Below, in pieces: positions 1-64,000 of a stretch of DNA of 64,000 nucleotides. The notes under the pieces were generated by a model, which did not search any database, was not told the origin of the DNA, and was given only the letters and a program-made list of their open reading frames with translations. The stretch lies in the NCBI GenBank assembly GCA_013115135.1, contig JABANP010000118.1:1-64000 (forward strand), read 5' to 3'. Positions within the stretch are counted from its first letter, which is position 1; the number at the start of each line of letters is the position of its first letter. This stretch comes from Perkinsus olseni. Its lineage: Eukaryota; Perkinsozoa; Perkinsida; Perkinsidae. The translations under genes were made by a program, and so were the position numbers.

Positions 1-1
1 A

Positions 2-178
2 AAAATCCCGGCTCTTCGTCCGCGACCTTGCGTAACATACAATGGGAAAAGAGCACAAGTCGCGAATCGATCAGCCGGGGAGGAGACACTCCTACCAGGC
101 GACCCCAAGTCGCGAATCGATCAGCCGGGGAGGAGACACTCCTACCAGGCGACCCCACCATTGAGGGAGGGACGGGTG
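2..178 (+). repeat. R1 block, first copy, with internal 50-bp tandem duplication
   Basis: Positions 2-106 match 341-445 almost exactly. Within it the 50-bp stretch 57-106 is repeated immediately at 107-156. Each 50-mer holds a hairpin (AGGAG-ACA-CTCCT) flanked by a possible outer GTCGC/GCGAC pairing. A diverged third version lies at 980-1043. Confidence 0.85.
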
Positions 179-340
179 GGTCAAAAACATCGACAGGACA
201 CCCGGCACTACCGTGCCAGACGCTGACCTCTCACGATGAACGGCTCGGTGACGTACACCGCCCCGCACGCATACACACGATTGTCTCCTGCGGCGGACTA
301 CCGTGGATTTTCCTTCGACACACGGAGTGTATCGATTACT
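179..340 (+). repeat. R2 block, first copy
   Basis: These 162 bp match 5388-5549 with no difference that I saw. The block ends in CGATTACT. At 340 it is followed directly by an R1 block, and at 5549 by unrelated single-copy sequence, which marks the right end of the element. Confidence 0.9.
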
Positions 341-445
341 AAAATCCCGGCTCTTCGTCCGCGACCTTGCGTAACATACAATGGGAAAAGAGCTCAAGTC
401 GCGAATCGATCAGCCGGGGAGGAGACACTCCTACCAGGCGACCCC
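341..445 (+). repeat. R1 block, second copy
   Basis: It matches 2-106 and has a single copy of the 50-bp hairpin unit. It begins the long copy of the element. Confidence 0.85.
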
Positions 446-545
446 CCATCGTTGAGATCGATTCGAGACGACGAGGTCTCTTCCCATGCCCATCGTAGTA
501 GGGGGCAGAAGAGGCTGCTGTGCAGTTGAGGTTAGATTGAGATGA

Positions 546-1365
546 ATGAGCCACCGACGCTTGGCTGGTTACTGGCAGAATGGCAAGACTGGGGAGAAAA
601 AGAAACACTGCGGGCTAAACCCACGGTGCCGCGGTGGGAAAGGAGAGGGCGACAGAAATGTGGCACGGTTGAAGCAAGATGCGTGGGCGGTCGCAGCGCG
701 CAGCATCCGCCCAGCCACGGCGAAGACGTATGCGGTGGGGATGCGGTCGTGGATCAGGTTCACGGTCGAGTTGACTAAAGCCGACAAGAGGATGCGGGCA
801 CCGATGCCAGCCAATCTACAGGAGATGCAGGACTGGATTACTAGCATAGGAAACGCTGGGACCGCTAAGACGTACTTGATGGGGTGAAGAAGGCGCATGA
901 GCTGCCGGGGTATGAGATCAACACGAGTAGCCCTATGCTAATAGCAACGGTGAAGGGACTCGAAGCCGCCGCGCCACCCATGGGAAGAGAGCTCGTGTCG
1001 CGAATCGAACAGCCGGGGAGAAGGCACTTCTGCCGGGCGAACAACGTTACGATCGAGTCGAGACCGAGCTCAGCTGCCCAATCGTGTGCATGAAAGCACA
1101 TAGAACGGGGACGAACATGACGGGACGTGACCAAATTGAAGACACTGTGGTACGCCCCGGAGCTCCGACTAAAAAAAACATAATGTGGTCTGGTTCAGCA
1201 CTGCATGCGCAGAAAATGCTGCGAGTGATGGAAATCCCGTCGTCGCGAGTTCCATACGGGGTGAAGCACACCTGCTGTAGGTCCTACAGGGTAGGGCCAC
1301 TACGTTGCAGGACTCGTGCCGGTTTAACGGCCAAACTAACCGAATGGGGCAACCCCGCCGCCTGA
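546..1365 (+). pseudogene. Tyrosine recombinase, frameshifted
   Basis: Three overlapping frames join into one YR-like protein. The first (546-887) has the core-binding (SAM-like) pattern with RPATAKTYAVGMRSWIRF. The second (884-1093) continues it with KKAHELPGYE and a LIATVKGLEAAAP helix. The third (1084-1365) shows the catalytic-domain signature SYRVGPLRCRTRAGLTAKL, where the arginine matches the second catalytic Arg of the family; the usual preceding His is not clear and I could not place the nucleophilic Tyr. Two frameshifts separate the parts, so this copy should be inactive. In this superfamily the enzyme integrates circular intermediates by site-specific recombination. The segment 980-1043 inside it resembles block R1, so coding and terminal sequence overlap in an odd way. 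Confidence 0.6.
980..1043 (+). repeat. Diverged R1-like hairpin segment
   Basis: It aligns with 380-445. The hairpin is kept although both arms changed: AGGAG-ACA-CTCCT in R1 becomes AGAAG-GCA-CTTCT here. Confidence 0.65.
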
Positions 1366-1379
1366 GGCGGAGGTGAATC

Positions 1380-4300
1380 ATAGCTGTGTCGAAGCTGCTG
1401 GATACACAGGAATGCGATGGATCAAGGTCGCCCCCCAGACTGGAGGAGACACTGACTGGGGGCTCCAGTCAGTCACTGGTGAGGTTGCGCGTTGATGCAA
1501 ATGTCGCGCCGAGAAGCGGAAGTTCCGCTTCGGAACTGTAGCATAGTCGGGACTCCCGACCAGCCTCCCGACTCGGGAGGCCGTATGCGCGAGGTGCTAG
1601 TACAACCCCGACACCCACCGAGGAAGAATCTCCGGGAAGGCCTCGTGAAGGCCGTGCCTACTACCGAAGCAGCACGAGTCAGTGGCCGGAGAAGAGGGTA
1701 GGAGAAACTTCCCCGTGGGAAGCGACACCAGCCGCCGGAAGGTTGTAGAGAGAAGGAAGCAGAACCCGGACACGTCTGAGGCTCGGACTCCGAGCAACAC
1801 CTGATGCGCGATGAACTGAATGCCGGGTTGGTGCACCGGCAGCGCAGATCCTGCGCCGCAGAATGGTGGCTGCTCGGGTAGCGGCAGTGCAGTACCCACA
1901 AGCGGTAATCTGCCCGCCCTGTACCGTCGGGTGAGCAGTGCTCACTGAGCACGAAACGGAGTCTACGCGGGAAGCGTCACCAGACTCTGGTGACCAGAGT
2001 GGAGGACAAAAACCATGAGCGAAGTAGACGACTCAAAACGACATGAACGGGCACGTAGCTCCACGAACTGTGTGACACAAGAGCTGGTGGCTGTGGACCA
2101 CAGTCTGTGGTATGAGACAAAGGAGTTGTCACAAATCACGCGTATAAAGTGGACACACAAATGGTCGCGAGTCGCCACTGGAGATAACGACACCGAAGCT
2201 CATGACGCAACTAGCGTCACGTAACGAGAGAATGAGTCCGGCGGACGCAGTCCGCGCAGGCGCTACAAACGACAGAGTAGCCGCGGTGGCTGAACAGTGC
2301 AGCGGAGCCTGGAGTTACTCCAGGAGTTCACCTCCTCGACCGCCTTCGCGACTCGCGGGCGGGCGGGAACCCAGCGGGAGCCTACCTCTGGCTCTGAGGC
2401 TGAGAGCGAATGAGTAAGCCGTTCCGCTAGTCTGCAAGAGCAGGACACTATCAGTGGAAGCTTCCATTGAGCAGGACGCCATCATGCACAGGATGAAGTC
2501 CGTCCACCCAGGTGCCATGGTGCAGAGCAGTGAGTCATCCCTAAGCTGGGAGCCCTGACCCGTGCAAGGTGCAGTGGGGCCAACATGGCCGGGCCAATTG
2601 CGTCAGGCGATCCGAACCACTGCCGGGCAACGGACTGGGGTAGCGCGGAAAGGACCGAGTCGGTCCGACCGACGCGGTGTGCAGTGACTGCCGCAGGTAC
2701 TCGAAGCGAGCGAACAGCCCATCGCGGAAACCTGCGCTGTCCACACTGCGGAACACACAGGGACCAACTCTGGGGTAGGCACAGCGTGGACTTGCAAAGC
2801 TGCAAACCCAAGGTCCATGCGAACTGCGCGAAGGACGAACCCAAGAGACTTGAGGAAACAGAGCCCGGTCAACCCTTGGTCCGCACGAAGATAGCGGGAA
2901 AGCAGACCGGGCAGTGCCGGATATGTGCCGGTGCAGCCAATGCGGCAGAAGGGTAGGGTAACCCTACTAGGGTAATGTTTGCCAGGCGCGGAGGGTGTAC
3001 AGTGCGCGGGTCGTCGTGACGTGACTCGGAACCGTGAATCCGGAGATGTCCTAGTATCGACCCCGGATCCACCCGGGTGTCGATCGGGCGGACCGCCCGA
3101 AGTAAGAGTACGCGACGAGGGCGAGGCGGCCTGTCACAGGAGCAAGACACAAGGAGCCTCGAGACCTCTAGGGGGCAGGTCCTCGAGAACCTCAGATCCA
3201 CGTGAGGCCCGTGACGTGACCACTTGGGCGGTCCCAGAGCAGAAGAAATGCAAGACAGAGAGCCAGATTATGGCGTACGAGCTGGACGATGGTAGGTACT
3301 GATCCTCTCAGGGTAAGGAAGCAGACTCATCGCGACGCAGAAGCGGTAACGGCGAAGGGGAGCCGAGGAGCAGGCCAGCTAGTAGCCACGAATCGGATAG
3401 AGGGTGCCACCCACTAGCCCACTGGGAGGGGTCGGGGACAAGATAGCGGCAAAGCCGCTGAAGGTATACGTGAGTAGAGTAACAAGCGGAGCTAATGCGG
3501 CCGATGCCCCCTCGAAGGGGAACCCAAGACCGCAAGAGAGGAAGGATGTGCCACGAAAGGCGTAGAGGCGTGTACTAAGGTGGTACTATGAACCCCCGAG
3601 CCTGGGGGCCCCGGGAAGGAGCAGTCCCTCTAAGAGGGAACTTCCCTCAGGAAGCAACTAGGCCGAAGCAGACGTGTAGTAGTGGAGTAAGCAGGGAAGG
3701 AGAGAACCACGGCTTGGCGGGATCCCCGCCGAGAAACCGAGCAGCCGATAAGGGGCGCAAGGCTAAGCGAGGGAACCCGGGAACCGCAAGTCCGGAAGGC
3801 GGGAAGCGTCCGCCGGGAACGTCGGGGCGAAGAGGGAGGCGGCGCCGCAGCCGACGGCAACCGCTGCTATGGCGGATGTGAACCGCGTAGTCTGCCAGAT
3901 GTGAAAGACTCCCACAGCCTGTGGGAGGCTCTCACAGCCTGTGGGCCACAGGGAGGATATCGCGGTGGACCACAACGGCACGTTGTCGCACGGGTAGAGT
4001 CGGAAGCGAACCCGGCTGACAAACCCCCCCGAGGTGAGGGTGTAGGCCGGCGATGGAAAAAAAAGGTTGTGTTCCATCTGCAGTCGTGCACCCGTGAGGC
4101 ACTGAACCGGCGGGCCTGTCGGTACAGGTGGTGGTCAGCTGGGAAGTTGCAGGAGAAGTTCTCCTGGACAACAGACTATAACACGGCGCCAAGGAAGTTC
4201 CCACAATGCGCAGAGAGTGTTGGCACAACACTGGGAAAGTTGGGATCTGGCGAGTCACAGAGACCCGTAGCATGAGATACGGCGCCGCCGTGACGGCGGT

Positions 4301-5040
4301 CCAAGCCTCGAGGTAGTCGAGTCGAGTACAGACGGAGGCGCCAAGAAACAAGCAGCGAGGAGGAGAGCACGGATCGTGCACGAGGGGGAGGGAAATCAGA
4401 GTGGCGCGTGAAAGTGACAGCGGGCCACTGGCAAAGCACGAGGGAGCGGGGTAGTGTGCAAGGCACGACCCCTGGGCAAGGCGCAAGGAGTGACGGGGGC
4501 AGTGGAGCAAGGCGAGACTCAGCCGCAAAGGGAGTCGCAGGCCCAGCTCGGCGCGTTGTAGAAACCGTCTAGGACGCCCTTTCTACGAGAAAGGGAGCAG
4601 AAAGTCTACAGCGCACCCGACAACAGAGTGGCCGACACCAACTCGGCAGGTGAAGAAGGAGTCAGCCGCCTCGTCGGACGTGAACGGCGTAGTCGGGCGG
4701 TTGTGGGAATACGTTGCCGTGAACCACATCGCGATGCATGTCTCCCGAGTAGCCTCAGAAGCAAACCCAGCGGACAAGCCGTCCCGAGGCAAAGCTGGGG
4801 AGACACACTGGGAATGAGTGGCGTGTGTACATCCGTGACGCCTAGAGAAGGAGAGAACCCGCGGGGGTCCCCCCCGGGGGGGAAGAGGAGCGCACGCGGG
4901 CCCCAGGAAGTGGAGACAAGCACAGTTTCGTAACGCCTGTGTGTTGAGTCAAGTGGTAACCCGGGGGTAAAGTGCTGCACGGGTGCGTGCATGGGAGCCA
5001 CAGTGGCTCAGCCACTGGCGGGAGGCGGGTAGCACGGCAG
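1380..5040. other. Hairpin-rich interior of the YR element, no supported ORF
   Basis: This GC-rich stretch has only short ORFs without recognisable domains. It is studded with perfect inverted repeats with 3-nt loops. Examples are 1514-1530, 1546-1560, 1564-1580, 1708-1722, 1984-2000, 2241-2255, 2308-2324, 2953-2967, 3084-3100, 3625-3639, 3909-3927, 4150-4166 and 4577-4595. Two stretches (about 3870-4050 and 4670-4800) look like diverged copies of each other. I cannot say whether it encodes structured RNA or a protein too eroded to see. Confidence 0.6.
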
Positions 5041-5305
5041 GAGGGAGGCAGAGTGTGCCAAATGGGAGCGTGAGAGTCCCGAGAGTCGTGAGAGACTGCA
5101 GGTGAGGGAGGTAACACGCCAGGAGGGAGGCAGAGTGTGCCAAAGGGGAGCGTGAGAGTCCCGAGAGCCGTGAGAGACGGCAGGTGAGGGAGAGCCCAAT
5201 GGGAGCGTGGAGAGTCCCGAGAGCCGTGAGAGACGGCAGGTGAGGGAGAGCCCAATGGGAGCGTGAGAGTCCCGAGAGCCGTGAGAGACGGCAGGTGAGG
5301 GGGAG
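5040..5305 (+). repeat. Minisatellite of roughly 57-70 bp units
   Basis: Four imperfect units share GGGAGCGTGAGAGTCCCGAG followed by a GTGAGAGACGGCAGGTGAGG stretch. It lies just inside the right R2 block. Confidence 0.85.
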
Positions 5306-5387
5306 CCCCAAGGAGGAGAGGGCGGCGGAGCAAGGTGAACTCAACCTGGCGGGAGCTGCAAACCGAGCTCGTGTCCGGAGCGACGTA

Positions 5388-5549
5388 GGTCAAAAACATC
5401 GACAGGACACCCGGCACTACCGTGCCAGACGCTGACCTCTCACGATGAACGGCTCGGTGACGTACACCGCCCCGCACGCATACACACGATTGTCTCCTGC
5501 GGCGGACTACCGTGGATTTTCCTTCGACACACGGAGTGTATCGATTACT
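5388..5549 (+). repeat. R2 block, right end of YR element
   Basis: Identical to 179-340 as far as read. Unique AT-richer DNA begins at 5550. Confidence 0.9.
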
Positions 5550-6403
5550 TTATTCTCTTTATGATTCAGGTGACCTTATTCATCATCACTACTAACGCTA
5601 CGACCTATCTATTGGACAATACATTTATGCCACCTTTTGACAATCGGGGATGTGCTTCTACTCGATAATAGAACACCAAATTTTTATCGTTATTGTTGAA
5701 GAATAAGTAATAGTCGTGCTGTACAGGCATGTGTATTGGTGACGCGATGTGTCACATTGGTGCATCGTTATGCTGCTGAGCCGATTCTGTCTTCAACTGT
5801 CACAGGCAGCTACGTGACAGCTCATCGAACAACAAGTTTCCGCCATCGCCATTGTGACGATGACGGCTCTCTGTACGATGTCCTTCAGTATTATGTACTG
5901 ATACGAGTATCTCGCGAGTATGTGTCTTTGGCCCCTTTAAAGGCTTCGGCTTTTACCCTGATTGACCCGCCGCCTGCTTCGATGGCGATTTTCGAGATAT
6001 TTCTTACTTCACTTGCTTCTCAATTTCTGTTTGTCACTTGAAGGGGTCACGTTTATCGTGAGGTGTCGACCACTAACAGAATTTTCGGATCTATCCTTGA
6101 ACCGTTGAGTTGTGAGTGACATGGCAATTTGGGACCGCCGTGAAAGCTATGTGTTGTATCGTCCTCCCTCTCACTCGAACCCTCTCACTCGAACCCTCTC
6201 ACTCGAACCCTCTCACTCGAACCCTCTCACTCGAACCCTCTCACTCGAACCCTCTCACGGAACCCCTGAGGTAATTGCTCTCAAATTGAGTCTCAATAGC
6301 AGTCTACTTTCTCCGCAGACGATGCAGTTTTGGGAATATCTCATGTAGTTTGTCCAATACAAAGTAACAACACGACAAACATTGTCATACCACACATAGA
6401 AGG
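5550..6403. other. Intergenic, with a 14-bp tandem repeat at 6167-6256
   Basis: No gene is supported. The unit CCCTCTCACTCGAA repeats about 6.5 times at 6167-6256. The METTL16-like gene ends at 6404 on the minus strand. Confidence 0.7.
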
Positions 6404-7676
6404 TTAAAACGTATAGAATGGTGATGATGATAATGAAGAAGATTCTAATTGTTGTTGTTGTTGTTGTACTTCTTCCCCGTCGGTCCCTTCCTCGGTAGCT
6501 GTTGTTGTACATGGTTGTTGTAAGTTTGGTGTAAGTCGGACTGCCCGCTGCATCTCGTTAAGGAACGTCCAACATATAACCCATCTTGTCTGCCTCCCTT
6601 GATAAAGAGTAATTGTCTTCACTTCTAGTATGGATGGATCTACACAATAACAACAACAGCATTCGTAGGCATCATGGGAGAATTCGCCGTTCATACTCCT
6701 CTTCATTAGCTTCTCTAGTTTCTTCAGAGTTGCCCTTCTAGCACAAAGACTCGTAAACCAAACACATAAATGAGGATGAGCTTCAGACTCCTTCAACATC
6801 CTATCACAACAACAACAACAGCTATAACGATATCACTCCTCAACAGTATTACTACTCGGCTATGATCATCATCATGCCCACCTTTTACTACCTTGTTAGG
6901 AATCCTAGCTCGCCCCCTTGGCATCTCATCTCTACTGTAGATCCACCATAGTCTTTGTATGGGTTCCTATTCACCATAGCATCCTTATTATTATCATCAT
7001 TTTCGTAGAATGGTGGATTGCACATAGAGAACGTGTAAGTATCCTCAAGGTCAATACAACCCTCAAATATCTTCATCTTATCTTCTTGCTTTTTAATGGT
7101 AATATTAACAATATCTTTATTATTATGTATTATACTTTGTACATTATCAATGGATTCTTGTGATACTTCAGTACCAATCATTTGCCATCCGTACAAAGCA
7201 GACCCAAGTAATGAATAGATACCATTACCACCAATACCAACATCAATGCCCTTCACCGAAGTATCACGATAACACTTTGATGACTGCTGCTGCTGCTGCT
7301 GCTGCTGAGGGTGTATCAGATCAGCTAGGTGATGTATATAATTTTCTCTAGTTGGCACTGGTGGTATTAAACATCCATCTGGTACAGTCCATCCTTTGAT
7401 GTTGTATAAATGTAATAATATACATTTAGTTAAACACTTAACGGCATTACGATTATTGTAATTAATACTATAACCACCGAACCTATTATAATAGACGTAT
7501 TGTGCCAACTCTTCACACCCTGTTTTAATCGATAACTCCTTGTAGTCTACCGGTTTTATGTGGCGATTTCGAGGATGCATTTTATATGTATTATTAACAT
7601 ACCCACCACCACGACCACCAACCCCTCCACTCCTATCACCATCACTCGTGGCCTCCTCTTCTCTTGTCCTTTTCAT
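6404..7676 (-). CDS. METTL16: METTL16-like RNA N6-adenosine methyltransferase
   Basis: The METTL16 family methylates adenosine in U6 snRNA and structured RNAs using SAM. Two exons, 7676-6892 and 6800-6404, join across a 91-nt GT-AG intron and give 393 aa in frame. Family features in order are the N-terminal MHPRNRH segment, an LIPPVPTRENYIHHLADLI segment, the SAM-binding GIDVGIGGNGIYSLLG motif, a TEVSQESI acidic motif, the catalytic NPPF (in SMCNPPF), and GGELGF followed by YQGRQTRWVICWTF in exon 2. There is a Gln run inside exon 1 (coded by CAG/CTG-type repeat) and a Gln/Ser-rich tail with no known role. The vertebrate C-terminal VCR domains are absent. The intron contains a GTT repeat like those of neighbouring genes. 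Confidence 0.88.
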
Positions 7677-7798
7677 GAATCATATATTACTACTGTCATC
7701 ATCATATTACTCCACTTCATACTACAACAACACAACATCTACGCGAGTGGTACGTACTAGTTTACGATGTTGTTGATGTTGTAAAGATACAACCATTA

Positions 7799-9215
7799 TT
7801 ATCGTCGACTATGATGATGACGATGGTACTCACTTCTGCTACTACTACTACGGTGATGATGATGATGATGATGATGATGACGATGATGATGACGAGATGA
7901 TGATGGTGATCTCCCGGCATCATATTTATTATTAAGTCCTTTATTATTATCATCATCCTTCCTATCCCTTGATCTACTCCTCTTCCTTCTGCTACTTCTC
8001 TTTCTATCATACTCATCATCATCATAGTCTTGCCTCCCGCGTTGTAATACAATGTCATCCCTAGGTTGACGACGTAGCCTGTTGCCAGTACTACTACTAC
8101 CTGTAATAATAACAATAATAATACTCATCACAAGACTACCACTACCTTATCATCCTATCCCTACTACCTCTATAATGGTCGCCTGTCGTAGTACCACCAC
8201 CGGGCCTATTATCTTCCCTTGCTCTATCTCTTGCTTGTCTCTCTTGTTGTTGTTGTTGTTGTAGCCTTTCTGCAGTACGTCTATCAGGACCTATACAACA
8301 ACAACATCATACATTCTTCTACTACCCCCCGCCCCCCCCGCCTTCGTACCGCAATGTGGACCCTCAACGAAGTATAACTTCATGGGTTGTTGTTGTTGCT
8401 TCTTATCTTTGCTGTTAGTTTGTTGTTGTGATCCTTGTAGTGGCGTCGATATGGTGAATAAACATTTATCAGCAGTAAAAGCCTTCTTACCATCCAGAGG
8501 TGTTATTTGCAACTGAATAAGTAACAATAACTCTTCTGCCACTATCCCTAGGATCATCACCTTTAAGGTATTTGGTGTCTTGTTTGATAACAAATATTTA
8601 TCACTATTTATCAAAGTATGAGCTGCCCTTGTTATACTGTGTATAGTGGTAGTACCGTTAATTGACTGTATCATCATCCTTTGCCTCTGGGTTGAATACC
8701 ATATAGCAACATGTTGATTATGCACTCCTGGGCCACGATCCAATATTAAATTATCTTCAGTAATATTCTCGAATTCACTTCCGAATATAAGACCTCTATG
8801 ATCATCAAGAGGTAGTTGGGATAGCTAACATCACCATCACCATCATAACCCACTATGATTACTGTTCACTCACTTGCGTTCCCACTAACTTCTCCCCTCC
8901 TGCTGCTGTTTGCCCCTCTCCTTCTTGTTGTTGTTGTTCGGTAACTTGGTACACCTTCAATATGAACTTCCCTTTAGGTGGGAATCCAGCCTCGGGTGGT
9001 ATCGAAAATCTTCCCAGTTGATCAAATGCCAAATGACCATCATCATTATCCTGAGAGTTATCGTCATCATCATCACCATTATCATTATCATAGATATTAC
9101 TATCAGTATTACCTTTGCTGCGAATCTTTCCCTCACTTTATGTTGTTGTCTATTACCGGTTACTGTTGATAGAAAACATCTCGGATCGGCACGCATGCTA
9201 CTTTGGTTATGATGA
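7799..9215 (-). CDS. FHA-domain protein with Arg/Ser and His-rich C-terminus (SNIP1/DDL-like)
   Basis: FHA domains bind phosphothreonine peptides. A segment SIPPEAGFPPKGKFILKVYQ resembles the PPEA...P.K.W.LYVFK lead-in of SNIP1/DAWDLE proteins. It is joined across a 52-nt intron to a long exon (about 8820-8291) with GLIFGSEFEN, ILDRGPGVHNQHVAIWY and INGTTTIH, which fits the FHA pattern of a conserved H before a beta strand and an NGT-like turn. Two further exons (about 8275-8120 and 8100-7799) code for Arg/Gln-rich sequence, an RSSRRKRSRSRDRK block, a His run from an ATG/ATC repeat, and a stop near 7799. SNIP1 and DDL carry RS sequence before the FHA domain, here it follows. The N-terminal exon and exact start near 9.2 kb are uncertain. 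Role in RNA processing is inferred from the domain pair. Confidence 0.55.
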
Positions 9216-9406
9216 TGACGGAAAGGCACCAACTGTGACCAGCAGCACTAATTGCAGTAACATGATTATTATAACGCAAACAATGAGGGAATGAATAGTA
9301 GTAGATAATTCATTATTTATACTTCTTCTTGCAGCGCTGTGAATATTATCAACATCATCATCATCATTTGTGTCCTAGTAGTGTTGTTATGCTTGTACTA
9401 CTACTA

Positions 9407-11017
9407 CTACCTGCAATACCACATGATGTAGTTATGATGATGAATAGAGATGCCCCTACTACCTTTTCTAGCCCACTTCCACCCTAAGGCCAGTATTGTT
9501 GCTGCTGTTGCGAGTGATGTGGTAGTAATGATGATACTGGTAATATCGTAATTGGAATATAACGATAACCACTTGGTCTTGGTTGTATTATACATATAAC
9601 CCAATACTCGATACTGGTATAAGGAGAAACGAGGAGGAGAAGGAAGGCTGGCCTTATCCTTCATACCAACCTCAGGAGGAGTAGGAGGTACGGTGATGTT
9701 ATTATCTACATTATGACCAACTAATATAGCATTCACACCTCTCCTACTACTACTAATACCTTCTCCCCTAACACCTCCATCATCGTCTTCCTTAACCTCT
9801 TCTTCTGGCTGTTGTGGACGTGGCCCTGCTAATTTACCATTCTTTGGAATGGCGTGTGACTTTAATGGTAGCCACAACGGGTCGGTATCATTAACAGTTA
9901 CTTCATGCAATTTACCCTTGAATTCGTACCTAACATCATCATAATAATAATGGCAATGATAATCATCATCATCATTACACGACATATAATGATGCTGCCT
10001 CCATACTAGTACCATCTGCGTCTCTACCGTATTGTTGTTGTAAATGTAACGGTATCGGATTATAAAATCCCGGTATATCGGACTTAGCCAGTCCAGCAGC
10101 CAGTATCACCTATAACAGTAACATCGTAGTACTCTCATCGTGACTGCTTCTTGTTGTTGGTATGACCTTATGAGTATCCACAGTACATTGTAATGGTAAC
10201 GTTACATCAATGTAGGGTCCTTCAACACCAACATCATCATCATCATCATCCTGCTGCTGCTGGTGCTGGTGGTGGTGTTGATTACCATCCTTCGGGGTTA
10301 GGTTACCAAATATGGCCTACTGAGTAGCCTACTGTCATCTACCGATACTACCATCTATTGCATTACCTTGATAATAATTACACCATTCCTTTTCTTTTCC
10401 CTTTTTAATATTCTATGATATTCATGTTGCATATTGTCGATATCCCTCGTTGCCTGGGCCTTTAGTAAGAGTAATAATCTATTACTATCATCCTCAGTAA
10501 CCATCCTCCCTTCCCTTCTTATATCATATATAATACGTTTAGTATCATTAGACAGACATTTCCAAGCAGCTTGTATAGCGGTCCAGTGCTCCAAAGCTGA
10601 CGCTGAATGCTGCTGCTGCTGCTGCTGCTGGGTGGTGGTGGCAGTGGTAGTAGTTGTATTAGTGCCCTTACCCAACGTAGCATCATCATCATCATCACCG
10701 GTCATCGTCTTTATCATCTCATCGGTGTTGTTGTTGTTGCTACTATGGTTAGTATTGTTGTTCTCCTTCTCCTTAGTATTAGTATTCTTAGGTGTTACCT
10801 TGTCGGGATGATATCTCCTACAACACAGTAGTCAGCATCAGACTTCTTGTTATTACTACTACTACCTGCATATATCATAGAAGGCATGCCTAATATCGTC
10901 TATTGATGCATCACTCGATACACCCAATAGACTGTAATAATCTGCTATCTGCTTACTACTGCTACTACTACATGATCCTGATACTGATGCTGATGGTCGA
11001 GGGGTCCGAGGGGGCAT
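9407..11017 (-). CDS. J-domain protein, DNAJC11-like
   Basis: The start codon at 11017 begins MPPRTPRPSASVSG. The J domain reads YYSLLGVSSDASIDDIRHAFYDICR, then an intron, then RRYHPDKVTPK, so the HPD motif that activates Hsp70 ATPase is intact. After Asn/Thr/Gln-rich inserts, helix IV sequence AAWKCLSNDTKRIIYDIRR follows. Later exons give GPYIDVTLPLQCTVDTHK, LAAGLAKSDIPGFYNPIP and YEFKGKLHEVTVNDTDPLWLPLKSH, which resemble the C-terminal part of DNAJC11, a mitochondrial (MIB/MICOS-associated) J protein. A hydrophobic segment near the end (SIIITTTSLATAATILAL) may be a membrane anchor. Some joins between 10.35 and 10.0 kb are not resolved. J protein confidence is high, the DNAJC11 subtype moderate. 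Confidence 0.72.
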
Positions 11018-11135
11018 CTTAGACCAACTACGGGCGGATCATCATCATCATCATGGACGCTATTAATGAGAATGACTAACAACGCAATAGTTCACAAGGC
11101 ATGTAGAAACATATCCCTTAGTGATAGTAGCGATG

Positions 11136-11194
<59 letters not shown>

Positions 11195-11474
11195 AGCAAG
11201 AACAGTAGTGATGCTGTTGGTGGTGGTAGTAGTAGCATCACCATCAATGATCATCATGATTCAGCAGAATCACTATTACAATGGTACAGTTAGTATAACC
11301 GATACTACGTTGCTATTATCGCTCCTCCTCTCCTTCTTCTCCTTCTTCTCCTTGTTGTTGTTGTTGTTGTTGTTGTAGGGTTCGTATGAAAAGTGTATGT
11401 AGTTGATGGCGTTGTCTATGTTTACGGCTTTTCTTATGTTTACCTAGATCATCACTACTAGTACCTGAATACCA
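11018..11474. other. Short intergenic/3' region with a GAT microsatellite
   Basis: The (GAT)n tract spans about 11133-11195. A downstream minus-strand open stretch to 11316 (GTSSDDLGKHKKSRKHRQRH) could supply the two histidines of a zinc finger begun in the preceding gene, but a TAA at 11475-11477 intervenes. No other gene is seen. Confidence 0.55.
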
Positions 11475-12670
11475 TTACCTTATTCTATCATCATCATCAT
11501 CCCTGATATTGTTATTACACTGTATATCACATATCGAACATTTAATAGTAACATCATCATTGTTAGTACTGCTGCTGCTGCTGTTACCGTCATTACCAAC
11601 TCTAACTTCATCAGCACATGACGGCGGTGGTGGTGGTAGTGCAAAGACCTAGATCATCATTGTAGTGTGGATCATATCGTCGTCGTCGTCGCTGTCGTCG
11701 TCGTCGTATTATTACATATGTTATTGGTGAAGTTAAGTTGAATGATGCATTACGATCAACATTACGTGGTTGATAATAATAATAACGATAATCCCTAGTA
11801 CTACTCCCACAAGAAGATAATAATGTTACTCTTTTTATGGTATCTTCTATTACACGAACATTGTCTATCATCTCCATATCATCATCATCATCCCTACTCC
11901 TCCTGTTATCATTATCTAATGTACCGGTGTATACTACCATTCTGCTGCTGCTGCTGTTAGTGTTGTTGTTGTTGTTTTGGTAGTATGATGGTAATAATGG
12001 TATATTCCACCATGTATAGGGGTATACATTCTTAATGGTTATCCATACCTCACCACCACCACTACATATGTACTTTGATGATGATATTAGGAATTGCATT
12101 AACATGAGCATGTTGATGATGTTGAAACCTCCAGGTGTTGATTTAACGAGCGTACCACATCTTACCTTATCATCAATACATACCAGGGGATGCATCTAAG
12201 GAGGGAGTATAGTCATAGTGATAATGATGATGATAATATTATTACAAATATGATCCTATCAAATGTTATATCCTTATCATTCTCACTAGCATCTAGTCTT
12301 GTTATCAATGTAGTAGTTATATTAGTAGCATCAACACTATGATACACCTTATGTCCTAGTTCAATAAGCCTACTTTTATGTTCATCAATGACATCTTTGG
12401 TATACCTACTATCATCACTCAATACCGATATCAGTAGTAGTAGTATTAGCATCGTCATCATTACTACTTATGATTGAGTTGAAGTTCATCTTCATAGGTA
12501 GTAGCATATATAACGGTAGTAGGCAGTCCATCATGGTGTATCATGGTACTCTCAGCTAGGTCCCTTGAATATGATAGATTACCATCCCCTACTACCAATA
12601 TCTTGTACACCCTACCACCACCACCACACTCACAATAACTTATTCGTCGACGCTTCATCGAACCATCCAT
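11475..12670 (-). CDS. BMT5-like (DUF2431) rRNA uridine methyltransferase
   Basis: Yeast BMT5 makes m3U in 25S rRNA. Exon 1 (from ATG at 12670) has KILVVGDGNLSYSRDLA, the family's SAM-binding GDGNFSFS-type motif. A second exon (about 12430-12250) has YTKDVIDEHKSRLIELG, HKVYHSVDATNI and FDRIIF, matching the VDAT and FDrIiFNFPH region. A third (from about 12195) has NMLMLMQFLISS and GGGEVWITIKNVYPYTWWNI, matching the GeIhVTlK..PY.Wni block. The FNFPHxG motif itself falls at an exon join I did not resolve. The C-terminal part carries CSICDIQCNN, a possible half zinc finger whose histidines lie beyond an in-frame TAA at 11475. Several introns contain ATC repeats. Confidence 0.75.
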
Positions 12671-13704
12671 CGACGAGGACAGTTACAAGACGGAGAAATC
12701 GGAATCGGAGCGCAAAAAGCGCTCGCCCGGATATAATCTCTACTACTTATAATAGAAGAACATACATCGTGCGCGAAGAATCGAATTCCCGTCGTATTTT
12801 TTGAAGTTTGATCCCGGTTTTTTTCCATATTGCACAGCTTTACTTCTGCTACCGCATTACTTGGAAACACGTTCCTAACTCTCCCTGCTCCTCGTAATAT
12901 AACTTTCATAGTGTGATCGATTTACGCTGATTAATTGAGTTAAACCGTCACAGAAAAAATGTCCGAGTGATTTTTTTACAAAGGATTATGCTGCTCAATA
13001 TCTTCCATCGCTAACAGATTCTACATGTTCGCGTTTGTCTCTGTGCAGAGAGTTTGCCGTACTTCCCGGAAAGCAGGACTGTGCGTAGACACTTCCCAGG
13101 TTCGGTATGGTGTGATGTGGACATAGTTATTGCCCTTCACAGATGTGCGCCGATGTACCAGGTGTTAAAACGTCGCGAAATGTTATTTCCGTTCAGAACC
13201 ATATCTCTCCCGCTGATTGGGTTTGCCCAAGCATACGAACTAAACCTACTCTCAAAACTCCTCTACACCTATAGTGAGAAGTAAGACTTACGCTTTAGGG
13301 CAGATGCGAATACAAATACAGCCTCTTACTAATATGCGCCGATTTACTCCGTGTTACAACGTCACGAGATGCTATTACGCGATTTCGCTTGTAGGCATTT
13401 TTCCTGTTCTTGTTCAAATCAACGGTCCCACGGTCGAGCGGCTCAAGTTGAGCCCATTCCACTTGTGGCAACGCCATCATATCACGCTACCCGTATTATG
13501 AGCTTTCCAATGGAGACGAGCGTCGCTCGTCGAGCGAGTTCGTACCCGGAAAAGTTGAGGGAAGTAACTGGGTGGGCGGTTATCGCGTTGGTGTCACACG
13601 CGAGGGGTCAGGAGTGCCGCCTAGGAGTGGAGTGGTCGATAATCCCTCTTGTCTACTGGGAGTGATGGAAGCCCTGGGATCACTCTTCCTTCCATGCCGA
13701 CGGG

Positions 13705-13884
13705 TACTAACACCAGCCTTTCCCATATTGATACTGATCTCCAATACGATAAGATAAGGTGGTTGTGGTCAGCGAGGACCGATGATAGGCGACCAAAGCA
13801 ATGGACCCAGAGACTCAGCTATACATGGGGCTGAGAGCTCTTCTTGCCATCTTGCTACTTCTCAATGGATCACGATAGTGACAC
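13705..13884 (+). repeat. 180-bp direct repeat, copy 1
   Basis: Matches 14035-14214 without visible differences. The spacer is 150 bp. Confidence 0.92.
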
Positions 13885-14034
13885 TGACGCCCCCACCATT
13901 TGCTTCGAAATATTGGGCAAAGGGCCAGAGAAGAAAGAAATATCGGGGTACGACTCGCCCCGCTCGAGAAAGAATAAACACTTTCATTGTCACGATGCCT
14001 TACCGTCGTATGATGCCGTTGTAGTTGTTCTCAC

Positions 14035-14214
14035 TACTAACACCAGCCTTTCCCATATTGATACTGATCTCCAATACGATAAGATAAGGTGGTTGTGGTC
14101 AGCGAGGACCGATGATAGGCGACCAAAGCAATGGACCCAGAGACTCAGCTATACATGGGGCTGAGAGCTCTTCTTGCCATCTTGCTACTTCTCAATGGAT
14201 CACGATAGTGACAC
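14035..14214 (+). repeat. 180-bp direct repeat, copy 2
   Basis: Matches 13705-13884. It could be a short terminal repeat of a 510-bp element (13705-14214) or a segmental duplication. Confidence 0.92.
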
Positions 14215-16856
14215 GGTTGAATACCTTGACTAGAGGTGAAGAGATCGAGCTACGCATGTGAACTTTCTTCCCAGACATTGGTAGCACACGCTTTCAATCG
14301 TGCAATCGTCGGACTAGGGAAATCTTTCTACTTTGTCGTTCGCCATTGTAATTTACGCTCCATTGTTGGGCACACAAGTAACATGATGTTAGTGTCGACT
14401 CCACACTGAGTATCGGCGGAATGCGGCTTCGGCTTCGGCTTCGGCAACTATCTCCGCTGTACCGTGCTCGAAGTTCATAATTATATTCTCTTCGATCCCG
14501 CGGTGAGTAAAGTTTCATTCACCCGGAATCCGGGTTCCGGACGTAAACTACATAGAAGTTCAAAGCGGTAAGTGCATGGGCGTATCATCAGTGTCATCTC
14601 TCATCCGAAACAGCTGTCCAGACTGGGAGTTTGGTAGGGCATCTTCGAGGGACAGGTTGGTTGCCGAAAGAGAACAGTTCTTCGAGCCTACTGTTGCAGT
14701 GCAACAGTTGCACTACTGAAGCTTGGTAGTAGTACCTCAGATGCAAGTCCATGTGATGCATGTTTGGACAGGAGGTCTGAGATATCGTAGCACAATTCCC
14801 GTTGAGTGAAGGGTAGCAGGATTTTCAGGCACTATCAGGGCCGGCGGCCCTGGGCCGCCCGGGAGAGGAGGATATCTGAATTCGGGTGGAACTGGTAATA
14901 CTTTCATGGCGATCCAAATGCGGCCGTGTGGCCGACGGCCACGCTGACGACCACTGCCAGCGTAGCATATGTTACGCAGTGTAATTTACACTCTGCCGGA
15001 GGCTCCGACTCGGAGCTGTTATATCGGATGGCAAAATGGCAGTTTACAACCGGTAGAATCGTCCTGCTACAAGCTCACGTGGAATCACACACGTCTCCGG
15101 CCAGTCTGAATCGTGTGAATTACGTCTACTAGGCTCCGAGCTTCAAGCTCGGGAGTTGCAATGGTTGAACGCAAGAAAAGGCCTGAGGATGCTTCGGGTG
15201 GAATTTCACTACATATGGTGATCGGCCGAACTCGTTAAGTGCTAGCTTAGCATACTCCTCTGATTGGTAAGCTCTAATAGAGAGATTTTGTAGGATCTGC
15301 AGATATTATTGCAGAGGACTTAAGAGCGACGAACCTCTCGAAAGCCAATGCCCAGGATAGAAGTTTGTGGGAGAGGAGAATTAATGCCCTGAGAGGCAAG
15401 TGAGAAAAAAACGCAGCCCAGTGCTGGTCTCCTGTGCTGAGCTGCTCGACCTGAGTACCCCGACCTTACAAACAGCCAACTCCCTGCCGGTTGTTGGTCT
15501 CTCGCCTGGCCGATAACGGCCCAGAGCGAGAGAGAGAGGGACAGATCGCTAAGAAGCAAGGTATAGCGCTGTTGCGACATCTGATAGGAGGTCTATGCGG
15601 GCCCCTGCGAAGAAAGCCCGCCCAACGGGCGGGCTACCTACCGTGTACATGCACAAGGTAAGATCGCCCATCACCCCATTGGATGCGCATAAGCTGCTCC
15701 ATGAGGTCTTCCGATGTGGCTCCTCCAAGCGGTTTGGACTTCCTCCACCACTTCCTCGGACTACGGAGTATTTTACACTCGCTCAGCCTGATTCGTCTCC
15801 AACGCATTTCAATTTTATTCATTGGACCCTGGTGTTTATCTATGATAGATAATCTATCTCTCTTTTTGAGTGCTATTTTTGCGGCCTCCGATACCAATCT
15901 CCTTCTAATGAAATCACGACTTGTGCTACACTCTCGTGAGTCTCGTGTACGGAGAACCCGACGCATATGATATAAGTTGTATATATGCCTTATTGGCCAA
16001 ATCCGATGATGATGATGATGATGTGGCAATCCGACCGATTGCGGTAATTTTTATCGATACCTAAACCCTTCGCTTCCTCCAGTTATTTCAGGAAAGCCGG
16101 CGAGTATGTCTTACACCTCTCGATTTTGATCCAGTTATTCTGCCTTCAAGTACTACAATCTTCTACATACCTCCTACTACAGCAGATGTACCAATCATTC
16201 TCCTCACCTCATCATTTCTCTCGCAGCCTTTTACTACACGTGCTACCATTGCCTCTGCTACTACTCTACTCTAAATGCTCGCCTTCAAAAAGACGAAAGT
16301 TGACTGTCGAATCTATAATATAGTCATTCCCAGATCTCTTTTTTCATCGACACCAACATTCATCCCCCAACTGGAGATTCAGTTGGAGACTCCGATCTCC
16401 ATCTCTATGTACCCGTTTCTTCATACGCACTATCAACTTCTGAAACCTATCCTCGCTACTCTGTAACGACCCTTGTGCTAACCTAACTTCTATCAAATAC
16501 TCAACTACCTAGGACGTACATTACTTTTGATTCTCTTACAAGCTGCATATACTCCGAGCGTGAGCGAACCATAGAACACGTCCGAGATAACGCTAGATTG
16601 ATACTGTTTCCCCCACTTGTGAGAAGTGCAGGTACAAGTGAGCTCCTAATGAATCCTAGCTGTTCCCCGAGCGCAGCGAGGGACGTGGTCCCTCTGACTA
16701 AGAGCTAGAGAACCCCGGAGCGGAGCGACGGGATCTGCTAGTAGATCATCAACATTATCATAGTCATCATTATTAGCATCGTGCTGCTGCTGTTGGTACC
16801 TCGTTGTTGGGCAGCTTGGTGTTGTTGTTAGTCTTTGTTATTATCAGTCCCCTTAG

Positions 16857-18256
16857 ATGATGTCATCTCCTACTACTACTAACCCTAACATGAAGGAACC
16901 TCTGTGTATGAACTGGCCTATGATAATATACATATCTTTGGTAGTGATACTGAGTATAGATCATCATTGTTCATGTCACTAGAAGTGGTGATGTTGTGGT
17001 ATGATGATGATAATGATTAGGTTCATATTATCGGATGTTATGGTATATACAATGCTATAGCTAATCCCCATCATCTGTATACCTACCTTTGGACTCTAAG
17101 TTTATGGATAATATCAGGTCTAGGTATCACTGCTGGGGCCCATAGACTTTGGTCACACAGATCTTATAAAGCTAGATATGCATTAAGAGTAGTATTAATG
17201 CTATTCAACAGTATTGCTAATCAAGGTAGTGTTATACACTGGGTTAGAGATCATAGAGTACATCATCTCTATTCTGATACTGATAAAGATCCACATGACT
17301 CACAACGAGGATTCTTTTATTCCCATGTTGGATGGTTATTGGTACGCAAACCTAAAGTGGTATTGGATGCTGGTAGAAAGATATCATTCCAGGATTTATA
17401 CAAGGATAATATCCTACTATTACAACATCGTAAGTACAACAACATGAGACCATAATTGGCATTGGCATGTGCTGATGATCAGGTCTTTGTCCTTGGTGGA
17501 ATATGGTATGGTGTTTCATTGTAATAATAATACTACTACTACTACCACAACAGGAACAACAACAACAACAACAACTCTTTGCTGCTGTTTCAGTTTCCCG
17601 CTATTGTTGGATATTACCTGTGGAATGAGAGTATGATAAATGGTATACTACTACCAGGTGTATTCCGTTATTGCTTTGTACTACATGCAACTTGGTGTGT
17701 TAATTCTGTAGTGCATAGATGGGGTCCTAAACCATATGATATTACTAGTAAGACTACTGAATGTGGTATGGTAGCATTCTTAGCCTTGGGTGAGGGTTGG
17801 CATAATTGGCATCATACATTTGATTGGGATTATGTTACTGCAGAGATGGATGCCATTAAACAATATAACCCTACTAAGATATTCATTGATATCATGTACT
17901 ACCACAACAACTACCACAAGTATTGTTGTTCTTGTTCTTCATAGGTATTACTTAGGGCTAGCTTATGACCTAAGAAGAGCTAACCCAAAAGGATGGGAAC
18001 ATTTTAAGGCTAGGAATCTCCGTAATAATAATGATAGCTACGATGACGGTGATGTGTGGTATGATGATGGTCGTTAGGTAAGTTGGGTGATGAGTATTAT
18101 GTTATTGAAACTATAGAAGGTAGAGCACCATTCTGTTATCGTAGTACTACTTATAAACGTCGTCATGTGTCAACTGATAACAATGATGACGGTAAGGCTA
18201 TCACAAGAAGGCTATCGTCTCTAGTTGATAATATGAGTACTGATGAAGGTGAGTGA
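16857..18256 (+). CDS. Stearoyl-CoA (delta-9) fatty acid desaturase
   Basis: It introduces the delta-9 double bond into acyl-CoA in the ER using a di-iron centre. Six exons, 16857-16940, 17021-17429, 17483-17520, 17594-17895, 17945-18048 and 18078-18256, keep phase throughout and give 371 aa. The three His boxes are present: HRLWSH, HRVHH and HNWHH (in GEGWHNWHHTFDWDY). Hydrophobic segments flank them (NWPMIIYISLVHIIGCYGI, YLWTLSLWIISGLG, FIFPAIVGYYLW). Exon 3 is only 38 nt, and the last intron would be 29 nt. There is no C-terminal cytochrome b5 domain. Start choice: MM at 16857 follows an in-frame TAG. A GTGAGT just before the stop could allow a longer tail. Confidence 0.93.
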
Positions 18257-18584
18257 TGGTATTTATGTATGACCAAGTTGATGATGATTATTATACACTA
18301 CATTTTGGTAATACTGAGGTAGTAGTATTAATAGTAGTGAGAATAATAATCATCCTCATCATCATGATACCAGTGTGTTGTTTGGTGGCTTGTGGCCAGC
18401 ATACATGTTTCTCATCACAACATCATCGTTACCAGCATACACCAGATTTATTATAAATTACTAGGGTTTCAGTACATAGTTGTAAGGTTTGTGTAAACAG
18501 TAACTGTTCCCTTGGGTAAGAACGCAACAGCAAGATCATCTTGACATCGCATGTATCATGTAGTAGTAATAACATCTATGATCA
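18257..18584. other. Convergent intergenic spacer
   Basis: It lies between the 3' ends of the desaturase and kinase genes. I see nothing in it beyond short ATC/GTA-type repeats. Confidence 0.6.
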
Positions 18585-19451
18585 TCATTGAATATTTAGT
18601 ACATTCAAACGATGGACAACTTCCTGCATTGAGGGGCGACTATCTGGTACATGCTCCCAACACTGTGTCATAATATCTATCAAGTCTTTGTGTATCATAA
18701 CATCTCCATCTCCATCTCCATGATCATCATAAGGATATCTGCTTAGATCAGGCCTTCTACCCCTAGTAACTGCCAATACTATCTTCATTGCTTCTAGGCC
18801 AGTCTCTTCGTAAGGTATAGCACGACATAATGTTTCATACATAACAATACCATAACTATATATATCTACCTTCTCACAGTACCTGCCATAAACCACCTCT
18901 TATCATCATCATCCTTGTTGTTGATGTTGTTATTACTGATTCCCTCCTAATACTTCTGGAGCCATCCAGTGGTAAGTACCAGCATTGGCGGTCATATCTT
19001 CATTGGCATCTTGTTTGATCTTAGCCATACCAAAATCTGCTATTTTAACTATTGGTATATCATGCTCATCATCAACTCTTTGATACAACAATAAATTCAA
19101 TGACTTGAGATCTCTATGTACGATATTGAATGCATGTAGATAGGTTATACCCTTACCAATATCTGATAGTATCTTTACCTTCTGGGATAATGATAAGTCG
19201 ACCTCATCTCTATTATGTAGTATATCAAAAAGAGTACCACCTTCACAGAATTCAAAGACAACTGAAATGGAGTGTTGCTAGTATACTACTACTACTGATG
19301 ATGATCGTTGTTGTTGTTGTTACCTTTGATAGGCTCCTCCTCTTTAGTAACGGCTCCCATGAATAATACTAGATTCGGATGCCTACATTTCACCATTATA
19401 CTCAGTTCCCTCTTGAATGCCTATCAACAGCAGACGACGACGAGAAGGAAG

Positions 19452-19482
<31 letters not shown>

Positions 19483-19752
19483 ATTGTTGGGCTACTTACC
19501 TGTATTAACTTAGCTGTCCTTTTACCACCCAATTTGATTTGTTTAACAGCAACAACAGAATCATGCCATAATCCACGATAGACTTCTGCTGTAACACCAC
19601 TCCCACAACGATATTGAATCTAACCACACCAGCAACCTGTGCATCATCATCATCAGGATAACTACTATTAATACTACCTTAATCTCCTGTGGATCTAATT
19701 CCCAACCATCCCACTCACTACCATCATCGTTATTACTATTAGACACGGACAT
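18585..19752 (-). CDS. TKL-type (Raf-like) protein kinase
   Basis: It is a compact single-domain kinase in about five exons from ATG at 19752 (MSVSNSNNDDGSEWDGWELD). Motifs in order are a glycine loop GSGVTAEVYRGLW, VAVKQIKLGGK with the ATP-binding Lys, a helix C region FKRELSIMVKCRHPNLVLFMG, hinge EFCEGGTLFDIL, the catalytic loop HRDLKSLNLLL, DFGMAK, the activation segment GTYHWMAPEV and KVDIYSYGIVMYE. GT.xWMAPE and HRDLKSxNLL are typical of the TKL group. It ends with RPSMQEVVHRLNVLN. All catalytic residues are present. Introns carry ATC and GTT repeats. Substrate unknown. Confidence 0.87.
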
Positions 19753-19923
19753 TAACTAACAACAACAACGCCAGCCGTCGACAAGACGAGAGGAGGGGCG
19801 CATATATATCTCGCTACGCCATTGTAATCGATGGTGATGATCATGATGAGTTGAGTTGAGTTGAGTTGCAGTAGTATTCGACGACGACGTAGTGGTTCCC
19901 CTCCTCCTGCTTTGTTGCTCACG
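19753..19923. promoter_or_regulatory. Shared upstream region of divergent kinase and cytochrome c1 genes
   Basis: Only 171 bp separate the two start codons. The stretch contains TATATATCT near 19805 and a GAGTT repeat near 19850. A bidirectional promoter is inferred from geometry alone. Confidence 0.4.
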
Positions 19924-21189
19924 ATGCTACTCACACCACTCAGCATGAGGCATGGTATTAATTACCGTATGATGATTGTGGGGTATGGTATTGGTAGTAT
20001 TACTGGTTATTATATGTGGTTAACATCATCATCAATGAAGGGAGGTGGTGGTCATGTGTTGTATTATGATGGCACTACTACTAAGTGTGCGGAGAAGGAT
20101 CCACCATCGCCACCTGATTGGCCCTTCTGGTTTAAAGCCTTCTCTCATTGTCATGATATACCATCATGTAGAAGAGGCTATGAGGTCTACAGACAGATAT
20201 GTGCCACCTGTCATGCTGCTAGGTTTGTGTGCTTTAGACATATGGTTAATACTGTAATAATAATACCAACATCATAATACCACAACAATCGTTACTACTA
20301 CTGCTACCATCAGATATACCCGGAGAATAGAGTAAAGCAACTGGCAGCTAGTTTTGATTATGAGGATGGCCCCAATGATAGAGGTAATAACAACAACAAC
20401 AACCCTACTAGCATCATCATCATCACCAGCCTTACTACTGTTGTTGGTATTGAGCTAGCATCATCACTCAATAATGGTTGTTGTTGTTGTAGGTGAGATG
20501 TTCACTAGACCGGGTAATCTATTAGATCCATTCCCATCACCATACCCTAATGAGGAGGCTGCTAGGTAGTAATAACCACCACAGTGGAGACGAACGCCTC
20601 GGTATTCATCATCATCATCATGATCACTGTTAGATTCGCTAACCAGGGAGCATCACCCCCTGACCTATCACAACAGGCGGCAGCTCATCATGGTGGCTGT
20701 GACTACATCATGTCTTTATTAACGGGTAATAATAACAGTAGTAGGATATCATCAACATACTCATGAACATTGTTGTTATTAGGTTATCGTGAAGCACCAG
20801 CTGGTGTGAGTCTACGATCAGGGTTATATTATAATACATATTTCCCTGGTGGTGCTATATCCATGCCACCGCCACTAAATGATGGTGCTATCGAGTATGA
20901 GGATGGTACACCAGCTGTAGCATCACAGATGGCTAAGGATGTTACACAATTCCTGACTTGGGCTCAGGATCCACAACATGATGAGAGGAAGCTCATTGTA
21001 ATAACATCATCATCACTAGTCGATCATCAACATCATTGTCATTGTTGTCATTGTCATTGTTGTTGTTGTTAGGGTTTGAAGATGTCAACAGCAGCATTGG
21101 TATGGCTATTCAGTATCAGTGTATGGAACAGACATGTGTGGACTATGATCAAGACAAGACGTATTGATTTCACTAAGACGGTCTACTAA
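19924..21189 (+). CDS. CYT1: Cytochrome c1, mitochondrial complex III
   Basis: Cytochrome c1 passes electrons from the Rieske protein to cytochrome c in the inner mitochondrial membrane. Six exons, 19924-20253, 20314-20383, 20493-20565, 20634-20725, 20783-20997 and 21073-21189, keep phase and give 298 aa. Visible are the heme-binding CATCH motif in [20 protein letters not shown], then [68 protein letters not shown], the axial Met region [30 protein letters not shown] and the C-terminal membrane anchor [11 protein letters not shown] followed by a basic tail. An in-frame TTG at 19861 lies upstream, but ATG 19924 is the plausible start. Introns hold CAA and GTT repeats next to splice sites. Confidence 0.94.
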
Positions 21190-21548
21190 TCATCATCACT
21201 ATTATATCACTATCAAGAATAAGGTGAAGATCGTTATTATGATGATGGTGGTAGTAGTAGTAGTAGAATGATGGTTGTTGTTGTTGTTGCATTATCATCC
21301 GTACAAGCGTTGCCTAGAAGGCTTCGCTACTCTCATCGTGATGTAGTATCTAGTATTACTCATGATGATGCTGATCAGCCTTATTATTATTGATGATGAT
21401 GTTGATAGTAATATTGCTGCTCTTCTCGACATCATCATCTCTACTACCGCCGCTGCCGCTCCTATTACTACTACTTTTTGGATATGGTAATAATAACAAC
21501 AACAATCTATCATCATTGTTGTGTTCATAGTCTTTACTATTGGTAGTA
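21190..21548. other. Intergenic, trinucleotide-repeat rich
   Basis: Short ORFs on both strands here are translations of ATC/GTT/AAT repeats. Nothing else is seen. Confidence 0.55.
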
Positions 21549-23721
21549 ATGTTAGTATTATCCATGACTAGTACTAGAGTTTCAATGATAAAACATCATA
21601 GCCAAGCATCAGCAACAACAACAACAACAACATCAAAAGCAGCAGCAGTACTGTGCGATAATTCCAAGTCAGCAGACATATCAGGTCCTACCAGTACTAC
21701 CACTAGCAGGAGGAGCAGGAGAAACAGGAGAAGTCTATCATCGATATTATATCGAACATGTGGTGGTCTACGAGTAGGCAACAACAACAACAACAGTAGT
21801 GATGATGGTGGTGAGCATGATACTAACGCTAACAACAACAACAGCAGTGGGAGCTGGTAGTAATAGTAGTACTACTGCTGTTGATTACTGTTGTTGTTCT
21901 CACAGTGGACATCTACTACTACTACCACACGCCGCATCATCATCATCCTGTAGAATGACACAACATAGGAAGTCATTAGGAGAACTAGTCGTACCACAAC
22001 AACAACATGATGATGAAATACCATCATCATCAGAGGGAGGAGGGAATGGTGAAGGATTAATGTCATCATCAATTAACAGGTGCTACAACTGCTCAACGCT
22101 ATTATCATCATCATCATCATCAGCATTCATTGTCATTGTTGGTGATTATGATGATGACTGGGTATGGTATCTAAGCTTTTCCACTATTATTAGGATATCA
22201 CGATCTTTGAGTAATAAATCAGCTACGCCTTACTTCTCCTCATCGTGGTCTACTATTGGTACCGATTCTTATGGCGATGACGAGGACTGTGATTATACAA
22301 CATGTTGTGATTATGGACAACAACAACAACAACAACCGCAACAACGAAAGGACGATGATGATGATAGTACCCGAGAGTGTTCTTATGATTCATGTCAAGA
22401 GGATGATGAGGATAATGATGAAAGTAATGATGAAGCATCATCATCATTATCGTCATCATAATAATCATCTTGTCCATACCAACAATTCTATTCTTCGCCT
22501 GTATGTTCCTCTCACAGATACTGCCACTGCCACTGCTCCTGCTGCTGCTCCTCCCTCTCCGTTGGATGACGATGATTTCTTATCGTCGACATATAAGAAG
22601 GCAGTTGAGTATTGTACACCATTAGTAACATCATCATCAACAACGACGAGTGATGATCATCATGCTGGTGCTGCTGGTGGTGATGGTGACCTAACCACTA
22701 CCAGAGGTTGGATACCACAACCTGTTGACAATGTATTCGACAGTAAAAGGAATCTTAAAGTAAGCAATAGCTGTATAGATTCTCAACATCGCCATTATCA
22801 ATATTATCAGGCTAATATGCGTGAATTAGATGATGGTGGCAAACTATGCCGTTTGGACTGCGACTTCCCTGAGTATACTGTCAAACAAGTGTAACAACAA
22901 GAACATCATCATCATCATCATCAACATCCTCTTATTATCATCATCAATACATCAGGTACAATGTTCTCTACGATAAAAGAGATCAGAAGGATTGGAACCG
23001 TTTGGTAGAATCAGTAGAGTTCATCGATGATAATATAACCATGCCCGCATTACCAACTACTACCACTAGTAGTGATGGTCATGGTGTTATTGAATGTCAT
23101 GCAGTAGCCACTAAATACTATTGTCCAATACCATACTTCAAACCTGAACTCAGAGAAATTGAGGCTCTGTATAACACCACCACAACAACAACAACCAGGC
23201 GTAGAGGATGAGGAGGATGAGGAGGAAAAGCATTTAATAATAGCTTCATGTAATGATAATACTACCGCTGCCGCCACAAGCTGTGTTCGTATTCCTTATC
23301 CTCATCCTTACCAATCTTCTTGTTGTTGTTGTTAGCTGACTATGAACCATTATATGATATGGCATATGATAAAGGGAGGACACCGACATACGTCCACTTG
23401 AGTGTGCAGATGATTACACCATTACCACACCATACAGGAGGAGGGGCCCATTTTACTTATGTATTGGATTTAAATAACATACCAAGGATCTTACCAGTCA
23501 ATACATTAGGACTCCGAAATACTGTTAAATTTGTAATACCAACAGCAACAGCAGCAGCATCGATTCATCATCATCATCATCACCATGATGGTGATCGAAT
23601 TCAGTGGGTAGTATTATTATTGTTGTTATCAGGTTACATGCCTTGAGAAGGAATTATCCAGGATATATGGATATCAGCATGATACCAATACTACTACAAC
23701 TACAACGCTAGACAAAGAATA
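21549..23721 (+). CDS. Unrecognised multi-exon protein A
   Basis: I do not recognise this protein. Phase-consistent joins: exon to about 21857, then 21907 onward (SSGSC joined to GHLLLLPHAA), then a join at about 22420/22520 giving DNEN followed by TATATAPAAAPPSPLDDDD, then WIPQPVDNVFDSKRNLKVSN and LCRLDCDFPE joined to YNVLYDKRDQKDWNRLVESV, then PIPYFKPELREIEALYN, DYEPLYDMAYDKGRTPTYVH, VLDLNNIPRILPVNTLGLRN and a last exon ending LEKELSRIYGYQHD plus a Thr run and TAA at 23721. The N-terminal half is Ser/Asn/Asp/Gln low complexity. The C-terminal 250 residues look like a folded domain and would be the part to search. Confidence 0.5.
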
Positions 23722-24030
23722 ATTATAAGAGCAACATCAGCAGTACTGCGAGAACTACTCCTACACCCGTTTTTGCTTATTTACCTACGACCGCCTTTGA
23801 AGTTCGTGATAATATTCATAATTACCTTTATGTTGCCTTACTAGTATCATGTCTTACATTTTGCCTGTGCTGCTGCTGCTGCTGTTGATGATGATGTTGA
23901 TGTTGATGTTGATGTTGATGTTGTTCGATTAGCTTCTTCATTCACCCGGCGTTGTTGTTGTTGTTGGTCTTGGTTACGACCGTTAATTATCGTATTATCA
24001 TCATCCCTTATCCTCCCTAGTGGTATTAGC
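23722..24030. other. Intergenic, repeat rich
   Basis: It contains GCT, GATGTT and GTT repeats (about 23870-23965). No gene is supported. Confidence 0.5.
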
Positions 24031-25795
24031 ATGATGATGATGATGATCATTAAGGTGGTTGTGGTGGGGCTGTGTATGATGTTCGTCGTCGTCTTTATGG
24101 TGGAGTATTCGCGTCACCAACTCGGTGGTCGTTATTCTGCTCCGTTATATATTAATGACAACATCAACAGCAACAACATGCATCACAACAAGCCTACCAC
24201 CACCACCATCACCACCATCTTGCTGCCACCGTACATCTTACAGCCAGTCTCACGATACCATGCATGTGCATGACTATCATCATCATCATGATGGTAGCAA
24301 GACGCGACCAGCAGCAGCTGGGATAATGGGAGGAGGTGAGCATCTCAATACACAACAACATCGTTGTGGGATGATTATCTTTACCATCATCATCTCCTAC
24401 TCAACAATATTATTTCAGTCCCGCCTGTACTACCAACCACCACCACCCCAACAACAACTACTGCTGGTAGTAGTAGTACTCATCATCATGATGATCATGA
24501 CGGTAAGGATAATACAGATACTAAGTACTGTTGTGAGTATCCTTATGTTGCCTTCAAATATGATGATGGTGCTGATGCTGCTAATGCTAGTAGCACTAGG
24601 GCTGTTCTTGCTGGGGATGATGGCGAGGAGGAGGAGGATGTGGGCATGATGATGATGATGATGATGTCGGATCATCGTAAATATGAATTGGAAAGGCGTA
24701 AATTATGGGAACAAGTTCATAGTGGCCATACCACATTATTAACAAATAGATTTATTAATGATGATAATACAAGACAGTAATAATAATAACCAGCAACAAC
24801 AGCAACAGCAGCAGCAGCCGTAGTAGTAGTATCGGTACGTGATTGCTGATGAGTAATCCTTTTTCAGGTCATTTGATGTTATGTACCATAACGCGTTGAG
24901 CCTCGTGCAAGTGGCTATCAACAACAACAACAACAACAACAACGCTACCCCTGCTGATGATGATGGTGAGAATAAGGAATTAACAATACGATCAACATCA
25001 CCATCATCGGTAACAGCAGCAGCTGCATCATCATCATCGTCCACGTGTGTTGTTGTTGATGGTATGAAGCATATGATGGAACGAGGTGGCGAAGGAGGTG
25101 GCGAAGGAGGTGGCGAAGGATACAATCGTATATACCATATTAAGGATGATAAGGATACCCATCATCATTGTCATGATGATGATGATGATCTCACAGGGAT
25201 CAGTGAAGTGCTATCAATGATGAATACTATGCAACGTAACAACACGGGGAATACACATGGTACACTTGCCCCGTACAACCATAACCATGGTTTACTTGTT
25301 ATTCAACCCAAGACTGACAGTACTGATGTAGTCGGTGATAATGGGGAGAAGGAGTACAATAGTACTAGCAACAGTAGCAATTGTAGAAGAAGGACGACAC
25401 TAGATACTGCCGCTGGTGCTGCTGCTGGTCCTGGTGGTGTCGGTGATGATGACGATCGAGATGAAGACTCTATTATCACAGTATCAACTCCACAACAAGT
25501 GGAGTCTCCTCCTCCTCCTCAATGTGGTAGTAGTGAGGACTGTAATACAGATGCTAATAATGATCATCACTATCATCATCATCATCATCATCATCATAAG
25601 ATTAGTCATAGTAGAGATGAGGAACCATTATCATCATCATTGGATTCATCGAATAGCACTTCTGCTCCTCCTCCTGCTGCTGGTGCTGCTGGTGGTGCTG
25701 GTGGTGGTGGTGCTGCTGGTGCTGCTGGTGCTGCTGGTGGTGCTGTTCATACACATCATACACGTAAATGCATTCAGCAATGCGTTATACAGTAG
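24031..25795 (+). CDS. Unrecognised type II membrane protein B
   Basis: The start MMMMMIIKVVVVGLCMMFVVVF predicts a signal anchor near the N-terminus. A second stretch in the same frame follows a gap at about 24270-24364 (probably an intron) and contains KYCCEYPYVAFKYDD and DHRKYELERRKLWEQVHSGH. A third exon (from about 24869) has VMYHNALSLVQVAI, a poly-Asn run, a GGE repeat (12-bp unit three times, 25085-25120), long His and Ala/Gly runs, and CIQQCVIQ before TAG at 25795. Function unknown. It may continue into the following exons rather than stop. Confidence 0.4.
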
Positions 25796-25955
25796 TAGTG
25801 GATGATGATGATGAGACGGAAAAAGAAGAAGGAAAAGAGGCGTTTTATAACTATTATCGTTATTACTCTGATCGTCGTGCTGTAATGGTGATTATCAAGT
25901 ACATCATTTCCATCATGCTACTCCTCTATGTATATACACTCAGACTGTCATCAAG

Positions 25956-27027
25956 GTGATGGTGGTGGTGGGCTTGATGATGATCATCATGTTATACACG
26001 TGTCGAGCTGCAATTGTTGGTTTTGAGTTGTATTGTCAGAGTAGTAGTATTATCATCCATTCAGGCTTGCATAACCTGCATTACCTTACTAATAATATTA
26101 CCATGGCGTTGTTGCCATCATCATCATCACTGCCCCCTGGAGGTATTAATCACCGTCATCAACTCGCGGATGATGATGCTGCTGCTGCTGCGGATGTTCC
26201 TGTTGATACCTCGAGCGATGATGATGATGATGATGATACTCTCTCTGATCATGACAGTCATAATCATCAACATCATCATCATGTCCAACAGAAGGAGTAT
26301 GATGGTGGTAGTGGTGGTGATGAAGTATCACTATGTGATATATGTAGCCTTCCTGCTATTCATCAACATCATCAACAACAGCACAGTGGTCATCATGATG
26401 GTGGTCGTGGTCGTGGTCGTAATGATGATAGTAATCCTATAAGGGATTGTATTAACGCTCAAACTGAAGCATTCCATAACGTGAAAGATGGTAAGATAAA
26501 TGAATTCGTAGAAGGGAAGTTGGGTAGATGGAAAGGCTTGGCATCATGTCCAAGTGGCGAGCTCCCTTACATATCCCAACAGGACTTCGATAATATTTGT
26601 CGGTAATACTTATAGCATCAACAATAACAACAACAACAACTAGAAGACGAAGAAGCATGATTACTATTATTATCGTTGTTATGATGGTAATGCGTAGTGT
26701 AGGTGATTGTATTGCTGCTATTTCAGTATACGACAATATATGGTGGATATACTTGAAGGCAGTCTGAGAGCGCAGAGAGGGCAACAACAACAAGAACATG
26801 ATAGCCAATCAGCAACAACGACAGGGGCGGTTGAAGACGGGAGCAAAGGTAGAATAGTGAGAGTCACTGATTATTCTTGTTATTGTGATAATGGTCTTTC
26901 CTGCAGCCGCGGCGGCTGGGTCATCATCATTATCCCTCTATCGTCGTATACCAGAGGGTTTTCCTTTACACCTTGCTATTATAAAGGTGTTTAATGTACG
27001 TACACAATCTTATTGTGATGTAATAGT

Positions 27028-27058
<31 letters not shown>

Positions 27059-27477
27059 GCAGTAGAAGCAGCAGCAGCAGCGAGTACTACTATTATTAGG
27101 TTATTGGTCATCACTTGATGAATGATATAATGGAAGGTGTTCGAGCCCGTACTGTTAATTACAGTACTAGTAATGGCATATTCGGTATAACCTGGAGTCT
27201 TAATACACATGATGCATTGCAACGTATAGATCATTTAACAAGTCATAGGTAATATCAACGACGACACTCTTGGTAATAATAGTCGACATTATGGTACTGT
27301 TTACACAACAACAACAACAACAGCAGCAGCGATAGCAGGACTAGTCTCGCCATTGTTGTTGTTGTATGTTACCCTGCTGTATAGGTTTGCTCATGATGCT
27401 CTACACAAGCTGGACCTTGTTAATAGAGCCAGGGCTGGTTATAGTGTCGAGGTAGTAGTAGTAGTAGTAATATTACG

Positions 27478-27515
<38 letters not shown>

Positions 27516-30121
27516 CATCATTATCACAACGACAATCACTTCATCATCACAACAACATTGTCACTTCATGTTGCTAGGTAACATTCTATCATGATTTCCC
27601 TATAAGACGATTACAGCATAGTGATGACAGTGGTGGTGCTCCCGCCGCTACTAGACGACTGAGAGTAAAGCTATTCATGGGTTATATTATGGATGCGTTG
27701 AAAGGATATGATTTATTATCGGGCATAGCACGACCAACAGGACCGCCAGCAGCAGCAGCAGCAGGAACAGCAGAAGTGACACTGCCCGTGGCCCCCCCCC
27801 ATCGATGCACTGATGATGATATATTCAGGTTGATGTCCCGGTACATCTACAACAACAACAAGCATCATCATCATTACCATCGTATTCAGCGATGTTTACG
27901 GAGTATCGGGAATTGTCTGATGATGAGGACGAATTATTGGGATGTCATGATGACGATGACGATGATGATGATGTTGATGACAATAACGATGTATTAGTAT
28001 TAGTATTTGCCTCGGCGGCTGAGGAGGCGGAGGCGGCTGCCATTGGCATCATCAGTATTGCCCAGGCTTTGGTATTGCCTTGATAATGTCAGATTGGTAA
28101 ACTGCACATGACCAGAAGGACCAATACGACCAATAAGGCAACACTCCCTGACCTAAAGCAGCACTATTGTGATGATCATGGTGATGGTACTAATAATAAT
28201 GCTCATTTTAATGATGTGGATAATGGTAATAATGGGAAGCAACTCACTCACCAATTACTTGCATGCTCTTTCCAACGTTAGTAGTAGTAGTAGTAGTAGC
28301 AGAGGAAGTGTGGTCACAAGATACTACTACCACCGACAACGAGACGAGACAAGAAGAAGAAGACAGCAGCAGCAGCAGCAGCAGGAATCAGCAACAACAA
28401 CGATCTGGCGGCATTAATGATCCAAGGGAAGCTCAGTATCGGAAGATAGTTTGTCGGAGTGCCAAGAAGATGTAGTATATTAATAACCGAATGATATTAG
28501 TAATAACTATGGTATCTCCTAGTGTCGCCACTTTCACCTCGTAGTAGTATGGTTATTATCAGTTGTTGTTGTGTCAGGTTATCGGATGAACTATCCCTAC
28601 TCTATCAGACTATCTATGCCACAGCTTACAATGGTGCATCCTATGAATCTAATCTATATGTAATACATCATCATGACCATGGTAGTGGTGATGATATGTT
28701 AGTAGTATTATTATTATTATCTCAGCCAATGATAGTACATCATGAGTTGACCAAATTCCGTGATCCCCAAGAAGATGTATACCATGTCTATCATCATCAT
28801 GATAATGATGATGATGTCGGTAATTTTGGTCATGATGCCACCGTCATCGACAACAACAACAAGGATGATAAGAAAAGGTGATATTATCAGGGAGTATAAT
28901 AATATATGTTAATAAGTCTATTGTGCCCTACTCAGTCTAATTCTTACTCATGATGACGATGAAGACGATGAAGATGATGTTGTTATAAGAGCTATACTAA
29001 CTGACCCAATCGACCACACTATTACGGCCCCTAATAATGCCATTAATGATCTACCGTTCGACACTCAAGCGCTACTGGATCATCCATGCTTTGATAAGGT
29101 AGTAGTAGTAGTAATTATGAAAGAACTTCTATCATCATCATCATCATCATCATCAGTAGGATATGCCTTTGTCAACGTCTCTCAGATACAACACTTCCTT
29201 TCAAGACGATTCATAACGTAGTAGTTCTCCTCCTACTACTACTGTTGCTACATCCTTCGCATTCTACTGTATCATCATCAACTACTACTACTAGTAGTAG
29301 TATTGTTGTTGTTGTTTTCAGAGTCCAAGAAGATCCTCCACCATTGGACCTTGCTCATCACCGTAGAGCAAATGCTGCTCGTGGTGGTGGTGGTGATATG
29401 CCGGTACAGCATCATCATCATCATCTCTCTTCATCAGCACTGCACTCGATAGCAGAAGATGATGGTATAAGTGATGAGCCTTTAGAAAGGATGTTGTATC
29501 TATTGAAACTGTCAATAGTAGAACAGGAGAGATTATCGAATTCGGCAAGGGACGAAAAAGGGTGCAGGAAGTAGTGGATATCATCATAATCATCATCATA
29601 ATCATCGTGTTAATATTGTATGGAATTAGATACGGTAGTGTTGGTATCGATCTTCAGACGTCACTTCACCAACTCTCCGTGTAATAACTATCCTTCCCGC
29701 TGCTACTACTACTACTACCACTACTAGCTTCGTCGTCGTTGCGGTCGCTGTCCTCTTCTGCTCTCCCACCTCCGCATGATGATAATTATTATCATTGGTT
29801 GGAGTGTCGGCATTCAGATATGATCCTAAGACAAACCCAGAAGGTATCGTCCTATTCCCTACAATTCTGCCTAGTCATGTCGATAGACTTTGGCAATGGT
29901 TTAGCCATGCTCTCCCACCATTGAAACAGGACTTGCAGTAATCATCATCATCCCTATCATCACCATCATTTCCAATCTTCAGGTATTTTCATCTGATACA
30001 TATTGATAGTGAAGGGGATTATTTTCAATTACATGTTGAAGACGTTGGTTGTCTTATAATTTATGCAGGCCTCACTAATAATCTCATAACTAAATTTGAA
30101 AATGAACTATATAAGTAGTAT

Positions 30122-30156
<35 letters not shown>

Positions 30157-31195
30157 GCATGAGCAGTAGCAGTAGCACATAGTACTACTCCTATCATATA
30201 GGTATGGACTATCTGGTAGAGATGACTTGGCCAGTATTGATAGATTGGGTAAATATGTAATGAGGAAATGGACGATATCTCGGAATGATGTTGTGTAGGT
30301 TTATGGACTCTATTATTATAATACACTCCCTACTACCCCCCCCTGCTACGTCACCATTATCATCATCATGATCAGATTCGGTGGGGATATGGCAGCGTGC
30401 CCGTTTAGTCATCTTGCTGAGAAAACTAGGAGGGGCATCCCACCCAATTCTTCGAGCTTAGAATGGAAGAAGAAATGGAGTTTAGATGGTCCGAGGTAGT
30501 AATGCTGCTGCTCCCGCTAACCTACTTGTACTACTACTACTCATCATCGTCGTCGACCGTCATCGTGATGGTGTCGTCATAGGTTGTACGACACTTCATC
30601 GTCTGATATCGGAGGGTGGATGCAATTTGTTCTCTCTGAACCCAATGATTTTGTACAATGCCGAGGTATATCCCTACAAGAAGAGAATCGTATAATGGCA
30701 TTACCAGGTATTAGGAATATATTCATACAACAACAAGCCTATTCGCTCAGGACTGACTCCTCTTGATGATGCATAGGTACCTGTGGATTGAAGTCAGTAG
30801 TTATGTGTGCTTTGGCGACTGAGAGAGGGCTCGATTCTTGCATTAACAACAACAACAGCAGCTGTTTGTGTGAGCAGCTATACGATAAAAGATGGCTCAA
30901 TAGTCGACAGTGCACGTAAGTCGTACTACTTCTCAGTACTCTTTACCCTGTTATCGGCATGGGCTTTTTCATCATCATCTTCATTAGATATGCTCACCCA
31001 AACCTATGGCATAAATTCCCTCAAAGCCATGCAACCATAATGAAGAACCTCACGGCATGGCGGAATCATTGGTCCATACTTTACTATGCTATATCTGATT
31101 TGGTCAAGGCGAGGGCTCTTTCCCTCTGTCAGAAGGAGCTCACCATACATACAATTAAATTTGGTCGACGACATCATCATCAAAGTGCCCAATAA
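25956..31195 (+). CDS. Unrecognised long multi-exon gene(s) C
   Basis: Many exon-like blocks lie in the plus strand, separated by repeat-filled introns. They include CDICSLPAIHQ and FVEGKLGRWKGLASCPSGE (26.3-26.6 kb), RIPEGFPLHLAIIKVFNVRT (26.95), GIFGITWSLNTHDALQRIDH (27.2), FAHDALHKLDLVNRARAGYS (27.4), FYHDFPIRRLQHSDDS and VKLFMGYIMDALKGYDLL (27.6-27.7), LSDELSLLYQTIYATAYNG (28.6), AILTDPIDHTITAPNNAIND (29.0), RYDPKTNPEGIVLFPTILPS (29.85), FQLHVEDVGCLIIYAGLTNN (30.05), FGGDMAACPFSHLAEK (30.4), WMQFVLSEPNDFVQCRGISL (30.6) and a last exon ending at 31195. I do not recognise the family and cannot exclude two genes. Confidence 0.4.
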
Positions 31196-32094
31196 TGACA
31201 ACCACGGATAAAGACCAAGAAAGAACCCTTACCATGATAATGATGGGAGATCGGTGATGATGTTTTCTGGAACGTTTGAGTTTATTTGATGTTTGACTAA
31301 TATGTACTCAGTGTCATTTGACAATAATAGCACCATTTTGCGTTGCTGTGAATTGTGGATTGTGGTAGTATAGTCAGGCAATGCGTATGTTCAAAACTGT
31401 TAGTTTAGTTGGACTAAAAGTTGAGTAACGTATATTCTCGTACAGGGTGAGATAGATTATCACATTATCGCCTTGCCATTGAAAGAACCAAACCTCTACA
31501 CCATCTCCCCTGCAAGTTTGACAAGTGAAAAGCAAGAATGGCAATGTCACAGGCATGCTTGATATTGATACACAAGTTTGACACATGTCAAATTTGTTAA
31601 CACCAAGAATGTCAATTTGAGATCCAAGTTTGACAAGGGCTAAATTATCACATGCAAGAATGACAGTATCACAGCCAAGTTTGACAAACACGGGCGAGAT
31701 TGACAAGCGCCTATCCATGTTTGTTTCATCTTCGTTTCATCGATTAATACCTCGAACACATGCGGTCAGTACGCATAAGGCAAGTTCGCTAACATTCCGT
31801 CTACGAAATTTTCGTTTCGATTCGTACAGTTCGAACTCATACGTGTAAGTCTCTGCTATGACTCGTGCGAGTGTCCCGTACTGGCGCAACACCGGATCGC
31901 TATGAGCCAATGATATCAGCATCTAACGGAGCTGATAAAGGTCTCACGAGGGGGGATTATCCGTACACGTGCTGAGCTGAAATCGATCATTACCAAATCG
32001 ATAACCACGCCAGTCGGTAGCGACAACCGCGCTAGTCGACAGCGCTCCATAGCATGCCCCCTCGACGTGACTACTGCAAAGGAAACGAACAGAG
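31196..32094. other. Non-coding boundary region with a two-motif repeat cluster
   Basis: Trinucleotide-rich DNA ends here. Between 31505 and 31715 the motifs CAAGTTTGACA and CAAGAATGNCA alternate several times. No gene is supported. Confidence 0.55.
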
Positions 32095-33392
32095 TCAGCC
32101 ATGGTCGACATCCGACAGAATAAGTTTGATATCGCGACCGTGCGTACTCACTTCATGACCCGACACATCGGCCTTCGTGATGAGCACATTTGACTTACCT
32201 GACGAATGATGATCGCTGTCTACCGTCGGAAGTTTAGCTTGGCCAACGGAGACGGACAGCGGACCAGCACTCGCGTGCCTGTAGGGATGACTTGATTGGG
32301 AAGTGGGTCGACAACACACCAATCGACATAGTCGCAGCCCTGACGACACTGTCGTGGCACATGCATGCCCATATTCTATGGGCCATAGAGGCGGGAAAGG
32401 AACAGACTGGCGAATATGGACTGATACCACCGCGCTTGGTGACATCCCACGAGATGAATGAGATCGCAGAGAGTGGTGTAGGACATGTCCTTGGCATCAT
32501 GGTGGGTACGGAGATGCTCATTCAAGAACCTGTGGACTCTCCCGATTTTCCTATTGGATGGCGAACATCCTCGGGGAGTGAGGTGATGAATGACCCCACG
32601 ACTCAATGAGGTCGGCCATGGCCAAACTCGAGTATTGGGTACCGTTGTCAGTGGAGCATTAAAGGGAAAACGTGAAAGGTATGTACAAAAGATATTAGCA
32701 GCGAGCAGACATCTTGAGAGTTTGGTGGACGTTGAGTAGGACGCACTAGTAAGAAGTTCGAGTAGCTGTTGATGATAGAAGTGAGGTCAAAGCGAGCAGT
32801 GCCGTCCACGGGCGCCAAGTAGAGACCTGCAATGGCAAAATGTATGCGAACGAATGGGGACGGGATCCGGGAAGGTGGCGGGGAGCGGTGAAAGGTTGAC
32901 GATCTCCCGGAAAGCCCTTCCCCCTGAAAAATGCTTCGCAATGGGAGAATTCAATCGCGGACGCAAGTCCCGGTGCTTCAGTGTATTCACGGCATTGAGA
33001 CAGCATGGCAGCATGTCCTTCATGATCATGTACTTCTGACAGAAAGTCCCCGATGAGGTGAGGAGGCAGGAGGATTTTCCGTTCCGGAGGGGAAATTGTT
33101 GCAGCCAAGTACGAAGATCACGGCTCCGAGTGCTGACAGACGTAGTACTGGGGGCCTGAATGGCTACCTGGCCGGAGTTGTCAACGGCTCCAGGAGTAGC
33201 ATATTCTTGAACAAGTCCAAGAATCTTCCGAGACAACGGTTGCAGCAGTCGTGATGGAACATCGGCGAGATTTTCCGTAGTGGGTACGTGAACCACGGTC
33301 AGCGTGATATGGTAATTGCGGCAGATGTCGTGAATCAACTGGATTCGGCTCTCAGCAGCATGGCGGAACAGGAAGAGTGAAAACTGGTACAC
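32095..33392 (-). pseudogene. Ty3-like pol relic: RNase H end and integrase
   Basis: Pieces in several frames follow retroelement order. RNase H C-terminus: YHITLTVVHVPTTENLADVP (near 33.3 kb). Integrase zinc-binding region: HDHEGHAAM...SAIEFSHC with the last Cys changed (about 33.05-32.95). Integrase core: FDLTSIINSYSNFLLVRPTQ, then STDNGTQYSSLAMADLIESW with the second catalytic Asp (about 32.64). Frameshifts and stops separate them, so it is dead. Neither LTR was found. Confidence 0.6.
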
Positions 33393-33399
33393 CCTGGGA

Positions 33400-33560
33400 T
33401 CCGTATAGGCTTTATTTGTTACGTCTTATAATTATACAGGAGTATCTCGTACAGTTTCAAGCCGTACGGTGATAAGTCGTGCAGTGACAGTTGGTTTCCA
33501 GCGATACAGTTTCGTCCAGTACAGTACACCCCTCCACAAATTCTTAGCATACATGGTGCG
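33400..33560. repeat. Cluster of CGTACAGT-like motifs
   Basis: Repeated TCGTACAGT / GATACAGT motifs resemble those at about 43800-43915 beside the foldback element, so the two may be ends of related elements. Confidence 0.4.
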
Positions 33561-33791
33561 CAACTAATAATTCATCGAAAAAGCCGAGTTTCGCTCTGAT
33601 ATTTAAATGAGATAGCCTTAGTAACACTATCACTAACCTAGCAAGGTTTCACACTCCCAATCCACCGCTACTCCGATTTACGCACTCGACGCACTCGACC
33701 ACATAATCTTAGCATACTAGCAATGTCACTCATTCAAAAGGTAAACTTCGATGATAATATCAAATTAGAGTTAGTCATTAGATGTAATAAC

Positions 33792-34323
33792 TTAACAATA
33801 ACTTGTTCTCCTCCCCTGAAATCCCAGGACGTCAGTAAGTCGCTTCGGGAGAGAGCTGGTACAGCTTGCGATAACCTCAGAAGGAATTTGAGCCCATGCT
33901 TGAGAGACAGCCGCCCTAAGTTGCCCCAGAGTCCGAAAAATCGGTTTTTTGGGGCCATACACGGTCTTTACCATGTAGGCCCATATATATAGTTTCTATG
34001 GGGCTGAGGTCGGGGCTCAAGGCTGGCCAGCAAGGTGGGACCACATCTCTTTCATGGAGCCAGTCGATAGCGCTCCTACTCCCATGACACGGAGCATTAT
34101 CTTGCTGAAACGTGAGGCCCTCGTCTTGAAACTCTTCCCAGTAGGGAAATAGATGACGAGAGAGGACTTCTTGGTAAACTTCGCTGTTCATGCTGACCGT
34201 AACCTTCGCTAGAGCGACTGTATGGTCGTCTCTGATCGCCCCCATACCATGCTGCCACCGCCGTTGAGGCTCTCTTGCTCTTGAGCTGCTCAGCACTCGT
34301 GATCACTTTGTTATCTCCCATTG
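33792..34323 (-). pseudogene. Tc1/mariner transposase relic
   Basis: The transposase core reads GDNKVITSAEQ, a frameshift, then WQHGMGAIRDDHTVALAKV, then LTFQQDNAPCHGSRSAIDWL with the second catalytic Asp, then WPALSPDLSPIE with the third acidic residue (DD34E-like spacing), and after another frameshift AAVSQAWAQIPSEVIASC and SLPKRLTDVL. The N-terminal DNA-binding half is missing and at least two frameshifts are present. No terminal inverted repeats were identified. Confidence 0.82.
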
Positions 34324-34565
34324 TTCACATTCGGGACTAGAGGAGATGGAGCACTCTGTGCCATGACTGAGGCTCAACAAGGGATGAGGGTGTTGTAACA
34401 GCTCACACAAGAGCGTAATCCATCGTGGAATCGCACAAGAGGGTTAGAGGATCGAGTAAGAGAGCAAGTGACCAAGGTATTGGTCAACACACTCATAATA
34501 ATAACAATTAAGTGGTTGCCCGCCCTGTCTATTCGGCATTATAGTATTAATACATTTAGCACTAG
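34324..34565. other. Non-coding flank of retrotransposon A
   Basis: I see no gene or repeat here. A stop in the frame that later becomes gag lies at 34563. Confidence 0.5.
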
Positions 34566-34582
34566 CTAAAACAGCTTTGCGT

Positions 34583-34642
34583 TGTTGTGCGCCCAAGTAA
34601 TCGATTTGTCCGAGCATCTTCCAGAGGCTTTGAGTTGCAACA
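34583..34642 (+). repeat. Candidate left terminal repeat of retrotransposon A
   Basis: Identical to 42620-42679. It is bounded by TGTTG/CAACA and followed within three bases by TGGTGGAGAACCCGC, a possible tRNA primer-binding site. Unusually short for an LTR. Confidence 0.55.
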
Positions 34643-34712
34643 ACTTGGTGGAGAACCCGCTGCTATACCGATCACGGAACCAGGTAGGGCTTACCCCCCT
34701 GTTTCGGATGGG

Positions 34713-36659
34713 TAGCAGGTTCTCGCTGACCTTTTAAGCGGTGACGTCGAATTTTTGCATCGTGTTCACCTTGAGGAGCTCGAACAGGCCCTCACGGAAG
34801 TGCCCGAGCTTCGTGATCGTACTCGCTATCGCGAAGCCTACTTCGCAAGGGTGGCCTAGTGCATTCCGGCTGCTAACACTTCGTCTGAGCATACTCTCCC
34901 TCCATCGCACTCTCCCACTACGCACGCTACTCCTGGGGTTCCGAGCCTTCCTTCTGGTGGAAATTTGCGATCACTGGCTGGTTCGAGCGATGACCCCAAG
35001 GAGGTTGCTGAGTGTATGAAGGCTGTTCAGACGATAAAATCTATGCGTATTCCGAACAACCAGCCGTACGCTGGTCTCTCTGACAGCCGTCCTGTGAATT
35101 CTGTCTTGCAGGCGATCCAGCGTGAAATTACATACATCGGGCTGGGCTCGAAATTGTCGTAGCATAACCTAGTTCACTGCTGTGGTGGCAATGTCAAATC
35201 TGGTGTTTTAGCTGCCGTCCACATGGGAACGCAGCCTGAGTCAGGCCAGCTCGACTATGCTACGTTGCTTGATAGGGGCGTGCACTGGCTTCGTACTACC
35301 TATGCTGACTCCAACAGCTACGATCCCCTTGACGACCGTCTCGATTCCTTTTCGCAATCTCCTTCTGAGCCCATCTACGATTACTTAGATCGCCTTCTAG
35401 CCCTGCAAACGGACTGCGCTTCCGTTGATTACTCTCTATCCGCTTCGCAACTCAGCCGCGTCTTTAAGCAGGGTCTGCGCCCTGACTTATCAGCTGTTGC
35501 TAGCACTTCCCTTCTTGATCCCAGTCTCACGGTCCACCAGTTAGCATCTCGTTTGGATGCACATCAAAGTTCCCAGCCTAGACGTCAAGCTGGGTCCCAG
35601 TCTAAACGTTCCGGTGGCGCGTCCAGCAATTCTAAGCCTCCTGATCAGCCTCTTGCTTCCGCCTCGACTCCTGGTACTGCGAGTCGTGTGCTCTTCAAAG
35701 ATCAAGATCCATCCAAGTTCGCTGCTTGCAAAGCTCAGAAACGCTGCATCTTTTACATCTTCACAGGCAAATGTCGCCTCGGCAGCAAGTGCCGTTATGC
35801 GCACCAACCTTTGGAGCAGGTTGCCGTTCCTATCACTCCATCACCTGGTGTAGCAGCGGCGTCTTCTACCATCACTCATCAACCCACTACTGGGCAAGCT
35901 AACCTAGCAGCAAACACACACGAGCCCTCGCGTGTGCCCTCTGCTCTCCCAGCTATAGCTCTCTCGCCGGGCAGTCCTCACTCAACCCGACCACTACTCA
36001 TCGTGGATACGCGCTGTACTCACTCGCTTGTAACCGACACTCTAGCCTACCAGCTTCTGCATGCTGCGCCGCCTGCGTGTACACTCCAGCACTCTGCGGT
36101 CTTTAGCACTGCAGGCTGCGCTGACAATCTCCAAGCCACTACCCAACTCTCCTGCAATCTCACACTCCATGCTCCTGATGAAAGCACCTCTTCCACAATC
36201 GCGTGGAACCCATTCGTTGTTCCTCTTATTGCACAAGGGATCCATGGTCTCTTTGGCTTGGACACTCTGCGTTTGACCAGTGAGGGTCTCTTCCTTACCA
36301 CTGTCACTGGATTGCAGCCGGTCTACCCGTACCTTGTTGATGCCCCGTCGCAGCCGCCGTTCTCTGGGAGCGTTTCTCTTCCGGTCGCTGACCATCTGGG
36401 CGATTCGCCACCGCCCCAGCATAGCTCTGGCTCTCATCTCGACCCTTTGCCCACCTCAGCAGCATCATCAGCACCGATGGCAACTTCCTCCCACCAGTCC
36501 TTACTGGTGGGAGGAACTTCCAACTTCCTACAAAGATTACGGATGGTTACAAATTGGCATCCAGCCGAACCCAACCAATCCTTCACAGTCACAGTTCGTC
36601 GCCGAAGTGTCTGCCGAGGTACTAGAGGAAGCTCGCAAACTCCCTCCTTCCTACGCTAA
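34713..36659 (+). pseudogene. Gag and protease of retrotransposon A
   Basis: A frame open from 34566 runs through the terminal repeat and is interrupted by TAG at 34713, 34857 and 35160, then open to 36659. Helical capsid-like sequence (SQSPSEPIYDYLDRLLALQ, SRVFKQGLRPDLSAV) precedes a zinc finger RCIFYIFTGKCRLGSKCRYA + H with spacing C-X8-C-X5-C-X3-H (35744-35803). This is the tristetraprolin type, where retroelements usually have CCHC knuckles. A protease-like LLIVDTRCTHSLV follows near 36.0 kb; the active-site Gly of DTG is Arg, so protease activity is doubtful. The pol frame overlaps from about 36.45 kb, +1 relative to gag. Confidence 0.65.
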
Positions 36660-38667
36660 AACTCATCGGTACTACACCAACGCTCCCGTTGACGTGCAGC
36701 AAAACTGCGACGAACTTGTCGCGGCCTTTGTCACTGAGGGCAAGCTTGCGCACGTCCCCGACGACGCCTCGGGGGATTACCCCTGGGCGGTTACAACCAC
36801 CTACTATCCCATTCAACGGCCCCGCCTTCGGCCCATCTTCCCGTGCCTCCAGTTGAACCGCTTACTGAAACAGTTCGGGAAGCTTGCGTTTCGGCAGATC
36901 AAGCTCGAACAGCTCTATTATATGTTCCGCTCTGTCCCGCACATCGTTTGTCTCGACCTTCAAGATGCTTTTATGCATCTTTTTACGGGTCCTGTCTTGC
37001 AGAAGTTGCTAACAATCCGCATTCCCAACACCAACAAGTGGTACTATGCGTGTCGCTGTATATATGGTTTATCCTTATCGCCAGCTATCCTCGAAACTGC
37101 TGTGCAGTACTAACTGACCAAACACTGCACGGGGTTAGTTCGGCATGGTGTCAACCTTGCGCAGCGCCCTGCTGAGCCCACCACGTCCGCCTCCGAGTCG
37201 GACTCCGACTCCCTTATACAAGTTCTGCATCTCCTCAACGCTGTTGAGGAGAACCCTGTCACGGTTTTCACCCACGATGTGTCTGCGTACGGTGACGATT
37301 CTGCCCTGACCTCTACTGAGGTCATTAGCTATATGGGTGACATCACGCTCCTTTTTCCTGCATGTCTTGTTGATCTCATACCGCAGCTCATCGATTTACT
37401 CACCGAGCATGCTGCGCGGTATACTCTGTACCTGAAGGCCGTGAAGATTGTCATTGTTCATGAGGTTCCCCGCATTAAGACCCTTGGTTTTACTGTGCTC
37501 ACCAACGGCCAATCTATCACCATCAACAGCGACGCTTGGGAGGAACTGTGCACTTGGTCATGGGGCGATGCGCCTTCTTTCCGCAAACTTCATTCCTATC
37601 TAGATCGGATCCCTACCAACTACGAGGACCTCTTATCCGACCACATCACTCCCCTAAATCACAGTCTCCAATCGCTCGCGAGCCGCTTCCGCGAGGATCT
37701 CTGCCAAGCGCAGAGTCTTCCGCGTCACTCTAAAAAGTCTTGGGACTTGCCTCTTCCGTCGGCCTTGTTGGCACTGGTCACTCAATTCCATGCTTACCTC
37801 ACCTCCGTCTCATTGCCCAGTATTCCACGGTTACGTCCTCACGAAAACCTGGAATTGTACTGCGACGCTTCGTCCTACATGATTGCTTTCGTGCTCGCGG
37901 CCCGGGATGATCCGTCTCAGGTGTTCTTACGGCGCCAAATTCTTCTCCGTGATTTGCGAAATGAGACCATTCATATTTCTGCGAAGGAGCTTCTCAGTGT
38001 TTTACACGCTAGCGCCCTTATTCGCTCCATCTCTCTCTACACTCTACGCAATTTCAATTTGCGTATTCGTACTGACAATCGCACTACTGAGAAAATTTTG
38101 AACACACGTCATGTTTCCAACAGTCCTCAGCAACCCTATTATCTGGCAATACTTAACCAGCTGACGTTGTTGGGTGTGCCGGATAGATATCGGGCTGTGT
38201 TCGTTCCCACTGAATCTAATATTGCCGATTCGTTGACTCGTCATCCACTACTTGAGGAACACATAAAGTTGCATTGGAATTTAGCTGAAGCTGACATTGT
38301 CGATCCGTTTGGAGTTAGTCAGGTCCACGACGAGCACACCTGCCCAGACCCTTCTCCTCAAGACCTCGGGTTGATGGCTAAACGCTTGGCTCCTGACGAT
38401 TTTCCACGAGCTGACTCGGTTGGTTCTCGTGTCAAACAGCGTCGCACTCAAGGCTTGAGTCTCAAGCACAACGCGGTCAACAACCTTCTCATCAAGATCC
38501 TTCTCCGTCATTTCCGCCTCGTGTGGTACCTACCCCACCCAGCTCTACCGGTCCTCTACGTCCCGCACAAGTTCAAGGTCCTTCGCACCCACAGCATGAT
38601 GAACGACCCCCTCTCCCACGGCTCAAGACCACACCTTGCAACGCTCAGATCCCTCTTCTGCTGCTGA
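36450..38667 (+). pseudogene. Reverse transcriptase and RNase H of retrotransposon A
   Basis: RT: PHIVCLDLQDAFMHLF (first catalytic Asp), WYYACRCIYGLSLSPAI, an in-frame TAA at 37111-37113, then VSAYGDDSAL with YGDD at 37288-37299 where Ty3 elements normally have YxDD with Val, Ile or Leu. RNase H: LYCDASSYMIAFVL, ISAKELLSVLHA, LRIRTDNRTTEKIL and VPTESNIADSLTRHP carry the four acidic or His positions. Frame is lost near 38.5-38.65 kb before integrase. Confidence 0.7.
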
Positions 38668-39231
38668 GACCTCTGTCGCACAAGTGTCACCGGTACGACC
38701 ACCTGGTGTCTCCCTTGACTCTCTCACGTCGCAACACCTTCGAGCTAAGATCCTTCGCCATTTGGACGATTTACACCCAGATGCTAGTGGAGTTTATCAC
38801 ATACCAGATAGTCCCGACCTGTGGAATGCTCTGGTCCTGTCCTATCATCTGACAGCCCATTCTGGTACGTATGCTATCGAAGACTACCTACGCCGTTTCG
38901 CATGGCCCGGTAAACCTACTCTAGTTCGTGACCTACTCCGGGCATGCGACCTCCGGGGAACCTCCATTCATACATCGCTGTTTCATACATTGTAGGTTTC
39001 GTCCACGATTGTTTCGTCCATGGTAGGGTTCAGCCTGCTTGTTTCGTCCATGTTACTTCTGTCCATCCTCTTTCATACACACCTCTTCCGTCCACGGGTC
39101 TTACGTACATGATTCTTTCATCCACGCCGTTTCATCCAATCATGCTCTAACTCCGCTTCTTTCGTCCAGGGCTTTTCGTACAAGCCTTTCGTACACGTGA
39201 GTTTCGTCCGCGCTATGTCTCAGAGTAGCGC

Positions 39232-39252
39232 GCCGGCGGCTGCGCCGCCGGC
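39232..39252. repeat. Perfect palindrome with 3-nt loop in element E copy 1
   Basis: GCCGGCGGC-TGC-GCCGCCGGC. The other copy of the element lacks it (reads GCGCGGCTCC across the site). Confidence 0.9.
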
Positions 39253-39284
39253 TCCACCAGTGCTACCACTGTCATCTGCCCCTA

Positions 39285-39352
39285 CTCAGATTCGAACCTG
39301 GGGCCATCGTCATGCAAGCCGGGAGCTCTACCGATTCCGCTATTACCATCAC
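39285..39352 (-). other. tRNA-like segment in element E copy 1
   Basis: On the minus strand it reads TAGCGGAATCGGTAGAGC (A-box like) and GGTTCGAATC (B-box like) with a TGCAT loop between. Stems are imperfect, so this is a tRNA-derived (SINE-like) piece or an internal pol III promoter, not a functional tRNA. Copy 2 has the same at about 46500-46570. Confidence 0.45.
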
Positions 39353-39429
39353 CTACTACGTCCTAAGAATCTCACCGCCGCCTCTCCTGGTGAGTCACCA
39401 GTGGTGACGATCTAGCACCCCCACATCAG

Positions 39430-40255
39430 GGTAGGTATGCGGATCCTGATCCATGGATCTGTGCGATGATCCGAAAACACTATTGATCCGGCTCCATGAA
39501 CCAGATCACACCAAGATCCGAAAAGTCTGATCCAGATCCCGTAATAACGATTCTGATCCGTGATTCTTGATCCTGAACCTTGATGCATGAGCCGGAATCT
39601 TGATCCACGATCCTGATACGCGATTCGTGATCCAGATCACGCGTGATCCAGATTTTTGATTCTGATCCTTGATCCGTGAGGCAAATTCGTGATCCATGAT
39701 CCGTGGATCGCGGATCTGAGAAATTCTCGGCTACGTTGAGAAATTTCGGTGATCCATGATCCACTAGCTCAGTGGATCAAAGTAGGTTATCCGAATCATT
39801 CAAAGGTACGAGTGCATGATGCGAAAATCGTCTCACGCACAGAATCATTCTGCTTTACCGTGTTACAGAGGCCCGATCCTGTTACGGCGCCATTCCTTAG
39901 CGGTACCCTCAAGTTGATCTGATCCTTGATCTCCCTGGGTCTTAGAACAGTAATCTAAATTGTCAACGGTGAGGATAGATACTAGGTCGTCCAATTATCC
40001 AACAGACGACCTAACCTACCGGGCTGGCGTCGACTCCCTCCGCTTAGTCATAAACAAGTATTCTGATCCTCAAGTATAAGATCCACGTGCGATCTGATCC
40101 ATGGGTAGTGATTCGGATTCGTGGATCACCCACTTGATCGTGACAAACGGTACTCGAGACAAAACTCAGGAAAATAGTGGAAAGAATCAAGACCTGATCC
40201 GTTCGTCTGATTTTTTTCTAAAGATCAGCCATGGATCAGGATCCGCATACCTACC
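39430..40255. mobile_element. 826-bp terminal-inverted-repeat element inside element E copy 1
   Basis: The termini are perfect 27-bp inverted repeats (39430-39456 and 40229-40255) beginning GGTAGGTATG. The flanking CAG is duplicated (39427-39429 and 40256-40258). The unoccupied site, a single CAG, is seen in element E copy 2 at 46644-46646. The interior is rich in GATCC/GATC-containing motifs (TGATCCxTGAT) and has no transposase. Confidence 0.9.
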
Positions 40256-41756
40256 CAGGTTGTCTCTGTGGTGATCCCAGTGCCTAGAGGCTCCAAACAT
40301 GAATGGAGCCAAGTTGAATAGGTTGGGTATCGCATGGGCGGTACTTTGTCGGAATTCAGTAGTCTCACAGGTGAGTAGGTTAGCAGCTCATGCTCGTATT
40401 CCCGTGGACGTGGGTTCAATTCCTCCGATAAACATTTGCGTGTCGTCAGTTTGATATGTACGAACCACTATTGGACGAATGAATTTTTTTCGAAAAGATC
40501 GTGGTTGAATAGATCAAAATGAGCATATCTTTGGATCAACCGCCCATGGACGAAATAATTGTGTACGAAACCGGTTATGGATGAAAAAATCGTGACCGAA
40601 ACATACACCTTTTCGAAGTACGAAAAGATCATGAATGAACCGAAATTTGTACGAAACAATCTTGGATCGAAGCTGCAGTGGACCAATCGATCATGGACGA
40701 ATCGCGGTACACCCGCGACCTCTGCCAGAAGCACAAGGTGCAGCCTCATGATAAAGCCCTCAAGGACTTGCCAAAGGAACCTTGGTTACCCCCCTACCAT
40801 TCCATACTGTTAGTTTGGATACCGTTGGCAATTACGCTACTGACGATACAGGTCACAAACGTTGCTATGTTACTTTGTTGGTTGACAAGCTGACATGGTA
40901 CATCTTGGTTGAGCCCACTATGGCTCCACCCTCAGCCGCTACTGTCCTCCCTCTCCTCCAACGTTTGCATCATGATTATGGGGTACAGCCTCTCTCTTTC
41001 CTCTCTGACAACGGCAGCATCTACGTCAAAACTGCGACCGACCTGTCACTTCAGCAACAGTGCTCTGTCACTCAAGCTAACACACCGACGGCTTTCCATC
41101 CTGATGCCCGCTGGCACTTCATAGGAGTACACGCTTCTGCAAACAATGGACGAGCCGAAAGCACCTTTCGTGACTTCAGCACGCTGCTCAAAATTTTAGT
41201 GGACGGCTATGGCCATACATTCGACACTTTCTCCGACTCTGATTGGCTTACTGTGACAGGTGAAGTGGCCTATCTGCTCAATGGACGTGTCCGTCAACCC
41301 CTACGCCTATCGCCGGCTGATGTGGTCTTCACCTTCCCACGTGCGGATCCGTTACTTGGCCACGATCGTGACATTAAATCTGCTACAGATCTACAACAAT
41401 GGCGTGATGGTCGATTGTCACAGTTAAAGCGCTTTTTTAACCAGGTGCTCAAAGAAACTACTCCTCAGACCATCGAGACGGGCGATGAAGCTTATCTTCG
41501 CACTGATTTCCGCTCTACTGCGGAGAAGCTACCAAAATACACTGGTCCTTACCGCGTTGTTTCACACGAAGGTCCTAACCGGTGGCGTGTGTGCGATCCC
41601 CGTGACCCCTCCTCTACTACGATTCACGACGCGAGGAATCTCAAGAAGCGCTACACCATTGACATCAATCTCCTGAATTCATCTGACTCTGATTCTGCCT
41701 CTGATTCAGACTCTGCTGAGACACTTGACCTCGCTGGCCCTGTCACGGGTTTGTAA

Positions 41757-42619
41757 CAGCAGTTCACCCTTGCATCATTTTATACCATTTGTTGTTCACT
41801 CGTACTCTTTCGTTGTTCCGTATACTTATCCTGCTGTTAAAAAGAACAAAAAAACATCTAAAAGAAAGCCAAAAGAAAGCAAAAAAACACAAAAGACCCA
41901 CAAAAAAGAAGAAAAATACACATACTTGACTGGGCACCTCCGAGTTATGTTTTTTCTTCAGGTTCTGTCATTGAATGCCATCTCTTTGACCAGCAGTTCT
42001 ACTCTATTCTCCATCGTTGACGTCTACCCCCACCACTTGCTGTAATTGCCAATGTCAACATGTTGACAACGTCGTCTACACGGCTTTATCAAAATTCTAT
42101 CTAACCGATTTCTTCGTCCATTTGATCTGGACCACATCTATCTGTATCTACTTTACCGTGATTCTGATGTATACCTTCTACCTTCTTTTTGAATTGCAAT
42201 ATAAGTACATCTCGCATTTCGTCTTATACCTACGTCATTACATGCCACTCTCTTGCAACGGCGACAGTAGTTACGACTCTCTTTGTACGTTGAACACTCT
42301 TTCGTTTGCGCTTGTATGCGTGAACGCATGCTTTTCCCATCATACCTCACCGATCGTTCACTTTCATATTCATCACCATATCTATCCCACATTTTATTAG
42401 CACTCAAACCTAAGATTCATGATCGTTGTTTTGCCGATCATTTATGTTCATCGCCATTCAAACATCGACTTATACACCAACTTATATACCGACTTATACA
42501 CCGACTTATACACCCACTTATACACCGACTTACATACCCTTTGATAATATATCGGACTCTAATGTGTGTGTCTTCCATGTCTGTTCGCATGACCGCACAA
42601 CACTTTGGGGGTGGCACCT
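41757..42619 (+). other. 3' untranslated part of retrotransposon A
   Basis: It holds an A-rich purine stretch (41838-41922) and, at 42466-42538, about six copies of a 12-bp unit CGACTTATACAC. A G-rich stretch (TTTGGGGGTGG) precedes the right terminal repeat and may be the polypurine tract. Confidence 0.5.
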
Positions 42620-42679
42620 TGTTGTGCGCCCAAGTAATCGATTTGTCCGAGCATCTTCCAGAGGCTTTGAGTTGCAACA
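42620..42679 (+). repeat. Candidate right terminal repeat of retrotransposon A
   Basis: Identical to 34583-34642 as read. The next five bases are TGTGT. Confidence 0.55.
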
Positions 42680-42795
42680 TGTGTCGATGAATGGGACAAG
42701 TGGCACTATGAATCTACCAAAGGAACTGTAAGGCAGCAAGGTTACTATCATTCCTCTCGATCATTCACATACCAACCTCGCACGCTACGTGCGAC

Positions 42796-43205
42796 TCACA
42801 GCTGATGGGCAGAATTAATCTGCTTACGTGCCTTCCTCATAGGCTGACGACGAACCGCACCTTCGGATCTCTCACTAACTGCATCTTCTTGTGAGTTAGC
42901 TCCTTCTCGATCACGCTTTGCACTCGACGATGATGGCTGAACTTCTGGTTGAGGGGAACTATCATCAACATATTTCTTGAGATGTCGCAGATGCCGCTCA
43001 CGAAGAACTCCTTTCTCATCACGGAAGGTGCAGCGCAGACCACGCACCACCACGACTTCATAAGGTTGCCTCCAACGAGACTCCAACTTTGTAGGGGACT
43101 CAATCATCAACATCACCTCATCGCCGGGCTTGATCACTTGACCAAATTGTTTATGAGATAACTGCTGATCAAATCGCAGGCGATATTCCTCTCTCCGATG
43201 TAATC
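42796..43205 (-). pseudogene. Integrase C-terminal fragment of another Ty3-like element
   Basis: It reads EEYRLRFDQQLSHKQFGQVI, then KPGDEVMLMIESPTKLESRW and QPYEVVVVRGLRCTFRDEKG...RHLRHLKKYVDD, the GD...V......KL...W..PY.V pattern after the integrase core, then a basic tail. It is truncated at its N-terminal side beside the foldback element. Confidence 0.65.
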
Positions 43206-43239
43206 AGATAGCACTGAATTCTTGTAAAGCAACACTTCG

Positions 43240-43920
43240 ATCTTCAAGAATGGGTGTATTACGATCCTTACACCGAAAACTCGTACACTATCGCTTCTTA
43301 CACGGCTCGTACACTGAATACTCGTTCACTCATTGGATTCATACATCATCATTTCGTACACTTGAGACTCGTACACGTAATACTCGTACTCATGATACTT
43401 GTACATATAATACTCGTTCACACGTGAATCTCATACACTAGCAACTCGTAAATTGCAACTAGTAAACACTAGTAAATTTTTTAGGGAAGTCGCGGAGCGG
43501 CTCCGCGACTTGCCTAAAAAATTTTCCCAGGGTGTACAAAATGACGGTGTACGAGTTGAAAGTGGGTGTGTGTATGAAATGACGGTATACGAGCATTATG
43601 TGTACAAGTGTTTTGTGTACGAGTATTATGTGTACGAGTGTTTTGCCTACGAGTTTTACATGTACGAGTTTTCTGTGTATGAGTTTTCCGTGTACGAGTC
43701 TTCGATATACGGGTATTTGGTGTACGAGTCGAAGGTGTACGAGTGTTCGAGACATGAGTCGGAAATGTACGAGTTTTCGGTGTACGAGTCGTGAACATCC
43801 CGTATCCACAGATACAGTGACAAGTCGTACACTATCCAGCCGTACACTGACCATTCATACAGTATTCAGCGGAACAAGCTTTATTCGTACAGTGTTATTC
43901 GGTACAGCTACCTCCTTACG
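43240..43920. mobile_element. Foldback element F1 built from CTCGTACAC/GTGTACGAG motifs
   Basis: Left of a central palindrome (43474-43525) the plus strand repeats CTCGTACAC-like units (43265-43440). To the right it repeats the inverse, GTGTACGAG-like units (43545-43795). Arms of about 200-250 bp could pair imperfectly. No ORF of its own is credible; apparent Tyr/Val/Thr-rich ORFs are translations of the repeats. Boundaries are approximate. Confidence 0.6.
43474..43525. repeat. Central palindrome of F1
   Basis: The stem includes GTCGCGGAG-CGG-CTCCGCGAC and A/T-rich outer arms. One internal mismatch (G versus C partner) is present. The same palindrome occurs at 45332-45391. Confidence 0.85.
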
Positions 43921-45331
43921 AAAATCGCGGCGAATTTGTGAAGGTGTTAGTTAGATAGCTAAAATTCCTTAAGGGAGATTAGAACTTACGCCGCATACGT
44001 CATAAACCACTGTCTTAACCAACTTGCCTGCAAACCCATTTCCAATCCTGAAGGCAAAAGGTTCAATGCCCACGGGTAGATATTAATGCCCGGGGTATCC
44101 TCGGCGCGGATGCCTCCAGCTCGTGACATCTATCGATGAGAAGGGCTCACACTCAAGGCCACAGGCCTAGAGGACCCAGAGGATGGTGCGCTGCACACCT
44201 GGTAACTGACAAAAATTAGTCGGTTTAATGGACTCTGGTGTTACGCGGACGCGAAATTCGCGTAGTGGTAGGACCGCCTGTTATCAAGTAGATCACCCGG
44301 GATCGATCCTAAGAGTAAGCTAGCAGGGAAGGAAAGGCCAGAGTCGTCAAGCCGGGGAAAGTCGCGCGCGGAGCGCGGGGGCAATTTTTTAAACACTATT
44401 TTTGCTGAAGTTAATTCATTAACAGACGTAAAATGCGTCAGAGTGTAGCCCCGAATCGTCGTGAAAGTGCGAAGCACTAATCTCGCACAACTGCTCTGTC
44501 TCCCTGTGTTGCGCTGACGCTATGAGGAAGTGCGAGTAGTCCAACGTAGCTAATGAGAAGCTGGTTAGCATCAAAGTGCGGTATCTTCATAGCTCAGTAT
44601 CTCACGTCTAGAGCCATCTTGGTTCAAGTATCAGTTGACGGTATACGTCTCTCTCCCCAATTTTTTTCTTTTTCCTCCTGCGGGAAGGCTGGTAGTGCAT
44701 GGTCCGAGGGGACCTGGTAGCCGGAGCAGGTGCCGAGGCGGCACCCGCGTTCAACAAGGAGTCCCAGGGCGCGTCCTGAGACGCTCTGGGGTAAACCTTG
44801 CCCGAGACGCTCGGCTAGTCAGAGGGCAGCGCGAGCAGCCTCACTCGCACGGTGCGAGTCATCACGATCCCAACGACCGTGGAATGTTCCTCCAAGAGGG
44901 AGTCCCTCTTCGCGGAGGAAGCTAACACAACACGAGAAGCGAGAACAAGAGAGTGCGCTCACAGTGAGAGCCTCTCACTGGGAAGTTCTCAGGACTCCCA
45001 AACCAGGGGTGGTAGAGGCCACGTAGTCGAGGACGATAACGGCCTCACCGGAGGACCAGAGGACCAAGACGCTAAAAAAAAAAAGAGGAACCGTTCCTGA
45101 GGAAGCGCCCCCTAGCGATACTTTGTCGTCGGCCCGAGCGTTTCATAGTAATAAGCACTGGGCGCGCGAGTTGTCACGTTGTGTTCCTTCGCGCAAGATT
45201 CGGGGAGGCTGTCCCCGAAGCGTCCTGAGGTTTTGACCGGTTGATAGTCCGGCACATCGCAGCCTGCGGCTGCGCCTTGCCTTCCTATCAACCTTGCAAA
45301 CTAAGGGGCGCGAGAGCGTGGGCGGAGCCGG
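43921..45331. other. Non-coding, hairpin-rich interval
   Basis: Perfect 3-nt-loop inverted repeats occur at 44729-44745, 44843-44859, 44894-44910 (inside a longer stem 44887-44920) and 44963-44979. An 11-A run is near 45074. Around 44255-44310 there is a weak tRNA-like fold. No gene is supported. Confidence 0.55.
44612..44628 (+). other. Possible spliced-leader relic
   Basis: AGCCATCTTGGTTCAAG differs at one position from the 3' 17 nt of the dinoflagellate/Perkinsus spliced leader as I remember it. A T-rich stretch follows at 44659-44673. It also overlaps a B-box-like sequence, so a tRNA-derived origin is an alternative. Confidence 0.35.
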
Positions 45332-45715
45332 CGCGAAAATTTTTAGGCAAGTCGCGGAGCAGCTCCGCGACTTGCCTAAAAAATTTTCGCGGGGTGTACG
45401 AAATGACGGTGTACGATTTGAAACTGGCCCAGTTTAACCCCAGTTTAACTGGGGTTGTGTACGAAATGAGAGTGTATGAAATGCTGGTATACGAGTTGAA
45501 AGTGTACGACTATTATGTGTACGGGTGTTATATGTACGGGTATTACGTATACGAGCATCATGTATACGAGTTTTATATGTACGAATCTCTCGTGTATGAG
45601 TATTTTGTGTATGACTATTCGGTGTACGAGTATTTCGTGTACGATTAGGAAGTGTATGAGTATTGGAGACATGAGTCGAAAATGTACGACTATTTGGTGT
45701 ACGAAACGTGAACAT
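45332..45715. mobile_element. Half foldback element F2
   Basis: It starts with the 60-bp palindrome shared with F1 (GTCGCGGAG-CAG-CTCCGCGAC core, 45332-45391) and continues with GTGTACGAG-like repeats to about 45715. The left arm expected before 45332 is missing. It carries an extra hairpin at 45436-45456 (AACCCCAGT-TTA-ACTGGGGTT) that F1 lacks. Confidence 0.65.
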
Positions 45716-46161
45716 CCCTGAACTGGAGGGGTTGGTTGACAATAACCGGTGGCGGGATACCACGTCCGTCCTCTTCACGTGGTGGGGTAGTCTGTACTCC
45801 AGCGTTGAAGATGGCGTTCTCACCGTCGTCTCCAATAATGCAGGGTGTTACGTATTTCCTGAAACGCGTCAAAATTTCCATTTCCGAAATTTCCACTGGA
45901 AATTTTCGGAAATTTCAGGAAATAGGCGACAAATGCATTTTCTGGCGCGCGCCCTCACCGGCGCGCGAAAATACCTTATGCGCAGTTTAGTTTCCGATTG
46001 ATTGGGCCAGAGTGGGTAACGTCGATCACTGGTCCCAGTCTCCCATATGGTCTACCGCCTCAACGTGGCGTGGGAGTGACACTCATTCGGAGTAAGCGAA
46101 GCTAGACCGACTATACCGAACTCGACGATGACCCAACGGGTGGTGAGTAACCACTGGTGAC
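45716..46161. other. Non-coding spacer between F2 and element E copy 2
   Basis: Contains a long hairpin near 45880-45925 with core TTTCC-ACT-GGAAA and a GGCGCGCGCC palindrome near 45945. The 8-bp duplication CTGGTGAC (46154-46161) marks the start of element E copy 2. Confidence 0.5.
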
Positions 46162-47105
46162 CGGGGAACCTCCATTCATACATTGCTGTTTCATACATTG
46201 CAGGTTTCGTCCACGTTTGTTTCGTCCATGGTAGGGTTCATCCTGCTTGTTTCGTCCATGTTACTTCCGTACATCCTCATTCATACACACCTCTTTCGTC
46301 CACGGGTCTTGAGTACATGATTCTTTCATCCACGCCGTTTCGTCCAATCATGCTCTAACTCCGCTTCTTTCTTCCAGGGCTTTTCGTACAAGCCTTTCGT
46401 ACACGTGAGTTTCATCCACGCTACTTTTAGACATATGTGACGCCGCGGCGTCACATATGTCTAAAAGTAGCGCGGCTCCACCATCACTATCTACCCTTAC
46501 CCCGATTCGAACCTGGGACCATCGTCATGCAAGCCGGGAGCTCTACCAATTCCGCTATTACCATCACCTACTACGACCTAAGAATCTCACCGCCGTCTCT
46601 ACTGGTGAGTCACCAGTGGTGACGATCTAGCACTCCCCCACATCAGGTTGTCTCTGTGATGATCCCAGTGCCTAGAGGCTCCAAACATGAATGGAGCCAA
46701 GTTGAATAGGTTGGGTATCGCATGGGCGGTACTTTGTCGCAATTCAGAAGGAGTCTTACAGGTGAGTAGGTTAGCAGCTCAAGCTGGTATTCCCGAGGCC
46801 GTGGGTTCATTTCCTTCGATAAACATTTGCGTGTCGTCAGTTTCATATGTACGAACCACTATTGGACGAATGAATTTTTTTCGAAAAGATCGTGGCCGAA
46901 TAGATCATAACGAACATATCTTTGGATCAACCGCCCATGGACGAAATAATCGTGTACGAAACCGGTTATGGATGAAAAAATCGTGGCCGAAACATACACT
47001 TTTTCGATGTACGAAAAGATCATGAATGAACCGAAATTGGTACGAAACAATCTTGGATCGAAGCTGCAGTGGACCAAACGATCATGGACGAATCGCGGTA
47101 CACCC
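46162..47105. mobile_element. Non-autonomous element E, copy 2 (8-bp TSD), uninterrupted
   Basis: It is flanked by CTGGTGAC at 46154-46161 and 47106-47113. The ends match copy 1 exactly in type (CGGGGAACC...GGTACACCC) and the body aligns along its length except for the 826-bp nested element and the palindromes. It contains the two facing tRNA-like segments. Confidence 0.88.
46419..46472. repeat. Perfect 54-bp palindrome in element E copy 2
   Basis: Each 27-nt half is the exact reverse complement of the other (ends CGCTACTTTTAGAC..., centre GACGCCGCGGCGTC). Copy 1 lacks this palindrome at the aligned position. Confidence 0.93.
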
Positions 47106-47113
47106 CTGGTGAC

Positions 47114-47841
47114 TGAGTGGCGGAAAAATTCCCTCCTCCCCTCCCTTTCATGATGAAAGTTTCATCAATCCATGCCCCGTTCTCGTCTCTACGCTATCGA
47201 TTCGGCGAATCGGATTCGCTGCTACGATTTCTCCCATGGCTGTGGTACTGTCCGAGTTGTGTATTGGCTACATTGGTGCTCGACGATATGGCCTGATACT
47301 GGTAGTCGATTATACTGTAGTTGTGGATTAGTCGCTTTATTGAATACAGCGTTGAATACAGTGTATTCCCTCGTTACCCTCGCCACTTTTTCTTTGTTTT
47401 AGCGTTTCGATCATGTTTCACCGTGTGTTCTTCATACTTTGGAGTTGAGGGATGAGTCATCCCTCAGCATCATCATCCCCCCCAACAATCCTAGTGTAGT
47501 GAAATTGAGCACTCTCCGGCGGACACAACGTACAGACCCACTTCGACCTATCCCGCACGGCGTCGTGAACTTCTCGGAAATAAAAATACACCACCGACGC
47601 TATCTGGTCCCGAACGCTTCACCATGAGAGCTGTATCAGACTCTGAAAATCAAAGTAAAAACACGAGGCACTGACGGGAAAGGCAATGATCGGATAATCT
47701 GATTCGGATTCCCCAAACGCAGCCCCGACTCCGCCTGGCGGAGGTGGAGTTGATGCGTTATAGCTTTGGCGCGCGCCCAACTGATCGATATATTCGAGAG
47801 CGGGCCATGAAGCGTGTACCGTGTAACGGAGGGAATTTCCC
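47114..47841. other. Non-coding or unresolved
   Basis: A Cys-containing ORF of 76 codons (47172-47402, +) has no recognised domain. A 3-nt-loop hairpin is at 47208-47222 and another short one near 47729-47743. Nothing else is supported. Confidence 0.4.
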
Positions 47842-50800
47842 TCAAGAAACACCCCGTATAAGTAATTGCCTGGAATCGAGCAACGAAAGCACGTCCACAA
47901 GCGACCTCTGCGTGTGGTTAATTTTTTTTTCCTGGATCGACTGATCGAGTTTGTAGAGTCGCATGTAAGCGACCCCATCCTCCATCTGTACAACGTCGGC
48001 TTCGGAGCTTTTTAGGCCAGCATAACAATCACCCTGCGCCGCTCGCGCTAGGGCCAACAGATCCGCTTCAGTCGAGGATCCCGGATATTCGATCTCCAGT
48101 GCGATATCTTTCGCACCCCGACGAGATCTTCGGATGGGACCTCCGTCCACATCCAAGCCACGTTCGGCCCTCTGGGATCGAGCATTTTCTTTTAGAAGCT
48201 TTAACACCGTGCGCACCAACGCGATGTTGTGCGCCGCCTGCCAACGTCCGGCAACCACGAGCCGCTCTATCAGCTAGCGTGCTCGCTCCTGGGGTTGTCC
48301 CGGTAGCTCTTCTCAAAACAGCTTGAAGTGCTTCAACTGGCTGGCAGTCTCCTTCGAATACCCGATCTGAGAGACTCCAGCAAAACTCATCTACACCTCT
48401 CGATGCTTCCTCTTCGACTCGGCGTAACTCATCTCTAACTTCTTGTACACGGTCCTCAACGTCTTCATCCTCGCGGTACTGGTAGTAAAGCTCATTCTCA
48501 ACCATCCAGGACCGATCGGTTGGGGTATCTTCCTCTTCTTCTCCGTGCTCTTCGGAGTTAGAGGCAAACTTGCTAAATCTTTCCCCCATCCTGCTTAACC
48601 AGTCAGCCGAATGGTTACTTGCCCCTTCCACATGCGCGACAGTCGTCGGGCATTCGAGTTCACTGCGCAAAGCTCGTAGTTCGCTCTGAATAGAGAATAT
48701 GTGCCTTGCTAGGGCACGACGTTCTACTGCTTTGCTGCTCAACACCTGCTCGCCAATTCCATCGGTGTTACTCCACTGGACCGTTGCCTTATTGTCGAAG
48801 AAAAAGCGGACTTGCGACGATCGATACGGCTTCAAATGCTCCCGCCGAACTCGTAGCAGGTCCACCGTAGCCTGCACACATCGAAGGGCGGCAGCCAGCT
48901 CTCTCCTATTGGAGTGCCACCTTGGGTGTTTCTGACGCCATGCCTCTTGCCACAGTGGGACTCTTGCCTCCACCGGCTCGCTCATGCGCCGGCAGTAAAT
49001 GGCAAACCCAGACCCCACTAGTGAAGCGTCAGAGAACCCCTCTATAAGCAGTTCCTCGGACTCATAAAGCGGAGAAATGTGAGAGCAGTGTGGGGCCTCG
49101 GCCAACGCTCGTGTAACCACTTCCTCCGCGTATGAGATCACAGCCTCGTAATGTTTTTTCTTGTCCCCAACAAGGTTTACGACTCCCTTCCATCCTGGCC
49201 ATCCTGCTGTCATAGCACGTATTTCATCGGCTAATATCCTCTCAACTGGATGTAATCTCAAGGAATCGTAAGCGAGGTTCCCCGCTAGGGAGTACATATC
49301 GGCTCTAGTGGGGATAGCCCTGGTTCTAAGCCAGCTTTGGCACTTTTCAAGCCGGGCCCCCCTACAGCAATCTATACACAATACGGGAACTTCATCTTGC
49401 AACTTCTTGTACGACAGCTCACAGCTCAATAGCTCAGCATGGTCAGCGATCGGTACTCCGATCTCAGCTAAATCTTCATCTTTTTCGAGGCTGGTGATAG
49501 CCTTGAACTTAGTAATCGCGATCGCGAATCCCATGAATCGCAGGAGGATGATCATGATCCTCAACACAGCTCCTATTTGCTTTCCGGCAACCGTCAGGTC
49601 GTCTACGAAAAGCAATACCAGCATGTAGATAAATAGAATCACCACCTTAGGGTCGACTTCTATGGCTTCTATGGATGTTCCAAGTGACGAATAAAGGCCA
49701 GCTGGACCCCATTTCACCCCAAAGGGCATTCTCATGGCAGTCCACTGCTTATGTGCTCTAATTTTCAAGGGTGGGTCCTGCTTAACACGATAAAACGCGG
49801 ATTTAATATCGATGAAGACCGTTTTCTCCGGCCCTAACATCCGCAAGTTCATCAGCAGGATCCATATCTTCAGCGACGGGGTACCATGCTCTGGGGTACC
49901 ATGCTCCTCCCGCCACCATCCAGAATCGAGGTATCCCTGAACTAAGTCCTCGAAACACTTCTTCTCTTCAACGCTCAGCTTCTGATGTAGATGACTTCCA
50001 TACTGAGGCCCCGCCGAGGCTGTCGAGTTCACCGGCTCGGGGATCTGTATTTCCCAAGTGTGTGACTGCTCAGGGGTATCGCGATGCTCGCGATCCCGCA
50101 ATGGCCTCAGCGTGATACTGAAGGACGGGGTGAGGGCCATCGGCTTTGTGCCCTCTAGCCGCTTGAGTATCTCGTCAACTAGTTCGAGCTCTTGGGTGCG
50201 GGGCTGTAGCTTGACCGTGTCTATATCCTGGACGGGGTACGGCAGCGCCATATCTGTCAGGATCGGGGGCTCCTTCGGCCCGTCTTCAACTTGGCTGAGG
50301 CCCCGGCACTCCGATCGCTGTGTGTCCTCCCCCTCGGTTGCACTCGAGGAGTAAACTAGTACCCCGTTGTACAACATCTTTTTTGCTCCAATGGTCACAA
50401 TACCCCATCTCTCCAGGAACACGCGGCCAAGCAACAACACTGGTTCAGCGTTCTCTGCGCTACTCCTTAGCACAATGAGAGTTTCTTTCCCTGAACCAAT
50501 CTCTCTATTATCAACAGTGTATAGTTTCAACTCTCCCTCGGCAGCCCCTAAGATGTCAGCTCGGCCACCATCAGCTAAGGTTACCAACAAATTGACAGAC
50601 TGGAGGCTCAACGTCTTGGCAACTTCTAGACTCAAAATAAGATAATTCTGGCCCGCTCCATGGTCCGCAATCGTGCGGACCTGCAGCTCCCGGGCCACCT
50701 CCTGTCCCACTCCTGGGAGGAAAAGCTTAGCCGTGAATCTCAACGGCGGGGGGGACTTCCCCGGAAAAACTGACGATACGCTGCGGTCGACAGCGTATAC

Positions 50801-51012
50801 AACGTGGGAGATGGATGGTAAATGAACAATCTGCTCCTTGCCGGAGCTACATTTTTGATCATAAGGAAATGGATGATGAGATGATAATGATGATGAGTAT
50901 GGACGATGATGATGATATGATAATGATGATGAGTATGGATGATGATGATCAGAAGAAGAAAACAACGGCAAAAATGGAGATATAGAATGCAAGTGTACAG
51001 CTCCGTCTAGTT
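47842..51012 (-). pseudogene. Pol of retrotransposon B (protease, RT, RNase H)
   Basis: Protease-like segment: VRTIADHGAGQNYLILSLEV, where D-H-G replaces D-T/S-G, followed by LLGRVFLERWG. RT: VFIDIKSAFYRVKQDPPLKI, MRMPFGVKWGPAGLYSSLG and LFVDDLTVAGKQ with the VDD catalytic pair. The fingers region between the SGWW segment and FIDIKSAF is missing most of its usual length, beside a tandem EHGTPEHGTP, so a deletion is likely. RNase H: EGFSDASLVGSGFAIY, NRRELAAALRCV, FFFDNKATVQWSN, VEGASNHSADWLSRMG. A frameshift near 48270 leads to the integrase linker. Confidence 0.75.
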
Positions 51013-52727
51013 TTTTCCCCTCAGAGTGTACTCTCTGCTCCTGTACTGGGGATTGTTCTCAACAGCTTGTTTGCTCCAATCTTCGCCTTTGGACCGATTT
51101 TCGTAACCCAGGAGATAATAGGTTCTGCCCTTCTTATCGGTCTGGGCTAACAGATCGTCGCTGCCGAAGTCGTGGTAGATCCTTGCCTCCTTGTAGTTCC
51201 ATGGCGCAGTCACGAACAGACAGAGGCCAAAGCGCTTGGCGAAGCGCTCGCGTTCCCCATCGCGAGCGCTGGCCGAGGCCTTCTCTCTGTCCTCTTTCGA
51301 CTTCGACTCATTGTGGGCTTTGCGTTCCGCCTCCATCTCATCGATAGTCTTCTGCACTTGGTCAAGATCAGCATCATCCTCACCATCATTTTCAGCTCCT
51401 TTTCTCGGGCTGCGAGAACTCTGGGCACCGGTCGCTCGGACCTGATCCCGGTTACGACCCTGACCACTCGGCGGGTGCTTGCCCCCGGAGGACAGGTCCG
51501 CCTTGCGCTCCCGTCGAGTCCGGTAGGCCGCCTCGTCAGTCAGTGCCGCCTCCCTTATGGTCGTCTCCAGCTCAGTCAGGCTCCTCACCTCCTCCCAATC
51601 TCTGCAGTCTCCGCGCTCCCGAGCCAAATCCTGCAGCTTCCGGATCACCTCCCTCTCGACGAGATTTGGGAGGGCTCCGATGGCTTGCCTGACCAGCCGC
51701 TTCCTCTCGGAGACATCGTCGGTGTACACACTCACCAAGAGGGTATACGCCCTCCGTAACTGGGCCAGGAAACTTTCAATCTGGCCCGAGTTATCACACC
51801 GAAACTCGGCGACGGCCTTATGGAAATAATCCTGGAGGTGGTGGCGGCGACAGTGCCGCCACCGGAGCATCTCCTTCAGGCCAGCCCATCTAGGGACCCT
51901 TTGCTCTCGGATCCATGTCTGAGCTTCAGTCGCCAGCCCGATCTCTCTCAGACTCTCAGCTACTTCAGAGAGTAGAAGGATCTCGAGCTCGGCATGGGGT
52001 ACGAAGGAGCCATCCTTCCCGCTATAGTCCCCCATGCCATAAGCGGCAAGGATCAACTCCTGGTGTTCCATGTGAGCCATCAACTCAGCTTTCGACTCAC
52101 ATTGGCAGAGATTCACCCTTGCGACATCCCGCGGGAGTGCGCGAAAGGAGCTCTTCCTCTCGCGCTCCTCCCGGGGAGCCAAGTGAACCGACCTCTCGAG
52201 GGGTGAGACCGATCGCTCACTTTCCCTCCGGCGCTTGATCGCGGGCTCGAACTCGCGTCCGGTATCCCTATCACGCCGCAGCTCCTGAATAGCATCTACA
52301 AGGTTGCTACGGCCAGCTTGTTTTGCTGTTCAAGGAGCTGCTTCCTCAGCTCTCTCTGCTCCTCGACCAACCTCTCGATGGACTCTTGAAGGGTCCTGCC
52401 AGGTTCCTCCCCTCTGGGTGACTCTTGCGGCCTGTGGTCGCTCTCATCATCAGACTCCTCTCCAAGAGACACAAAGCCATCGGGGCGTCCTCGAGGCTCC
52501 TCCTCTTCCCTCCTCAGCTCTTCCTCAGTAGGAGGTTCGGGAGGGGCGTCAAATTCAACTTCCCCCGCCGGTTCTTCCCGGGGGTCCTGCTCGTGGTGGT
52601 GCTCTCTACGTTGCCTACGACGAGCTCTCTGTATGGTAGCATCGTTCCCAGCTCCGGGAGCGTCAGCTTGATCATGATCATTGTCGGGGATATCGTGTGA
52701 TCCCTCAGGTGTCGCCATGTTGTGCAA
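51007..52727 (-). pseudogene. Gag of retrotransposon B
   Basis: The N-terminal ORF starts at ATG 52727 or just after (MHNMATPEGSHDIPD), is acidic and basic in turn, and ends in a coiled-coil stretch ESIERLVEEQRELRKQLLEQ with TAG at 52296-52298. In the -1 frame it continues as VDAIQELRRDRDTGREFEPA and runs open to TAG 51007-51009. That part has capsid-like helices (MLRWRHCRRHHLQDYFHKAV, SFLAQLRRAYTLLV, LVRQAIGALPNLVEREVIRK). No zinc knuckle is visible. Whether the upstream break is a mutation or a recoding site is open. It ends at a clear -1 slippery site. Confidence 0.65.
51010..51016 (-). promoter_or_regulatory. -1 ribosomal frameshift heptamer between gag and pol of retrotransposon B
   Basis: In gag frame the message reads GGA AAA AAC TAG, so the heptamer A AAA AAC directly precedes the gag stop. 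Slipping back one base continues into CTA GAC GGA GCT, the frame that encodes pol. This is the X XXY YYZ arrangement known from retroviruses and retrotransposons. A downstream stimulatory structure was not identified. Confidence 0.75.
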
Positions 52728-54063
52728 CTCGACACTTGTAGCCGAAGTGAGGCAAAGAAAGAATAATCTCCAATGTTTGGCCTGCTTTTTACGCTTAGCA
52801 AATCGATCGCGTCACATTGTGCGGGCCAACTCGCACGTGTGAAATTGCGCCACTAGTCACAGACATGAGACGATATAATAGCCCTTGCTAGGGGCGATGA
52901 AACAACAAAGACGATGGAAAAGGATTGGTACGTAGAACGTAGGGACCCTAGCTCAATGAACGCAGTCGGTACTGTGCCCACACAAGTAAACTAGGTCATA
53001 ACTGAAGGGCGCACGAGGAGACAGAAAAATAGATAATTGGCGTGACATTGGGCGGCGAGGCTAGCACATCGGGCATCTGGGGCCCGTACTCTTAGGGTCG
53101 CAGATCATCCAGACCGCAATCTTAGTCGTAGTTCCCTCGTCGTCAGCGCACTCGTCAGTGACTCGACCCCAATGTGGCATGTTGTCCACTTCGCTACCAG
53201 TCGTGTTGTAAGTTGTAGTAGTCGTCGGAAGAGGGCCAGTCTTCTTGGACTCGTAGTCAGCACGTAGTAGCTTGGGGGTAGAGTTGCGACGACGTTGGAG
53301 GATCATAGACGTCATAAGGAGAACCAATCCCGGTAGAATGCGCGGTCGCTGCGCGGGGTGTGGCGATAGACGTTGCAGGAACAGCGCAAGACGTCATCGC
53401 CTGTGGAGAAAAGGACCGCGGGTTGGCTCAGCCGGAATCCCCTTACACGTAGAGTTCTCACTAACGTAGGAACCCAACATCACAGTCGTAGCTAAATCTA
53501 TTGGATTGCTACTCAGTTGCACTAGTGAGACCACTACAGATAGACCAAGTGCTAGTCGAACGAGATCACAACGTAAGAGCAACTGCTCCTAGTGACTAGG
53601 ACCTAGTCGTAAGCGAAATTCGCTTAGCGAAGCACGTTCACAGTCAAAGAGAGAGCACGTAGCAACAGTAGCTACAGTCGTCTAAACTCAATCTTCAGCT
53701 AATCTCTAACTTTGTCTCTCGTAGCTCGTAGCTCTGTCTTCTTCTTCGACGCGCCCGAAACGGTCAGTCGTTTCGATGCCAGAAGATACGTTGCGAAGAT
53801 GCGTCGTCATCTTGGGCACCTCAGTCGTCTTGGCCTTCCTTCTCGTTATCCCGCGGCTACGCGCATCGCCCCGCGCTGTCTCCTGGGACAGCGCCTTGGA
53901 TTTTGGTCAGGTGCCTTGGATTTTGGTCAGGTGCCTTGGATTTTGGTCAGGTGCCTTGGACTTTGTACTTTGCCCGACTTCCGTGAGTATTCCCTTCCAC
54001 CCGCACGTGTACCGCGGGCCAAATATCCAGTGGTATGATTTTGCTAGTTGAGCCTCTCCTATC
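52728..54063. other. Unresolved interval with a 20-bp tandem repeat
   Basis: It may contain the 5' leader of retrotransposon B. A minus-strand ORF of about 62 codons (53582-53394) begins with a signal-peptide-like LVRLALGLSVVVSLVQLSSN but has no ATG, and another (53327-53061) ends GPRCPMC; a small secreted protein is possible but unproven. At 53893-53960 the unit GCCTTGGATTTTGGTCAGGT repeats 3.4 times. Confidence 0.4.
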
Positions 54064-54372
54064 ATGAAGATACGCTTCGGTCTTATCCAAAAGCTAGCCT
54101 CGGGCGAGAAGATCAACAAGGTAGTGGTCCGATCGCCAAATTATGGAACAGATGAGCACGAAATTCTGGAGTTTTATGCGCCTCTCAAGTAAAGGGATGT
54201 TACTATTCAGACCGCGTCGGGTAAAGGCAAGAAGAATGGGAAAGGTCAGACACGGCGACAGAGGAAGAAGGTCGACATGATGCCATTCAACAAGAAGTTG
54301 GCTAAGGCGGCTGAACGGAAGGAGCTTGGTAGTAGGGAGTCTGGATTGGAATTGGATTCCTATTCGGGCTGA
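54064..54372 (+). pseudogene. Basic ORF interrupted by TAA
   Basis: From ATG 54064 (MKIRFGLIQKLASGEKINKV) the frame meets TAA after EFYAPLK and continues in the same frame with SGKGKKNGKGQTRRQRKK and FNKKLAKAAERKELGSRESG to TGA. A very short intron starting GTAAAGG at the TAA would disturb the frame, so I call it broken. It could be the first exon of the gene that follows. Confidence 0.3.
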
Positions 54373-54896
54373 GTTTCTCTATGTTCATCTGAACTCCTTT
54401 GTGAGACCGCCTCGAGAAGTCAACACATTATAAGGAAATGATGATAACTACCTGCCTCAGGATCGGCATTGGGGATTATGAGTAGCATCAAGAAGGCAGG
54501 AGGAAGGCCCGATAAGCATACTTACGCCAACATCATTAACACTTGCGTGCGATGTGATAATATAACAAAGGCTGAAGAGTAATAATTCTTGGCGGTACCG
54601 GTCGACTATTTCCCAAGAAGGGTCGTGATTGCTAGCACCATGAATGTATCTCGAACTACCAGCATTGCTCAGTAATAAAAATACAGCGTCCGACTGGTAG
54701 TTCGAGAGCAGTTCTCTTTCCACTCGAGATCCGTCGAATCTCCGCAAGACTTGGTGCTTTCTTAGATTCCTGGCCGAGATGCGTGATACAGTTGGACTCT
54801 CCGTGGTAAGCCATCATAGAATCTCCCTCGTCATGGGTTTCAAGCGGAAGGTCTCGCGTTCGAATTACTGGGAAGGCATCGTCCCCCCTCTCTTTC

Positions 54897-55866
54897 AGGT
54901 TCCCATGACGACTATGCTGAAGGGCTATGCCTCCGAGGGAATGAGGAGCAAGGCACAGGGGCTTTTGGGTGAAATGATGGAGAAGAATATTGCCAATGAT
55001 CGTTCTGTTAGTACTAACGGGCCTGGGGGAATCATCGACTTTCCTAGGGGAACCGTACAGTGCTTGTAAGATGATTGTGAAGTATTTTCATATGTGTAGT
55101 GCAGCTTCATTCGTCCGAATTGATTACGACTATCGCTAGGATTGTGAATCTTGGTAGGGATAGCCTAGCGTTTGTATTATGTACGTCAAGGTAGAGCAGC
55201 AAGATCTGACATCCTTTTCTAACTTTCTTTGCCGTCCCCAGGTGCGTTCCTGAGAGGATGTTTGAGACACGGATGGTTTGAAGCAGCGGTCTCGGCTTAT
55301 GAAAAAGCGAGCGAGAAAGGGATTACAGAGGATGGTAGTAAGGATGGTCCTCGGGGAGAAATGATGCACTCGGAAGTTTGGGTCGTGCACCGTTGAACAC
55401 GGTTTGTTCACTGTTGTCACCACGGGCTGTCCAGGATTAACATCGCGCGCTGTTTACCGTTATCAACGCGAGTGGTGCACTTTCATCATCGTGAGCTCTT
55501 CACCTTCATCATCGCTGTCCATGAGGGCGTTTCATCCCTTTCAATGCGAACTGTTAGTAGTGCGGGGCGCGTAAGGTGATCTTTTCGGACCGCCTATCAC
55601 GATTTGGGCGCCTGCGCAACCGTCATCCTCACACTGGCCGTCATCCGGTTGGAGCGTATTTTTCAGGTTGCCGAAACGTGTATGCCAAGATACTCTCGCT
55701 AGCTGGTAGGAGCTCAGAGGCTTTTGCCCTGAAGGGACTAACTGGAAGTAAGTCCCGCGCGGTATCCTGTATTTCCCAGCTCCTCGATGAACCCGATCCA
55801 GATCTGCACACGATACGTAGCGCGAATCATTATTTTCGAGCGTTATGTGGACCGTGGGATTACAAG
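54897..55866 (+). CDS. Pentatricopeptide-repeat (PPR) exons
   Basis: PPR proteins bind organellar RNA with 35-residue helical repeats. Exon-like blocks with PPR pattern are VPMTTMLKGYASEGMRSKAQ + GLLGEMMEKNIAND (54900-55000), RAFLRGCLRHGWFEAAVSAY + EKASEKGITED (55242-55330), CRNVYAKILSLAGRSSEAFA + LKGL (55667-55745) and DEPDPDLHTIRSANHYFRAL (55790-55866). Splice signals (TTTCAG, CCCCAG, GTAAGT) fit the joins. Further helix-rich exons follow to about 56.5 kb (AAIKRAEAKLNEEERSMKSD, FGDHLIAEAGRDLNAAKKFL). This may be the N-terminal part of the TrmB-like gene downstream. Complete exon structure not resolved. Confidence 0.5.
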
Positions 55867-57312
55867 TGATTTCCTGGATCTCTAGTCCTTAGATAATCGC
55901 GTTTCGGTAACGTTTTGAACGTTACTGGTGATTCACTATGGGCGCGGGGAGGTGCTCTGACCCAGCGCTGCTTCCATACACGTCCCGTTCAGGCACTCTG
56001 GCGTCCGTGTCAACAACTATGGCAGTAACAACTGGTGACGACAAGAAAGCGGCCGAAGCTGCCATCAAGCGAGCTGAGGCTAAGCTGAATGAAGAAGAGC
56101 GTAGCATGAAGTCGGATGGGCTGAAGAGTAGTATTATTAGGACATGCGCTGCCTCAGTTTCCGTACACGAATTGCGTGTGGGATTGGAAGCTCAGTTAGT
56201 CGAAGAACACGATGCTAGGCCTGCTGGGTTACCTCACCTGCTTTACAGATAAATTTGGCGACCATTTGATTGCTGAAGCAGGGCGAGATCTGAATGCGGC
56301 TAAGAAGTTTCTGGCCAGTGACACGTCCGTAAATGTGAGCTGGGGGTATCAACGGGCCTGTTTACTAGCGAATGATACTTCTACTTACTTGGAGAAATTC
56401 GGGTTAACCCTCGGGGCAGTCACCGGGAATCGCGATAAGTGCCACTTTCGATATATCATCGCACAAACGTCGGGAATGATGCCAGTCCGCGGCGATAGTA
56501 TTGGAATTTCTTCAAAAGATGTTTGACTTTTTCAACATTACCGTTGAATCAGGAGCTACTTCGAATTAGTTCCCTGATCTAGGTGAAGCCGTCCTTCGCA
56601 CGATTCCTCTACCTTTCCAAGTCTACCGAAGATCAGTCCACAGAGTCACGAATCATGGAAGGCTGGAAGGCTATCGGGTTGGAACAGAGTAGGTGCTGCT
56701 AAGTGAATGTGCTTGCATTTACTTGTACACTAGCACTGTGATAAATCCTCGTGCTGAGTCGAAACACCTTCTTGAGTAGTTGAGCGATAGGTTGGCGAGG
56801 TCAGTCGTATCTCATTGCATCGGTATGGCGTCCTCTTAGTTGTTGACGATGTGAAGGAGTTCGCCTCGAGTACTCTGCCGAAGGCGCTGGACCACGGGAA
56901 GCTGAAGATTACAGAGGAAAGCCGAGGGATGTAGTATAGGGGTTGGATTGGGTTGAAAGTCTTTGGTATTTTCAAGACTACCCTTGTCGAGCTTACACCA
57001 TTGTGACACCTGGCCAAGTATGGTATCAGGTCTGGGACGAAACTTCCTCACCATTTTCGGTTCGTTACTGTTCTTGTAGTTTCTCCCCGTCGAGCTTTGT
57101 TCGAGCACTATCGAGTGAATTTGGTATCGTCTCTCGCAAGCTTCTGGTCGGTCGCCGTTTTCACTAGCGAGCTGAATGATGGGAATTTCGCCGTCTTTCG
57201 GGAGGGTTCTTCGCTGATGGGCTCATTGATAACGTTACAACTATCCGTTCAATTCAGAGTTTTCTCCGCGGTAGACTACCCCTCTTACATTACTCCTTGG
57301 CTTGGACCCTCA

Positions 57313-58338
57313 GATGCTTGGAAGTTGGCAGCGGCTCTGGTGACTGGATTCTTTCTCGAGCCAAGAGAGATTGGTCGCAGCAATGGGTTGCCTCGGAGTT
57401 CAAGTTTGACAGGTAGCCGCCATCTTGAGGAGCGTACATTCCTACGAGTGTTAACAGAGGCGCTGAGATTTGCGCTCGGCAGTCACCGACTAGCGCAATG
57501 CCCTGTGTCAGATGTGCGTCGATTCGGCAGAAGTGCTTACTAGAAGGACCTAGAAACGTGCACATAGTCGGAGGGGACGCTCGAGAGTGTCTGCCAATGT
57601 AGCATTCTCGCGCGCCGCGAAATTAGTCTGACGAGGGCTGGGGTTGATTCAGGCTTCTGCCGTCCAGCTGCGTCTCGGAGGTTCACATTAACTTCCCAGA
57701 GCCGCCTGTATGGCATGATGCCTGTGCCAGGGAAGGTGAGTATATGCTCATTGCGGAGCACTTAAGTTCTTGCTATCTTGCCATTTCCTAACGCTTCGAG
57801 GACTGACCAATCAGGTACTGGAGGAGATCACCTGCTCACTTGCGATTTCTTCGAAATTCTTCACGGATTATGCCGTGGATCATGCGTGTTAAGGGTTGTC
57901 TCTGATAATGAGCAGTACCTCACCACTGTACGGTCGGAAATAGGGAAGCTTTCGGGTGAGCTTGCTGGGGCAGAGGCACTCCCGATCATCGGGATGCGAT
58001 TGTCTCATCCAAGATCCCTTTCCGATGGTCACGAGTCGCGGTTTTCGTATTCGCTGTGGAATCTTTTCAATCTTGATGGTTCCCTTGCGCGCCATTGACT
58101 CGTCCATCGATAGACAGCCGCTGTTGACGATCTCGTTTCCGTCTCTCCATAGCGAGGCGTGTGCGCTTTTACTTTTCTCGGAACGGCCGAGCGGGTTCTC
58201 AGCTTTCCATAGAGGCCGTGTGTGTATGTTATCAGGCCTGTGGGACTCGGTGGAGCTGAGAGAGCTCACAGCTGATGATGAGTCGGAGCCATCTTCCTAC
58301 TTCGATCGGATGTGGAAGCGGGGTCATCGATCTTCCAG
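57313..58338 (+). CDS. TrmB-family tRNA (guanine-N7) methyltransferase domain
   Basis: The family methylates G46 of tRNA with SAM. Phase-consistent exons: 57313-57413, CLEVGSGSGDWILSRAKRDW + SQQWVASEFKFD (SAM-binding LEiGsGsGeW, then the acidic E); about 57509-57588, SIRQKCLLEGPRNVHIVGGD + ARECLP; 57650-57736, SEVHINFPEPPVWHDACARE with the family FPEPP/FPDP motif; 57815-57950, TGGDHLLTCDFFEILHGLCR and VLRVVSDNEQYLTTVRSEIG (TDNxxY type); about 58230-58338, SSYFDRMWKRGHRSSR, the usual C-terminal end of protist members. A GTAAGA at 58339 suggests one more exon. Upstream exons (57.0-57.3 kb) are unclear. A fusion with the PPR repeats upstream is possible. Confidence 0.75.
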
Positions 58339-59362
58339 GTAAGAAGGGTCTCATGATAGATGATGGTCTGATGGATGCCCTAATGTGGCGTTGAGCAATT
58401 CTTAATAATGAATATCTCGGTATGAGGGTGAGACTCCCACACCAGTGCGCATCAGTAGAGCGTAGCCAGGAGAGCACTATCCTCATCTTATACCTCTATG
58501 GCAAGCGCGGCGAGTGAATGGCCTTCACATCATTCTCTAGTGGAGTACGTCATGGTCTGCGATTTTTTTGCCAGATATTTATTGACTGCACAGTGCTGTA
58601 AACTAGACTGAGGATGAACACCGGTGTTTACCAACCCGTCTGAATCAGGCGAACGTTTCTACTCTAATAGATATGCTCAGTGTTGGTCAATACCATGGAG
58701 TACATGCTGGTGCACTGCAATATAGAAGGCCATGCGTCTCTGGGAGGCTTTCATTGACAGAGGAAAACGGTTGTTAAAGTTGTGCCGATGAAGAAGTACT
58801 GTAGTTCAACTCAGGCAGGGCGTTGAGGAAATGCAATTGAGCAAGTCAGTGGTCATCACGTGCAGTACTTTCTAAGGCCCCTTGTATGATGATCCAATGA
58901 AGGATCATATCGAACATCTGCGTGCTCAGTCTCTGTTGCTCGGAGCTACACAGCCGGAGAGTTATGGAAGTGCCGGTGAGCAGAGTCAGCAGCAATCCGA
59001 TGCTAATCCTTCGCCATCGTGGAGATACTTCGGCCCCTCGTCGCACACTTGAAGGGGCTATCAATTCCCTGCTCACGCCGGGCTCGGCAATCATCGAACC
59101 ATTTTATGGCCTCTTGAGGTGTCGTTCGTTAGGCACGGTGACTGGAAGGTCGTCACAGCGAGCTCGCCGAGAGATGGAACAGTTCCTCGAGGAGAAAGGG
59201 TGAGCCAACGCTGGCATCGGTTGAGTGTTGCTCATCGAGCTGCATCCCAGGGGACTTGTTGTCGAGTATGGAAGGCCTACGTAAAGAGATTGGATCGCTC
59301 GAGCGGTGCCGGGAGGCCTTAGCTACAACGACGACCCACGCCGGTGTCGAAAGTAGGTAGGG
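58339..59362 (+). other. Unresolved; scattered exon-like stretches
   Basis: Two stretches look coding: DDPMKDHIEHLRAQSLLLGA + TQPESYG (58887-59054) and LLTPGSAIIEPFYGLL with GRSSQRARREMEQFLEEKG (59064-59203), in different frames. No family recognised. Confidence 0.3.
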
Positions 59363-61126
59363 ATGGTAGAGATGAGGAGCAACCTATTAGGCACCGCTGC
59401 GTACCGAGCATGCGATAAGACCGACACAGTGTTGTCTCTAAAGCACATTTATAGGTCAACGAAACAGCTAGAATTTGACACGCTGTATGAGTCCAGCATC
59501 AAACGGGGGTTCAGTAGATATTGGGGCGCAGATACCGCTATTGACAGTGGCGCCATGCTGGCGATGTGTCGAGCTCATTGCTGCTTCAGGTGTGGTGGCC
59601 GCCTTTGAGGACGCCCGCTCCTACACCACGCGGCAGCTTCACGAGTTTAAAGCGCAGGTAGAGGGTAACCCCTTTCCCTCTGTGGGGAAATACCGTTATA
59701 GCGCTACGCTCATGACCAAGGTTTCATGAGATGTTGATGACGGCGATAGATACAACGAGAGTCGGATGCCACCGAGGAGCTAGCGCGGATACACTGCCAG
59801 GAAAACAGCATTGACTTGAGGGCAAGAAGAAGTGGATGCCTCATGCTCATGCATGAGCTGAGGAAATTGGTAGGCTCGCCCCACCAGCTACAGCACACTA
59901 ATAGCGTGGATGCAGTGGCTGCCGTATACGTGAATTTGAACGTTGAGCTCATGGGCAATGAGTCATAGCTCATTTGGGGAGTGCGCTTTCGCATTGCTGA
60001 CAGTGAACCTCAGATGGGGCTGTTGTACGGTGAAGTTGAGGGGTTCAGACATGACCTCAGGGAGCATAGGAAGAACCAACTGGCCATAGCGCTGCCACAT
60101 GCTAGCGATAAGGAAGTAACGATCAGCCAGTTGACATCGGATTGATGTTATGCCGCTATATAGATCGAAGATGCTCTAGATAGAGGAGTGGGCCTCCAGC
60201 AAGTCCTGAACAAGAGGAGCTCGGCCGGGCGCGTTGAGAAATTGCAAGATCTGCAAGATCAGTAAGATCCCGTGATGTGCTATGCGTTGAGTGGAACTTT
60301 TATCCTCAGACGTTCTGATATAATGAAATTGGAGAGATCTGTTGCCGAGGTCCAGGAGATGATGTCGACTCTGGCGGTTAGTAACTTTCTGACACCTCTA
60401 GCTTCCTATCCTGTTCTTTCCCTTAGCTGCTCATCGACCGTCAAGGCGGCCTCCTAGACAACATCGAGTTCGACGTTGTCAACGCCAAATACACCGCAGG
60501 TGAGCCATCATCGGGCTTACCGATGTCAACTGTGGCGCCGTGCTGAGTCTTGGATAGCGGCAATTTCTGAAATCGCGGCAGAGCTCGGCAGAGTTTCCCA
60601 TAATCACCGATCGCGATATAGTAATCTCCTACTGACTCGGCATTGCCGCTGCCTTTTATTCCGCCGACCCCTGCGGTTTTTCCCCTCTCGGTCCACTCCG
60701 AACAGAGCCTACAAAGGGTCACCCATAGCCTGCCAGGGCGGCCCAATTCCGCGAGATTCTTCTCATTATCGCTCAGTGGAGTTTAGATGAAACCGTTCCT
60801 CTGCATTCGATGGATCTTTCCTCGGTGACTAGTCTCTGCGCGTCTGCTCAGCCCTCTAAGGCGCCGTCGCTATCCCCGTCTTTCAGTGCTCATGATGCAT
60901 TCAGTATTGTGTTGGCTTTTCAGATAAAACCTACCGCACCTTGGTTGACACCAGGCGGAATCAGCGCCGAGCACAGCTGTGGATGCTCGGATGCGGCTTT
61001 TGCTGCTTCATCATCATCGCTATTATTGTGGGTATCTGCTTCCCCACCGTCAGTTGCCGGGAAAAAATACGCAATTCCGCGTCTCAGGTTTTGCTTCTCG
61101 TGTTGCTATTCGGTCGACGCCTATGA
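59363..61126 (+). CDS. Syntaxin, Qa-SNARE
   Basis: Qa-SNAREs drive membrane fusion in vesicle transport. Exons with consistent phase: from ATG about 59363 to 59512, then 59590-59657, 59750-59923, 60014-60115, 60164-60261, 60310-60376, 60427-60499 and 60924-61126. The N-terminal part is Habc-like (AFEDARSYTTRQLHEFKAQI, GEVEGFRHDLREHRKNQLAI). HASDKEIEDALDRG matches the family's TdEEIE...ie.G. The SNARE helix reads RSDIMKLERSVAEVQEMMST + LALLIDRQGGLLDNIEFDVV, with the zero-layer Gln in DRQGG. A basic RRNQRRAQ precedes the membrane anchor GCGFCCFIIIAIIVGICF. Introns are 48-92 nt except one of 424 nt (60500-60923). The first exon is the least certain. Confidence 0.85.
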
Positions 61127-61207
61127 CCCCACTTCCATGGCCGGTGCATCTCCTAAAGGCTTGTGTTGGTGACGAGCCGCGTCTCAATCGCTCAGCCTTA
61201 CTGCACT

Positions 61208-61893
61208 ATGCCACCGCCACCAGCCGAGAAGAAGTCCACGCTCAGCCTCACAAGGGAGAGGCTACTAGCGAAATTCGGGAAGTCCAAAGAAAGCGTCATC
61301 GGTAGGCGTAGAACCAATGTCGTTGAGAAATCTCAAGAACATTCAAGATTTGCTAGAGTGCATTACCACTGTTTGAGGCTGCGGTTCGCTCATACGGACG
61401 CACAAGGGTCTACTCGTCGCTCCTGAGCTGTTGATTGATCGAAGGATTCCACTCTGGACGTGCTGAGCACTCTTCGGGAGACTTGTCACCATGACGGGAG
61501 GCGGGAGAATTGAAATGACAATGTCATGGTTATTGAGGGGACCTGTATGTCAGACCCCGTTCTTAAGTCTTACAACGGCAGAGCGATAGACATGACCGAG
61601 TATCGTAAAGTGAGCCCACCTTACGCTACTTCAACATAGCAGCGATGACAATACCTTCAGATAGAAAACTTGGTGGCCAACACCATAAGGGATGCTCGAA
61701 GGAAGGGCGGCAGAAATGCAACCGCTGATGCCACTGCAGCTGCTAGTAGGGCTGAATACGTAGATTTTGGTATGACTCTCGCCATGTTGCAGAGGTAACA
61801 ACAGCATCAGACGTGAGTTCTCGTAACGACCCTCGATTGAAGCCAGTGGTGGAGCTTCCGAAGCAACGGCCATTTCATCTCCAGAAAGTGCAG
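61208..61893 (+). CDS. Unrecognised multi-exon protein D
   Basis: It starts 82 bp after the syntaxin stop: MPPPPAEKKSTLSLTRERLL + AKFGKSKESVIG up to a GTAGGC donor at 61302. Later exon-like blocks are LRNLKNIQDLLECITTV (61330), DSTLDVLSTLRETCHHD (61440), SDPVLKSYNGRAIDMTEYRK (61550), NLVANTIRDARRKGGRNATA and YVDFGMTLAMLQR (61665-61796, followed by GTAACA), and RLKPVVELPKQRPFHLQKV (61838-61893, followed by GTGAGC). Mostly helical. It could belong to the same gene as the next entry. Confidence 0.4.
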
Positions 61894-61950
61894 GTGAGCG
61901 GCGGCGGCGGCGGCTGCGACGCGATGCGGCTCAGTCCGCGTAGCCATGCT

Positions 61951-61995
61951 CCTTTCCTTTCTGGCGTTACATCATGTAACGCCGGAAAGGAAAGG
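61951..61995. repeat. 45-bp hairpin upstream of coiled-coil protein start
   Basis: A 21-bp stem with one T-G pair and a 3-nt TCA loop (inner stem GGCGTTACA / TGTAACGCC). It lies 8 bp before the ATG at 62004. Confidence 0.9.
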
Positions 61996-62003
61996 TAACT
62001 TAC

Positions 62004-63990
62004 ATGGATCAACTCTTCTTCTCTGATGTTGCCATCCAGGCGGCCAGCGCTGGCAAGACCATGAACGCAGCAGGGCAGTACGACCTCATCGTCCAATACG
62101 ATTCCTACATGCATGCAATGGAGGAGAAGGACCGATTGCAGAGCGAGAAGCGGAAAAAGGAAGTAGGCAGATGGGCGCTTCCGATCCTGCATCCATCGGG
62201 CCCGATCGGATCAGTACAACCTTGATATTACTCTATGTTGTTTTCGCTGCTCTCTGGTGACACAGGGCACGCTATCCACATTCGGCCTAGACTCCTACGC
62301 AGCCGAAGAACACGAACGATCGTTCCTCTACTCTCAGGAGTACAAGAAGGCCCTTGATAGTCAAATGATGGCGAAGCGTGCGGGCATGGCAAATGAGGCG
62401 CAGAAGAGAGAGGAGGAGAGGCTTGCTATGGTAGCTAAGTGATTTAGTGGCGCGCGACCAAATTGTTTTCAGTTGGGCGCGAAAGAGGAATTGAAGCGAG
62501 ACAGTGAAAGACGCGCCACGAGGATGAAACAGAAGAAACTGGCTATGATACAGGAGGCTGAGGAGGTGCAGCTTGCGGGCCTTCGATACCGTAACATGGG
62601 AAAAGCAGGCTCAACGATCAATACAACGAAGGCAAAGAAGGGAAATGGCGGAGCGTGAAGCAGAACGACAGGAAAGTTTACAGAGAGTGAGTGGGGCTGC
62701 TGGTCCGTGTAGACAAGCTCGAACATGTGAATGGCACCGCTGCGATTGCGATGGTATTTTGCTGTCGAAATTTGGGTGTCGTTCGCTGAGTGGCTACCCC
62801 CGCTCTACTGAGCCCTCGCTAGAAGCCTTATCTCGGGGGGTCCTTGGGATCCTGGAACCAACCCGTCCGGAGACAGTCATAATTCCACCGCAAACAGATG
62901 CAACGAGAGGCAGCGGAGGCGGCGATGGAGGAGAGGAAGAGGAAGGCGGCGAATGATAAAAGGCTGAACGACATCAATGAAAACATCAAAGGTGAACTCT
63001 GGCGCGCGCCACGAAATACCTGTGTTTGATAGATGCAATAGAGACGAAGCGAAGGGCTCGAGAAGAAGAGGCGGAGCTGGCGGAGATTCTAGCGAAGCAG
63101 CAGGCAGGACCCCAACCTCACTCTCCTCCTAGGGGCTCCCAGCTCGCCCTTCCGCAGATAGCGGCGGCAGAGGCGAACGAGAAAGCCAAAGCTGATGCGC
63201 TTGAACGATTGAGCAACCGGATCAAGCAGATTGCTCAGACTATCGGGAAGAGCGTCGGCGATGAGAACAAGGTAGGCCATGAGTTGTTATCTGTTGTTCG
63301 GCTTTTGAGCTTGGAGCTCCGCCATTTCCACCGCAAGTTTTATCGGTCAGAGACGGGAAGAGGAGGAAGATCGCCGATTACAGGCTCATTTGCACGCCGC
63401 TGAGCTCGCCTCTCGGAAGGTGGGTGGTTAGAATGTGGATTGGAAACTGTATTGTGCATTCTATCAGGCTGAGGCGGATAAACGCGCTCGCCAGGAGAAA
63501 GCAAAAAGAGATATGCTGGACATGCTCTCACAGCAGGTGGAGTCGTGAATTCGTCCGTGGTGCGCTATCCGTGCGCGACAGGTGCAAGAGAAAATGCAGC
63601 TGAGGAGATTCGAGGATACTGCGAACAAACGGCAGGTTAGAACATACCGCACTTCGCAGACATCATGGGCGCTCTCAAGGGAGAAGAATACCGCAAGATG
63701 GCACTCGCTGCGTTAGAAGATGAGGCGGAGGAACACCGTCAAAGGCGACGTAGGAGAGCCGATATGGACAAAGAACTCGTAGGCGCCCATCGAGATACGA
63801 GCTGCTAGCGGATAGCATTTGTCATCAGGAGAAGCAAATCTGCTTCACTAATTTGACAACAGAAGAAGACAGGATGGAGGTTGACCTGCAGCGACGGGAG
63901 CTCGAACTGAACCAGCCCCTCTTTCGGTGCTCCTGGGCGAATCTTCACTTGCCTCAGCAGCTATTGAGCCATCATCATCTTAGACGTCCA
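62004..63990 (+). CDS. Coiled-coil protein, probably axonemal (TPH-like), runs to the window end
   Basis: Exon 1 (62004-62161): MDQLFFSDVAIQAASAGKTM then AAGQYDLIVQYDSYMHAMEE and a charged helix ending KRKKE before GTAGGC. Next: TFGLDSYAAEEHERSFLYSQ and EYKKALDSQMMAKRAG (62275-62440), then AKEELKRDSERRATRMKQKK (62480-62660), MAEREAERQESLQR (about 62640), AIETKRRAREEEAELAEILA and ANEKAKADALERLSNRIKQI (63030-63270), EEYRKMALAALEDEAEEHRQ (about 63680). Continuous charged alpha-helix with YxxxLxxQ repeats resembles trichoplein/MNS1/CFAP-type flagellar proteins, but no defining motif is visible, so the function is inferred weakly. The 3' end is outside the window. Confidence 0.5.
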
Positions 63991-64000
63991 GTGTCGATAA

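Follow-up and report, generated by a model that had tools for sequence, protein, structure and literature searches.

The window, i.e. the whole stretch of 64,000 nucleotides (64 kb) from Perkinsus olseni analysed here, contains a copy of a repeat near its start, two gene-rich stretches (6300-13300 and 16500-31700, together 22.2 of 64 kb), resident transposons and numerous short inverted repeats. A cytochrome c1 exon aligns near-identically to PDB chain 9fq7_3C, probably of a Perkinsus structure, over 55 residues. Two of the transposons belong to one family and lie between identical 8-bp target duplications: 38954..40714 (1761 bp), which carries a further, nested insert, apparently with a duplication of 4 bp, is flanked by GCGACCTC at 38946-38953 and 40715-40722, and 46162..47105 (944 bp), which matched at more than 30 further places in the genome, is flanked by CTGGTGAC at 46154-46161 and 47106-47113. 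End pieces (one 5' end, two 3' ends) and inner palindromes of another transposon family, GGGTGTATnACG...CGTGAACATCCC, occupy 43252..45718; they are nested or broken, and no matching duplication was found for them.

Perfect short inverted repeats, which the original prediction had described as recurrent, are over-represented in the window by comparison with 30 dinucleotide shuffles in 500-bp blocks, where a loop with pairing end bases was scored as the next shorter loop. The outstanding class, however, is the odd palindrome with a 1-nt loop and not, as had been claimed, the 3-nt loop. For stems of at least 6 bp, 98 cases were counted in the 64-kb window with loop 1 (17.2 in the shuffles, sd 4.4), 28 with loop 3 (13.8, sd 3.3), 28 with loop 4 (13.6), 22 with loop 5 (15.5), 11 with loop 2 (14.7) and 24 with loop 0 (17.5), a mild excess over the shuffles being seen at many loop lengths. 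Stems of at least 7 bp numbered 76 versus 4.3 for loop 1, 14 versus 3.4 for loop 3 and 13 versus 3.5 for loop 4, and those of at least 8 bp 33 versus 1.0 for 1-nt centres and 4 versus 1.2 for even palindromes. By the comparison that the prediction itself had proposed, we thus rejected the 3-nt loop as standout class: its excess, about twofold, holds against the shuffles and against loops 2 and 5, but it equals that of loop 4 and is far below that of loop 1. Among the 20 fully located items of the prediction, 14, listed with the loops AGT, ACT, TGA, TTA, GAC, GCC, GTC, TCA and CGG, gain another base pair and so have a 1-nt centre; the 3-nt loop is genuine in five only (2241, 4577, 15615, 16678 and 44729), and the one at 47208-47222 is no palindrome, although one is present at 47205-47219. 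Of the four items described as cores of longer stems, 43474 and 45332 proved to be a palindrome internal to a transposon family and 61951 a longer hairpin.

The odd palindromes often overlap pairwise, with centres 7 apart, to form one 22-mer that consists of T1-T7, the reverse complement of T1-T8 and T2-T8, its two palindrome centres, 1 nt each, being the complements of T8 and T1. Hence, the observation that sequences differ at constant geometry was correct, the geometry being this fixed 22-nt composite, and so was the step from a constant geometry to a single generating process. With a unit of k = 8 the window contains 14 exact composites, 25 with up to one, 39 with up to two and 60 with up to three mismatches, as compared to 0, 0, 0.4 and 2.7 in 10 shuffles. 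At other unit lengths the signal is much lower; unit 7 is also above the shuffles (1, 9 and 25 versus 0, 0.1 and 3.0 with zero, up to one and up to two mismatches), and only 6 of its 25 sites overlap a k = 8 site, which counts against the explanation preferred below, as does an event in locus L045 that fits a 4-bp unit. Consistent copied ends with tips 7 apart occur 14 times in the window and with any other distance at most once, and in the fetched loci, counted without shuffle control, 53 distinct sequences have tip distance 7 and at most three any other. Tip distances 1 and 2 are represented by 1 and 3 distinct sequences in the loci and absent from the window, where short footprints do not exceed the chance level (2.0 shuffled cases at distance 1). 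Nineteen of the 76 one-base-loop stems of at least 7 bp are not located at the tips of any 22-mer with up to four mismatches.

Outside the repeat copy, exact 22-mers lie at 13516..13537 (T = ACGAGCGA), 14692..14713 (TGTTGCAC), 14837..14858 (AGGGCCGC), 15837..15858 (TATCTATC), 38446..38467 (ACTCAAGC), 47145..47166 (CTTTCATC), 47198..47219 (CGATTCGC) and 53587..53608 (TCCTAGTC). Two more, both with T = CTGGTGAC, are situated within the two copies of the resident transposon (39387..39408 and 46602..46623) and are read as one event. Composites with one mismatch were found at 1774..1795, 2090..2111, 2953..2974, 3931..3952, 4278..4299, 14995..15016, 32368..32389, 44957..44978 and 53611..53632, in addition to two discussed below. 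The scarcity in genes that had been noted held in part: in the gene-rich stretches, drawn by eye from open reading frames and Pfam matches, none of the 37 non-overlapping 22-mers with up to two mismatches and two of the 53 with up to three have their start.

Comparison of 21 copies of one repeat within the same genome revealed that at the same site some copies are plain, i.e. carry the 8-bp target, and others are footprinted. Exact 22-mers in these copies amount to 95 rows, 21 of which are private in that they have no length-matched sibling at the same anchors. The plain 8-bp target (up to one mismatch) is found in 1 to 20 siblings for 14 of the private 22-mers, and in at least 12 for nine of these; the other seven have no resolved sibling (three) or siblings of different length or sequence (four). 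The exact footprint 1978..1999 (T = CACCAGAG) occurs in the window copy only, with a plain 8-bp site in 16 of 17 resolved copies, and plain sites are also present opposite 2652..2673 (GGACCGAC; 3 of 19) and opposite 4151..4172 (one mismatch; 3 of 20), while 1515..1536 (one mismatch) faces a plain-length site with base differences in L042 and L043. At 1931..1952 (GTGAGCAC) all 21 resolved copies have the 22-mer or a near form, and the length of 4995..5016 (GAGCCACT) is common to 13 of 16. In 24 aligned copies, 18 of the 36 minority insertions (rows; at least 5 nt, at most four carriers, at least eight copies covered) are exactly 14 nt long; they fall at 16 positions, 14 of which yield an exact 22-mer, and the second commonest length is 7 nt (four rows). 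Minority deletions of at least 5 nt peak likewise at 14 nt (8 of 37) and are read as sites with the 22-mer in the majority, so that they are compatible with either direction between 8 and 22. Two larger differences among the copies were considered as resident elements and dismissed: a block of about 288 bp, present in many siblings between window positions 1547 and 1573, is read as a deletion in the window copy, and a private gain of L041 with an 8-base overlap is duplicated repeat sequence and not a transposon, as its 154 nt match L037 (151 nt, 97%) and a part of the window.

The inserted 14 nt vary between sites and stem from the 8-bp target at each of them. They thus share no common sequence, as a mini-hairpin mobile element would, and many scars are private to one copy; as the centre is, moreover, 1 nt and no Rfam family matched at gathering score, we assign a practically negligible probability to such an element or to selected RNA hairpins, two ideas of the original prediction, even if the stem-like sequences do lie outside genes. 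Template switching during replication, i.e. quasipalindrome-type copying, yields local inverted duplications that are unrelated in sequence, and could create short inverted copies of this kind. It would, however, require a double switch at each site and lead to variable tract lengths, and leaves unaccounted for both the peak of the unit length at 8 bp, where the end bases are exact, and that of the insertions at 14 nt, which makes this third idea highly improbable.

An 8-bp target duplication is indicated by both the peak of the unit scan and six insertions with identical 8-bp flanks, namely the two residents of the window and four insertions in diverged repeat copies (1393 and 844 bp in L052, 505 and 307 bp in L054). 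The genome encodes hAT transposase domains, with 33 Dimer_Tnp_hAT matches, 32 of them above the cut-off. A frame of 666 amino acids combines Dimer_Tnp_hAT (PF05699) with DUF4371 and had no match among solved structures; for the transposase family C402/C455/C71 no second terminal repeat was found in addition to the one end identified. Terminal inverted repeats of hAT elements begin with CAG-G, and the resident elements start with CAGTG/CAGGG in two families and with (C)GGG in another two. The 22-mers predicted from two of the resident duplications each have one exact occurrence in the genome. The flanks of the resident element matched the window alone in the first case and had no established homology in the second, so both occurrences may be unrelated events, and no single site was found in both the transposon-occupied and the footprinted state. 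In the close repeat copies the insertions of 20-4000 nt included no recognisable resident with an 8-bp duplication, the stretches covered being about 5 kb, so that larger elements could escape. This, together with the many private footprints and the single dominant product, would suit a one-step event without transposon, in which a transposase or nuclease able to form hairpins would cut the 8-bp target and rejoin it in the order target/inverted target/target. Yet, both hairpin tips require two copies of the target, as provided by insertion, and residents with 8-bp duplications do exist in the diverged copies and twice in the window, rendering the one-step event quite improbable.

Based on these findings the palindromes are very probably, for the most part, excision footprints of hAT-type cut-and-paste transposons whose ends were joined through the target duplication. 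We infer the direction from 8 to 22, a hairpin step, deep opening, annealing and the assignment of scars to elements, and propose that hairpin-forming excision merges parts of the earlier ideas of a mini-hairpin element and of templated repair. Insertion would duplicate the 8-bp target, T1-T8. Upon excision each flank would receive a nick one base into the duplication and then be sealed as a hairpin, the tip of which would be the complement of T8 on the left or of T1 on the right and would thus give rise to a palindrome of odd length, centred on 1 nt. Opening of the hairpins far from the tip, as suggested by 8-13 nt in the long variants, would bare single strands containing the complement of the entire duplication, through which both ends may anneal before they are trimmed and sealed, with T1-T7, reverse complement of T, T2-T8 as dominant outcome of 22 nt.

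A further sign of hairpins, in addition to the 22-mer, is provided by reverse-complement copies of flank beyond the duplication, which are seen at 1546-1579, at 45421-45453 and, as judged by eye, in a variant of L033/L041. In 1546..1579 the tips are 19 apart and the copied ends, 20 nt in total, extend beyond the 8-bp target, the site opposite being plain in L032, L037, L038, L039, L042 and L043; in 45421..45453 the tips are 18 apart with copied ends of 8 nt on the left and 11 nt on the right. Such unequal ends would be accounted for if the hairpins of the same transposons were opened independently and joined by plain end joining without annealing through the duplication. This scheme predicts many tip distances, whereas a sharp peak at 7 is observed, and we therefore regard it as unlikely, albeit the least so of the alternatives to joining through the duplication.

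Flank hairpins and P nucleotides are known from the coding ends of V(D)J recombination and from Transib, where blunt hairpins would yield even palindromes and where, in Transib, the duplication is 5 bp; here, in contrast, single-base centres go together with a duplication of 8 bp. The 8-bp duplication is shared by Ac/Ds, a hAT element. For Ac/Ds excision in plants and in the yeasts S. cerevisiae and C. albicans, hairpins of the flanks are described as leading to palindromic insertions whose centre is the complement of the transposon-adjoining base, and joining as using microhomology (PMC5873905). In C. albicans 28 different products were obtained among 128 clones, with 3 nt as longest palindromic insertion, and in S. 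cerevisiae 47% of the footprints had arms of at least 3 nt, the maximum being 20 (PMC5873905). The palindromes described here are alike in being probably hairpin-derived and show the 1-nt tip offset of hAT footprints, even palindromes being much less enriched, but the heterogeneous, mostly short copied ends of the studied hAT hosts were not found, as a single 22-nt product dominates. Similarly, a report on TcBuster, a hAT element, in human cells describes nucleotides copied from hairpins after excision, the footprints having, unlike those observed here, insertions of a few nt and deletions of up to 50 bp (PMC3499496). For mPing (PIF/Harbinger) the target duplication, 3 bp after a staggered cut, is described as providing homology that makes repair uniform and restores the original site (PMC4561436). 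Repair via the duplication would be the common element, whereas here a 14-nt insertion is left instead of restoration. Hairpin footprints are thus already known, and the unusual part is the single dominant 22-nt product; none such was found in titles and abstract openings of the literature on hAT or palindromic footprints and Perkinsus, which does not prove its absence.

We lean slightly towards the further-reaching view that the organism heals transposon hairpins almost deterministically, i.e. that opening at least 8 bases from the tip and annealing of the duplications convert most hAT excisions to the same 22-nt scar, making near-intact scars a genome-wide record of insertions. As excision footprints are varied in the studied hosts, past visits of transposons are hard to recognise there. 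A dominant 22-nt product identifies itself and would record the target, its age via mutation and the way the host opens and joins hairpins, so that a repair pathway would become testable from genome sequence alone; if this holds true, the near-intact scars (25 with up to one mismatch per 64 kb) would constitute a readable insertion history across the genome. The findings further suggest that a repeat family can acquire scars and then propagate them by copying, and they advise caution in that plentiful short palindromes outside genes are not necessarily RNA hairpins or regulatory sites. Finally, the targets show a preference, pyrimidine at position 2 / purine at position 7 accounting for 117 of 176 observations, which come from 88 classes of T and are not all independent.

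The palindromes of the window form a real and strong signal, but their loop size was misread in the original prediction, which had proposed 30 or more palindromes with 3-nt loops. When all perfect stems were sorted by loop length, any loop with pairing end bases being counted under the shorter length, the outstanding class was the 1-nt loop, with 98 stems of ≥6 bp versus 17.2 in 30 dinucleotide shuffles, 76 versus 4.3 at ≥7 bp and 33 versus 1.0 at ≥8 bp, even palindromes being far less enriched (4 versus 1.2 at ≥8 bp). Loop 3 does exceed the shuffles about twofold (28 versus 13.8), but loop 4 does so equally (28 versus 13.6). Among the 20 palindromes listed with full coordinates, 5 have true 3-nt loops, 14 are 1-nt-centre palindromes whose last pair had been left open, and at 47208-47222 there is no palindrome.

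Overlapping 1-nt-centre palindromes of the window are frequently paired, their centres lying exactly 7 nt apart, and such a pair written out comprises T1-T7 of an 8-bp target, the reverse complement of T1-T8, and T2-T8, i.e. 22 nt. Scanning the window with this composite at unit lengths 5 to 13, with 10 shuffles as control, puts unit length 8 foremost, with 14 exact sites and 25, 39 and 60 sites at ≤1, ≤2 and ≤3 mismatches (shuffles: 0, 0, 0.4 and 2.7), while unit length 9 yields 0, 1, 2 and 4. Of the 14 exact sites, those at 39387 and 46602 lie inside two copies of one transposon and are read as a single event. A 22-mer tip, i.e. the 1-nt palindrome centre, is the centre of 50/76 1-nt-loop stems of ≥7 bp at ≤3 mismatches and of 57/76 at ≤4. 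The gene-rich 22.2 kb, whose borders were set by eye, contains the starts of 0 of the 37 non-overlapping sites at ≤2 mismatches and of 2 of the 53 at ≤3. The 22-mers at 46140-46161 and 46602-46623 share 19 of 22 bases in unrelated flanks, and the transposon at the former has the same 8-bp target as the latter, a likeness possibly due to target preference or chance.

Most likely, the palindromes are scars of hAT-type transposon excision followed by unusually uniform, target-templated repair. Our confidence in this reading is high, slightly reduced because unit length 7 shows a weaker excess (1, 9 and 25 sites that are exact or have ≤1 or ≤2 mismatches, versus 0, 0.1 and 3.0 in shuffles), 6 of these 25 sites overlapping a unit-length-8 site and 19 not. 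Excision footprints of this kind are already known; our literature search returned no report of such uniformity, which is no proof of absence. The hAT dimerisation domain has 33 matches in the genome, 32 above the curated cut-off, and one match sits in a 666-aa open frame also matching DUF4371. Transposons still resident between identical 8-bp flanks occupy 38954-40714 and 46162-47105 of the window, and diverged copies of the repeat that includes window positions 1000-5000, in two stretches fetched from the same genome, carry insertions of 1393 bp (identical flanks GCCGCCGG) and 844 bp (identical flanks CCCGTGCA) in L052, and of 505 bp (8-bp flanks GCAGTGAC, ends CAGTGTGTTGGCTAAG) and 307 bp (8-bp flanks ACTGGCAA, ends CAGGGTGGCCCA) in L054. 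Across 88 target classes, position 2 tends to be a pyrimidine and position 7 a purine (117/176), a figure that is approximate because mutation has split some events into more than one class.

The repeat to which positions 1000-5000 belong recurs many times in this 61.5-Mb genome, which allowed two states of one site to be compared in the window and 20 fetched stretches. These copies contain 95 exact 22-mers (counted as rows), for 21 of which no other copy has the same length between the anchors. In 14 of these 21 private cases the plain 8-bp target (≤1 mismatch) is found in 1 to 20 siblings, for nine of them in at least 12; three have no resolved sibling, and the siblings of the other four differ in length or sequence. 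One copy (L035) alone carries a pair of perfect 22-mers, spaced by about 60 bases, the plain sites being present in 12 and 13 siblings. In 24 aligned copies, 18 of 36 minority insertions (≥5 nt, ≤4 carriers, ≥8 copies covered) are exactly 14 nt long, at 16 positions, at 14 of which the result is an exact 22-mer; the second commonest length is 7 nt (4 insertions, all these counts being of rows). Minority deletions likewise peak at 14 nt (8/37) and are read as sites with the 22-mer as majority state. At sites mostly found in the plain state, a 14-nt gain would be the simplest direction, by parsimony and not by observation. As 21 copies hold 796 minority single-base variants, 14-nt events are common without making up the bulk of mutations. 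At the site matching 1546-1581, another copy (L050) has a further palindromic change within an older footprint, apparently the result of a second or later hit on that site.

In the window and the fetched stretches, no site was seen to be both occupied and scarred. Two resident duplications (GCGACCTC and CCCGTGCA) each predict a 22-mer, for which the genome has one exact match apiece; the flanks of the GCGACCTC resident matched the window alone in a genome search, and either 22-mer may mark an event unrelated to its resident. Close copies are rich in footprints, yet among their insertions of 20-4000 nt, in stretches about 5 kb long, none was recognised as a resident element with an 8-bp duplication; those found sit in diverged copies, which leaves a small place for a one-step event as source of the footprints.

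The preferred reading, excision, fits the middle block of the 22-mer, which begins with the complement of T8 and ends with that of T1. Such a block would result if each flank received a nick one base into the duplication and was then closed into a hairpin, the mode of processing reported for Ac/Ds (PMC5873905). Blunt hairpins would be expected to yield even palindromes, a class with far less enrichment. In the 8-bp frame tip distance measures the total length of the copied ends, and the window has 14 sites consistent with copied ends (one mismatch being tolerated at distances of 10 and above) at 7, none at 1 and 2 (2.0 and 1.2 in six shuffles) and at most one elsewhere; the fetched loci, counted without shuffle control, have 53 distinct sequences at 7, one at 1, three at 2 and at most two elsewhere. 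Any two hairpin openings summing to 8 yield an identical 22-mer, and the sum would so often be 8 because the opened ends presumably anneal through the target duplication.

Variants copying flank beyond the duplication are rarer than the 22-mer: 1546-1579 (20 nt copied in all), 45421-45453 (copied ends of 8 and 11 nt) and one in L033/L041, read by eye (about 13 and 13 nt copied, 21 nt between). Their sequences suggest hairpins opened 8-13 nt from the tip. One case, in L045 (~1110-1160), goes against the 8-bp rule: the tips of this hairpin-type footprint, whose copied ends measure about 9 nt, fit a duplication of 4 bp (CAGC), not 8 bp. The window likewise holds a nested element (~39426-40255) that seems to be flanked by a 4-bp duplication.

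Footprints are present in other fetched stretches too, e.g. four exact 22-mers in the 7.0 kb surrounding a transposase (L051). Extrapolated from this one repeat-rich window (14 exact sites in 64 kb), the genome total would be of the order of ten thousand exact sites, if the window is typical. Outside the 22-mer model, a 10-bp odd palindrome lies within a longer imperfect hairpin (61963-61983). The stretch 43252-45718 holds an apparently nested transposon family, which has subterminal repeats of the TGTACGAGT type, 15 bp long, together with an inner palindrome (43487-43511, 45340-45382). A retroelement (35163-41756), broken by the resident at 38954-40714, has gag-like, RNase H and integrase core matches, all under Pfam cut-offs, and a DDE_3 (Tc1-like) transposase fragment at 33916-34302 exceeds its cut-off.
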